Made by a program: the position numbers and the translations under genes. The notes under the pieces are model-generated. The model saw nothing but the letters and a program-made list of their open reading frames with translations, did not search any database and had not been told where the DNA came from. From contig OZ037852.1 of assembly GCA_964035575.1 (NCBI GenBank), positions 434,001 to 498,000 of the forward strand: 64,000 nt of DNA, read 5' to 3'. Source of the DNA: Rhynchopus sp. YZ270_cl-10. Taxonomy: Eukaryota > Euglenozoa > Diplonemea > Diplonemida > Diplonemidae. This document shows, piece by piece, positions 1-64,000 of the stretch (positions are counted from its first letter, which is position 1; each line of letters opens with the position of its first letter).

Positions 1-1297
1 AAAAAAAACAAATGAGCCCCAAGACACACAGATCTATTAAAAAAGTGAGGTAGAGGAAGAGAAGGCAAACACTACGTTGCACATTGAAATGCATATTTGA
101 CCAATTGATGGTGTGGTCAACAACCACCAGGGGGGAACCGGGAATTGCTACACATCCCAGAATACCCTGTACTTTTCCTTGTCTGGTTCCCGACCACACC
201 AATAGGCATTTGGGGGGGAATTCAGAAAATACAAAAAATGGAGTATAAAAACCTACCCTTTTGGACACAAGAAACCTCAGGACAAACAAAGCACCCTCGG
301 ATCGCCTCCCCTACTGCGACAGTCGGCTTGAAATACAACAGCACTCTAGTGAATAGTGTACCTTTGGTACAATGACCGGTGCGCTGTGGGGGCGGACTCC
401 AACCCATGCAAGTCCTACAATCCATTTTGTGGTGTACCACCAGGGGTCCTAACGCTGTTCTCAAAAAAATTTAAAATGGTAACTTCAAGGTCACTTCTCG
501 TTTTTTGGGGAGGGAAAAAAAAAACTTTCCCCCCTCAGAGGAACAGCAAAGTTGAAAAGGTGCAAATTCCTCGGACATACACTGGACGCTGGTTATCGCC
601 GTATCATAGGGACAGAGTAGTAGATACGATTTTTTTTGTAAGGCAATTTTGCGTTCTCGCAGTCTGGTACCACCGTTTTGCTTCTTACCACGAACAACAC
701 AACACAGCAGAGGCAGATGTTTAGTGGGGGACCTTCTTATCAGTAATCCCAGTACATTTACGAAAGATACGGTGGTCATGTCACCCAAAGGTTCCTGGCG
801 AAGCCACGATACCAACATTTCTAAAAAATGTTGCCATGAAATGGCACTGTCGTTGGTAATTATCGTCAGTTTCCGTAAATTACTTACGTATTTTGCTAAA
901 ACGAAAGTTTCTGGCGAAGCCACGGTACGCAACATTTCAAAAAATTGCGCTTAAAATGTACATTGTGGCAACCTGCAGCCCTGCAGACCACTGATCTTGG
1001 CAAAAAAGAAAAAAAAATCCGGACCCTCCAACGTGTTCCCGGTGCATGTTAAGCATCCGAGGTCACTTCGTGACACCGGATTTCAAAAATAAAAAGGGGA
1101 AGGTCACTTTTTAGGGCACTTTTCGAAGGTCACTTCGAAGTGACCTTCGGATTTCAAAAAAATAAAAAAGGTCACTTCAGAAGTGGTAAAAGTTACCACT
1201 CTTAGGACCCCTGTGTACCACAGATCCCTCTTCTCCAAAAGGAACGCAACAAAGACGGACATTAAAAAAATAAGTTTCAACACAAATCGCAAAAAAA

Positions 1298-1330
<33 letters not shown>

Positions 1331-1442
1331 GATCATTAAACGGTGCCAATATGTTATAACGGCATGTACTATTACCTTTTTTTGCTGTTTTTTTTAAAAC
1401 CCTAAGCTAGCGTGGGTTCGTGATAAGATGCTTTGTCGCACA
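1..1442. other. Intergenic, no gene recognised
   Basis: Only short, low-complexity open frames are present. A hairpin-like motif resembling GTACCGTGGCTTCGCC occurs around 790-815 and 910-930 and recurs at 1817 and 12120. Bases 350-410 resemble 61125-61190, where a similar segment lies in a putative intron, so this is a dispersed repeat. There is a long A tract near 1290. Confidence 0.6.
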
Positions 1443-1649
1443 CACGACGGTGAAGTAACGGGTGTTACAAGTGGAGTTACAAGTGAGTTACATGTAACTT
1501 TTGTTACATGTAACTCACTTGTAACCCACCAGTTACAACCTGATTTTGCCTGTAATTCATGTATCCCACTTGTAACTCACTTGTAACGGTTTTTCACTTG
1601 TAACGTTACTAGTAACTTCACTTGTAATGTACTATACTTCACCGTCGTG
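1443..1649. mobile_element. Short inverted-repeat (MITE-like) element
   Basis: The 207-bp segment starts CACGACGGTGAAGTA and ends with its reverse complement. The interior is built from repeated and inverted GTTACAAGTGA-type words and can fold almost throughout. Both flanks read CACA, a possible short target duplication, although the left flank is CA-rich so this is weak. A related left end occurs at 39537 and a related short hairpin at 17477-17553. There is no coding capacity, so any movement would need a transposase in trans. Confidence 0.6.
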
Positions 1650-2291
1650 CACATGACTCTCGCGGGGGGGGGGCCAAATCACCTAAAAATATATTTGACT
1701 TTCATTTTAGCGAATTGGCGGCAATGTATTGAGGCGCCGATTTCCCGCTGTGCGCATTTTTCTGACGATAATTACCAACGACAGTGTCATTTTATGTCAA
1801 CATTTTTTTTTTTTAGAAATGTTGCGTTTCGTGGATTCGCCAGGAACCCTTGGGTGTCAAAATGGGCGACAGAAATCTCTGCCCCTTACCACGACTACAT
1901 CGGACAACTTTACTCCACATGGGGGAAAGATGCTCTATAGTTTTTTTTTTTTTTTTTTTTTTTTTTTCAAAAAAAAAAAAAAGAAGGATAATAAGTGTCA
2001 AAAGAATCGGATGTCGTTGTCGGTAATTCTTGGCTCGCTTCCCCTGGACTATACCTAAAATTTTTGGCGGATTTTGGTCGAGTTTGGGGTGGTTTAAATA
2101 CCACCAAACCCCTCCATCTCCAAATTTCAGGGAAAAAATGAGGCAGCTGGAAAGAAAAACCTGGAACAAAAACAACTGGAAATACAAAGCCCCTCGTTTT
2201 GACAGTGTATCTTCGTACGTGACCAGAACTGGGGTGAGATCATAGAAATGTTTACAAGACGACATTCATTCACCCTCATTGAAAAGTCAAA

Positions 2292-2330
<39 letters not shown>

Positions 2331-2984
2331 AAAACCAAAAAAAAGTTTATAAGATGAACCCAGGCCTCTTCGTCACATTAACAAAACGTGGATGATGCAA
2401 AAACAAGCTCCCACCCCGCAGAGCAGAGCCTCGCGCCTCCTAACAAAGAGTGAAGTTGGCAGGAATGACTCTGTACATCAGCCGCCGTAACAAAAGGTCG
2501 TACATACACTAAAACCAAATATTCAAACAAACAGAGGAGTCGAAAGTGTAAATGCCTCACCGTACATCGACGGGCAGGCATTGAAACAAAAGAACGTTGA
2601 AATATGAAATGTGTCTCGCTCAGAAAAGCTTTTGTGAGATGATCCTAAGCCTCGCTCGCTTGGTCATCATAAAATAAAAAAGACCTGGTGGTGCTCCGGG
2701 GAGGGGTCGATATTATTATTGACAGGTCGCTGGCAGGTCGTTGACTGATTTCCCCATAGCACCACCTGGGTCAAAAGAAGTCCGCGTCAGTTTTCCCTAC
2801 CCATTCCTCTGAGCTTCCCCACCCCGGGAGGGGTAAAAAAAATTTCGGGTATTTTGTGCGCTCAAAGCCGGGGGGGTTTAAAAAAAAAAAAATGTAGCCA
2901 GAAGCAAAGAACCCTGGATACAATACAAGGCGTGCCCAGGAGGGGTATAGGCAAGACAAAAAAAGGCACCCAAAATAGTATTTA
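1650..2984. other. Intergenic, no gene recognised
   Basis: Contains long A and T tracts (1940-1985, 2290-2330) and short open frames without coding character. It carries two copies of the dispersed motif AGATGAWCCTAAGCCTC (near 2353 and 2640). Confidence 0.6.
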
Positions 2985-3135
2985 ATTACTATGCAATTAT
3001 TTCACCATAATTGCTACGAGGAGGTGTTTTTTTCACGAGTGGTTAATTGCACGAGCGCAGCGAGTGCAATTAACAAAACGAGTGAAAAATACACCTCCGA
3101 GTGCAATTTTCTGTGAAATAATTGCATGGAATTTG
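2985..3135. repeat. Imperfect palindrome, hairpin element
   Basis: The left arm (ATGCAATTATTTCAC, then an AGGTGT tract and CACGAGT) is mirrored on the right (ACTCG..ACACCTCC..GTGAAATAATTGCAT). The centre is a GCACGAGCGCAGCGAGTGC stem. This resembles a small foldback MITE. No target duplication was established. Confidence 0.55.
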
Positions 3136-3267
3136 ATATTTAATTGCCGTAAAATTATTTCCGAAAGCCAAAATCCGTTTTCGGCAGCCTGTGCTGTCAC
3201 GGTGCGCTGGTCAGAGGTCTGACCAGGTCACCTGGTCACATTTACCCAGGTACGTACCCAGTCACCC

Positions 3268-3368
3268 AGGTACACAGGTACACAGGTACACAGGTACACA
3301 GGTACACAGGTACACAGGTACACAGGTACACAGGTACACAGGTACACAGGTACACAGGTACACAGGTA
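3268..3368. repeat. 8-bp microsatellite (ACACAGGT)n
   Basis: About 12 perfect copies of an 8-bp unit. The same unit, or its complement, forms the arrays at 31591-31658 and 38807-39182. The open frames across it are repeat artefacts. Confidence 0.95.
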
Positions 3369-3851
3369 AGTCGTGACAGGGCAACCACAGCCAACCCGCC
3401 AGTCACTGAGAAGTGACCAGACAGTCCACTTGACAAACACAAAAGTGTCCAGTCACGTGGGGCATTCATGCACTGAGGAGATAAATGATCCAACAATTTA
3501 CAAGAAAGCATTACTTAACCTACTGCTGGAAGTTGCCAGGTCGTAGTAACACACAAAGTGTGCCTCCGTTCGGGAATACCGGATATTCTAGAGACCAAAA
3601 AGGCCTCTTCCGCTGGTCAAGGTATAACCGAGTGAACGGCCCAAGACCCCCGTGGAGAAGTTAAATGTTGTAATGCTATCAAGTACAAACTGCGACCACT
3701 GTCTTACCCTCCTCAATGCATGGTGGAAGATGTCTTTGACAACAAACCGAGCTCTGATTATCAATCGTTAGACTCAGAGGAATGCCTGCGGTACAGGTAT
3801 CAAACCCGGGGTGTTCACAAAAGAAAAAAAGAAAAAAAATCGCTATTTTTT

Positions 3852-3946
3852 TTTTAGCCGGGTTTCCCACACAAAAAATAATTACCGTGTAATTATTTCC
3901 TATAATTACACGGTAATTATTTTTTGTGTGGGAAACCCGGCTAAAA
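3852..3946. repeat. Perfect 44-bp-arm palindrome
   Basis: Arms 3852-3895 and 3903-3946 are exact reverse complements separated by 7 bases. The arms begin TTTTAGCCGGGTTTCCCAC and end in TAATTA-rich sequence. This is a small foldback element or a cruciform-forming site, and it is not part of any gene. Confidence 0.85.
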
Positions 3947-5678
3947 TACCTCCACTGCAATTATTTCCAGACGTCAATTATGGCATTCTTAAAACTCCGC
4001 TCCTAGAAGGATTTTGGCTTGAGGAAATAATTTTACGGCTATTAAAGAAATAAACAAATGAATGACGAAGAAAAAAAAAGGCCCAATGACCCAGTGCACA
4101 GTTTCAAAAAATAAATTCAGAAGATAAAGTGAGAGATAGTGGTGACTAATGAGCATATCCTGCAGGAAGGCAGGGCAAGCTGCGTTGCAAAAAACTCCTC
4201 CAAAAATGTTTTTTTTTTTTTTGTGCGAAAATGTGCGTGCCGAACGAATAAGAAAAAATCATAAAAAGCTTGGATTTGAATGAAACATGAATGCAGGCTT
4301 TCACACACCTTTTGTTTACGCACCTTGCCAATAATATCAAACCGGTTGGTAAGATAATAAAACAGCAAGTCAGGAGTGTACTCGGTTTCAAAGAGTAGCT
4401 GAAACATGCTAAAACGAAAATCAAATAATAACAATAACTGACGTGTTCATCGCATCCAAACAGCCTTCACCTATTAAGTTTACTGTGTTTGGTCACCGAA
4501 GTCTTGTTAAGGATGAAAGAGTTTCAAAAGGGGGCCTTACAAAAACGCCTTTGTGGACGCAGAAAACCAAACAAAAATCGCAACAGAATGAGTGGCATAA
4601 ACAAACAAACAAAAGGCTGCATCTTACGACACCCAAAAAGTATATAAAAAAGATCCCAAACTGATATTAAATACACACACCCCAGAAGAATGAGCTTGGA
4701 TACTATTAAGGGAAAAAAAATATGGAAGAATACAAAAAAAAGCAAGGGGCTGCGTTAGCAGAGCTGTTGAAAGTGCAAACGCCTCGCCGGACATCAGCGG
4801 GCGCAAACAGGGCACTGTAAAATAAAAGTTTCGAACCTGAGCTTTTCGTGTATAGTCCTTTTGAAAGAGTAAACTTGAAAAGAAGCGCTATGGGGGTTCA
4901 GAGCTTTTTGTGCGTAAAGTGTAATAAATATTCTGTAGTGATATTCTTTACTACAATACGCTCCCACCTGACTACCTGGCCGCGTGAAGAGGAAACCTAC
5001 TTGAGGCCAAAAAAAATTTTTTTTGGTGGATTGCCTCTCATTGCGCACACATCTAAAAACCAAAGAAATGCTGATAATCATGATGACACTGAGTCTCTCA
5101 TGCTCAGAGAGAATACAAAAAAAAAAGGGGGCTACATTCCCTGAACAAATTATGCTTAGGTATGAGAGGGGATGTTTGGATGGGGAGGGGAGGTTTTTCA
5201 TGGGATGGCAATAATCTGGTTCAGTAGTTTATTCCAAATAAAAGTTTCATAGAATGAACTTAAGCCTCTCGTCATCTTGAATTTTGTTTTCGAGACGAAG
5301 GGCACAGGGTTCTCCAAAGGTTGTCGAACCCCCAGAGAGCACTTCATTGCTCTGCAAACAGTTTGGTATAAAAAAGGATAAAGAAAGGCATCAAAAGATC
5401 GAACCGTTTGCCTTTATTGTGCAGGTTTCTTTGGAACACTTCTTTGGGAAGAAGAAGCCGAGTCAGAAGGGAAAGAAAGATACTCAGAATAAGAGAAACG
5501 TTTTGGTAAGATGAACCCGAGAGACTTTCGCGCTCAGTTGTCTTAGCAAAAAACCTTGAAAGATGGACGTTACACACATCTTCAGATTTGTTTATTTTTT
5601 TGTGACAATCTAACTGTGGTGTGGCTGAAACCAGCAAATTTCACTGCTAAAGAACTGCTAAATAATACCCTTTTTTTA
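3947..5678. other. Intergenic, no gene recognised
   Basis: The open frames here lack coding character. The phrase GAAAGTGCAAACGCCTC (near 4768) recurs near 24590, and a diverged form lies near 2540. Copies of the AGATGAACC motif lie near 5246 and 5512. Confidence 0.55.
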
Positions 5679-6078
5679 GGGGTGGTGTATAAAAACATTT
5701 TTTTACCTTGGTTTTTCCACTCCCCCTGTTGGCGCGCCTTCACTCTTGCATACCCATGTGTGACCCCACCGTTGAACGCAATCGACTCGCTGAGTCAAAA
5801 GAACGCACAGAACGGGGCTGGAAAAAATCACGAAAAACGCCTACCGTGCGCCTGCGGCGCCCACAAAGTGAGTTTTCCCCCTGAGTATGCTGTGTATACT
5901 GTGTATACTGCGGAAATTGACCAAAAACGAGAACTTGTCCATTTCGGCGAATTGACCCCACCACTGGCCGGACGGATTCCGGAAATGCAAATGCCGGCGT
6001 TAAAAAGCTCACCAACGAAAAAAAAAATCTTTTTTTCCAACACCCGTGGGGAAAAAAAATTTTATACACCACCCCCCC
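5679..6078. mobile_element. Inverted-repeat element, about 400 bp
   Basis: The left end GGGGTGGTGTATAAAA is matched in reverse complement at the right end. A longer direct repeat (AACTGCTAAATAATACCC plus a T run) lies just outside on both sides. The interior carries about 85 bp (5932-6017) shared with 39187-39285 inside another inverted-repeat element, and a GCGCCTGCGGCGC hairpin. No transposase frame is visible. Confidence 0.5.
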
Positions 6079-6181
6079 AAAAATGCATGCTAACAAAGTG
6101 CTAACAAACTGCTAAATAATACCCTTTTTTTTGGGTTCAGCCACACCAAACTGCCTATTGGCATCGTAGCCAATGCACTTA

Positions 6182-6520
6182 AAGGGGCCCCCCGAATAAG
6201 TTCCCCCCCAAATAATAGGTATTTTCCCAAATAACTTCTTTTTTTTCCAGATTTTAGGTGCCGAAAAAGTTACCGAATAACTTCACCCCCTCCCACTTCC
6301 TTTTTTATTTTTCAAAATTTCCCCCAAACTGATAGGGTACTGTGTATTTTTTTTTGCGGAGCAAAAAAAAGCAATATATAATGGCGCCGCAGGCGAAAAA
6401 AATTTATGGTACGGTGTTTGCCCAAATAACTTCCCCCCCAAATAACTTCGATTCCAAATAACTTCTTTTATTCTTCGAGCAAACACCCCCCAAATAAAGA
6501 ACTTATTCGGGGGGCCCCTT
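6182..6520. mobile_element. MITE with TA target duplication
   Basis: Termini AAGGGGCCCCCCGAATAAGTT are perfect inverted repeats. TA flanks both sides (6180-6181 and 6521-6522). The interior repeats the word CCAAATAACTT and has a GC-rich hairpin (GCGGAGC..GGCGCCGCAGGC) also seen near 10210 and 10310. It is non-coding. A TA duplication suits the Tc1/mariner-like class, but the family is not identified. Confidence 0.7.
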
Positions 6521-6612
6521 TACTAATACAAACAAAACACAAGGGAGGGGGCACGTGTCCATGAAGGGGAAAGAGGTAACCATGTATCAACGAAACATTA
6601 CTAAGATTTCTC

Positions 6613-9390
6613 CTAGTGCATATCTACAACCTCCGCCGTGTAGTCTTGGTTCATGACCATTGCCTTCAGTTTAGCGTACATCTGTTTGTGTGGTTGTTTA
6701 GATATTTTTTTTTGAAAATTTAAAGATAATTCCCATGTATTTTACTGAGGCAAAATACAGGCAAGAATTCAGGTAAAATCACTTTCGTCCTGAGTGTAAA
6801 AAAGGTTCGGCAGCCATACCGGGTCATCATCCGCAGGTATCTTCTCGAAGCTATCGGCAGCCTCAGGGTACTTGCCGTTCACCAATTCTGCAAAGGCCTC
6901 GTTCCACACTGTGAAGGGTTTGTTTTCCGCAGTCTCAAGCTGGTACATCCACTCCTCCTCAGCCACTTTGCATTCCTCGATGACCTCGAAGATCATGATG
7001 GCACCTCGTGCTGAGCGTTTCACAAAGGACAGCGCACCCACGCACTTCGTCGTAAGGTGTATCGCCGTCTCGCCCCTAGCAATGAACTGGTCAATGAGCC
7101 CACTGTAGCCCATCTTCCTGTTGTAACGCTCCATCGCAATCACCCACGACACCACAGAGGAGGTCACAGTGATCTTCTTCATCCCTGCACACCCCATGTG
7201 GCCCACACGTGCATCCCCTGTCGCACATGCATAGGATAACTCCATTTTGTCCTCCAGAGCAATACGGTCACAAGCCTCCCGAACAGCCTTCACACACCCA
7301 TACTTGTGGGCAGCGGTGGAACTGTACGCGTTGAAAGTCGCCAGGATTCTGTCCCCAGAGAACACGTCGCACACACCCTTCGTCAGCTGCACTGACTGCA
7401 TGATCAATGCGATTATACGGGTGTGCGTCTGCGTAACAGTGTGGTCCGACTTGGACGAACAGAACATATGCCAGTCCTTCACATTGAGATAAGCAACAGA
7501 CACGTTCTTACGGCGCAGACAAGGTTCCTGTCCCTTCAGCATAATAGCATGTATGCCGTTGCTTTCCCCTGACGTATCGCGGCCTTCTGTGTACTTGACG
7601 GAGGAGCGCACAGAAATGCTGCTGTCAAGTTGCTGGTGTGAGGTGGACTCAATGTCCGACGTCTCCTCATCGTCCTTCAGGAGCACTGTCTGTGGCATGT
7701 AGTTTCTGTACTCAATCAGGTTGGAGACCATCATCTTGAACGAGGCCTGCATGTTCGCCACTTCGGAAAGACGTGACTTGCTCTCCAAGTCCACACCCTC
7801 AAGGTTCATGACAGCCACACACGACATGTCGTGCTGAAGCGACAGCAACGGGGAGATGATCATGCGTGTCACGAACACCGACACCGCAAGCAGCACTGCC
7901 GCTGCAGACAACGTTGCTGCCAACATCGTCACAAGCGCCTCGTTCTGCTTGTCCTCTGAGTCCTGGCGTGACTCTTCGTTCTGTGCTTTGATGGATGATG
8001 TGGACACGTCGATTTTCGCCATCACAGCACTCCTCGGCACAAGCAGTGTCACGTACCACGTCAGCGTGACAGGGGACCCCTTCTCCAACAACTTCGTCAC
8101 AGTCCAGAACTCTGTCCTGGTTGCGTTCGTTGCGTTTGCTTCGGGAACGTACGTCCATGGGTGGAATGTATCTTTGGACAACTCCACAGTTTCGTCGTAA
8201 CCACCGTCCAGGGAAAACGCGTACCTCCCGTGCGAGGCAATTGCAGAAGGAATGCTCCCTCCTTGGATGTCGGAGTGGTTTGTGATGTTGATCAAACGCT
8301 GGTTCGGCAACGTTGAGTTCACAGGTGGTGGGTAGTACTGCATGTAGGTAGCACCCACCCATCCTGCGTTGAAGGCGATGAGCTCACCCACAGCGCCTGT
8401 TCTGTAGTTGTGTTGCACTGTGTAAATCAGCGAACCTTCAGGAAGGTCTTGTTCCACAAGCATGTCCGTCAACCCTTTACCACTGAAAGCTGTTGAAAGA
8501 TAGCCAACACGATGGTTTTGACCCGTATGCAGGTTCGGCATCTCAGAATGCACAGGTGAGTAGGAACACGACAACGATAGTTGATCGAAACTCGCTTTCA
8601 CGGGAGCGTACTCAAGAGTGCCTGCTCTGTACTGGATGTCTCCTGTCAGTAGTTCCGTCATCCTGTACTGCGCCCCAGAGTAAGCACGTGGAATCATGCA
8701 GTTTCCCAGCCAAATGTCATTCTCATAATCGCTGAAATAGTTGCATCCACGCTGTGTGTTCCACATGTTCCCGTCAGGGCCAGCTTCACCTATTCTGGAC
8801 ATCGGTCCGTGCTGAAACGTGTTTGTGTACATGTCACGTGACTCGAGTTGAAGTGCGATTGGTGTGTCATTTCTCTGAATGCCAGTCAAAGGTGTCGCTC
8901 TGAAATAAAGAATACTTCCACCCCATGGGTATGAACGAGCCAGGTCTATAGGGTGGGGGTATGCAGGCGAAAACGGAAGTGCTTCGTACGCAATGTTTGA
9001 AACCCCGTGGTGCACAGTGTCGTCGAACAAGGTTTTGAGCAACGGACGCAGCTGCTTGTCAACGAATGCTGGCGACGTGCTCACGTTCGGGTGGTGCATC
9101 TCGACATACCCCCCCCCAACACGGAGTGACATCTCGGGCACCTCAAAGTATTTGTCAATCGCCGACTCCACACCTTCCAGCACAGCATGAAGGAAGCGCC
9201 CAGACATGGCCTTGATGTCCAGCTCCCCACTGTTCAAACACTGCGACACACCTTCATCCCCATTGTCGCGTGCCTTGCGCAGCAGGTCGTTCCACGTCGT
9301 GATGGTGATGCTTCCGATCAACGTACCGGTGCAGATGATGAGGAGACACGACAACGCCAATGTCAGGGACTGGATACCCGCCCCAGGCAT
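6613..9390 (-). CDS. Receptor-like pseudo-cyclase, copy 1 (two exons)
   Basis: Exon 1 is 9390-6820, the intron 6819-6682 (138 bp, GTATGG...ACAG), and exon 2 6681-6613, giving about 879 residues. There is a membrane segment at about residues 7-30, a large extracytoplasmic sensor with Asn-X-Ser/Thr sites, a second membrane segment at about 484-508, a HAMP-like linker (ends MPQTVLL), and a class III cyclase-like domain at about 627-790. Retained cyclase traces are CDVFSGDR..TFNA and CATGDARVGHMG. The usual first metal Asp position reads YLNV, and the Asn/Arg pair after the TxTS strand is absent, so activity is unlikely. The C-terminal WNEAF..GKYPEA..F motif is typical of cyclase tails and continues into exon 2 (MYAKLKAM..VVDMH). 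The start MPGAG is chosen because upstream reading frames are not conserved between copies. This is the most diverged C-terminal half of the set, together with copy 4. Confidence 0.85.
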
Positions 9391-9665
9391 GATGATGTGG
9401 ACTGTGTCAAAATATCTGTGTGTGGCACGGTGTGTGGTGAGGGACAAATATGCGTAGTGATTGATGGGACTTTTCCATAAAAATCAGCTTATTTCGACCT
9501 CTTGTTGAGGAGTTCAGAAAAGAAAATTGAGCCGACGACGGGAATGGCGATTCTGTTCGGAAGGGTTCACCAGGAAACTCTGATGCGTGTTCAGGCATTG
9601 CAGGAAAAGGAAATTTGAGACAAGGGAAACCCGGACACACCGGCTGTGGTTGGGTAATCGGGGAG
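9391..9665. repeat. 5' flank shared with copy 2
   Basis: The sequence upstream of copy 1 is nearly identical to 21956-22250 upstream of copy 2, ending at the CGGTTCGGTTT-polyA junction. The two flanks contain indels that change reading frame, which argues that the extended upstream frame at copy 2 is not coding. Confidence 0.8.
9416..9417 (-). promoter_or_regulatory. Candidate splice acceptor 25 nt upstream of copy 1 start
   Basis: On the minus strand, CCACACACAG precedes ATATTTTGACACAG and then the start codon. The CACACAG is conserved in copies 1-6, and a variant (ATACAG) occurs in copy 7, while sequence further upstream differs between copy groups. If the organism trans-splices, this is the likely leader addition site and would leave a 25-nt leader-proximal UTR. 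This is inference only. Confidence 0.35.
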
Positions 9666-12600
9666 TGGTAAATGAAAACGGTTCGGTTTAAAAAAAAAAA
9701 AAAAAAAAAAACAGTTGGTCCTCTATTTTTTTTTTGCTACAGAATCTCTCTTCATACCGAACTACTTGTACTGTTGGAGTGGTCTGCACTTTTTGTGGGG
9801 GAAATCATCAAAAAAACCCAAAAAAAAACCCCCCAAAAGGATGAATCTTACCAGGGGGGTTTCCGGACGAGTCCATTTGATGACAAAAGAATGTGAATTT
9901 TCGGGTGCAGGAACAACAGCGACAACGATGTGCAATAAGGGTAGCACAATTAAAAATCGTGTTTAGTGTCCCCGCTCCCCAAAAATCTGTTAGCACCAGG
10001 GTATTGGGGTGGTTAAAAAAACTGGTTTTCAAAAAAAAAAAAAAAAAACAGAGAAATCTGGAGGGGAAAAAAAACCGACACTTTTCACCAGGCCTTTCTG
10101 TAAATGTCTTTAGGGCGGACTCAATTTTCCCCCCCGCCTGGTACAACCGTGGTGAACCACGGGAGTGCCTTTGGGAAATGGCTGTTCCTTGATTTTTTTT
10201 TGCCTGCGGCGCCATTTTTTATTTTTTGCTCCGCAAAAAAGGGTTCGTTGAGTGGCTCTGTGGTGTAAAAAGCTAGATTTTTACACCGTACCCTCAAAAA
10301 TTTTCGCCTGCGGCGCCATTTTATGTTATTTTTTTGCTCCGCAAAAAAAGAAAACATACAGTCCCTCTGTTCCCAATATCTACCCTGGGTCAGCAGCGCC
10401 GAAAAATATTTTGAGCAAAAAACAAGCTGACCTCCCCAATCTTGAAATCTGGATTCCTGGATAAGACACTGACCCCCACCCCCGAAAAACCCGAAAAGGG
10501 TGACTGTGTCCGTCAACGGTGGAGGTTTTCGCCGGAAACACTAGTTTTTGCCACCCAGGAGAGAAAACCAGAAAAACCAGTTTTTTCCGGAATTTTGGAT
10601 TTTCACCCTAATACCCTGGTTAGCACGCACGCGAAAAAAAAAAGAAAAAAAAAAAAAAACTAGCCAAAAAAATAACTACTTCTCTCGCACATTTTGCCCT
10701 ACATACGACACATTTGTCAATTATTTTTTACTGGCAGCAGGCAGGGCTATTTCTAACCCGTCCCTGATTTTTGGAAAATGAAAGTTGCTAAAAAATGTGC
10801 GCTGTGGTTTTGTTTGGGGTTGCCAAATTGCGCCTAAGCCAGTTGACTTATGGGGTTTTGATGGATTCTGAAAAAAACATGTAAGACGCACCAGGCGTGC
10901 CGGAGGCGCTCTGAGAGGTTTCTTAGAAAACTTGTTTGTTCTCTACACTAACATCACTTAGCACCATTCATTTTAACCAAAAACCAAGACTTGCCCATGT
11001 GTGAATTCCACGCATTTTTTTAATTAGGACGGTACGAGACGAGAAGTGAGCAGGCATAGCTTGAAGGTGGCCTTGAAAGCTTGGGAAAGGACAAGTCAAG
11101 CGGACTGGTCAATTTATTGACCATCAAGAAAGAAAAGGTGCAATGAACCTAAGCCTACGTGTGCTTAGTCACCTCGCTCATCAAGAAACCTCAAAAAAAA
11201 GTATGCAGCTAACAATAGTAATATGATGAAAGACAATGACTCTTGCAACAACAACAACAACAACAAAAAAAAAAAAAAAAAGAACGGTTCACTGGAGGGT
11301 GATCCACATAGATAAAGAAAACAACAAAACGAAAGCAAGAAAGAAAACCAGTAAAAAAAAAAAAAAAAAAATGAATTTCGCACAAAAAAAAACCCCCCCG
11401 GCAGAGGGATTCATCGCAAAATACCACGTTTTGGGTTGTCTTTGGTGGCTTCTGAAGAAGGAGGCTACCCAAAAACTGTGGTCAAGCAAATTCATTTTTC
11501 TGCCGGTGCGTTTTGATGCAAGGTACTGCTCCAAGTAAGAAAGTTGAGAGATGAATGTGCCTCGCGTGCATAAACATCAGACTTTTATATAGGGGGTCAG
11601 AACTGAGGGCAATCCTCAGTTATTGAAAAAAAAAAAAAAAAAATTCCCCTTTTCGGACCTAAAAAAAAAATTTTTTTTTTTTGGCGTTTTACTGGCTTCA
11701 TCTTGGGCAGTAAGCCCGGGAAAACCCGGGCTTAATTAATTTTGCGCAGAGCAAGCCCGGGTTTAAGCCTGGGTTTTCCTCGGGTTTTAACTTTTCTGGG
11801 GTGGGCTGCCCCACCCCACTCCGGGGGGTGTAGCCTCAGGGTGCAGCCCGGGGTAGTCAGTCGCCGAAACGAAGCTCTGTTGACAGAAAACAACGAAGTC
11901 AGTAAAGAAAACACACACGTCTATCTCAAGGGTTACCCACACCCCCGTCACAGCCAGAATGCGACTCAATTGGTCAAACGCCGAAGGAAAAGGAAGCATG
12001 CATCATGGCGAAATTATAAAAGTAGCGTACCGTGCGCCTGCGGCGCAAGATTGCAACCCACCCTTCCCTGACATAGTTTGGCTGTAAAAATGTGCGATTA
12101 TGAGCGCAATTTTTTGAAATGTTGCGTACCGTGGCTTCGCTAGGAACCTTTGGGTGCCATGACCGCCCTTTCTTTGTTATAAATGTACTGGCTACTTACA
12201 ATTCGTGTACCACGTGCGCCTGGTGCACGAATTGCTATCAATTGGGTTTACAGCCAAGGGGGTTCAAGGCACACCACAACTGGCCCCAGCCGAAAAAACA
12301 ACTTTGATTTTGGGTGGGTGGGTGAGAAAAAATGAATCCTCAGTTTTTGCCCCTGTTTGTTCAGGAAAAATTTCCTATATAAAACCCTGATAAACATCTA
12401 TAACAGGCACTCCGCTAGGTACTAAAGTTCTGTTGATTGTCAACAGAACTTTTTGAAAATGGGGAAAAAAAGAAAAAAAAAAAAAGTTCTGCTAAGTGGT
12501 TCAGACCCGTTCTACCTGTCAAAAAAGCTCAGGAGAAGAAGATATGGAGAGGTGAGTGCTCAAACGTCCCAAAAAAGTCAAAATCGGGCGTTGGTAAAAA

Positions 12601-12713
12601 AAAAAGTTGCGTACCGTGCGCCTGCGGCGCAAGCATGTACCCCACCAACGTGGACCATCAACAGAATATTTTCAAAATCGGAAATCCTAGCGGAGAGCCT
12701 GATCTATAAAAAA
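9666..12713. other. Intergenic repeat-rich stretch, no gene
   Basis: Consists of A/T homopolymers, two GCCTGCGGCGCC...GCTCCGC hairpin modules (10200-10235, 10305-10350), and an AACGGTTCACTGG..ACATAGATAAAGAAAAC segment (11282-11350) repeated at 15105-15180. GTACCGTGCGCCTGCGGCGC occurs at about 12027 and 12610. No open frame shows coding character. Confidence 0.55.
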
Positions 12714-13215
12714 CAAGTAATTGCTATCGGAAAAAAAACCGGGTGTGCTGTGGAACTCCACTCTGAAAAAAATATAATCTACAACACGCCCAGCATTCTG
12801 CTCTTCTGCAGGTATGCTAAAACGCTCTTCGTACGCTGCTGAACCCACTGGGATGCCTGCATCTGAAACTTTTAAACAGTGGGGCTGTCCTCTTCGTCCA
12901 GCACCATCTGATCGATCGCGTTATTGGAGGTAGTCTCGGCAGGCTCGATAACCATTCGCTCGGGCGGCCTCGGCATGTTCCAGCTCGTAGTCGTCCACAG
13001 GCTCCCACGCATCGTCGTCGTCATCAGAGCAGTGCGGAAGGAACACATAATGCACAGACGACAACACGTCGTCGATCGCACCAGGCATCGTCACATCAGC
13101 ACCTCCAGAAAATCGCCAGGATGCTATGGTGGTTTCGAAAATCGCGCGGAGTTATCCACAGCACACCCCATTTTTTTTCTTAGCAATTAGTTGTTCTTGT
13201 TATTATTGTTTTCCC
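12714..13215 (-). repeat. Dispersed repeat with decayed acidic coding sequence, copy A
   Basis: Begins CAAGTAATTGCTATCGG on the plus strand. Related copies are 29197-29705, 34261-34725 and 40063-40450. The minus strand of this copy can be read as a short acidic peptide (SDDDDDAWEPVDDYELEHAE), and the 34.3-kb copy preserves the same pattern (VFLxHxSS..D..VDDxEVEHAD) despite many base changes, suggesting former coding. Frames break between copies. Function is not recognised. It is followed by the 248-bp satellite, as at 31.2 kb, and by related units at 40.5 kb. Confidence 0.6.
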
Positions 13216-13370
13216 CACCCTTCCTTCAACCCGATCAGTTCGTATTGTTTTCGCGAAAACATGAAATTACACATTTCAAGAGAACAAAAAATTAAAAAGG
13301 GTTCGCCCCCTCAATGGGACGCCGGAAACCATAATTCCCCAGTGTCAGCCGCATCATTTCAATGAAACCA

Positions 13371-14362
13371 AAAAGTGGCTTATTTGCATTTTTGGGCTCC
13401 GCCCGTGCAGCGGTGGGGTCATTTCGGAAAATTGGACAATTTTTTGACCACTTAAATTTTGAGAAATATGAGCCCGGTTCCTTATACGTGGGGCCCATTT
13501 TTGGCCAAAATTTTTCTCAAAATCGACGAAATTAAAATTAGACCCCTTACCCCCCCCCAGAATCATTTCAATACACTACCTGTATTGGTTGCTGACGCGT
13601 GTATACAGGAAGGTTGGGAAAAGTGGCTTATTTGCATTTTTGGGCTCCGCCCGTGCAGCGGTGGGGTCATTTCGGAAAATTGGACAATTTTTTGACCACT
13701 TAAATTTTGAGAAATATGAGCCCGGTTCCTTATACGTGGGGCCCATTTTTGGCCAAAATTTTTCTCAAAATCGACGAAATTAAAATTAGACCCCTTACCC
13801 CCCCCCAGAATCATTTCAATACACTACCTGTATTGGTTGCTGACGCGTGTATACAGGAAGGTTGGGAAAAGTGGCTTATTTGCATTTTTGGGCTCCGCCC
13901 GTGCAGCGGTGGGGTCATTTCGGAAAATTGGACAATTTTTTGACCACTTAAATTTTGAGAAATATGAGCCCGGTTCCTTATACGTGGGGCCCATTTTTGG
14001 CCAAAATTTTTCTCAAAATCGACGAAATTAAAATTAGACCCCTTACCCCCCCCCAGAATCATTTCAATACACTACCTGTATTGGTTGCTGACGCGTGTAT
14101 ACAGGAAGGTTGGGAAAAGTGGCTTATTTGCATTTTTGGGCTCCGCCCGTGCAGCGGTGGGGTCATTTCGGAAAATTGGACAATTTTTTGACCACTTAAA
14201 TTTTGAGAAATATGAGCCCGGTTCCTTATACGTGGGGCCCATTTTTGGCCAAAATTTTTCTCAAAATCGACGAAATTAAAATTAGACCCCTTACCCCCCC
14301 CCAGAATCATTTCAATACACTACCTGTATTGGTTGCTGACGCGTGTATACAGGAAGGTTGGG
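13371..14362. repeat. Four tandem 248-bp satellite units
   Basis: Units at 13371, 13619, 13867 and 14115 look essentially identical. Each ends in a palindrome-like segment (CACTACCTGTATTGG..GTATACAGGAAGGT). One further unit lies at 31191-31438, and diverged 253-262-bp relatives at 40470-40984 abut a tyrosine recombinase gene. The open frames inside are shared by repetition and have no independent support. Confidence 0.95.
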
Positions 14363-17115
14363 AAAAAAAAAAAAAAAAGTTTATAAGATGATCCTAAGCC
14401 TCTCGGCTTAGTCTGATTAGGTTACTTAATGTTTTGAACATTGGTTATTCATCAATCTTTTTTGTTGTATTTTTGGATCATTTTTGTTTTGTTTTCTCTC
14501 GTGCTTAGTCACCTTATCATGTTCGTTATCGCACAGCATCAGCTGCGCTGGCTTCTACAAGTTTGTTGTCAGGGATGATGTCATTTCCCCAGCCGGAGTT
14601 CGTAATTTTGGAAAAAAATGTGGCTTAAAAGGGTGTGCACGTCTCTACAGACGACATACACCAGCAGAAGATGACACTAGACTCTGATGCTGAAATTTCA
14701 TATGGCACAGTCCATAAACCCACCCCCCAAAAAGGTAACCCTTTGAATTTTTTTCACATTAGGACTTTTTGCTCGATTTTTGCTCCTTTGAACTCAGAAT
14801 AACGTTTCTGAGGTCACAGGAGCAAAAATCGAGCAAAAAGTCCGAGTAGAAGATAGATGGAGATGAGTATCATAACAATTCGCGAAGGGGGAGAAAAAAC
14901 AAGAATAGTGAAGTTATTGTATTATTAATGCAGGCACCTCCTACGAAGATATTCGTGGCCAATGGGAAGTTCCGTTCAACGGCAAGCCACAAGAGTAGAA
15001 CAACAACACAAACCCTTGAAAAGCAGACGCAGAGTCTCTCGGCAGACAAACATGACAACGCTAACCACGACTGCCACAGGGCAGAGCGGGGTCCCTAACG
15101 CCTAACGGTTCACTGGGGGGGGGGGGGGGGGGGGGCCCACATAGATAAAGAAAACAAAAACACAAAAGCACGAAAGGAAAACCAATAAAAAAGTAAAATA
15201 AGAAGACAAAAGAAAGCGCGTTCTATACAAGATACGTCCAAAAAGTAATAGGGGGGAAATACACACAAAAGAATGGTTGCCAAACCTAGTTCCCCAAAAA
15301 CCCCGGTTACAGGTGACCGCACCATGAGAACAAATTGCTTTTTGTGAGATGGCCGACACCTTACTTAGGTAAGTCGTCTTGAAGGCATACCGTAGAAGAA
15401 ATACTACAGTGTCAATAACTATCTTCGCCCACACAGGAAAAACGCGAAACGAAACAGGGGGAGAGTTTGTTAGCTGTAGGCTTCCACCTTTTTTTATCGT
15501 TTTGAAAACTGATGTGTTTACAAACAGAGCCAAATAGAAAAGGTAAGAAAGTGAAAGTCCTGAAGTACAAGAAAGTGATGTGTGAGAAGGGAGGAGCACA
15601 CATGAGGGTGAAAACAGTTCGAGCGACCGTAGCATTTCCCCTGTCAACTGCGTTTGACCTATAACAAAGTATTTGTCCTGATAGAAAAAAAAAAAAAAAA
15701 AAAGGGTTTTTTGAAGAAGCAAGAATAGAACCATTATCACTGGAACACCAGTAACACGGGTACGTTAAAAAAAAAAAAAAGTACCTTTTCCCCCAACAAA
15801 GTACCCTACTGTATTCAAAAAGTACTTTCTCCGAACCTTCACCACAATTATTTTTCGGGGGGGGGGGGGGAAACCCACTCAGAAAAATATATTTTGATAG
15901 GCCGCCGACCCCGCAATTAATGGGGGGGGGGGGAAAGAAAGTTCTAAATAAAGAATGAATGGCCAACGGCCACATGGGCACGCACACATGTCGTAAAAAA
16001 GAGGGACAGTTGAGGGGAAAAGAAGTTAAATAGGAGGGGGGAAAGTTGAGGGAGAGAAGGGCGACCTTCGAGGAGAGAGGCGAAAAAAGGGTGTGTTTTT
16101 TTTTGTATAGTTTTGTAATATGAACCTAGGAAGCACGGTGCATTAAGTTCACCAAAAGAGAGAGAGAGAGAGTAAGGAGAAATTTTAGTAATGAAGGAGG
16201 AAGGGGGGAAACCTGTTTTCCGGATGTCGGTAGGCTGTAACCTCGGGTGTAATTGGGCGTAATTCGGTAAAATTGGGAAATCGGGCAAAAATGCAGTTTT
16301 TTTGCCGTTTTTTTTTTGTACTTTTGACTTGCTTTTCGGTCGTCACATTCCCCAAATTTTCCCACTTATATGCTGTTTGCCTACAAATCAATATAAAATC
16401 AAAAACGGTGATGAAAAATATGCCTTGGTGAGTGGTCACAGATGCTGCACCTACGCGGTTCCAATGCGAGAATGAAGGTGTCCAGGTTACCAAACACCCC
16501 CCGCCATAGGGTGTTCCCATTTTTGCCAACTGGAGCTACCACGTCACACCCTCTAGTTTAGTCGCCCGTTTGACCTCAACTCCGAGTCTAGACCCCACTG
16601 TGTGGGCAAGCAAAACAGGCCCCCGGGAAAGCCTCCCTCAAAAACATCTGAGTTGTACTGGTGGTGTGATTGGATGTTATTGGGACGTAATAAGGGTAAA
16701 ATTGACCCCAGGTGGGTCCAGATGGGCTGTGTTGGGTCCGGGTGGGTAGATAAACATTACAAGAAAGGGAACAGAAAAAAGAAGAAACAGCAGACAGAGT
16801 CTGCTGGAGTTGCAATAATAAAACAGAACAAGATGACAAGATGATCAAGATGGGCACACTTGCAGTATGAGCTCTTGATTGAGAGTCATCAGAAGAAAGA
16901 AAAGCACAAAAAAAAAAAAAAAAACAAAGAGAAAAAATGACAACACGCCCGGACGGCGAGCACGGGACTAAAAAGAGGGGAGGGGGGAAAGAAGTTAAAA
17001 AGAATGCGCCTCCTCACCCGAATTATTCAATAAAACAGAGTGTCGGGGAAACGCGTCCCATCTATGAATCTCAAGGCAACAGAAGATCAAGAAAACACAG
17101 TTTCAAAATATTATA
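14363..17115. other. Intergenic, no gene recognised
   Basis: A hairpin motif (CTAAGCCTCTCGGCTTAG) lies at about 14384. A 26-bp-arm inverted repeat (GGACTTTTTGCTCG..) spans 14762-14841. G and A runs are frequent (15117-15135, 15858-15870). Long frames near 15102-15987 are rich in Phe, Ser and Pro from homopolymers and are judged non-coding. Confidence 0.55.
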
Positions 17116-17716
17116 CATACAATGCAGCGAGGCCGAAAACGGATGAAAACCGGTCTGGCCGAAAAACGCATGGCGTGGCTGAGGCGTATTCGGGATTACT
17201 TACAGGGGGCCCTGAGGGGAGGCCAAATACAAAGGGCACCCAGGTTCGGGAAATTTTCGCGGGGTGTCCGCTAAATATAAGAGGCACCCCCTTTTGCTGT
17301 TTTGGTAACCCATTGACTCTGCCCGCCAGTGTCAATCGTCAGTTGGGAAGAAAATAGGTGCAAAATTTGAGTGTCCTCCAAAAAAAACCCGCCTGCGGCG
17401 GGTGATTTCCTTACCCACTCGCTGCACTTGCTATTTTCGTTTCATACGATATAATGTCACTTTACGGTACACTTCCCACGCGGTGAAATAAATGACTTGA
17501 CTTGTGACTTCGCAAGTAAAACCACAAGTCAAGTCATTTAATTCACCGTCGTGACTGTACCTCAAAAATACCACTAACTGATGGTGTCTGAGTCATTTTT
17601 TCACAACAAAAAAAGGTTTTTTCTTCAGGCGTGGTTGAGGCGTACTAAACGTAAGTAATCCCGAGTACGACTGATCCGGCCTTAGCGAGGCTGATTCGGC
17701 CTCGTTGCATTGTATG
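17116..17716. mobile_element. Inverted-repeat element with nested hairpin
   Basis: The left end CATACAATGCAGCGAGGCCG matches the right end in reverse complement with few changes, and the subterminal GCGTGG.TGAGGCGTA words are also inverted. A 77-bp hairpin element with ends CACG.GGTGAA (17477-17553) lies inside. No coding sequence was found. Confidence 0.5.
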
Positions 17717-18070
17717 TGGTAATATGCAAACAACCATGCACACACAGAACGTTACCAAAAATAAAACGTTATCTGAGTTTAAGCTAGTCTGACAAAGAAA
17801 GAAACGAAATCAGAAAAAGAATTTTTCGTTGATCGCACCGGATTTTTGTGGAGTGTGTAGGGACAAAATCAAAAACTTTTCTGTGGATAAGTTGTGTCGT
17901 GTTTACATCGCTCACACCAAAAATTCGGGTAACAACTCAGATATGTTTTCATTTCCTCCCCTACAACCTTTGCAAGGCAGTTGTCTCAAAAAAAAAAAGG
18001 GGGTGGGAAGCAGGCTTTGCGCTAACTTCTGGCCCTTGGCCCGGGATTTTTGGATATTTTTTGTGGTGCG

Positions 18071-18101
<31 letters not shown>

Positions 18102-19286
18102 AAACCGGGGTTTCCTTACTAAAACCAGAGAATCTCATATTTCAGAGTAAGGGTACTTTAGAATGTTTTCGTACACACATGTGACCCCACCGTGGAGAGC
18201 AATCACCTCGCGCAATCAAAAGAAAGCAGAAGGGAAAAGAAAAAAAAAGTTGAGTACCGTGCGCCCACGGCGCTGCCTGTTCTCTACCCTACTTTATTTC
18301 TAAACACGCCATGATGTACTTATGTACAGTGTTCTTTTGAGTACGACAATGCTGCTGAACCGTCGGCGTGAGGGCGGCACCCCCTCCGAGGCCACAACAA
18401 GTCCTGGTTTTTGTTCTCACTCTTCTCTGTGGTCACAGAAACCCCATAGCTTATTCAGTACATTGGTGTTTCCAGTCAAAACACAATGCCATGCCAAGTT
18501 GGGTTTTCAGACTGAAAATGACCCTTGTTTACGGTATGGGTCATATTTTGCGAAAATTTAAGTCACTGAAATTATGTCCATTTTTCCGTATATCCCCCAC
18601 CACAAACCGGGATTGGCTCGGAAATGCCACAAAACACTGTTTTTTCACCCCCAGACGTAAGGCTATTTGAGGTGCGTTTTTTTGGGCCCGAAACACGATT
18701 TTTCAGATTTTTTTCCAAAAGTTAGCGCGAAGCCTGGTGGGAAGAAGAGAAACACCGCAGAACATGGATGAGATACTGCATATCTGGAAAGACTGCAGCA
18801 TAAAACAGTACTGTACGGGGAGGGTGGTAGAGCTGGGTGTGGGACGACGGGACACTGACGAGGGTGGAGTGAGGTAACGACCATCTTGCCATAAAAATAT
18901 TGATCAGGGCATTCGGGTCCTTAACCCATGGTCATAGTTAAACAACCATGACTCTCCTTACCATGACACCTTCTTACGGGCTGTGAACAATCATTGCTTC
19001 AACAAGGCCTAAGAAAGGGTCCCGAAAAAAGATGTGGATGTTTCCCAAAAGGAAGTTGAAGTAGTTTGTTTCATCAAAAATAATGTGAATACTGGCATTA
19101 CTCTCACTTTAACCACGTGTTCACTTCAAAGAGTGCAAGACAATAACTAAAAGAGGGATCTACAAAAGGAGGGGGAAAGTAAAACACGCAAACCTAAAAA
19201 AAAATAAAGGGTGCGGATTCCACACACAACACTGTCTCAATGTCCGTGGATAAAGTAAATTTGACGCAGGCACGTAAAAAGTGTGG
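17717..19286. other. Intergenic; partial duplicate of 22.37-23.24 kb
   Basis: Bases 17715-17758 and 18731-18944 match sequence at about 22371-22379 plus 22985-23020, and 23032-23238 respectively. The interval between them (about 970 bp) is absent at 23 kb. A GTGACCCCACCGT..GAGCAATC repeat (18180-18275) is shared with 5757-5865. No gene was recognised. The last part (18970-19286) is the 3' flank of copy 2 and resembles the 3' flank of copy 3. Confidence 0.6.
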
Positions 19287-21955
19287 TCAGTGCATGTCCA
19301 TAACAACGACGCTGTACTGTTCTGCATTGACCAGACGCTGCAGCCTGCTGTACATCTGTGGGGTGTCGTGTCTTGATACAAAACATAAATCACACATACC
19401 TTGTCGAGGTCGGAAGGGATCTTGGCGAACTTCTCCTTCGCATCTCGGTACTTGCCATCAATCAGAAGTGTCATCGTCTCGTTCCAGATGGCGAAGGGTA
19501 TGCCCGATGTGTTCTCAAGCTGGTACATCCACTCCTCCTCAGCCACTTTCAGATCACCCATGATCTCAAAGACCTGTATGTTCTTGGAACTGCGTTTCGT
19601 AAAGAGCAGCGCATCAACACACTTCACAGAAAAGTGGACAGCATTCTCCCCCTTCACAATGAAGCTGTCATAGAGCCCACTGCAGTCCATCTTCCTGTTG
19701 TAACGCTCCAGCGCAATCACCCACGACACCACAGAGGAGGTCACAGTGATCTTCTTCATCCCTGCACACCCCATGTGGCCCACACGTGCATCCCCTGTCG
19801 CACATGCAAAGGAGATCGCAATGTTCTCTTTCTCCATACACGAGCTCACATGTCTTGCACTATTCGCACAGCACTCTTTGTGTGAACCAGCAGCCTTGTA
19901 CGCGTTGAAGGTCACAAGCATCCTGTCCCCAGAGAACACGTCGCACACACCCTTCTGCAACTGTGCCGACTGCATCAACATTCCCACAACCTTGCTGTGC
20001 TGTTCGACAACAGTGTCATCGTCCTTCGAACCGCAGAACGCATGCCAGCCCTTCACATTGAAGTACGCAACAGACACGTGCTTGCGACGCAGGCCTTCTG
20101 CAACAGGCGCTTTGATATGTTTTGAACTCTCACTCAGAGACATACTGAGACGTGAGAGACGTGAGCGTGAGCGGTTCGGCGGTAGCTTTGCGCTCACCAT
20201 TGATGAGTGGGTCATGGTCACAACATCTTCGTCACCTTCACTCAGGAGCACTGTCTGCGGCATGTAGTTTCTGTACTCAATCAGGTTGGAGACCATCATC
20301 TTGAACGAGGCCTGCATGTTCGCCACTTCGGAAAGACGTGACTTGCTCTCCAAGTCCACACCCTCAAGGTTCATGACAGCCACACACGACATGTCGTGCT
20401 GAAGCGACAGCAACGGGGAGATGATCATGCGTGTCACGAACACCGACACCGCAAGCAGCACTGCCGCTGCAGACAACGTTGCTGCCAACATCGTCACAAG
20501 CGCCTCGTTCTGCTTGTCCTCTGAGTCCTGGCGTGACTCTTCGTTCTGTGCTTTGATGGATGATGTGGACACGTCGATTTTCGCCATCACAGCACTCCTC
20601 GGCACAAGCAGTGTCACGTACCACGTCAGCGTGACAGGGGACCCACGTGTATATTTCTTTGTCACAGTCCAGAACTCTATCCTGGTTGCGTTCGTTGCAT
20701 TTGCTTCGGGAACGTACGTCCATGGGTGGAATGTATCTTTGGACAGCTCCACAGTTTCATCGTAACCACTGTTCAGGGAAAACGCGTACCTCCCGTGCAA
20801 GGCAATTGCAGAAGGAATGCTCCCTCCTTGGATGTCGGAGTGGTTTGTGATGTTGATCAAACGCTGGTTCGGCAACGTTGAGTTGAGAGGTGGTGGGTAG
20901 TACTGCATGAAGGTAGCACCCACCCATCCTGCGTTGAAGGCGATGAGCTCACCCACAGCGCCTGTTCTGTAGTTGTGTTGCACTGTGTAAATCAGCGAAC
21001 CTTCAGGAAGGTCTTGTTCTACAAGCATCTCCGTCAACCCTTCGCCACTGAAAGCTGTTGAAAGATAGCCAACACGATGGTTTTGACCAGGGTACAGATC
21101 CAGCATCTCAGGATGCACAGGTGAGTAGGAACACGACAACACTAGTTGATCGAAAGTCGCTTTCACGGGAGGGTACTCAAGAGTGCCTGCCATGTACTTA
21201 ATGTCTCCTGTCAGCAGTTCCGTCATCCTGTAATCAGCCCCAGAGTAAGCACGTGGAATCATGCAGTTTCCCAGCCAAACGTCATTCTCGTAGTCGCTGA
21301 AATAGTTGCATCCACGCTGTGTGTTCCACATGTTCCCGTCAGGTCCAGCTTCACCTATTCTGGACATCGGTCCGTGCTGAAACGTGTTTGTGAACATGTC
21401 ACGTGACTCGAGTAGAAGTGCGATTGGTGTGTCATTTCTCTGAATGCCAGTCAAAGGTGTTGCTCTGAAATAAACAATACTTCCACCCCATGGGTATGAA
21501 CGAGCCAGGTCTAAAGGGTGGGGGTATGCAGGTGAAAACGGAAGTGCTTCGTACGCAATGTTTGAAACCCCGTGGTGCACAGTGTCGTCGAACAAGGTTT
21601 TGAGCAACGGACGCAGCTGCTTGTCAACGAATGCTGGCGACGTGCTCACGTTCGGGTGGTGCATCTCGACATATCCCCCCCCAACACGGAGTGACATCTC
21701 GGGCACCTCAAAGTATTTGTCAATCGCCGACTCCACACCTTCCAGCACAGCATGAAGGAAGCGCCCAGACATGGCCTTGATGTCCAGCTCCCCACTGTTC
21801 AAACACTGCGACACACCTTCATCCCCATTGTCGCGTGCCTTGCGCAGCAGGTCGTTCCACGTCGTGATGGTGATGCTTCCGATCAACGTACCGGTGCAGA
21901 TGATGAGGAGACACGACAACGCCAATGTCAGGGACTGGATACCCGCCCCAGGCAT
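19287..21955 (-). CDS. Receptor-like pseudo-cyclase, copy 2 (two exons)
   Basis: Exon 1 is 21955-19400 (852 codons), the intron 19399-19356 (44 bp, GTATGT...CACAG), and exon 2 19355-19287 (22 codons plus stop, ending VVVMDMH). It has the same layout as copy 1 and an intact frame. The linker before the cyclase domain is longer and Ser/Arg-rich (LPPNRSRSRLSRLSMSLSESSK). The cyclase-like domain has YFNV where the first metal Asp would sit and keeps SGDRMLVTFNA. Without removing the intron, translation would run on into an unrelated tail, and the spliced end matches copies 1 and 4. The frame is open for another 84 residues upstream of MPGAG, but this extension is broken at copy 1, so it is treated as non-coding. 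Confidence 0.85.
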
Positions 21956-22379
21956 GATGTGGACTGTGTCAAAATATCTGTGTGTGGCACGGTGTGTGGT
22001 GAGGGACAAATATGCGTAATGGATTGATGGGACTTTTCCATAAAAATCACTGCCCGGAGGCTTATTTCGAACTCTTGTTGAGGAGTTCAGCAAAGAAAAT
22101 TGAGCCGACGACGGGAATGGCGATTCTGTTCGGAAGGGTTCACCAGGAAACACTGATGCGTGTTCAGGCATAGCATAGGAAATTTGAGACAAGGGAAACC
22201 CGGACACACCGGCTGTGGTTGGGTAATCGGGGAGTGGTTAATGAAAACGGTTCGGTTTTAAAAAAAAATAGTTGGTCACCAGGTCCTCTAATTTTTTTTT
22301 CTCTACAGAATCTCTCTTCATACCGAACTTCTTGGACTGTTGGAGAGTAGTGTTCTGCACATCGTGCACTTGGTAATAT

Positions 22380-22980
22380 GGGTCGATTTCAAAACCCCCC
22401 CCCCCCCCCAAAAGTTCTTTTTTGTCTTTTTCATGATATAGGCAGTTTTTTTGCAGTCTGAGGTCCGGAACCGCCCCAAAAACGATTTTCTGGGAGGTTT
22501 TGGGAGGTTTTGGGGCGAAATGGACCTTTTTTGACCATTTTTATGGTATTTTTAGGCTGTTTTTGGCCCTTCTTCTTACACAGCCTATTGGGGGTCAAAA
22601 TAGCTATTTTTGACCAAAAAACACAATTTATTTGACGCCAGGAGGCCTCCGTTGGCCCAAATATATCCCAAAAATGGGCTGTGAGCCCAATCCGACCTGT
22701 TTTGGGCACATTTGGCACTTTTCTTGGTGCTTATTTGATGTTTTTTGGTCAAAAATAGCTATTTTGACCCCCAATAGGCTGTGTAAGAAGAAGGGCCAAA
22801 AACAGCCTAAAAATACCATAAAAATGGTCAAAAAAGGTCCATTTCGCCCCAAAACCTCCCAAAACCTCCCAGAAAATCGTTTTTGGGGCGGTTCCGGACC
22901 TCAGACTGCAAAAAAACTGCCTATATCATGAAAAAGACAAAAAAGAACTTTTGGGGGGGGGGGGGTTTTGAAATCGACCC
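22380..22980. mobile_element. Foldback element with ATAT target duplication
   Basis: Two arms of about 244 bp (22380-22624 and 22737-22980) are near-perfect inverted copies around a loop of about 110 bp. ATAT flanks both ends (22376-22379 and 22981-22984). The uninterrupted target appears at 17715-17758, where GGTAATATGCAAACAACC continues into the same downstream sequence. Frames inside the arms are mirrored copies without family similarity. Confidence 0.8.
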
Positions 22981-23031
22981 ATATTGAAACAACCATGCAC
23001 ACACAGAACGTTACCAAAAGAAAAAAGGGGG

Positions 23032-23238
23032 AAAGAAGAGAAACACCGCAGAACATGGATGAGATACTGCATATCTGGAAAGACTGCAGCATAAAACAGT
23101 ACTGTACGGGGAGGGTGGTAGAGCTGGGTGTGGGACGACGGGACACTGACGAGGGTGGAGTGAGGTAACGACCATCTTGCCATAAAAATATTGATCAGGG
23201 CATTCGGGTCCTCAACCCATGGTCATAGTTAAACAACC
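23032..23238. repeat. About 210-bp duplicate of 18731-18944
   Basis: Nearly identical sequence from AAGAAGAGAAACACCGCAG to CATAGTTAAACAACC. It is non-coding and marks a segmental copy between the flanks of copies 2 and 3. Confidence 0.85.
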
Positions 23239-23409
23239 GTGCACAAAACACAATATTTCAAAGAAGAGACAACTGCAAACCATGGAATACTGCATATCTG
23301 GAAAGACTGCAATACGAAAACGGGGGATAATTGTTTTATCCCCCACCCCCCTTTGGTACGACGATAATTACAAATTCATATACTTTCAAATAAATATTTG
23401 AAAGCATTA

Positions 23410-23648
23410 CACGGCGGGGTCCACCCAGTACCCAGTACCCAGTACCCAGTACCCAGTACCCAGTACCCAGTACCCAGTACCCAGTACCCAGTACCCAGTA
23501 CCCAGTACCCAGTACCCAGTACCCAGTACCCAGTACCCAGTACCCAGTACCCAGTACCCAGTACCCAGTACCCAGTACCCAGTACCCAGTACCCAGTACC
23601 CAGTACCCAGTACCCAGTACCCAGTACCCAGTACCCAGTACCCAGTAC
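23410..23648. repeat. CACGGCGGGG end plus 7-bp microsatellite (ACCCAGT)n
   Basis: TA followed by CACGGCGGGG at 23408-23419 matches the terminus and TA flank of the 4.18-kb element at 52580. It leads directly into about 32 copies of ACCCAGT, the same 7-mer found in that element. No matching right end was found, so this looks like a truncated relative. Confidence 0.7.
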
Positions 23649-25139
23649 CGGGAGGGTATGGCATGGTATGGCAGGGTGTGGCAGGGCATGGCACGGTATG
23701 GGACATGATTATCCCAAAAAAAAGGCAAACGTGCGGTATGGGAGGGTACGGCAGGGTATGGTTGGGTATGGTAGGGTGTGCGAGGGTTCGCGAGGGTTTT
23801 GGAGGGTTTGGGGGCATTTGAGGGCAGTATGGGGGGGTATGGGACACGATTTTCCAGAAAAATGGACAAATTTCCTAAACCGACCCGTGGCGTCAACTAG
23901 CCTATACTAGGAAGTGTATAAAAAACAACAACAACCTCGAAATCTCGAAAATTCGAGATTTTTATAAGACATGCGTGCATTTCTAGTGAAATTTTTCAGT
24001 ATCCACGAGTCGTTTTTCCCCTCCCGTGCTCCCCATCTCTCGCACATACATTACATCTTCATCAGGAAAATTGTCAATTTTTCGTTCATTATTGTGAACA
24101 GCGTTTGGTGTTTTTCAAAAAAAAAATTGTGTGACTGAGTGTGGGGATGCGTTCAAGAATTAAACTCTTCCCCCCAAACCCCCTTTCATCTCTAGTTTTC
24201 TTTATCCAAACGTCGAGTGAACGCGTAATAATTTTTATTTTTCCCCCCCTCACTTTTTTCGCTTATTTGATTGCGTTGATCGATCGCATCCCACAGGCGA
24301 AACTCTCTGGGGGTGGGGTGGGGTAGAATGTACCTGAAATTGCTGTAGGGAAAAACAGGGAATTTTTTTATTTTCCTGAAATCCATATCCAAATCCACAA
24401 TTAGAAAAATCCCTGGATAATTACAAAAAAAAAAAAAAAAAAAAAAAAAAGCTTTTCATAGGAAAGGAGAGCCCCTTACACAAGACCAGATTAACGTAGG
24501 TCGAGGTGGGTCATAAAGCCCTGTGTGTGGTGCTGTAAAACAATAGCTGACGTGGGGTTATATAGCCCCATATATGCAAAGAGAAGTTGAAAGTGCAAAC
24601 GCCTCACCGTACACCGAACGGACGCAGGCACTGGTAGTGTACAAACGAATGCTATAAAAGTTGAGAGATGTAAATCTCACAAGACAATATTCAAAGTAAT
24701 CACAAACACTCCGCCGAAAGAACTAAGGAACACTCAAATAAATCTTTTTTTGAAAGAAACTGTGTTTTGCAAAGAACGAATTGAAAAGTGGTTATTCCTG
24801 CCCTGAACGCCCTTCCTGGCTGACCTTCTTACGGGCTGTGAACAATCATTGCTTCAACAAGTGCTAATAAGGGGTTCCAAAAAAAGATGTGGATGTTCCC
24901 AAAAGGAAGTTGAAGTAGTTTGTTTTATCAAAAATAATGTGAATACTGGCATTACTCTCACTTTAACCACGTGTTCACTTCAAAGAGTGCAAGACAATAA
25001 CTAAAAGAGGGATCTACAAAAGGAGGGGGAAAGTAAAACACGCAAACCTAAAAAAAAATAAAGGGTGCGGATTCCACAGCTGTACCGTCTCAATGTCCGT
25101 GGATAAAGTAAATTTGACGCAGGCACGTAAAAAGTGTGG
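23649..25139. other. Intergenic, no gene recognised
   Basis: A GGGTATGGCAGGG-type degenerate repeat fills 23650-23850. A long A tract lies at 24425-24450. From about 24822 the sequence is the 3' flank of copy 3, closely similar to the flank of copy 2. Confidence 0.55.
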
Positions 25140-27793
25140 TCAGTGCATGTCCATAACAACGACGCTGTACTGTTCTGCATTGACCAGACGCTGCAGCCTG
25201 CTGTACATCTGTGGGGTGTCGTGTCTTGATACAAAACATAAACCACACATACCTTGTCGAGGTCGGAAGGGATCTTGGCGAACTTCTCCTTCGCATCTGC
25301 GTACTTCCCATCAATCAGAAGTGTCATCGTCTCGTTCCAGATGGCGAAGGGTATGCCCGATGTGTTCTCAAGCTGGTACATCCACTCCTCCTCAGCCACT
25401 TTCAGATCACCCATGATCTCAAAGACCTGTACGTTCTTGGAACTGCGTTTCGTAAAGAGCAGCGCATCAACACACTTCACAGAAAAGTGGACAGCAATCT
25501 CCCCCTTCACAATGAAGCTGTCATAGAGCCCACTGTAGTCCATCTTCCTGTTGTAACGCTCCATCGCAATCACCCACGACACCACAGAGGAGGTCACAGT
25601 GATCTTCTTCATCCCTGCACACCCCATGTGGCCCACACGTGCATCCCCTGTCGCACATGCAAAGGAGATCGCAATGTTCTCTTTCTCCATACACGAGCTC
25701 ACATGTCTTGCACTATTCGCGCAGCACTCTTTGTGTGAACCAGCAGCCTTGTACGCGTTGAAGGTCACAAGCATCCTGTCACCAGAGAACACGTCGCACA
25801 CACCCTTCTGCAACTGTGCCGACTGCATAAGCATTCCCACAACCTTGCTGTGCTGTTCGACAACAGTGTCATCGTCCTTCGAACCGCAGTACGCATGCCA
25901 GTCCTTGATATTGAAGTACGCAACAGACACGTGCTTGCGACGCAGGCCTTCTGCAACAGGCGCTTTGATATGTTTTGAACTCTCACTCAGAGACTTACTG
26001 AGACGTGAGTGGTTCGGTGGTAGCTTCGCACTCACCATTGATGAGTGGGTCATGGTCACAACATCTTCGTCACCTTCACTCAGGAGCACTGTCTGTGGCA
26101 TGTAGTTTCTGTACTCAATCAGGTTGGAGACCATCATCTTGAACGAGGCCTGCATGTTCGCCACTTCGGAAAGACGTGACTTGCTCTCCAAGTCCACACC
26201 CTCAAGGTTCATGACAGCCACACACGACATGTCGTGCTGAAGCGACAGCAACGGGGAGATGATCATGCGTGTCACGAACACCGACACCGCAAGCAGCACT
26301 GCCGCTGCAGACAACGTTGCTGCCAACATCGTCACAAGCGCCTCGTTCTGCTTGTCCTCTGAGTCCTGGCGTGACTCTTCGTTCTGTGCTTTGATGGATG
26401 ATGTGGACACGTCGATTTTCGCCATCACAGCACTCCTCGGCACAAGCAGTGTCACGTACCACGTCAGCGTGACAGGGGACCCACGTGTATATTCCTTCGT
26501 CACAGTCCAGAACTCTATCCTGGTTGCGTTCGTTGCGTTTGCTTCGGGAACGTACATCCACGGGTGGAATGCATCTTTGGACAGCTCCACAGTTTCATCG
26601 TAACCACCGTCCAGGGAAAACGCGTACCTCCCGTGCGAGGCAATTGCAGAAGGAATGCTCCCTCCTTGGATGTCGGAGTGGTTTGTGATGTTGATCAAAC
26701 GCTGGTTCGGCAACGTTGAGTTGATAGGCGGCGGGTAGTACTGCATGTAGGTAGCACCCACCCATCCTGCGTTGAAGGCGATGAGCTCACCCACAGCGCC
26801 TGTTCTGTAGTTGTGTTGCACTGTGTAAATCAGCGAACCTTCAGGAAGGTCTTGTTCTACAAGCATCTCCGTCAACCCTTTACCACTGAAAGCTGTTCCG
26901 AGATAGCCAACACGACGGTTTTGACCAGGGTACAGATCCAGCATCTCAGGATGCACAGGTGAGTAGGTACACGACAGCGTGATTTCATTGAAATTCGCTT
27001 TCGCAGGAGCGTACTCAAGAGTGCCTGCCCTGTGCTTAATATCTCCTGTCAGCAGTTCCGTCATCCTGTAATCAGCCCCAGAGTAAGCACGTGGAATCAT
27101 GCAGTTTCCCAGCCAAATGTCATTCTCGTAGTCGCTGAAATAGTTGCATCCACGCTGTGTGTTCCACATGTTCCCGTCAGGGCCAGCTTCACCTATTCTG
27201 GCCAGCGGTCCGTGCTGAAACGTGTTTGTGAACATGTCACGTGTCTCGAGTAGAAGTGCGATTGGTGTGTCATTTCTCTGAATGCCACTCGCAGCCATTG
27301 CTCTGAAATAAACAAAATTGCCACCCCATGGGTATGAACGAGCCAGGTCTAAAGGGTGGGGGTATGCAGGTGAAAACGGAAGTGCTTCGTACGCAATGTT
27401 AGTCACGCCGCGGTGCACAGTGTCGTCGAACAAGGTTTTGAGCAACGGACGCAGCTGCTTGTCAACGAATGCTGGCGACGTGCTCACGTTCGGGTGGTGC
27501 ATCTCGACATATCCCCCCACAACACGGAGTGACATCTCGGGCACCTCAAAGTATTTGTCAATCGCCGACTCCACACCTTCCAGCACAGCATGAAGGAAGC
27601 GCCCAGACATGGCCTTGATGTCCAGCTCCCCACTGTTCAAACACTGCGACACACCTTCATCCCCATTGTCACGTGCCTTGCGCAGCAGGTCGTTCCACGT
27701 CGTGATGGTGATGCTTCCGATCAACGTACCGGTGCAGATGATGAGGAGACACGACAACGCCAATGTCAGGGACTGGATACCCGCCCCAGGCAT
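25140..27793 (-). CDS. Receptor-like pseudo-cyclase, copy 3 (two exons)
   Basis: Exon 1 is 27793-25253 (847 codons), the intron 25252-25209 (44 bp, GTATGT...CACAG), and exon 2 25208-25140 ending VVVMDMH. The frame is intact. Closest to copy 2 in the cyclase-like domain, with a shorter linker (LPPNHSRLSKSLSESSK). The sensor differs at several clustered sites (for example the AMAASGIQ and EITLSCTYS regions), while the first 70 residues and the second-membrane block are identical to the other copies. The catalytic Asp position reads YFNI. If it folds like a cyclase it would be a ligand-binding or dimerising pseudo-enzyme. This is inference. Confidence 0.85.
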
Positions 27794-28006
27794 GATGATG
27801 TGGACTGTGTCAAAATATCTGTGTGTGGCACGGTGGGGTGAGGAACAAATATGCGACACCGATACAGAACACCGTGTACACTAATCAGCGAGGGCTTTGA
27901 AATGCTGTGCACCGACACAACAACTGTGCGACCTGTTCCTCTTTGGTGCCGTGAACAAAGGAAAACCTAATCATTATAATGTAGTCTGCAAAATGGAAGT
28001 AAGCCG

Positions 28007-29190
28007 GGGGGGGGGGGGGGTAGGGGGTAGCAAACCCCACGTAAAAAGTGAGGCAAAAGTGGTTTTTTCGGATTTTTGAAAAAAAAAGCTTTCTATGTCA
28101 TTCTGACCATACTCTCCGACCCATACCCCCCAAAAAACACCCCCTGACTCGGTTTCCACCCGAAATAGCACTTTCTGTGCCCAAAAATGGACAAATTCAA
28201 AAAAAAAAAAAAATTGGCCAGGACTTGGTACCTTTGGTGGGTACCAGGTCCTGGCACCCTTTTTAAAACGTGGTTCTAAGTTCCACCAAGTCCCTCTAAA
28301 CACCCCGAAACCGCCTGGGTACCCCTCGGGATGGGTTCTGGGGTGAAAATATGTGGCTTTGGGGCCTTTTCTGGCCCCAGAATGAGTAAAAGCGGTCCAA
28401 ACAGCAGGTGGTGCAGATGAAGGCCACAGTGGAGAGAACCACACGCTGCTTTTTGGACCGCTTTTACACATTCTGGAGCTAGAAAAACCCCCAAAGCCAC
28501 ATATTTTCACCCCAGAACCCATCCCGAGGGGTACCCAGGCGGTTTCGGGGTGTTAATCACCTTAGTTCGCATGTTTTTTTTTACTTTTTTTTTGATTTTT
28601 CTTGAAAATCTTGGTTTTCCTGTAGGTGTGGTATTTCTATTGGCACTATATTGTCACTCAGGTTGGGAGGGGGACAGTGATGGAACACAACGCATTTTTG
28701 ACCCAAAAAACAGGGTACTTCACCTATTTTGAGGTTGGGGAATCAATTCCGGGGTGATTTTTGGACATTAGAGACGTTCTGGCGGTCTCATTGGGGGTGT
28801 TGGTGCTCGTGACAAGGTAAAAAGCAAGTGTGTATTTAATAAACCATAGAGTGTTGGGTATGTCAAATCACTCTGAGACGCCTCTGGGGGCCAGAAAAGG
28901 CCCCAAAGCCACATATTTTCACCCCAGAACCTATCCCGGGGGGTACCCAGGCTGTTTCGGGGTGTTTAGAGGGACTGGGTGGAACTTAGAACCATGTTTG
29001 AAAAAGGTGCCAGGACCTGGTACCCACCAAAGGTACCAAGTCCTGGCCAAAAAAAATTTTTTTTTGAATTTGTCCATTTTTGGGCACAGAAAGTGCTATT
29101 TCGGGTGGAAACCGGGTCAGGGGGTGTTTTTTGGGGGGTATGGGTCGGAGAGTATGGTCAGAATGACATAGAAAGCTTTTTTTTTCAAAA
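28007..29190. mobile_element. Foldback element, family GGTAGGGGGTA
   Basis: The terminus GGTAGGGGGTAGCAAACCCC leads into arms that are inverted copies: about 28087-28380 versus about 28890-29180. They share AGCTTTCTATGTCATTCTGACC, the palindromic GGTACC-rich segment and CACATATTTTCACCCC. An internal inverted repeat (28310-28550) folds again. The right terminus abuts the dispersed acidic repeat at 29197. A diverged relative is 32305-33520. Non-coding. Confidence 0.6.
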
Positions 29191-29196
29191 GTCAAA

Positions 29197-29705
29197 CAAG
29201 TAATTGCTATCGGAAAAAAAACCGGGTGTGCTGTGGAACTCCACTCTGAAAAAAATATAATCTACAACACGCCAGCATTCTGCTCTTCTGCAGGTATGCT
29301 AAAACGCTCTTCGTACGCTGCTGAACCCACTGGGATGCCTGCATCTGAAACTTTTAAACAGTGGGGCTGTCCTCTTCGTCCAGCACCATCTGCTCGATCG
29401 CGTTATTGGAGGTAGTCTCGGCAGGCTCGATAACCATTCGCTCGGGCGGCCTCGGCATGTTCCAGCTCGTAGTCGTCCACAGGCTCCCACGCATCGTCGT
29501 CGTCATCAGAGCAGTGCGGAAGGAACACATAATGCACAGACGACAACACGTCGTCGATCGCACCAGGCATCGTCACATCAGCACCTCCAGAAAATCGCCA
29601 GGATGCTATGGTGGTTTCGAAAATCGCGCGGAGTTATCCACAGCACACCCCATTTTTTTTCTTAGCAATTTGTTGTTCTTGTTATTATTGTTTTCCACAC
29701 CCTTC
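29197..29705 (-). repeat. Dispersed repeat with decayed acidic coding sequence, copy B
   Basis: Almost identical to copy A (12714-13215), with a one-base deletion and a few substitutions. It is interrupted at its downstream end by the hAT-like insertion, after which the homology resumes at 31037. Confidence 0.7.
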
Positions 29706-29712
29706 CTTCAAC

Positions 29713-31036
29713 CAGGGGTTAAGTTAGCTTTTTTTTTTTCTCGCTGAGTCGGGTTTTCTGGGTTTTTATCGGCTTTTCTGGATTTTGCGAAAAATAACCC
29801 ATTCCCTCCGCGAGCGCAGCGAGCGGGAAAATTTTTAAGGTGCACCTCCGCGAGCGTAGCGAGCGGAAAAAAAATTCCGCAATTTTTGGGCAAAGTTCAA
29901 AAATCCCACCAAAAAATGGGGGGACCCTGGGGATTTTTGGATTTGTCCTAACAATTTTGACCAACCTCAGTTCCCACTTCCTGCCTCATCCGCACTCTCG
30001 CAACACTAGTACTGAACCCGAAGTTCGCCAGAGATCCCTGTTGCCTCTTCATATGAATAATTCCCAGTTCTGACGGGGGGTTTGTTTGGGTCGGGAGGAT
30101 ATTTTTTTTCTTAGAGGGTGGGGCGGGAGGGGGCTCCGCCCCCACCCCTACCCCACCTTCCCAGCCTACACCACCCAAAAATTTGGATTTTTTTTTTTTT
30201 TTTCAGATTCCAATTTTTTTTTTTTTTTTGAAAAACCCAGGGCGTTCGCTATCGCCATCGTTTTTTCCTGATCGTGGCGAAATGCCAAAAAACCCGAAAT
30301 TTTTGCTTTTTTACTAGTGCTTAAAATAGGTCAAAAAAATTTTCCGCCGGAGAGAAGCTAGTTCGTGGGGGGTGAATCCCTGGTACTGAGTGGTCAAAAA
30401 AAATTTGCGATTTGCGCGTGATCCCTTCCCCAGCACAAGTGCTATTACAGCTGCACTTTCCTGATACTAAAACCAGCAAAACGATGGAGAATTTCATCAA
30501 TCCCCCCTCACTGAGGGTCTCTTTGTGTTGTTTAATCAAACAGATGTACAAGAGAGAGGCATCTGTCATGTGAGACTTCATCCTTATTTTGATTATTTTC
30601 AATAAACTAAAACGTCTCTCTGCCGTTGAAGGTAGAGTTGACACGAGTAGTGACACCTTCTATAACAGGGGCTTCAGCAGACTGCAGGATTGAGGAGCGG
30701 GAGTGCTGGGGAAACTTCCTCTCACGGCAGGCGGGTTTGCGGAACAGTGGACACCCCTCTGCGACCCCCCCTCCGGGGGGGTCGACAGGGTGGTGGGGAG
30801 AAATCTCTCTCTCTTTATTTTTTTTTCTCCCCTTTTTTTTATTTATTTATTTATTTATACAGGGTTTCGCCCCGGTGGGGCGAAGCCCTGGGGCGAAATA
30901 AAATGTCATTTTTTCAGGAAAAATTTTTTTTAACGAAAAAAAATATTTTTCGCCCCGGGGCGAACGCCCTGGAAAAACCCGAAAACCCGAAAACCGGGTT
31001 TTGAAAACCCAGAAACCCGCCCTAACTTAACCCCTG
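29713..31036. mobile_element. hAT-like DNA transposon, internally degraded
   Basis: Inverted ends CAGGGGTTAAGTTAG are perfect over 15 bp. The 8-bp duplication CCTTCAAC lies on both sides (29705-29712 and 31037-31044). The repeats at 34.7 and 40.4 kb show the uninterrupted sequence CCTTCAACCCTTGTAGG. An 8-bp duplication and CAGGG ends are standard for the hAT superfamily, and a C-terminal hAT-dimerisation-like fragment is present inside. The rest of the transposase is missing, so it is non-autonomous. Confidence 0.85.
30321..30656 (-). pseudogene. hAT transposase C-terminal fragment
   Basis: The frame contains LPSTAERRFSLLKIIKIRMK followed by a Leu-rich segment. This matches the conserved pattern of the hAT C-terminal dimerisation region (Ser-Ala-E-R-x-FS-x-LK-x-IK-x-x-x-R). 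The frame is closed by a stop just upstream and lacks the DDE catalytic core and BED finger, so only the tail survives. It lies inside the 29713-31036 element on its minus strand. Confidence 0.7.
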
Positions 31037-31190
31037 CCTTCAACCCTTGTAGGATCAGTTCGTATTGTTTTCGCGAAAACATGAAATTACACATTTCAAG
31101 AGAACAAAAAATTAAAAAGGGTTCGCCCCCTCAATGGGACGCCGTAAACCATAATTCCTCAGTGTCAGCCGCATCATTTCAATGAAACCA

Positions 31191-31438
31191 AAAAGTGGCT
31201 TATTTGCATTTTTGGGCTCCGCCCGTGCAGCGGTGGGGTCATTTCGGAAAATTGGACAATTTTTTGACCACTTAAATTTTGAGAAATATGAGCCCGGTTC
31301 CTTATACGTGGGGCCCATTTTTGGCCAAAATTTTTCTCAAAATCGACGAAATTAAAATTAGACCCCTTACCCCCCCCCAGAATCATTTCAATACACTACC
31401 TGTATTGGTTGCTGACGCGTGTATACAGGAAGGTTGGG
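31191..31438. repeat. Single 248-bp satellite unit
   Basis: Matches the four units at 13371-14362, and the preceding about 150 bp (31041-31190) also matches 13221-13370. It ends in the same CCTGTATTGG..GTATACAGGAAGG palindrome-like segment. Confidence 0.9.
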
Positions 31439-31472
31439 AAAAATCGTGTTTGCCTCGGGCTTTTGCTACCCC

Positions 31473-32309
31473 CTAGGCATAGGTGCCCGGCGAGTTAAAA
31501 CAACTCGGCAACTCGCCCAAATTCGGCCAACAACTCGCCCATTTTTTTTGGGCGAGTTGTTTTTTTTTGGGATTTTTTATGGCTACAAAAACACAGGTAC
31601 ACAGGTACACAGGTACACAGGTACACAGGTACACAGGTACACAGGTACACAGGTACACCACATCACGTTTTATCTCGTGCATCCCACGCTTCACAGCTGG
31701 TCTGTGAATGTGCGCTTTGTGTGGTTTTGTGTATCCCAAAGGAAGTCGTCGCCCAAAGCATTTTGACTAAACGTGTGAACGTTGTGAACCTGGAATCGAT
31801 AGCAGACAGGAAAAGAGGATGGGCAGGCAGCGCCTGCCCGACCTGTGTGAAGTGAATCAGTGATTGCCTGACAGATGTCTGGGGAACCGTGTGTTCTGTG
31901 TGTATCCATGTACGGAGTATATCCCATTCCCCCCAGCAATTACCAAAAGTGCACGGTGGCCCATGGACCACCGCGACCTAGTTACCACCTATGACTAGTC
32001 ATATGACAAGGTGCATGTAATGAGTGGCGTTTGGCCTTAGCCCTGGTTGTTTTTCTTGAGATTATGTGTTGTACCAACGTTACATGTGTGTAACCTTACA
32101 ACGTCACCTCCCATCCCTGTATGTTTTTGCCTGTATAAATGGGCGAGTTGTGGCCGAGTTGTGGCCGAGTTGTGCCGAGTATAGGGCGAGTTGTGCCGAG
32201 TATAGGGCGAGTTGTGGCCGAGTTGTCCGAGTTTTGGGCGAGTTGTTAGGTGAAATCGTAAAGTTCCGACAACTCGCCCAAAAACGACTCGGCGGGCACC
32301 TATGCCTAG
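31473..32309. mobile_element. Inverted-repeat element containing 8-bp microsatellite
   Basis: The ends CTAGGCATAGGTGCCCG are inverted, with one mismatch over about 23 bp. Subterminal CAACTCGG/CCGAGTTG words are repeated many times. The 8-bp array at 31591-31658 is internal. The right end overlaps the CCTAG terminus of the next foldback element. No transposase was found. Confidence 0.65.
31591..31658. repeat. 8-bp microsatellite (ACAGGTAC)n
   Basis: About eight copies of the unit also present at 3268 and, in complement, at 38807. Confidence 0.95.
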
Positions 32310-33520
32310 GGGGGGGTAGGGGGTATCAAAAGCTGTCATAATCACGTGTTTTTTTCTTTTTGACAAAAATGCATTTCAAAGTGATTTTGACCATATATTC
32401 CCACCCACACCACCCAAAAAATACCCCCTCGCCCTGTTTTGACCCCAACCGACCCTTTTTTGGCCCCACAACAGGCAAACTGAAAATAAAAAAAAAAGTG
32501 GCAAGGACTTGGTACCTTGGGAGGGTACTAGGACCTGGTACCCTTTTTAAAACATGGTTCTAAGTTTCACCAGTCCCTCTAAACACCCCGAAACAGCCTG
32601 GGTACCCCTCGGGATAGGTTCTGGGGTGAAAGTATGTGGCTTTGAGGGCTTTTCTAGTCCCCAGAGGCGTCTCAGAGATATTTGACACACCCAACGCTCC
32701 ATTGTTTATTTAAAAACGCTTGCTTTTTGCCTTGTCATGAGCACCAACACCCCCAATAAGACCGCCAGAACGTCTCTAATGTCCAAAAATCACCACGGAA
32801 TTGATTCCCCGACCTCAAAATAGGTGGAGTACCATGTTTTTTGGGTCAAAAATGCGTTGTGTTCCATCACTGTTCCCCTCCCAACCCGAGTGCCAATATA
32901 GTGCCAATAGAAATAGCACACCTACAAGAAAACCAAGATTTTCAAGAAAAATCAAAAAATCAAGAAAAAAGCGTGCGTACTAAGGTGGATAAACACCCCG
33001 AAACCGCCTGGGCACCCCTCAGGATAGGTTCTGGGGTGAAAATATGTGGCTTTGGGGGCTTTCTTGGCCTCAGAATGGGTAAAAGTGGTCCAAAAAGCAG
33101 CGTGTGGTTCTCTCCACTGTGGCCTTCATCTGCACCACCTGCTGTTTGGACCGCTTTTACTCATTTTGGGGCCAGAAAGGGCCCCAAAGCCACATATTTT
33201 CACCCCAGAACCTATCCCGAGGGGTATCCAGGCGGTTTCGGGGTGTTTAGAGGGACTTGGTGGAACTTAGAACCATGTTTTAAAAAGGGTACCAGGTCCT
33301 AGTACCCTCCCAAGGTACCAAGTCCTTGCCACTTTTTCAGTTTGCCCGTTTTGGGGCCAAAAAAGGGTCGGTTGGGGTCAAAACAGGGCGAGGGGGTATT
33401 TTTTGGGTGGTATGGGTGGGAATATATGGTCAAAATCACTTTGAAATGCATTTTTGTCAAAAAGAAAAAAATACGTGTTTTATGACACCTTATACGTGGG
33501 GTTTGATACCCCCTACTAGG
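32305..33520. mobile_element. Foldback element, family GGTAGGGGGTATC
   Basis: Both ends start CCTAG..GTAGGGGGTATCAAA and proceed through inverted arms with AAAATGCATTTCAAAGTGATTT and GGTACC-rich segments. The interior (32600-33250) repeats the CACATATTTTCACCCC module of the 28-kb element. The two elements are diverged members of one family. No protein similarity was recognised. Confidence 0.65.
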
Positions 33521-34260
33521 GGGGGGGGGGGGGACATTTTTTATTTTTTCCTTCTTCCAAATCTACAAAATGAAGAAGGGGAAACTTGAAAGATGTCAGC
33601 GTCACGCCCTCCTTGGTAGGTTACAGTGGAAAAAAAAAAAGATGACAGGTGAGCAACACGCCATGGTGCTCCAGGCCGAAGTCTTCTAAAACAGTCGGCA
33701 CCCACTCTTTCAGAAAGGACAGCAGAAATGTTTCCAACTTCCTTCTTCTTGGGGCAGGTATTTTCTCGAAAAATGAATAAGAATAATAACATATGGCTCA
33801 GCAACAGCAACAAGTTGACTGTACACCAATTCCATTTTTGTTTTGTACTAAATATGGTAGATTGAACCCCTGGAGACACAGATCGTCTTTTTGGAAAAAA
33901 AGCAACCGTTTTGGTCATCCTAATTGCTTTCGGGGTGAACGACGCCTCATGTTAGCGTGACATGCGCACGTTGTGATATGTGTCATTATCTGTACAGAAC
34001 ACACACTTTCCATGATTTTGGTGTTCTAACCCCCCTAAGGCCCTCTCCTCGGGAATAGATGAGCCTCAGCAAACCTTAGAAAAGTGTGTGTTCTGTACAG
34101 AGAATGACACATACCACCGTATCACATGTCATCGTTTTTACCATGTAATATGTCATGTGATTCCGACATGTCACGCTGACATGTGGCGTTGTATTCAGTC
34201 GCAGAAAGAGGAGCCCGCAGCAGTGGAGGTGAAGGTAACAATTCAAAAAAAAAAAAAAAA
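33521..34260. other. Intergenic with an inverted repeat
   Basis: Bases about 33945-34190 form an inverted repeat: TGTCATTATCTGTACAGAACACACACTTTC is mirrored, with small changes, at 34080-34115, and AGCGTGACATG is inverted at the outer ends. This is probably another foldback element. No gene was found. Confidence 0.5.
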
Positions 34261-34725
34261 CAAGTAATTGCTATCGGAAAAAAAAACGGGGTGCTGTGGT
34301 TATGGGGGGACCCACACTCCTGAACACCGCCCTGTAGAAATAATCTACACTCTGCTCTTCTGCAGGTATGCGAAAACGCTGCCACAACCACTGGGACGCC
34401 TGCACTTGAAACGTTCAAGAACGGGGGCTGTCATCCTCAGACCCCTCTTCGTCCAGCACCATTTGCTCGATCGATGGTCAGCGTGTTCCACCTCGTTGTC
34501 GTCCACAGCCTCCCGCTCATCGTCGCCGGAGGAGGAGTGCGCAAGGAACACAGACGACGAACTGTCGTCGATCACACCATGCGCATCAGCAGCACTCAGC
34601 AAAGCGCCAGGCTGCTATGTTGGTTTCGAAAATCGCGCGGAGTTTCCCACAGCACACCTCGTTCTTTTTCTTAGCAATTCCTTGTTTTGGTGTTGTTTTC
34701 CACACACCTTCCTTCAACCCTTGTA
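34261..34725 (-). repeat. Dispersed repeat with decayed acidic coding sequence, copy C
   Basis: The most diverged copy. A minus-strand frame of 85 codons (34602-34345) keeps the acidic segment (DDEREAVDDNEVEHAD) and ends in a Cys/Arg-rich tail. No satellite unit follows here, unlike copies A and B and the units at 40.5 kb. Confidence 0.6.
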
Positions 34726-35753
34726 GGATCAGTTGATATTTTTTTCAAGAAAACTTGAAATTACACGAAGGCAAATGGATACAGTAAATTTTGTACGAGG
34801 TTTCTTCGGGGATCCCTCGTATTGTGCAGTAAAAAAAATCAACTATAACACGCTGCAAAAAAATCACCGTTTTTATCAAAATTACCCCAGTCTGGTGCTC
34901 CGCGCAACGGCCCTGTCAACGGAAAACACTGAGGCCCACCCAACAAAAATATGATAGTAAACGACAGACTCCACGAACGAACTCAAACAAGTAGTAAGCA
35001 AAAGCCTTGCGGCCGACACCAGAAGATGTCTTAACAAACCGAGGCTTGCCCATGTACCGCAATGTGAACGGGGGCGGCACACCACTGCTCTGGTACGAGC
35101 ACTGTGTTCGCTATTTATAGGCAATATTTAGTAGGTATGCACACGCAGTCACAAAAAATAATTCATGTTCCCCCGCCCCCTTTCGCAACACCCGAACAAG
35201 CCGGCACTAAGATTGCAAAACACGAAACTGCGGCATTCGGGAACCATGCAGTGGACTTCGTTTTACTTTGCTCCTTCGTTTGAAGCACCTCTGCTCCAGT
35301 AGGGCATTCACAGATGACACACGGAGGGTAGCAGAGAAACAGGAAACTCTGACTTAACCAACTCCAACTATTTCGAGCGAGTGCACTGTGAGAAATGGGG
35401 AAGAGGGGGACGCAACGTCTTTTCAAACGCGAGTTTACTGCAGAAATAATAGGGGTCAAGGGGAAGCGGAACCGAAGCTTGTCACCTCAAGGTAAGGGTT
35501 GATTGTGCTGTCTTAGAGGAGCAGGTATAAGTCCTTAGGACACAAGATTGGTGGATTTTAAGGAAAGCGTTGTGAGGGTTGTGCATCGGAATTGAATGCA
35601 GGTGATGTGGATCATGAAGAAGAGTTTAAGATTTGCTAACTGCAGCGCGAGACGTATACGTATGGTACGTCGGGGGCGATGAGATGTGTATTCACATTGC
35701 AAGTGGTACCAAAACTACATTCATACTCACTGCACCCACGATGCACCGATGGA
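34726..35753. other. Intergenic, no gene recognised
   Basis: Short frames without recognised domains. This is the downstream flank of receptor copy 4. Confidence 0.55.
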
Positions 35754-38487
35754 CTAGTGCATGTCCACTACTGTCGGAACGAAGATCTCGCTCTCAACAA
35801 TTGCCTTCAGTTTCTCGTACAGCTGTGGGATGTGGTGAGAATGTGAAAATAGTTGTGCACAGTGGCATACCGGATCAATGTCTGACGGCACCTTGGCGAA
35901 CAGCGCTGCTGCCTCTGTGTACTCGCCCTTCTCAAGTGCTGCGTATGTCTCGTTCCAGAGGGTGAATGGCTTGCGCAATGTGCGCTCCAGCTGGTACATC
36001 CACTCCTCCTCAGCCACTTGCTGTTCATCCATGATCTCAAAGACCTGTAGGGCATCATGGCTGTGCTTTGTAAAGAGCAACGCATCAACACACTTCACAG
36101 AAAAGTGGACAGAAATCTCCCCCTTCACAATACTGATGTCATAGAGCCCACTGTAGTCCATCTTCCTGTTGTAACGCTCCAGCGCAATCACCCACGACAC
36201 CACAGAGGAGGTCACAGTGATCTTCTTCATCCCTGCACACCCCATGTGGCCCACACGTGACCCCTGTCGCGCATGCAAAAGATAACTGCATTTTTTGACA
36301 ATCTTGGGTCATGCGGTAGCAAGCCTCCTTTGCGGATCGTACACACGCATTCCTGTGCGAACCGATTGCCTTGAACGCGTTGAAGGTCACAAGCATTCTG
36401 TCCCCAGAGAACACGTCGCACACACCTCTTGACGGCGACATCGCCTCCATCAGGGAAGAAATAACACGGCCGTGCACTTGCGTGAGAGCACCATAACTTG
36501 CGTTCTCGCAGTACGCATGCCAGCCCTTGATATTGAAGTACGCAACAGTCACGCTCTTGCGACGCAGAGAGTATTCTTGCTGCTGAATCTGCTTCGTAGC
36601 AACATGGATGCTGCTGAGGCTTCCTTTTTTGCTCAGACCTACAGAAGACGAACCGCTGGTCCTGCTTCTGCTTCTGGTGCTCTTGTAGTCCTCAGAAGCG
36701 GACTCATCGGCATCGTCATCGTCATCATCACCTTCACTCAGGAGCACTGTCTGTGGCATGTAGTTTCTGTACTCAATCAGGTTGGAGACCATCATCTTGA
36801 ACGAGGCCTGCATGTTCGCCACTTCGGAAAGACGTGACTTGCTCTCCAAGTCCACACCCTCAAGGTTCATGACAGCCACACACGACATGTCGTGCTGAAG
36901 CGACAGCAACGGGGAGATGATCATGCGTGTCACGAACACCGACACCGCAAGCAGCACTGCCGCTGCAGACAACGTTGCTGCCAACATCGTCACAAGCGCC
37001 TCGTTCTGCTTGTCCTCTGAGTCCTGGCGTGACTCTTCGTTCTGTGCTTTGATGGATGATGTGGACACGTCGATTTTCGCCATCACAGCACTCCTCGGCA
37101 CAAGCAGTGTCACGTACCACGTCAGCGTGACAGGGGACCCACGTGTATATTTCTTCGTCACAGTCCAGAACTCATCTGGCACGGCGTTCGTTGCGTTTGC
37201 TTCGGGAATGTACGTCCACGGGTGGAATGTATCTTTGGACAGCTCCACAGTTTCGTCGTAACCACCGTCCAGGGAAAACACGTACCTCCCGTGCGAGGCA
37301 ATTGCAGAAGGAATGCTCCCTCCTTGGATGTCGGAGTGGTTTGTGATGTTGATCATGTATCTAACCATACGCATCTCGTTGATAGGAGGCGGCACGTACT
37401 TCATCTGCAGGCCCGTTACAGTTCCATTGTTGAAGGAAAGGAGTCCGCCCTGTTCCCCTGTTTCGTGGTTTCTCTGTACAGTGTAAATGAGGGACCCTTG
37501 GGGAAGTTCTTGTGCCCTGAGCATCTCGGACAATGCTTGGCCACCAAGTTCGATCTTCGCGTGTGAAACACGGTTTTTCTGACCGGGGTACAAATTGATC
37601 ATCTCTGGGTGGGTCATCGCAAAGAAGGCTTGAAGGACAATCCCAGAGAATCCTACCTTAGCGGGCACATAGGTGAAGTTCCCTGCGGACAAGCCCAACT
37701 TCCCGTCAATTAGATCTTCCATCAGCATCCCGGTGAACGAATACGGAAACACGCAGCTCCCCATCCACTGATCGTTTGAGTAGTTTGCGAACAGGTTGCA
37801 GCCACGCTGTGAGTTCCATATGTTGCCGTTGGGGCTAGCCTCGCCTACGATGCCTATGGGCCCATGCTGGAATGCTCCTGTGCGCATATCTCTGGACTCC
37901 ATGACTAGGGGAATCACTGTGTCATTTGTGAGGTATGCACTGACGCCGTTGGCACGAAAGAAGTGGACACTACCGCCCCAGGGTGTGCTTCTGAAGGACA
38001 GGGCAGGTGGGCCACGCCCTGTTGCCTGTAGGTCGCGTGCTACGGGGTGCGGGTATGCTGGGGAGAAGGGAAGGGACTCATAGGTAGCGCTCTGCACACC
38101 GTGCCTGAGGGCAGCGTCCATGAACAGCGCCCGCCACATGGGGCGTATTGTTTTGTCGATGAACGCAGGAGATGTGCTCACGTTGGGGTGGTACGACTGC
38201 ACAAACTCATTAAGGACATGGATCGGCCGCTCAGGTGCTTCAAAGAAAGCATCAAACCCCACAGCCACCCGCCCCACCACAGCATGAAGGAAGCGCCCAG
38301 ACATGGCCTTGATGTCCAGCTCCCCACTGTTCAAACACTGCGACACACCTTCATCCCCATTGTCGCGTGCCTTGCGCAGCAGGTCGTTCCACGTCGTGAT
38401 GGTGATGCTTCCGATCAACGTACCGGTGCAGATGATGAGGAGACACGACAACGCCAATGTCAGGGACTGGATACCCGCCCCAGGCAT
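35754..38487 (-). pseudogene. Receptor-like pseudo-cyclase, copy 4 (frameshifted, divergent sensor)
   Basis: Exon 1 is 38487-35871, the intron 35870-35823 (48 bp, GTATGC...CACAG), and exon 2 35822-35754 (LYEKLKAIV..VVDMH). A 2-bp deletion near 36259, after the CATG motif of the cyclase-like domain, shifts the frame and leads to a stop after LQQEDGLQWAL. Intact copies have two extra bases there. The first 70 residues and the block around the second membrane segment match the other copies almost exactly in DNA, but residues about 71-375 are strongly divergent, with an insertion near ARDLQATGRGPP. The linker carries an acidic run (DDDDDADESASEDY). It may still yield a truncated receptor. Sequencing error is possible but not needed to explain it. 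Confidence 0.8.
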
Positions 38488-38597
38488 GATGATGTGGACT
38501 GTGTCAAATTATCTGTGTGTGGCACGGTGGGGAGGACAAATATGCGTAGTGATTGATGGACTTTTCCATAAAAAGAACAGCTCTGTTGCAGCCATGT

Positions 38598-39388
38598 TGG
38601 TGCTTCCCGGGGGGTATGCATTTCACAAATTTTCACAAAATGCGACAAGTTTTCACAACACGAAAACCGCTATAAAATTGTGAAGGCTGGTGAAAAATTG
38701 TGAAAAGTTGTGAATTGATTTTTTTTTTTTGGGGGGGTTTTTTGGGTTGGGTGGTGGCCCACCCATTGAGGGGTATGCTGGGATTCACAAGATAGAACGC
38801 GATGTGGTGTACCTGTGTACCTGTGTACCTGTGTACCTGTGTACCTGTGTACCTGTGTACCTGTGTACCTGTGTACCTGTGTACCTGTGTACCTGTGTAC
38901 CTGTGTACCTGTGTACCTGTGTACCTGTGTACCTGTGTACCTGTGTACCTGTGTACCTGTGTACCTGTGTACCTGTGTACCTGTGTACCTGTGTACCTGT
39001 GTACCTGTGTACCTGTGTACCTGTGTACCTGTGTACCTGTGTACCTGTGTACCTGTGTACCTGTGTACCTGTGTACCTGTGTACCTGTGTACCTGTGTAC
39101 CTGTGTACCTGTGTACCTGTGTACCTGTGTACCTGTGTACCTGTGTACCTGTGTACCTGTGTACCTGTGTACCTGTGTACTGTGCGGAAATGACGAGAAC
39201 TTGTCCATTTCGGCAAATTGACCCCACCACTGGCCGGACGGATTCCGGAAATGCAAATGCCGGCATTTAAAAGCTTCACCAACGAAGAAAAAAAGGGTGG
39301 TGAAAAGTTGTGAAAAGTTGTGAAAAGTTGTGAAAAGTTGTGAATTGAATTGAAAATTTGTGAAATGCATACCCCCCGGGAAGCACCA
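38598..39388. mobile_element. Inverted-repeat element with CATGT duplication
   Basis: Ends TGGTGCTTCCCGGGGGGTAT are inverted, the similarity extending about 38 bp. The 5-bp CATGT flanks both ends (38593-38597 and 39389-39393). Subterminal AAAGTTGTGAA words are repeated. The interior holds a 376-bp microsatellite and a segment shared with 5932-6017. It is inserted about 110 bp upstream of receptor copy 4. Confidence 0.8.
38807..39182. repeat. 8-bp microsatellite (GTGTACCT)n
   Basis: About 47 near-perfect units. Because 8 is not a multiple of 3, it opens several long frames on both strands. These are artefacts, not genes. Confidence 0.98.
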
Positions 39389-40062
39389 CATGTATAAAAT
39401 TGATCCCTAACAATTTACACTGAAACAGCACTACTCCACCTGAACTAGCTGGGTGTTGGGAGGTGTTGGGGGGTCCGGAAAGATAAAAAGACCAGTCTTT
39501 ATTCTTTGCTCAAAGTCAAACAAGTACACGACGGTGAAGTAACGGGTGTTACAAGTGGAGTTATTAGTAACTTTTGTTACATGTAACGTTACAAGTGTCA
39601 CAGTACAATAGTAGAATACGAAAAATAGTGACTTCACCCGGCCAACACGGAAAACACCGGCAAACATGGTCAAAATCAGGGAGCGCCGCAGGCGCACGGC
39701 ACCCAGACTTTTCGTTTTATTTTCCCTTGGAGGGCGTCTGAATTAATACATTTTTCGCTTGTTTCCCAAATTTCCACTTTGCCTTTGCCACTATTTTTTT
39801 GTTTGACTTGGAACCGGGACCCCACTCCATACTTTTATACTTTTATTAACGTACCATTATAGACTCTTCACAAAATCGTTCTACAGGCGTGTAATATGAA
39901 ATCCACAATTTAACGGCTGCCGTGTAATTATATCAGCCGTTAAATTGTAATTCCTGTAACAAATTCACTCAAAATGTAGCCGTTAAATTCTAAAAACATA
40001 ATTACACGCCCACAAAACAGGAGGAAATTTACCCAGAAAAACATCAAAAAAAAAAAAAAAAA
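39389..40062. other. Intergenic with MITE fragments
   Basis: TA plus CACGACGGTGAAGTAACGGG at 39535-39556 matches the left end of the 1443 element, but the right end is missing. A GGCGTGTAAT...ATTACACGCC inverted pair with inner CCGTTAAAT repeats (39886-40015) is a likely small hairpin element. An inverted GCGCCGCAGGCGCACGG motif lies at 39692. Confidence 0.5.
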
Positions 40063-40450
40063 CAAGTAATTGCTATCGGAAAAAAAACGGGGTGTGATGT
40101 GGAACTCCATCCTGTAGAAATAATCTACAACACGCCCAGCATTCTGCTCTTCTGCAGGTATGCTAAAACGCTCTTCGTACGTTGCCAGACCCACTGGGAC
40201 GCCAGCATCTGAAACGTTCAAGAAGGGGGGGGCTGTCCTCTTCATCCAGCACCATCTGCTCGATAGCGTTGTGGGACGTCGGCTCGGCAGGCTCGGCGTG
40301 TTCGAAAATCGCGCGGAGTTTTCCACAGCACACCCGTTTTTCCTTAGCAATTAGTTGTTCTTGTTGTTATTGTTATTTTCAACCACCTTCCTTCAACCCT
40401 TGTAGGGATCAGTTGTTATATTTTTCGCGAAAACATGAAATTATACATTT
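40063..40450 (-). repeat. Dispersed repeat with decayed acidic coding sequence, copy D
   Basis: Shares the CAAGTAATTGCTATCGG start and the CTCTTCTGCAGGTATGC.AAAACGCT core with copies A-C, but lacks most of the acidic segment by deletion. Diverged satellite units and the recombinase gene follow it. Confidence 0.65.
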
Positions 40451-40469
40451 CAAGAGAACAAATTAAAAA

Positions 40470-40984
40470 GGGTCCTTATTTGCATTTTTGGGCTCCGCCC
40501 GTGCAGTGGTGGGTCAATCTCGAAAATTGGACAATTTTTTGACCACTTAAATTTTGAGAAATATGAGCCCGGTTACTTATACGTGGGGCCCATTTTCGGC
40601 TAAAATTTTCCTCAAAATCTGGTTTTGTAAAATTGACCCTTTACTCCCCCCCCACATCGATTTCAATACTATACCTTACTTCACCTACGGTTGCCCTTAC
40701 AGGGGGGGTGAAGGAAGGTAGGTTGAAAAAAGGGTCCTTATTTGCATTTTTGGGCTCCGCCCGTGCAGTGGTGGGTCAATCTCGAAAATTGGACAATTTT
40801 TTGGCCACTTAAATTTTGAGAAATATGAGCCCGGTTACTTATACGTGGGGCCCATTTTCAGCTAAAATTTTCCTCAAAATCTGGTTTTGTAAAATTGACC
40901 CTTTACTCCCCCCACATCGATTTCAATACTATACCTTACTTCACCTACGGTTGCCCTTACAGGGGGGCGAAGGAAGGTAAGTTG
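40470..40984. repeat. Two tandem satellite units at recombinase gene
   Basis: Units of 262 bp (40470-40731) and 253 bp (40732-40984). They share TTTGCATTTTTGGGCTCCGC and the ATACGTGGGGCCCATTTT core with the 248-bp family. Each ends CCTTACTTCACC..GGTGAAGGAAGG or a close variant, an imperfect palindrome. The terminal 77 bp of the second unit (40908-40984) recurs inverted at 42144-42214. Confidence 0.85.
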
Positions 40985-42012
40985 AAAAGGTTCGCGACAA
41001 CAAGCTGAGGGACGAGGCTGAAGCGGCGCTGGCTGAGACAATCCCGAAAAGCTATTGGGTTCAGTGGGAGAAGTTCGCAACCCAAGCGCGCATCAGGGCG
41101 AACAGGAAGAACCCACCCACACAAGACCAGATCATTGTTTACCTAACGAACTTGCGCACACAGGGGCTGAAGGGAGCGTCCATTTGGACTATGTGGTCCA
41201 GCGTGCTGCGCGTCATCCGCCACAAATGGGCGGATCATGCTGGGGTGCTGTACAAATCTGTGAACCGTCTCATTGGGGCATGGTCCAAATCTGAACAAGC
41301 AAAGCAGGCCAACACTTTTACAACAGACGAAATCAACACATTCTGCGGCATGACTCACAACTCGGGATACATGACAGTTCGCGCAGCAATTGCCGCAGTA
41401 TCCTACTGCGTCGGGCTTAGAAGCAAAGAGTGCCAGATGCTAACCCGCGGAAGCCTCACGGAGCAGGACGGGAGCTACATTGTGTCGTTCATGAGGCGCA
41501 AGTCTAGAGGGGACACGGCGAGAACGGAGTGCATCATCCCCCCCGGGGTTCTTGCGACATGCGTGACAACCTACCTAAGCCTCATTGCTGGCCTGGACCC
41601 GACCGAAGATGAGCCCCTCTGGTGGACCTGCTCCAAGGACAGCTCCCTTGTCCGCAGATCCCCAATGGGAGTTAATATGATCCGAGGTGTCGGTGTTGAA
41701 GTTGCGAAGGCCCTTAATCTGAACCAAGCGGCTGGCTACACAGGGCATTGTTGGCGCCGGTCGTGTGCCCAGAAGCTCTTTGATGAGGGCATCACGTCCG
41801 CCCAGGAGATGACACATCTCGGCTGGCGGAATGCTTCCATGTACCTCCGCTATGCAGGCTCGTCAACGAGGCAGCAGGAGACAGTTGCCCAAGCCCTCCA
41901 GGGAGACACGATTCCCCCACCAAGCACCCTTGCCCTGACGCAAGCCCCTGGGACTCAGGCTCAGCAGGTCAACATCAATGTCAGGATTCTGGGTGACAAG
42001 CCACATAGCTGA
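40981..42012 (+). CDS. Tyrosine recombinase, N-terminus incomplete
   Basis: An open frame of 343 codons after a TAA at 40978 has no ATG in its first 68 codons, so the N-terminus is truncated, spliced, or uses another start. The catalytic pattern of the tyrosine recombinase/integrase family is visible: the first Arg in VGLRSKECQMLT, the box II set GHCWRRSCAQKLF (His-x-x-Arg), and HLGWRNASMYLRYAG holding the second His/Trp and the nucleophilic Tyr. The part before residue about 120 looks like an SAM-like core-binding domain (YWVQWEKFATQARI). It is the only plus-strand gene recognised. With inverted flanks and satellite ends it resembles a Crypton-type element. No reverse transcriptase was found near it, which argues against DIRS or Ngaro. 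Confidence 0.8.
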   Translation, partial: VEKVRDNKLRDEAEAALAETIPKSYWVQWEKFATQARIRANRKNPPTQDQIIVYLTNLRTQGLKGASIWTMWSSVLRVIRHKWADHAGVLYKSVNRLIGAWSKSEQAKQANTFTTDEINTFCGMTHNSGYMTVRAAIAAVSYCVGLRSKECQMLTRGSLTEQDGSYIVSFMRRKSRGDTARTECIIPPGVLATCVTTYLSLIAGLDPTEDEPLWWTCSKDSSLVRRSPMGVNMIRGVGVEVAKALNLNQAAGYTGHCWRRSCAQKLFDEGITSAQEMTHLGWRNASMYLRYAGSSTRQQETVAQALQGDTIPPPSTLALTQAPGTQAQQVNINVRILGDKPHS

Positions 42013-42143
42013 GAAGCAGACAAACCTCGTTGAGGCCAAAAAGTACCTTTACCGTTTCGCATACTGTCTCTCATCGTAGCACAGTCAGGTCCCAGGAGAC
42101 ACCACGTGGAGGATTACGGGAGGATTTTGTCCCCCTTTTTCGA

Positions 42144-42214
42144 CAACCTTCCTTCACCCCTGTAAGGGCCGCCGAAGGTGAAGTAAGGTATAGTATTGAA
42201 ATCAATGTGGGGGG
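42144..42214. repeat. Inverted copy of the satellite end, right flank of recombinase gene
   Basis: The reverse complement aligns to 40908-40984 with few differences (CAATACTATACCTTACTTCACC). The pair encloses the recombinase gene and suggests the element's terminal inverted repeats. Confidence 0.8.
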
Positions 42215-43929
42215 AGGGTTATTCTTTTTTTTTTTTTTTTTTTTGATCAAATAGAAGTGAAATTCTATTATTTCAGGCACGATGTCACACAAAAAACGCT
42301 GGAAAAAAAGAGCCAAAAAAAATCCAAAAAAATGAAATCATGTGGGGACAACTGCAACCATCACGGGTTGTATGTGAGTGCAATTTATCCCAGAACGAAA
42401 AGGGGAGGGTTGCTCTGTCTACAGGTGTAGTTTTCCTTTTCTTTGTCTTGGGAGGGGAGGGGAGGAGGAGGGATTGGGTGAGCCGTTATATTTTTAATAG
42501 TTTTCTTTTTGGCTGAAAGTTATTGAGATCCCATCCATCTCTAGGAACTTCTGTAAGTGTGACCTGAACTGACTGACACCCAAAGGGGGAAAAACAATAA
42601 AGCACAACAAAATTCTAAAAAACCTTAGCTTTTTAGTTCTTACTATAGAGATGTGCGCCACCCACCCACACACACCCACGCACACCACCTCACCATAGGT
42701 AGGATTTCACCAAACAAAGGAAAATTTTTGAAGAATTATATGGTGTTCTAAAAAATTACCTGACCAGAAAATCGGCTAGTTCGGAGGTATTGAGCGCAAA
42801 AAAAAAAAAATGTTTTTTTTCGGTCCTTCCACCTGAACTAGCTGGGTGTTGGGAGGTGTTGGGAGGCATTGGGAGGCGTTGGGAGGGTTTGCTATTTTTT
42901 TTGCAAATCAGGTGGAGACTACACGTACAAAGGCGATTTTCCACGTTTTTGGGCATTCCTGAGCAACTTACTGGGGGGGGGCTATTAAAGTATACGGTGC
43001 TAATAAAGTATACGGGGGTAATAAAGTATACGGCGCGGAAACCCATTTTGAGCGTGGAAATCTGTGAAATAAAGTATACGGTTTTTGTGTACATTTTTCT
43101 TACTAAAAAAAATTTCCACCAATTTTTGCACAAAAAATCGAAAAATTTTTTTTTTGATTTCGGTGGTCCGGATTCTGTGCGTGCTGTGATGGGCTCACTT
43201 TGAGCTGAGAAACGTGCATTTTTGACCTAAAACGCGTGTGTCAGTTTTTACACGATTGGTGCCTGATGGGGTTCAGATTTGTGAAAATTTAAGTCACCAA
43301 AAAATTGTTCATTTTTCCACATTGACCCCACCACTGGCTGGGATTGGCCCAAAAATGTCAATGGTGGTGTTTTCGCGAGGTTTCGGCCACTAAGAAACCC
43401 CGAAATAACAGTGATTTTTTTTTTTTTTTCCTTTTTCGTTTTTTGGCCATTTAAACAGTAATTCCCGCCGAATAAAGTATACGTATACTTTAATAGCTCC
43501 CCCCCAGTAAGGCCCAGAATGAGTCAGAACGCGGCTTTGAGTATTAAAAAAAAGATGAAAAGCAGATAAGAGACCCTGACTAAATAAAAACATGTCAGAG
43601 TAAGAACTAAACGGGGCTTCCACCGGTCGCAAGACAAATGCAATTTATGAATTTATGAACCACAAAGTGTAAACCTTGTGAATAGAAAAGGGCTGTGCAG
43701 TGTAGATGGCCCTCAGGGAGTCACACACCATGGCACTGAAAACTCCCTGTTCGGGTGTTATCAAACATGAGAACCAACTAGCAACAAGGGGCGCCTTTTG
43801 GCGGGCGTTGCTAAGGGTGTTTATGATAAGGATGTAATGTTTTTCAACAATTTTGATGCGGGTACAGTAGGACTGTCTCAATGTCCGTGGATAAAGTAAC
43901 TTTGACGCAGGCACGTACAAAAAGTGTGG
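42215..43929. other. Intergenic, no gene recognised
   Basis: Contains AAAGTATACGG repeats (42988-43090) with an inverted counterpart at 43472-43500 and CCCCCCAGTAA at both ends, suggesting another inverted-repeat element at about 42967-43509. Bases 43750-43929 are a duplicate of 48415-48590 and form the downstream flank of copy 5. Confidence 0.5.
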
Positions 43930-44389
43930 TCAGTGCATGTCCATAACAACGACGCTGTACTGTTCTGCATTGACCAGACGCTGCAGCCTGCTGTACATCT
44001 GTGGGGTGTCGTGTCTTGATACAAAACATAAACCACACATACCTTGTCGAGGTCGGAAGGGATCTTGGCGAACGTCTCCTTCGCATCTGCGTACTTCCCA
44101 TCAATCAGAAGTGTCATCGTCTCGTTCCAGATGGCGAAGGGTATGCCCGATGTGTTCTCAAGCTGGTACATCCACTCCTCCTCAGCCACTTGCACATCAC
44201 CCATGATCTCAAAGACCTGTACGTTCTTGGAACTGCGTTTCGTAAAGAGCAGCGCATCAACACACTTCACAGAAAAGTTGACAGCATTCTCCCCCTTCAC
44301 AATGAAGCTGTCATAGAGCCCACTGTAGTCCATCTTCCTGTTGTAACGCTCCATCGCAATCACCCACGACACCACAGAGGAGGTCACAG
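43930..44389 (-). pseudogene. Partial tandem duplicate of receptor 3' end
   Basis: Contains the cyclase-tail part of exon 1 (44389-44043), the 44-bp intron (44042-43999) and exon 2 (43998-43930), nearly identical to copy 5. Homology starts abruptly at GTCACAG (44389) in the middle of the cyclase-like domain and is preceded by copy 5's own 3' flank, so it has no start or sensor. The frame is continuous with unspliced copy 5, giving a long read-through frame that splicing would avoid. Confidence 0.85.
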
Positions 44390-44487
44390 GGCCCAAAAAA
44401 AATAAAGGGTGCGGATTCCACAGCTGTGCTGTCTCAACGTCTGCGTATAAAGCAAATTTGACGCAGGCACGTACAAAAAGTGTGGTG

Positions 44488-47135
44488 TCAGTGCATGTCC
44501 ATAACAACGACGCTGTACTGTTCTGCATTGACCAGACGCTGCAGCCTGCTGTACATCTGTGGGGTGTCGTGTCTTGATACAAAACATAAACCACACATAC
44601 CTTGTCGAGGTCGGAAGGGATCTTGGCGAACGTCTCCTTCGCATCTGCGTACTTCCCATCAATCAGAAGTGTCATCGTCTCGTTCCAGATGGCGAAGGGT
44701 CTGCCTGATGTGTTCTCAAGCTGGTACATCCACTCCTCCTCAGCCACTTTCAGATCACCCATGATCTCAAAGACCTGTATGTTCTGGGAAGTTCGTTTCG
44801 TAAAGAGCAGCGCATCAACACACTTCACAGAAAAGTGGACAGCAATCTCCCCCTTCACAATGAAGCTGTCATAGAGCCCACTGTAGTCCATCTTCCTGTT
44901 GTAACGCTCCATCGCAATCACCCACGACACCACAGAGGAGGTCACAGTGATCTTCTTCATCCCTGCACACCCCATGTGGCCCACACGTGCATCCCCTGTC
45001 GCACACGCAAAGGAGATCGCAATGTTCTCTTTCTCCAGACACGAGCTCACATGTCTTGCACTCTTCGCACAGCACTCTTTGTGCGAACTAGCGATCTTGT
45101 ACGCGTTGAAGGTCACAAGCATTCTGTCCCCAGAGAACACGTCGCACACACCCTTCTGCAACTGTGCCGACTGCATAAGCATTCCCACAACCTTGCTGTG
45201 CTGTTCGACAACAGTCGCATCATCCTTCGAACCGCAGTACGCATGCCAGTCCTTCACATTGAAGTACGCAACAGACACGTGCTTGCGACGCAGGCCTTCC
45301 GCAACAGGCGCTTTGATACGTTGTGAATCATCACTCCTGGAGTGTGAGAGGTTTGGTAGCGCACTCACCATTGATTGGGATCGTGTTTCATCGTCATCTT
45401 GATTGCCTTCCTCATCATCCTTCAGGAGCACTGTCTGTGGCATGTAGTTTCTGTACTCAATCAGGTTGGAGACCATCATCTTGAACGAGGCCTGCATGTT
45501 CGCCACTTCGGAAAGACGTGACTTGCTCTCCAAGTCCACACCCTCAAGGTTCATGACAGCCACACACGACATGTCGTGCTGAAGCGACAGCAACGGGGAG
45601 ATGATCATGCGTGTCACGAACACCGACACCGCAAGCAGCACTGCCGCTGCAGACAACGTTGCTGCCAACATCGTCACAAGTGCCTCGTTCTGCTTGTCCT
45701 CTGAGTCCTGGCGTGACTCTTCGTTCTGTGCTTTGATGGATGATGTGGACACGTCGATTTTCGCCATCACAGCACTCCTCGGCACAAGCAGTGTCACGTA
45801 CCACGTCAGCGTGACAGGGGACCCCTTCTCCAACAACTTCGTCACAGTCCAGAACTCTGTTCTGGTTGCGTTCGTTGCGTTTGCTTCGGGAACGTACATC
45901 CACGGGTGGAATGTATCTTTGGACAGCTCCACAGTTTCATCGTAACCACCGTCCAGGGAAAACGCGTACCTCCCGTGCGAGGCAATTGCAGAAGGAATGC
46001 TCCCTCCTTGGATGTCGGAGTGGTTTGTGATGTTGATCAAACGCTGGTTCGGCAACGTTGAGTTCACAGGTGGTGGGTAGTACTGCATGTAGGTAGCACC
46101 CACCCATCCTGCGTTGAAGGCGATGAGCTCACCCACAGCGCCTGTTCTGTAGTTGTGTTGCACTGTGTAAATCAGCGAACCTTCAGGAAGGTCTTGTTCT
46201 ACAAGCATCTCCGTCAACCCTTTACCACTGAAACCTGTTGCAAGATAGCCAACACGATGGTTCTGACCAGGGTACAGATCCAGCATCTCAGGATGCACAG
46301 GTGAGTAGGAACACGACAACATAATTTGATCGAAAACCACTTTCACGGGAGTGTACTCAAGAGTGCCTGCCATGTACTGAATGTCTCCTGTCAGCAGTTC
46401 CGTCATCCTGTACGGTGCCCCAGAGTAAGCACGTGGAATCATGCAGTTTCCCAGCCAAACGTCATTCTCGTAGTCGCTGAAATAGTTGCATCCACGCTGT
46501 GTGTTCCACATGTTCCCGTCAGGGCCAGCTTCACCTACTCTGGCCAGCGGTCCGTGCTGAAACGTGTTTGTGAACATGTCACGTGTCTCGAGTAGAAGTG
46601 CGATTGGTGTGTCATTTTTCTTAATGCCAGTCGCCTGCGTTGAACTGAAATAAAGAATACTTCCACCCCATGGGTATGAACTAGCCAGGTCTATAGGGTG
46701 GGGGTATGCAGGCGAAAACGGAAGTGCTTCGTATACAATGTTAGTCACGCCGCGGTGCACAGTGTCGTCGAACAAGGTTTTGAGCAACGGACGCAGCTGC
46801 TTGTCAACGAATGCTGGCGACGTGCTCACGTTCGGGTGGTGCATCTCGACATATCCCCCCACAACACGGAGTGACATCTCGGGCACCTCAAAGTATTTGT
46901 CAATCGCCGACTCCACACCTTCCAGCACAGCATGAAGGAAGCGCCCAGACATGGCCTTGATGTCCAGCTCCCCACTGTTCAAACACTGCGACACACCTTC
47001 ATCCCCATTGTCGCGTGCCTTGTGCAGCAGGTCGTTCCACGTCGTGATGGTGATGCTTCCGATCAACGTACCGGTGCAGATGATGAGGAGACACGACAAC
47101 GCCAATGTCAGGGACTGGATACCCGCCCCAGGCAT
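44488..47135 (-). CDS. Receptor-like pseudo-cyclase, copy 5 (two exons)
   Basis: Exon 1 is 47135-44601 (845 codons), the intron 44600-44557 (44 bp), and exon 2 44556-44488 ending VVVMDMH. The frame is intact. The linker before the cyclase-like domain reads EGNQDDDETRSQS, a variant shared with copy 7. The sensor has its own combination of variable stretches (STQATGIKK, VVFDQIMLSC). YFNV again replaces the first metal-binding Asp. The 1.4-kb upstream region is shared with copy 6, so copies 5 and 6 arose as a tandem block of about 4.1 kb. Confidence 0.85.
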
Positions 47136-47160
47136 GATGATGTGGACTGTGTCAAAATAT

Positions 47161-48595
47161 CTGTGTGTGGTAAGGCGATCGGGAGCAGGATTTGAATGTG
47201 GCTTTCAATTTTGATAAATAAGAGCGAACACAAAAACCAGCGCGTATGGAAAAAAGGAGAGGTAAATTTACGTAAAATACTTTCTCTGAATGAAAATGGT
47301 GATTACGTTTGGATACGCGGATAAAAAAATCTGTTTGATAAAAGAAACGCAAACTTATTGTTTTATCTTGTTCAATGAGTGCGTATTGTCACTGTGCTAT
47401 AAGTGTATACTTGGCAAGGTGGAACGCTTCAATGACGCAATAATACATAAGTTTCGTATACTTTCAGTGAGCGTGTGGGCAGCTTCACTGCCTGCTTACA
47501 ATGTAACACCTGCAAAACTGGCTGGGGCCTGTATGAACTGGCTTTTCGGTTCAAAAAAGGACTGAAAGAGTGGTATTTTTGGGCGGTGTAGGTGGCGCAC
47601 AGCTCTATAAGAACGCGTTTCGATGAAACTCACCTAAGTGTTTTAGAATTTTCTTCGCCGCCCAAGCACTGATAAAACTAGTTTGATCATCCACATTGTC
47701 CTTGTACATTCACTTATGAAACACAAAGAAAAGAGCAGCATGAACAAAGCATTCTTAACAACAATGTGTGGCGGAGTCTTAGTATGACAGGTACATTTGA
47801 AATCACAAATTCCTCAATCACATGAGAGACAACAAGTAACCGCGATATGTCCATCACCACCAAATGATTCTAACAAGAAAACTACTAATCTCAACTCTTT
47901 CATTTCCTCTAGCAGATAGGCCCACAGACTGTACACCTTACGCATGGTGTGCACCTGACTAAATAAAACAAATAAACCTTGTCAGATAAATGTGTCTCGT
48001 TCACATCCATCTTTCCCACTATCGCTGGCGTAGGGCATATAGTGTGAAACCTGAACAGCTTTCCCTTCGCCGCAGAGACAGCTGTTCAGGATGACGTAAT
48101 CATTTCATTGTTTTACGGATCAAGGCACTGGCCTACTGCTGGAACGCCAATGAAACGAAACCCCTTCAGTTGAGATTGGAGGAGTGAGTTCTGGGAGATG
48201 CCGATGCTTATGCAGCACAGCTTGGGAATAGAAACGTACTCAAGTTACTTAAGAAACGAACAACGTAAGAAGTAAACGCGGTTTCCACCGTCGCAAAGGC
48301 TTATACAATTGAATGAACCACAAAGTGTAAACCTTGTGAAGAAAAGAATAAAAGGGCTGTGCAGTGTGGAGGACACTCAGGGAATCCTTGCACGCACTAA
48401 TGCCCTAAAAACTCCCTGTTCGGGTGTTATCAAACATGAGAACCAACTAGCAACAAGGGGCGCCTTTTGGCGGGCGTTGCTAAGGGTGTTTATGTTTAGG
48501 ATGTAATGTTTTCAACAATTTTGATGCGGGTACAGAAGTACTGTCTCAATGTCCGTGGATAAAGTAAACTTGAGGCACGGAGAAAAAGTGTGGTG
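47161..48595. repeat. Intergenic block shared between copies 5, 6 and 7
   Basis: Closely similar to 51264-52577 plus 56762-56860, with small indels. Indels change all reading frames, so it is judged non-coding. It contains the uninterrupted TTATGTTTAGGATGTAATG site (48490-48508) that is split by the 4.18-kb insertion in the other copy. Confidence 0.85.
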
Positions 48596-51238
48596 TCAGT
48601 GCATGTCCATAACAACGACGCTGTACTGTTCTGCATTGACCAGACGCTGCAGCCTGCTGTACATCTGTGGGGTGTCGTGTCTTGATACAAAACATAAACC
48701 ACACATACCTTGTCGAGGTCGGAAGGGATCTTGGCGAACGTCTCCTTCGCATCTGCGTACTTCCCATCAATCAGAAGTGTCATCGTCTCGTTCCAGATGG
48801 CGAAGGGTCTGCCTGATGTGTTCGCAAGCTGGTACATCCACTCCTCCTCAGCCACTTTCAGATCACCCATGATCTCAAAGACCTGTACGTTCTTGGAACT
48901 GCGTTTCGTAAAGAGCAGCGCATCAACACACTTCACAGAAAAGTGGACAGCAATCTCCCCCTTCACAATGAAGCTGTCATAGAGCCCACTGTAGTCCATC
49001 TTCCTGTTGTAACGCTCCATCGCAATCACCCACGACACCACAGAGGAGGTCACAGTGATCTTCTTCATCCCTGCACACCCCATGTGGCCCACACGTGCAT
49101 CCCCTGTCGCACACGCAAAGGAGATAGCAATGTTCTTTCTCCAGACACGAGCTCACATGTCTTGCACTATTCGCACAGCACTCTTTGTGTGAACTAGCGA
49201 TCTTGTACGCGTTGAAGGTCACAAGCATCCTGTCACCAGAGAACACGTCGCACACACCCTTCTGCAACTGTGCCGACTGCATAAGCATTCCCACAACCTT
49301 GCTGTGCTGTTCGACAACAGTGTCATCGTCCTTCGAACCGCAGTACGCATGCCAGTCCTTCACATTGAAGTACGCAACAGACACGTGCTTGCGACGCAGG
49401 CCTTCTGCAACAGGCGCTTTGATATGTTGTGAATCATCACTCTTGGAGTGTGAGAGGTTTGGTGAACTCACCATTGATTTGGATCGTGTACCATCGTCAT
49501 CTTCAGCGTCTTCCTCATCATCCTTCAGGAGCACTGTCTGTGGCATGTAGTTTCTGTACTCAATCAGGTTGGAGACCATCATCTTGAACGAGGCCTGCAT
49601 GTTCGCCACTTCGGAAAGACGTGACTTGCTCTCCAAGTCCACACCCTCAAGGTTCATGACAGCCACACACGACATGTCGTGCTGAAGCGACAGCAACGGG
49701 GAGATGATCATGCGTGTCACGAACACCGACACCGCAAGCAGCACTGCCGCTGCAGACAACGTTGCTGCCAACATCGTCACAAGCGCCTCGTTCTGCTTGT
49801 CCTCTGAGTCCTGGCGTGACTCTTCGTTCTGTGCTTTGATGGATGATGTGGACACGTCGATTTTCGCCATCACAGCACTCCTCGGCACAAGCAGTGTCAC
49901 GTACCACGTCAGCGTGACAGGGGACCCCTTCTCCAACAACTTCGTCACAGTCCAGAACTCTGTCCTGGTTGCGTTCGTTGCGTTTGCTTCGGGAACGTAC
50001 GTCCATGGGTGGAATGTATCTTTGGACAGCTCCACAGTTTCATCGTAACCACCGTCCAGGGAAAACGCGTACCTCCCGTGCGAGGCAATTGCAGAAGGAA
50101 TGCTCCCTCCTTGGATGTCGGAGTGGTTTGTGATGTTGATCAAACGCTGGTTCGGCAACGTTGAGTTGATAGGCGGTGGGTAGTACTGCATGTAGGTAGC
50201 ACCCACCCATCCTGCGTTGAAGGCGATGAGCTCACCCACAGCGCCTGTTCTGTAGTTGTGTTGCACTGTGTAAATCAGCGAACCTTCAGGAAGGTCTTGT
50301 TCTACAAGCATGTCCGTCAACCCTTTACCACTGAAAGCTGTTCCGAGATAGCCAACACGATGGTTCTGACCAGGGTACAGATCCAGCATCTCAGGATGCA
50401 CAGGTGAGTAGGAACACGACAGCGTGATTTCATTAAAGCTCGCAATCACGGGTGCGTACTCAAGAGTGCCTGCCCTGTACTGAATGTCTCCTGTCAGCAG
50501 TTCCGCCATCATGTATTGTGCCCCAGAGACAGCACGTGGAAGCAGGCAGTTTCCCAGCCAAACGTCATTCTCATAATCGCTGAAATAGTTGCATCCACGC
50601 TGTGTGTTCCACATGTTCCCGTCAGGGCCAGCTTCACCTATTCTGGACATCGGTCCGTGCTGAAACGTGTTTGTGTACATGTCACGTGACTCGAGTTGAA
50701 GTGCGATTGGTGTATCATTTTTCTTAATGCCAGTCGACTGCGTTGCACTGAAATAAAGAACACTTCCACCCCATGGGTATGAACGAGCCAGGTCTAAAGG
50801 GTGGGGGTATGCAGGTGAAAACGGAAGAGCCTCATACGCAATGTTTGAAACCCCGTGGTGCACAGTGTCGTCGAACAAGGTTTTGAGCAACGGACGCAGC
50901 TGCTTGTCAACGAATGCTGGCGACGTGCTCACGTTCGGGTGGTGCATCTCGACATATCCCCCCACAACACGGAGTGACATCTCGGGCACCTCAAAGTATT
51001 TGTCAATCGCCGACTCCACACCTTCCAGCACAGCATGAAGGAAGCGCCCAGACATGGCCTTGATGTCCAGCTCCCCACTGTTCAAACACTGCGACACACC
51101 TTCATCCCCATTGTCGCGTGCCTTGCGCAGCAGGTCGTTCCATGTCGTGATGGTGATGCTTCCGATCAACGTACCGGTGCAGATGATGAGGAGACACGAC
51201 AACGCCAATGTCAGGGACTGGATACCCGCCCCAGGCAT
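48596..51238 (-). pseudogene. Receptor-like pseudo-cyclase, copy 6 (frameshifted)
   Basis: Exon 1 is 51238-48709, the intron 48708-48665 (44 bp), and exon 2 48664-48596. A 2-bp deletion near 49135 (GAGAAAGAACATT in place of GAGAAAGAGAACATT) shifts the frame after EKE, and translation ends at LQQEDGLQWAL, losing the second half of the cyclase-like domain and tail. The sensor, membrane segments and HAMP-like linker are intact, so a 753-residue truncated receptor is possible. The same deletion is present in copy 7, so both descend from one broken copy or exchanged this segment. Splice sites of the distal intron remain intact. Confidence 0.85.
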
Positions 51239-51263
51239 GATGATGTGGACTGTGTCAAAATAT

Positions 51264-52577
51264 CTGTGTGTGGTAAGGCGATCGGGAGCATCATTTGAAT
51301 ACGGCTTTCAATTATGATAAAAAAGAGCGAACACAAAAACCAGCGCGTATGGAAAAAAGGAGAGGGAAAATACTTTCTCTGAAGGAAAGTGGTGCTTACG
51401 TTTGGGTACGGGCGGAGAATAAAATCTGTTTGATAAAAGAAACGCAAACTTATTGTTTTATCTTGTTCAATGAGTGCGTATTGTCACTGTGCCGCACCGT
51501 ATAAGTGGCAAGGTGATGTAACGCTTCAACGACGCTACATAAGTTTCGTATACTTTCAGTGAGCGTGTGGACAGCTTCACTGCCTGCTCACAATGTAACA
51601 CCTGCAAAACTGGCTGGGGCCTGTATGAACTGGATTTGCGGGTCAAAAAGGCCTGAAAAAGTGGTGTTTTTGGGAGGTGTGGGTGGCGCGCAGCTAGAAC
51701 GCGCTTCGATGAACTCACCTTAGCGTTTTAGAATTTTCTGCGCAGCCCAAGCAATGATTAAAGCTAGTTTGATCATCCACATTGTACATTCAATGATAAA
51801 ACACAAAGAAAACAGTATCATGAACAAAGCATTCTTAACAACAATGTGTGGCGGAGTCTTAGTATGACAGGTACATTTGAAATCACAAGTTGCTCAATCA
51901 CATGAGAGACAACAAGTAACCGCGATATGACCATCACCACTAATATTCTAACAAGAAAACTACTAATCTCAACTCTTTCATTTCCTCTAGCAGAAAGGCC
52001 CACAGACTGTACACCTTACGCATGGTGTGCACCTGACTAAATAAAACAAATAAACCTTGTCAGATAAATGTGCCTCGCGTTCACATCCATCTTTCCCACT
52101 ATCGCTGGCGTAGGGCATATAGTGTGAAACCTGAACAGCTTTCCCTTCGCCGCAGAGACAGCTGTTCAGGATGACGTAATCATTTCATTGTTTTACGGAT
52201 CAAGGCACTGGCCTACTGCTGGAACGCCAATGAAACGAAACCCCTTCAGTTGAGATTGGAGGAGTGAGTTCTGGGAGATGCCGATGCTTATGCAGCACAG
52301 CTTGGGAATAGAAACGTACTCAAGTTACTTAAGAAACGAACAACGTAAGAAGTAAACGCGGTTTCCACCAGTCGCAAAGACTGGTGGAATTTAATGAACC
52401 ACAATGTGTAAACCTTGTGAAGAATAGAATAAAAGGGCTGTGCAGTGTGGAGGACACTCAGGGAATCCTTGCACGCACTAATGCCCTAAAAACTCCCTGT
52501 TCGGGTGTTATCAAACATGAGAACCAACTAGCAACAAGGGGCGCCTTTTGGCGGGAGTTGCTAAGGGCGTTTATGTT
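51264..52577. repeat. Intergenic block, duplicate of 47161-48480
   Basis: The upstream flank of copy 6 runs through the same sequence as the flank of copy 5 to the TA at 52578, where the 4.18-kb element interrupts it. Confidence 0.85.
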
Positions 52578-53185
52578 TACACGGCGGGGCTGTGTCACAC
52601 CTGTGACACAGCTGAGGGTGTGTAACTTTCAATGATATGCGACATTTTGTGACAGTGTCACGGTGACACTGTCACAAGCTGTGTGACACTGTCACAAATC
52701 ATGTGACACTGTCACGGTGACACTGTCACAAGTCGTGTGACACTGTCTCCGTGACAGTGTCACAGTGGTGTGACACAGTCACAGTGGCTATTGCCTCCCA
52801 GGGAAAGGGACTCTCAAAAATTTTTTTTTGCCCAAAACAGGGCTAATTTCGACGATTTGAGGCCATTAAAAGCAAAAACTGGCACTTTTGAGCATCTGTG
52901 GGGGTCTAAAACGCGGTTTGCGCACCCGATTTTTCGTGGTTTTTGCCGTAGACAATTTTTTTCTTTAAAAAGTCAATCTGAGGTTTTCTTTGGATTTTTT
53001 GGGCCATTTTATGACCTACCACGCCCGATCTCGGGCGGGGAAAAATTTTTTTTTTTTTGGTCAAAAATCGCCCTTATCTAACCACTGTTTAGGTAGGTTC
53101 TGGGGGCTGGTGCTGACATACATGCATGTCCATTCCACAGGTTGCGGGGGTCCCAGATGTTGCCCGGGGTAAAGGGTCATATGAT

Positions 53186-53598
53186 CAGTACAGTACAGTA
53201 CAGTACAGTACAGTACAGTACAGTACAGTACAGTACAGTACAGTACAGTACAGTACAGTACAGTACAGTACAGTACAGTACAGTACAGTACAGTACAGTA
53301 CAGTACAGTACAGTACAGTACAGTACAGTACAGTACAGTACAGTACAGTACAGTACAGTACAGTACAGTACAGTACAGTACAGTACAGTACAGTACAGTA
53401 CAGTACAGTACAGTACAGTACAGTACAGTACAGTACAGTACAGTACAGTACAGTACAGTACAGTACAGTACAGTACAGTACAGTACAGTACAGTACAGTA
53501 CAGTACAGTACAGTACAGTACAGTACAGTACAGTACAGTACAGTACAGTACAGTACAGTACAGTACAGTACAGTACAGTACAGTACAGTACAGTACAG
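53186..53598. repeat. 5-bp microsatellite (CAGTA)n
   Basis: About 82 perfect units inside the 4.18-kb element. Open frames across it are artefacts. Confidence 0.98.
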
Positions 53599-53639
53599 AG
53601 GTCACTTACATGTGGTGGCATGCTTCCCTGTAGGGTGGT

Positions 53640-53930
53640 GTACCATTTTTTGCCCCAGCGTAATTTCGGTGTAATTGTGTGTAATTGTGGTGTAATTGTG
53701 GTTAGTTGTGGTTAGTTGTGTGTACTTGTGCTGAAACTGTACTGGAATTGTGCCTAATATAGGCACAGCTCAGGTGAGTATGGTGCCAGTTGTGCCCAGT
53801 AGTGTCATAGGCAAAACGGTACATATATGATGTATATAATTGCACAGTTTATACAGTGCAAACTGTTGTTTCATTAGATGCGATGCAATGACAGAGTATT
53901 GTTGCTTTATTTCCTTTCAGTCCTCAGTTG
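53640..53930. other. GTGTAATTGTG-rich segment, no gene
   Basis: Degenerate repeats of TGTGGTTAGTTGTG type followed by unremarkable sequence. Nothing else was seen. Confidence 0.5.
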
Positions 53931-54249
53931 TTCAGTTCACTAATATTCCAGCATATATTGATGATACTGCCTGGTTTGGTTGTATGACCATAATGTTTGC
54001 AATGTATAGCTAGCTTTCGTAAAACACGGCAGCATGCCCAGGCGAGCCGGACAGTCGCACAAGTACTCGTTGGCTGCGACGCGTCGGAGGCGGCTTGTGG
54101 TCTGCAGGAGGGCCTCCCAACACGTGCTGACCGGGCGACATGTATGTTGCACCCGTGAGCACCTTCGCTGCCTTCCGGTGGAGCACGAGGGTGTCATGTG
54201 GGTCGCAGGGAGTCGGCTGCCGTCAGGTAGGCAGCTCGTCCTGAGCTGA

Positions 54250-55445
54250 GTGGAGGTTGTTCACTGAAGAGTCTGGTTCATCAGTTGGTGCATGTCACTA
54301 CACCCGTTTTCCCATCACCTTCGACACATTGCTGGCGAGGGAGATCGGGCTGTACGACGCGGGTCATGTCGTGTTTCCCTTTTTGTGTAGTGGGATCACC
54401 GTTACTGTCGTCGACCACTCCGGGATAACTGCCGTCGTCCAGGAGAGGTTGCGCATATGTAGGAGTGCTCGCGGTGCTCCATCACCGAGGTGTTGAAGCC
54501 ATTCGTTGTGGACCCCGTCTGGGCCAGTGGACCCGACCTCACATCTCCTAACCTAGCGGCCGTGTTCCAGCAGAAACAAATCAACAAATCAATATTTTTC
54601 TTGTGCTGCTGCTTTGTTGACCATCCCGAACCAGAGGGAGTAGGTCTCGTTCAGGTTTGTGCGCTTCGTCGTTTTTGCAGTGCTCTCCTCCGAGAATTCA
54701 ATCGGAACGTGGTCGGAGGCCCTTCGACAGTGTAATCCATCCCTGGTATCCAACCTTTCAGAAGTCATCACAATGTCGGGCCCCATAGCGTCTTAGTGTG
54801 TCCCAGGATACGGTGGTGCGCATTCACGTCCCCTGCAATCGCCACCTTCCCCTGTGGGCAGTTCTCAAACGTTGCAATCGTCACATCGTGTGTCATTTTT
54901 GTGCAGGCCTGCCGCACTTGGCCTGTCCACATTCAGAATCTCACACCTTCCACTACGTCAAGTCTCTCTGTCACGCAGCTCTCTGGAGAAGTGAAGTTGT
55001 GTTTGGATGTGCGTGTGGTGTGGACGTCGGTCGCGGTGCCGCCTCCCGATGCCATCGCCCCCTTCGCACCCTCCGCACGCTTTTGAGTACGCATGCGTTT
55101 GTATAACATATGTACGTGCGACAAGAACACCTCCCTGTACGAGATGATCTTCAACAGCGGTGATACGAAGTCTGCCGTGTCGAGACTGGACAAAGCCACC
55201 AGGTTGAGGTGATTCTCGGATATCTTTGCGATGACGTCCTCGTTAGGCTTATGTCGTTTCTGCATGGTGGGCGAGAATATGCACGGTCCTTCCTCTGCAC
55301 TGCCACTGAAGCGTCGTATACGGCGGGCCTGGGTTCGCAATGTAGAACACAAGTCGCCTACAGCAGGTGGAGGGATGTTGATGTTCTTTTCAGGGTCATA
55401 AACTGTCGGGGCGACGAAAGAAGGTTTCGGTCCCACGGGAAGCAT
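54250..55445 (-). pseudogene. Decayed non-LTR retrotransposon (endonuclease and RT fragments)
   Basis: On the minus strand, in order, are a frame of unknown function (55445-54933), an APE-type endonuclease signature GDVNAHH at about 54811-54835, and the endonuclease C-terminal signature SDHVPIEF at about 54695-54718. These are followed by reverse-transcriptase motifs: a VIPLHKKGK stretch at about 54375-54407 and a YSPISLASNVSKVM stretch at about 54301-54357. They lie in different frames with stops between, so the gene is dead. Motif order fits a LINE-type pol. It sits within the 4.18-kb TIR element. Confidence 0.7.
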
Positions 55446-55932
55446 GGTCCACTCAGCACTCCGGTACCACCTCCCATAGCGACTGCGTCACGAACAACAA
55501 CAAAAGAGTGGGAATAAGGCAACATGTTTCAGCAAAACAAAATTTTAGACAGCTGACTATTGCAAGCTGTTATGTTGGGTAAAATGTCGGAATAGGCAAA
55601 CCCGCAACCCGGCGTTTCTTTCTTCTTCTCTTTCTCTTCGAAGCAACGCAACCCAACCGATCGAGCGGATCAGAACGCAACGATGTGAACGTTGCGAACC
55701 GAACCAACCCAACGCCACCGGTCTGAACGCAACGGCCCGAACCGAACGCACGGAACCAACGCAACGTAACGAATGCAACCGATCTGTACGCAGCAAACCG
55801 AACGCAACCAACGCAACGAGTGGTTACAAAACGCAACCCACCTTCGGTGGGCTCAGACTCGTGCCAGTGGTGCGGGCAAACCCGCCCTGTGTGTGGGCCG
55901 ATATTGACAGGTCTTTGACACAAAGGGGTCCA

Positions 55933-56570
55933 TACCCAGTACCCAGTACCCAGTACCCAGTACCCAGTACCCAGTACCCAGTACCCAGTACCCAGTACCC
56001 AGTACCCAGTACCCAGTACCCAGTACCCAGTACCCAGTACCCAGTACCCAGTACCCAGTACCCAGTACCCAGTACCCAGTACCCAGTACCCAGTACCCAG
56101 TACCCAGTACCCAGTACCCAGTACCCAGTACCCAGTACCCAGTACCCAGTACCCAGTACCCAGTACCCAGTACCCAGTACCCAGTACCCAGTACCCAGTA
56201 CCCAGTACCCAGTACCCAGTACCCAGTACCCAGTACCCAGTACCCAGTACCCAGTACCCAGTACCCAGTACCCAGTACCCAGTACCCAGTACCCAGTACC
56301 CAGTACCCAGTACCCAGTACCCAGTACCCAGTACCCAGTACCCAGTACCCAGTACCCAGTACCCAGTACCCAGTACCCAGTACCCAGTACCCAGTACCCA
56401 GTACCCAGTACCCAGTACCCAGTACCCAGTACCCAGTACCCAGTACCCAGTACCCAGTACCCAGTACCCAGTACCCAGTACCCAGTACCCAGTACCCAGT
56501 ACCCAGTACCCAGTACCCAGTACCCAGTACCCAGTACCCAGTACCCAGTACCCAGTACCCAGTACCCAGT
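55933..56570. repeat. 7-bp microsatellite (ACCCAGT)n
   Basis: About 91 perfect units. It is the same unit as the array at 23423-23648, which is also adjacent to a CACGGCGGGG terminus. Confidence 0.98.
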
Positions 56571-56862
56571 GGGTATTCCTTAAGGTTGTGACAGTGTCAC
56601 ACAGGTATGTGACACTGTCACAAGTCGTGTGACACTGTCTCCGTGACACTGTCACACATTTTGTGACACTGTCTCCGTGACAGTGTCACAAAATGTGTGA
56701 CAGTGTCACATGTGACACTGTCTCCGTGACAGTGTCACATGTGACACAGCCCCGCCGTGTAGGATGTAATGTTTTCAACAATTTTGATGCGGGTACAGAA
56801 GTACTGTCTCAATGTCCGTGGATAAAGTAAATTTCAGAGAGGCACGGAGAAAAAGTGTGGTG

Positions 56863-59502
56863 TCAGTGCATGTCCATAACAACGACGCTGTACTGTTCTG
56901 CATTGACCAGACGCTGCAGCCTGCTGTACATCTGTGGGGTGTCGTGTCTTGATACAAAACATAAACTACACATACCTTGTCGAGGTCGGAAGGGATCTTG
57001 GCGAACGTCTCCTTCGCATCTGCGTACTTCCCATCAATCAGAAGTGTCATCGTCTCGTTCCAGATGGCGAAGGGTCTGCCTGATGTGTTCGCAAGCTGGT
57101 ACATCCACTCCTCCTCAGCCACTTGCTGTTCACCCATGATCTCAAAGACCTGTATGTTCTTGGAACTGCGTTTCGTAAAGAGCAGCGCATCAACACACTT
57201 CACAGAAAAGTGGACAGCAATCTCCCCCTTCACAATGAAGCTGTCATAGAGCCCACTGTAGTCCATCTTCCTGTTGTAACGCTCCATCGCAATCACCCAC
57301 GACACCACAGAGGAGGTCACAGTGATCTTCTTCATCCCTGCACACCCCATGTGGCCCACACGTGCATCCCCTGTCGCACACGCAAAGGAGATAGCAATGT
57401 TCTTTCTCCAGACACGAGCTCACATGTCTTGCACTATTCGCACAGCACTCTTTGTGTGAACTAGCGATCTTGTACGCGTTGAAGGTCACAAGCATCCTGT
57501 CACCAGAGAACACGTCGCACACACCCTTCTGCAACTGTGCCGACTGCATAAGCATTCCCACAACCTTGCTGTGCTGTTCGACAACAGTGTCATCGTCCTT
57601 CGAACCGCAGAACGCATGCCAGCCCTTCACATTGAAGTACGCAACAGACACGTGCTTGCGACGCAGGCCTTCTGCAACAGGCGCTTTGACACGTTGTGAA
57701 TCATCACTCTTGGAGTGTGAGAGGTTTGGTGGCGTCACCATTGATTGGGATCGTGTTTCATCGTCATCTTGGTTGCCTTCCTCGTCATCCTTCAGGAGCA
57801 CTGTCTGTGGCATGTAGTTTCTGTACTCAATCAGGTTGGAGACCATCATCTTGAACGAGGCCTGCATGTTCGCCACTTCGGAAAGACGTGACTTGCTCTC
57901 CAAGTCCACACCCTCAAGGTTCATGACAGCCACACACGACATGTCGTGCTGAAGCGACAGCAACGGGGAGATGATCATGCGTGTCACGAACACCGACACC
58001 GCAAGCAGCACTGCCGCTGCAGACAACGTTGCTGCCAACATCGTCACAAGCGCCTCGTTCTGCTTGTCCTCTGAGTCCTGGCGTGACTCTTCGTTCTGTG
58101 CTTTGATGGATGATGTGGACACGTCGATTTTCGCCATCACAGCACTCCTCGGCACAAGCAGTGTCACGTACCACGTCAGCGTGACAGGGGACCCCTTCTC
58201 CAACAACTTCGTCACAGTCCAGAACTCTGTCCTGGTTGCGTTCGTTGCATTTGCTTCGGGAACGTACGTCCATGGGTGGAATGTATCTTTGGACAGCTCC
58301 ACAGTTTCATCGTAACCACCGTCCAGGGAAAACGCGTACCTCCCATGCGAGGCAATTGCAGAAGGAATGCTCCCTCCTTGGATGTCGGAGTGGTTTGTGA
58401 TGTTGATCAAACGCTGGCTCGTCGTTGTAGTGTTGATAGGTGGTGGGAAGTACTTCGTGAAGGTAGCACCCACCCATCCTGCGTTGAAGGCGATGAGCTC
58501 ACCAAAGACGTCATCTTCATAGTTGTGCTGCACTGTGTAAATCAGCGAACCTTCGGGAAGGTCTTGTTCTACAAGCATGTCAGTCACGCCTTCGCCACTG
58601 AAAGCTGTTGCAATATAGCCAACACGATGGTTCTGATCAGGGTACAGATCCAGCATCTCAGGATGCACAGGTGAGTAGGAACACGACAGTCTACGTTCAT
58701 TGTAGCTCGCTTTCATGGGAGCATACTGAAGAGTGCCTGCCCTGTACTTAATGTCTCCTGTCAGTAGTTCCGTCATCCTGTAATTCCCAGAGTAAGAACG
58801 TGGAAGCAGGCAGTTTCCTATCCAAACGTCATTCTCATAATCGGCAACATAGTTGCAACCACGCTGAGTGTTCCAAATGTTCCCATCAGGGCCAGCTTCA
58901 CCCATTCTTACCATCGGACTCATCTGAAACGTGTTTGTGAACATGTCACGTGACTCGAGTACCATAGGGACTATTGTATTGTTTTTTGGAGCACCCCCCG
59001 TGGGTGTTGCTCTCAATAAAATAATACTTCCACCCCATGGGTATGAACGAGCCAGGTCTATAGGTTGGGGGTATGCAGGCGAAAACGGAAGTGCTTCATA
59101 TTGGAGATTTGCCACGCCGCGGTGCACAGTGTCGTCGAACAAGGTTTTGAGCAACGGACGCAGCTGCTTGTCAACGAATGCTGGCGACGTGCTCACGTTC
59201 GGGTGGTGCATCTCGACATATCCCCCCACAACACGGAGTGACATCTCGGGCACCTCAAAGTATTTGTCTATCGCCGACTCCACACCTTCCAGCACAGCAT
59301 GAAGGAAGCGCCCAGACATGGCCTTGATGTCCAGCTCCCCACTGTTCAAACACTGCGACACACCTTCATCCCCATTGTCGCGTGCCTTGCGCAGCAGGTC
59401 GTTCCATGTCGTGATGGTGATGCTTCCGATCAACGTACCGGTGCAGATGATGAGGAGACACGACAACGCCAATGTCAGGGACTGGATACCCGCCCCAGGC
59501 AT
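56863..59502 (-). pseudogene. Receptor-like pseudo-cyclase, copy 7 (frameshifted)
   Basis: Exon 1 is 59502-56976, the intron 56975-56932 (44 bp), and exon 2 56931-56863. It carries the same 2-bp deletion as copy 6 (near 57402) and the same truncated ending. Its sensor is the second most distinct after copy 4 (VANLQYEALPFSPAYPQP, NNTIVPMVLESRDM, FTKYFPPPINTTTTSQ), while the first 70 residues and the second-membrane block are shared. The linker EGNQDDDETRSQS matches copy 5. The broken cyclase half matches copy 6, so copy 7 is a mosaic. The 5' flank is short and differs from the other copies. Confidence 0.85.
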
Positions 59503-59527
59503 GATGTGTGTCAAAACATCTGTATAT

Positions 59528-60029
59528 GCGGGGCTTAGTAAGGAAACCCGCTGAATAGAAGGAAAAAAATGGTTGCGCTTTTCTTATTATTGGTTTCTAA
59601 TCATATTTTCTGTAAGGAAAAGGGGAGGGGGCGAACGCACAGTGCACTATTTTTCCTATTCTGTAGCAGAAGACGTCTGTTCCGCCTAACTGTGCAAAAG
59701 AACGACACTTGAAAAGATGAATGGACCTCACTGTGCACACACATCTAAAGAGTTGGATAGATGAGCCTCCTAAGCCACCTACTAAATGGCAGCCCATTTA
59801 AAAAAATCGCCGCCACATCGCTCACGACAACACACACCCAGCTACATTTTCCCTAATACCCCCTAAGGAACTACCCACACCCTGCTTTCAAACCCACACA
59901 TACACACTCCTGTCTGAATGACAGGGATCTTCAACACCATTTCCTTCCCCCAGGCTGGCTAAATTTTGCCGAAAAATTAGAGGACTTCCCCATTTTTCCT
60001 TTTTTTTTCTCTAAACCCACCCAAAATAT
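59528..60029. other. Intergenic, no gene recognised
   Basis: Unique sequence between receptor copy 7 and the next gene, with no recognised motif. Confidence 0.6.
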
Positions 60030-61016
60030 TCACAATACAATCACATCAATATCCATCGCTTCGTGGCTTCTGCGTGGGGCTGGGGGTGCGGTGAAGCGGA
60101 GTTTCACTGGTGCGAGCGGGTAGGTCGTTTCTTCAAGCGCAACGCTTGCACAACAGTCGCTCTTTATTGGGGCCAGCAGTGCGGACACATCCTCATCAGA
60201 CTCGATGCTGCTCTCCTGCTGCACTATCAACGACGCCAACGAAGTCATGAACGCTGTTAACCCAAAGGCCTTTTGGAAGGACGACAATGCTGTGCACATG
60301 AGGGCCAAATTCTCGCCCCCTTGCAACCCATCAGTCACCTCATCCAGAACAGATCCATGCGCCTGCAAAAACACCTTCCGGTCCTCCCCTTGCAACCCCA
60401 CCGTCCCAAACGACGCAAGCACCGCACCCACCTCCCCACCATCCAACACCCCAGCACTGTCCACACCACCTTCACACAACACCTTTCTATATACCAATGT
60501 ATGCAGCCTCGCCACACCCCGCGCACATGCCTTATAAGATGTGGACTGCCCCTCAGGTTTTTTCCCTTTTGGTGGGGGAACCTTTGCACGGATTTGTGGA
60601 GGCGCGCGGGGTCGTGGTGCAGACGCGGATGCTCCCCCCCCTGATGAAGGTGGTGGCGAGATGGATTCGACCCTTCCCCTTTTTCTAACCGGGGCGACCT
60701 CGGAGGAGGAAGAGGAGGAAGAAGAGGAGGAGGAGGATGAGGAAGACGAGGAGGAGGAGCTGTCCGAAGTAGCTTCGGAAGGCGCGCGCGGCCGTTTGTG
60801 TGGACACTCATCCAGCTTGTCGGCCCATTTCTTAAAGTTTGACCGCCGCATATTAAACTTCGTCTTGTCCTTCTGCAAGGCCCCCTCAACAGACGACAGC
60901 ACCGCAGTCGAAGGGATAAGAACAGTCTTCGCAGTCGGTTTTAAAATGCACGTAATCCCATCAGGGTTCTTCTGCTCAGGTGTCGGCAACCTTGTGAGGA
61001 TCTTCGCTTCGATGCA
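60030..61016 (-). CDS. Hypothetical protein, Ser-rich (3' exon)
   Basis: A 328-codon open exon preceded by a strong acceptor, a pyrimidine-rich run ending CCCCTCACAG at 61017. It begins CIEAKILTRLPTPEQKNPDG and has a basic stretch (MRRSNFKKWADKLDE). A run of about 20 Ser, a Pro/Arg-rich segment with KKPEGQ, and a helical C-terminal region with no recognised family (RGVARLHTLVYRKVL.., ending MDIDVIVL) follow. The Ser run appears as Glu codons on the other strand, which is a shadow. It may be the last exon of the gene starting at 61669, or a separate gene starting at the internal Met near 60854. A nuclear role is suggested by the low-complexity basic/Ser composition, only weakly. Confidence 0.6.
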   Translation of the reverse strand, partial: CIEAKILTRLPTPEQKNPDGITCILKPTAKTVLIPSTAVLSSVEGALQKDKTKFNMRRSNFKKWADKLDECPHKRPRAPSEATSDSSSSSSSSSSSSSSSSSSSSEVAPVRKRGRVESISPPPSSGGGASASAPRPRAPPQIRAKVPPPKGKKPEGQSTSYKACARGVARLHTLVYRKVLCEGGVDSAGVLDGGEVGAVLASFGTVGLQGEDRKVFLQAHGSVLDEVTDGLQGGENLALMCTALSSFQKAFGLTAFMTSLASLIVQQESSIESDEDVSALLAPIKSDCCASVALEETTYPLAPVKLRFTAPPAPRRSHEAMDIDVIVL

Positions 61017-61217
61017 CTGTGAGGGGGGTGGATACGAAAGGGGGGAGAGGGGAAGGAGATATGATGATTTGCTATGGTTTTGGAAAAGTTGGCTTGAAAT
61101 GGCAACAGCCCCCCGTGAACAGTGTACCTTTGGTATGACCTGGTCAGGGGGGTGGACCTCCAAACCATGCAGTCTTACGTTGATATTGGAAAAGAAATGG
61201 ATATTTGATAGTCCCTA

Positions 61218-61669
61218 CTAGCCCCAGATGAAACATGCAGCACGTTGCGTCCGTCGTTGCAGATTGATTTCTGCGAGCTGGAGAAACACCAAGGCGGGCT
61301 CGTCTGAGAGTATCGAAGACAGCATGTCTTCAACAGCAGGGAGCGTGTTTTTCTCCTGTCCCTGAAGTCAGACGAGAGTGTCGCATAAGGAGCTGCATAG
61401 ACACCACATAATGGACACCCCTCTGCGCATTCAGATAGATGCATCAGTGTACGTGATGAAAATATACGCGTTGTGCCAAGAGAGGACAACCGACAATGTC
61501 TTTTTTGGCAGGAAAAGAGAGAGAGAAAGGGAGAGAAGGAGAGACAACATACCTGAGATGAGTTGCGTGCGAGCATCAATCCGCACTTTATGCGACCACC
61601 CTTCCCTGCAAAGATGACAAGGTCTCCCGGGGTGTACCGGTCCCATCTTTCAGGCTTTCCTCCGGGCAT
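61218..61669 (-). CDS. Hypothetical protein, two 5' exons
   Basis: Exon 1 is 61669-61553 (39 codons, MPGGKPERWDRYTPGDLVIF..RNSSQ), the intron 61552-61362 (191 bp, GTATGT...TTCAG), and exon 2 starts 61361 with GQEKNTLPAVEDMLSSILSD and is open to a TAG at 61220-61218. The YxPGDLV segment resembles the start of PWWP- or SH3-like folds, a weak clue. Exon 2 has clear coding character. If it ends at the TAG the protein is 86 residues. More likely an unrecognised donor before the TAG joins it to 60030-61016. The interval 61125-61190 resembles a repeat at 350-410, consistent with intronic sequence. Confidence 0.5.
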
Positions 61670-62165
61670 TGTGTGGCGTTGCTGGGTGTACCCTCCCACG
61701 CCCTGTCTTTGGAGAATTGTAGGTTTTGGTGTATTCGGGGGAAAGAGTAAAATGAGGACAAAGTGAATGATAAGGATGAGAATACAGAAAAAATAAAGAC
61801 TTTTTTTTGTCATTTTCTGGTTTGCCCCATTTGGGCAAATTCTACTTTTTTTGTCTCAACAGATTTGTAGCTTTTTTTTAGCTAAATTACACCTTTTTTG
61901 CGCACCCACCCTTTTGTTATCCGCAATAGAGGGGGTAGGCGGGTTGGGGGCTACGTTTTTTGTAGCATTTATATTTTTCCTTTTTTTTGTGTTTTTTTTG
62001 TTTTTTTTTGGAGAAATAAACACCTTAGAGGGGTTTTCGAGAGAGGGGGGGAAATGAAAAATACAACTCAAAAAAAAAAAGAACAAAAAACGTAGTTGTT
62101 TTTGTAACAACCATCAAGGGGGTGGTCTGTGCTGGAAGCAGGCCCTCAGCGGAGGGTGTGTGTGC
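61670..62165. other. Intergenic, tubulin downstream region
   Basis: T-rich on the plus strand (A-rich on the coding strand), probably holding the 3' UTR of tubulin and the 5' region of the next gene. No further gene was seen. Confidence 0.5.

Positions 62166-64000
<1,835 letters not shown>

Follow-up and report, generated by a model that had tools for sequence, protein, structure and literature searches.

The 64,000-nucleotide window analysed here contains seven copies of a receptor gene, all on the minus strand, with ATG starts at positions 9390, 21955, 27793, 38487, 47135, 51238 and 59502. A putative trans-splice site lies 17-25 nt upstream of the ATG. Every copy contains a GT-AG intron of 44-138 nt, followed by a short exon closing with DMH-stop. 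Given this intron and exon, we read four copies as probable two-exon genes whose frames are intact once spliced: copy 1 (6613..9390; 879 aa; intron 6682-6819), copy 2 (19287..21955; 874 aa; intron 19356-19399), copy 3 (25140..27793; 869 aa; intron 25209-25252) and copy 5 (44488..47135; 867 aa; intron 44557-44600). The other three of the seven are frameshifted. Copy 6 (48596..51238; 753 open codons) and copy 7 (56863..59502; 752 open codons; linker and cyclase half otherwise of the standard type) share a single 2-nt deletion, and this broken cyclase half was already recognized in the preliminary description; copy 4 (35754..38487; 782 open codons), which had not been counted as broken, carries a different 2-nt deletion in its cyclase-like half. 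Long open reading frames of 931 and 1085 aa were rejected as real proteins, since their tails are artefacts and the genes close with the 3' intron and short DMH-stop exon. Because the 3' intron is kept in 7/7 copies, copying from spliced mRNA was ruled out as their origin. A viral contig search, Rfam and a tRNA scan gave no lead.

Copy 5 and its flanks form a tandem-duplicated unit (44420..48498, minus strand) that is 94.9% identical over 4088 bp to 48532-52579, which holds copy 6. Downstream of copy 5, a duplicated receptor 3'-end fragment covers at least 43909..44208 on the minus strand (repeat family D17, located 558 nt away from the matching part of copy 5) and reads in the same open frame. 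The seven copies proved not to be the whole family on this contig: copies 8 and 9, with exon 1 open throughout, lie at ~184 and ~216 kb within 8.6-kb blocks that are 99.95% identical and represent recent segmental duplicates, and a truncated copy 10 lies at 223.6 kb. The sequence shows that the copies came from tandem and segmental duplication. In a genome search that scored 52 of 821 first-look candidates, we found at least 52 family members on 18 contigs.

Near-identical blocks could mislead an assembler into merging repeat copies or joining them as chimaeras, and the blocks around copies 8 and 9 differ by very little. However, the flanks of most window copies are unrelated to one another, and the window proteins are also encoded on a contig of 1,549,909 bases (compared with 1,704,034 for the one studied here). 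Similarly, protein P0015 is identical over 604 residues to L035, a second-clade gene on contig C3 of this genome, the two contigs measuring 1,020,051 and 2,269,412 bases. Such pairs have the look of another assembly in which these genes recur, and the two assemblies may share reads. We consider an assembly artefact very improbable.

A homogenised frame with divergent sensors

Constant and variable blocks alternate along the gene. In copy 3, the first constant block (27584..27793, minus strand) covers codons 1-70 and includes the first membrane segment, as placed by the hydropathy of copy 1. The variable sensor (26702..27583, minus strand; residues 71-364) holds most of the dCACHE-like domain predicted in models of copy 1 and of the relative P0036, and the second constant block (26081..26512, minus strand; alignment codons 442-585) spans the end of the sensor, the second membrane segment and a HAMP-like region. 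The alignment of the seven copies bore out the preliminary description of near-identity, silent sites included, in the first 70 codons (3/70 codon columns variable) and in a block of about 400 bp around the second membrane segment (7/144 columns over 432 bp), and of patchy divergence in the sensor (codons 71-378; 240/291 gap-free columns variable) and the linker (codons 586-654; 39/39).

Silent sites follow the same blocks. Pooled pS over the six pairs with copy 4 was 0.010 for codons 1-70, 0.755-0.788 for the three parts of 71-378, 0.158 for 379-441, 0.019 for 442-585, 0.795 for 586-654 and 0.358 for 655-723; the 15 pairs without copy 4 gave 0.017, 0.093-0.148, 0.055, 0.022, 0.440 and 0.194, respectively. 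This range by block (0.010-0.795) rules out uniform synonymous divergence, the pattern that is incompatible with a mosaic. Copy 4 displays the contrast most clearly. Its sensor, linker and cyclase-like half are strongly diverged, whereas its constant blocks resemble those of the other copies: among codons for the same amino acid, 0.7% and 0.4% are different in the two constant blocks compared with 55.8% in the sensor, and private codons number 0 in 1-70 and 442-585 but 226 in 71-378. In copy 1 the sensor is of the standard type, and it is the linker and the cyclase-like half that are private (14 private codons in 71-378, 40 in 586-654 and 32 in 655-723). Copy 7 has private sensor patches, with 58 codons of its own across alignment codons 71-378; copy 10 was rejected as their donor, since in these patches copy 10 is closer to copies 1, 2 and 8.

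A constraint at the nucleotide level, such as an RNA element or an antisense gene, could keep the blocks identical without conversion, and a 120-aa antisense ORF does overlap the constant block in every copy. When copy 3 was compared with the second-clade gene L035, however, 45-50% of same-amino-acid codons differed in the same constant blocks, a test that consists of one gene pair in which the contrast is milder. Silent sites in these blocks thus appear free to vary, which, together with the sharp block boundaries and the reshuffled variants, makes such a constraint extremely improbable and, by this single comparison, largely refutes it. As the blocks are nevertheless near-identical among the copies of this locus, the comparisons show recent homogenisation of the TM1 and TM2/HAMP-like blocks between genes that have diverged strongly in sensor, linker and cyclase-like half.

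Recombination among the copies

The analyses of runs, PHI and painting point to recombination among the copies, in agreement with the mosaic on a fixed membrane and signalling frame with a variable external sensor that had been proposed. The linker EGNQDDDETRSQS recurs in copies 5 and 7, as previously noted; sensor variants have recombined, and sensors, linkers and cyclase-like halves occur in different combinations. The copies show both marks of a gene-conversion mosaic, silent divergence in sharp blocks and variants reused among copies. Not every test was positive. PHI gave no significant signal (p 0.15 and 0.27) where linker and cyclase half were taken together, and 6/21 pairs had no significant run in a run test whose null takes no account of rate differences along the gene. 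Four-gamete conflict was high, but 23/300 simulations without recombination reached the same level, and we dropped these counts as proof on their own. The PHI-like difference was -0.121, against a simulated mean of -0.002 (sd 0.051) and a simulated extreme of -0.171 beyond the observed value; the simulation tree was derived from the same, possibly recombined, data. AU tests carried a warning of too few replicates, and in a control with 10,000 replicates AU rejected even the tree built from a module's own other half; in the SH control this tree was not rejected for the sensor and was rejected for the cyclase half. For this reason we rely on how large the likelihood gaps are. As the flanks of most copies have remained unique, the exchange would be mostly non-reciprocal gene conversion, recent but not necessarily ongoing as had been proposed.

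The mosaic may have no adaptive role. Under ordinary concerted evolution with birth and death, conversion among tandem duplicates would homogenise a constrained frame, with a less constrained sensor left to drift and many copies falling into decay. The sensor pN/pS of 0.57 (bootstrap 0.44-0.75) fits this account, as do the three broken copies in the window, the truncated copy nearby and the recent segmental duplicates. Positive selection on the sensor was not detected by pN/pS, codons 161-210 giving 1.09 with an interval of 0.64-2.18 (all values from pairs without copy 4). The account fits less well with strongly diverged sensor lineages on a fresh frame, and with the same constant/variable layout seen again in 55 second-clade proteins (P0031, at 820 aa, falls below the length limit of this set). 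Furthermore, of the 52 genome matches that were scored, 49 extend from residue <=6 to residue >=854 with no internal stop, a weak point because the remaining three, copies 4, 6 and 7, are also listed as stop-free, their matches ending before their breaks. We regard this account as quite plausible, somewhat short of probable.

A predicted two-pass receptor with a pseudocyclase

The modelled architecture of the protein is TM1, dCACHE sensor, TM2, HAMP-like region and class III cyclase fold. Copy 1 has two hydrophobic stretches, within residues 1-33 and 483-519, and structure models of copy 1 and P0036 (mean pLDDT 69.6 and 76.2) place a double-CACHE fold between the two membrane segments. Sequence profiles gave fainter signals: for Pfam dCache_1, 1/30 relatives matched at E <= 0.1, and P0007 scored 16.8 bits at E 0.0051, short of the cut-off of 45. 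HAMP matches after TM2 occurred in 16/30 at E <= 0.1 (best 0.0082), those with a bit score given falling below the cut-off and model confidence being low there. Pfam on five window receptor ORFs and single-sequence PDB searches returned nothing useful, and NCBIfam gave sub-threshold stretches only, for two receptors. A low-complexity linker leads to the last domain, which has the class III cyclase homology domain fold (profile match to Cya2, E 6.4e-6). The cyclase-like fold claimed earlier therefore stands, whereas the catalytic residues are gone in all relatives examined except P0034. In 30/30 and 55/55 relatives, two overlapping sets that both leave out P0034, the metal-site 1 Asp is changed to Asn and the substrate Lys/Asp and transition-state Asn/Arg are replaced, at positions that we take to have these roles. 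(Relatives set A2 excludes P0034 and the frameshifted P0005; P0001, P0003 and P0004 are not in A2.) From these residues, the domain is a conserved pseudocyclase. An alternative is that the domain works as an enzyme when paired in a heterodimer, or acts on a different substrate, and the second metal Asp, its preceding Gly and a Glu-Arg pair close by are indeed invariant in 30/30 relatives. Throughout both sets, however, the residues for the first metal, the substrate and the transition state have been exchanged, which leaves both half-sites of a class III dimer incomplete, and we think activity unlikely. P0034 carries an intact cyclase domain on a sensor and HAMP frame of this kind, showing that the frame is compatible with cyclase output. 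The large PF00211 cyclases P0076-P0078 and P0080-P0082 match P0034 with 62-71% identity across 39-46% of the query; most combine other ectodomains (PA, laminin-G-like, solute-binding) with a Pfam cyclase domain.

Bacterial dCACHE sensors lie between two TM segments, ahead of HAMP. The models assign the same double-CACHE ligand-binding fold to the present family as to the chemoreceptors PctD, TlpQ, PscC and TlpC, with 7-14% identity to the receptor models among the matches listed. Output in the bacterial receptors is a methyl-accepting coil or kinase, not a cyclase-fold domain as here. The bacterial class III cyclases Cya2, CyaC and CyaB share the cyclase homology domain fold; unlike them, the present family has lost the catalytic residues.

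The likeness to trypanosomatid receptor cyclases that had been suggested holds in outline and no further. ESAG4/GRESAG4 are likewise euglenozoan, expanded surface families with a variable ectodomain and a conserved cytosolic class III fold (PMC6027212, PMC3605285). Receptor-type adenylate cyclases of trypanosomatids possess a single TM helix and a catalytic cyclase, and their ectodomains are mostly of the Venus-flytrap type (PMC6027212). By contrast, copy 1 has two TM segments, and the receptors described here combine a dCACHE-like sensor with a HAMP-like block and a pseudocyclase. The matches listed for the sensor models included no Venus-flytrap structure, and a catalytically competent class III domain is missing from both sets of relatives, P0034 lying outside them. 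The family thus lacks defining features of trypanosomatid receptor cyclases, namely the single TM helix and the competent cyclase domain. The TMACs of Trichomonas vaginalis, as portrayed in part of PMC2914791, likewise form a membrane cyclase family that has undergone massive duplication; ~46% of its members are pseudogenes, and there is some evidence for conversion between genes, clear in rare cases. They differ in that several N-terminal TM helices precede the cyclase domain and that stops and frameshifts are nearly all single-copy, whereas copies 6 and 7 share one; a block-wise constant/variable layout was not found in that part of the paper, and the likeness drawn here is one of description.

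A family of mixed sensors

Taken as a whole, the explanation that we consider probable is a family of two-pass dCACHE receptors with a homogenised frame, mixed sensors and a pseudocyclase output, the locus being one part of a large receptor family in this diplonemid (euglenozoan) flagellate. The sensor would lie outside the cell, followed by the HAMP-like relay and a cytosolic pseudocyclase. The frame may be kept constant because all chains need to form dimers and transmit one common conformational signal, while the varied dCACHE domains would read different small molecules. The pseudocyclase would make no cyclic nucleotide itself and may relay the signal by pairing with, or regulating, an intact cyclase.

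A bolder reading, which we offer as speculative and rather unlikely in its entirety, is a combinatorial repertoire of chemosensors spanning the genome, the equivalent in chemosensing of antigen-gene mosaics. The homogenised TM2/HAMP block would be a recombination hinge at which dCACHE sensors and pseudocyclase or true cyclase outputs are continually swapped, broken copies would serve as sensor donors, and pseudocyclase receptors would tune many true cyclases.

Our literature searches found no account of such receptors, and neither of two diplonemid papers uses the words "cyclase" or "receptor" in its main text. A recently homogenised frame bearing sensors of very unequal divergence offers a way to study how eukaryotic receptors diversify by recombination, here apparently outside the setting of antigen variation, and the family poses the question of what a conserved pseudocyclase does.

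Constant and variable blocks in the receptor genes

We identified seven minus-strand receptor genes (copies 1 to 7) through their common start. Mean pairwise identity was 0.993 right after the ATG, dropped in the sensor, recovered in the TM2 region (0.998) and dropped again in the linker. Synonymous divergence plotted along the gene tracked the same blocks, in agreement with the preliminary description of a shared start and a near-identical TM2 block beside a divergent sensor and linker. Copy 4 is the clearest case of a constant frame with divergent modules, having no private codons in codons 1-70 or 442-585, 226 in the sensor (71-378) and 42 in the linker (586-654). When its six partner copies were pooled, same-amino-acid codons differed in 3 of 401 cases in codons 1-70, 3 of 781 in 442-585, 443 of 794 in the sensor and 47 of 70 in the linker. 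Private codons fall largely in the linker and cyclase half for copy 1 and largely in the sensor for copy 7; copies 1, 4 and 7 are three distinct patchworks surrounding one frame.

For a silent-site comparison, we used parts of two second-clade genes that lie on another contig of this genome, C3. One of them, L035, was identical over 604 residues to the collected protein P0015, so this protein comes from the present genome or from one nearly identical to it. When copy 3 was compared with L035, same-amino-acid codons differed in 18/36 (codons 1-70), 10/20 (376-435) and 25/55 cases (436-568), so the silent sites of the frame are free to vary; yet between copies 3 and 4 the same segments gave 1/67, 2/50 and 0/123. 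In the sensor the values were 47/84 (copy 3 versus L035) and 77/145 (copy 3 versus copy 4); both are near saturation, and the copy 4 sensor is roughly as distant from that of copy 3 as a second-clade sensor is. The frame of copy 4, by contrast, is fresh. A milder form of the same pattern was found between the two C3 genes (2/67, 36/238, 0/45 and 5/113 over the four segments in gene order; one pair only). At the level of silent sites, these results indicate that the frame was recently homogenised between copies rather than held by constraint, and they bear out the earlier proposal of a fixed signalling frame with a variable external sensor.

Exchange between copies and its genomic setting

A Sawyer-type runs test, whose null takes no account of rate differences along the gene, gave a global p < 0.05 in 15 of 21 copy pairs and no significance in six (1-4, 2-3, 2-5, 2-6, 3-6 and 5-6). 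With copy 8 (same contig, outside the window) included and copy 4 excluded, PHI was significant in the sensor (p 0.001) and not significant for the linker and cyclase half taken together (0.15 and 0.27). Sensor incompatibility was 0.43 for sites up to 15 bp apart and increased to about 0.6 once they were more than 40 bp apart, the pattern expected of short tracts. Of 300 recombination-free simulations, 23 attained the observed share of incompatible pairs and none the observed number of informative sites; their PHI-like difference averaged -0.002 (sd 0.051, minimum -0.171), against an observed -0.121. Painting showed that the nearest copy switches repeatedly along each gene, and the runs test, PHI and painting together point to recombination as previously proposed.

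Homology common to all copies ran from ~40 nt before the ATG to shortly past the stop. Some copies share longer flanks: copies 5 and 6 belong to a 4.1-kb tandem unit (94.9%), copies 1 and 2 have about 390 bp in common upstream, and copies 2 and 3 about 320 bp downstream. Because the flanks are otherwise unique, conversion is favoured over repeated crossing over. We infer that exchange between copies was mostly non-reciprocal conversion, and that unequal exchange acted beside it.

In each of the seven copies a GT-AG intron (44-138 nt) is predicted, followed by a second exon that ends in DMH-stop, and many relatives have similar C-terminal letters. The short intron agrees with the canonical introns of four Diplonemidae, with medians of 41-107 nt in the available text of PMC12621601. 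With the predicted intron removed, the frame is intact in copies 1, 2, 3 and 5. The broken cyclase half noticed earlier in copies 6 and 7 traces to one common 2-nt deletion, and copy 4 has a separate 2-nt deletion. Every copy has an ACAG 17-25 nt upstream of its ATG, a possible trans-splice acceptor. Across the constant TM2 block, all copies have a 120-aa antisense ORF on the plus strand (7838-8200 and the equivalent place in other copies), which is probably a by-product of sequence identity.

The 152.4-Mb genome comprises 126 contigs, with the window at C20:434001-498000 and beta-tubulin encoded at window positions 62166-63494. Further copies were sought in C20:181001-420000 and 424001-508000 with 8 of 34 collected proteins as queries. 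Copies 8 and 9, identical over 2.8 kb, lie in an 8.6-kb segmental duplication (C20:183452-192043 and 214983-223575, in fetched stretches L009, L010, L012 and L015; 99.95% identical). Copy 10 is truncated and internally deleted, and its break coincides with the edge of the 8.6-kb block. Just outside the window, a divergent minus-strand ORF (L014:6920-7861) weakly resembled (24%) the HAMP and cyclase-like region and gave no Pfam cyclase match.

Between the receptor genes lies a plus-strand tyrosine-recombinase-like ORF (40981-42012; PF00589, E 7e-6, just below the cut-off). Related repeats recur at 12708-14366, 29194-31443, 34255-34766 and 40057-40988, the first of which contains four perfect tandem copies of a 248-bp unit (13371-14366), and ORF and repeats look like a recombinase-bearing mobile element family. 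A perfect inverted repeat (22397-22623 and 22739-22965; 227-nt arms, 115 nt apart) lies just upstream of copy 2, and a 1.2-kb inverted repeat, 85% identical (28020-29190 and 32358-33516), between copies 3 and 4. Tandem arrays with repeat units of 5-8 nt, 99-100% matching and including 91 copies of TACCCAG and 83 of CAGTA, lie between receptor genes or beside the array (55933-56570, 23423-23649, 53186-53598, 38807-39184, 31591-31658 and 3267-3368). Arrays of the palindromic motif GTGACACTGTCAC occupy both ends of the stretch separating copies 6 and 7 (52663-52787 and 56583-56746).

A large receptor family and its possible function

Of 821 first-look candidates from a genome search, 52 were scored; these lie on 18 contigs, nine of the matches on C20. 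Forty-nine begin at or before residue 6 and reach residue 854 or beyond without a stop; the remaining three are copies 4, 6 and 7. A protein search with P0034, a relative bearing a true cyclase on the same kind of frame, gave 505 matches, 120 of them listed. Among the matches listed, 25 pseudocyclase receptors of at least 820 aa lie on contigs of 1,681,463 bases, which we take to be one contig.

Across 55 second-clade proteins, mean identity was 0.89-0.95 (residues 1-90), 0.42-0.57 (121-270), 0.57-0.70 (271-390), 0.85 (TM2), 0.97-0.98 (HAMP-like part) and 0.44 (linker). In 47 of 1485 pairs the sensor was <55% identical but the TM2/HAMP block >98%; P0036 and P0045, for example, share 100% of the N-terminus and TM2/HAMP, 95% of the cyclase half and 54% of the sensor. 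Sensor and frame distances correlate (Spearman 0.43-0.54), and the modules are therefore not fully independent. On sensor data the trees of different modules conflicted by 1451-1619 log units, and on cyclase data by 366-424; odd against even columns within one module gave 59-88 and 105-202. These comparisons indicate a large family whose modules have diverged and recombined around the frame. Sensor pN/pS was 0.57, and 1.09 in codons 161-210 (interval 0.64-2.18), which does not show adaptive selection on the sensor.

EukProt transcripts prefixed Rhum_ (P0032), Hpha_ and Sspe_ (P0085, P0104) are named relatives of the receptor or of P0034; we take the prefixes to denote Rhynchopus humris, Hemistasia phaeocysticola and Sulcionema specki. 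The available text of PMC12621601 lists R. humris and S. specki as diplonemids, and Rhynchopus is a genus of that group. With these relatives and the short intron, the host is most likely a diplonemid. The suggested likeness to trypanosomatid receptor cyclases held in outline and failed in transmembrane number and catalytic residues, as far as the available text of PMC6027212 describes them. Trypanosome cyclases form a large family in which ESAG4 retains its eight catalytic residues (PMC3605285, available text). The nearest published parallel that we found for duplication, pseudogenes and conversion was the Trichomonas TMACs (PMC2914791, available text). The words cyclase and receptor are absent from the main text of the diplonemid papers PMC10161547 and PMC7052976, and a literature search, with most subscription papers outside its reach, gave no description of this family among the results listed.

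The matches listed also included very large PF00211 cyclases (P0076-P0078 and P0080-P0082), the majority of which carry PA, laminin-G-like or bacterial solute-binding domains. Numerous other PF00211 proteins were among them too (P0086-P0132), as a rule 600-950 aa long. Both groups are candidate true-cyclase partners of the receptors. Judged by their residues, all relatives in both examined sets (30 and 55 proteins) are pseudocyclases. The receptors would serve chemosensing, with signalling passing through true cyclases, and dimerisation would be the reason for the constant frame.
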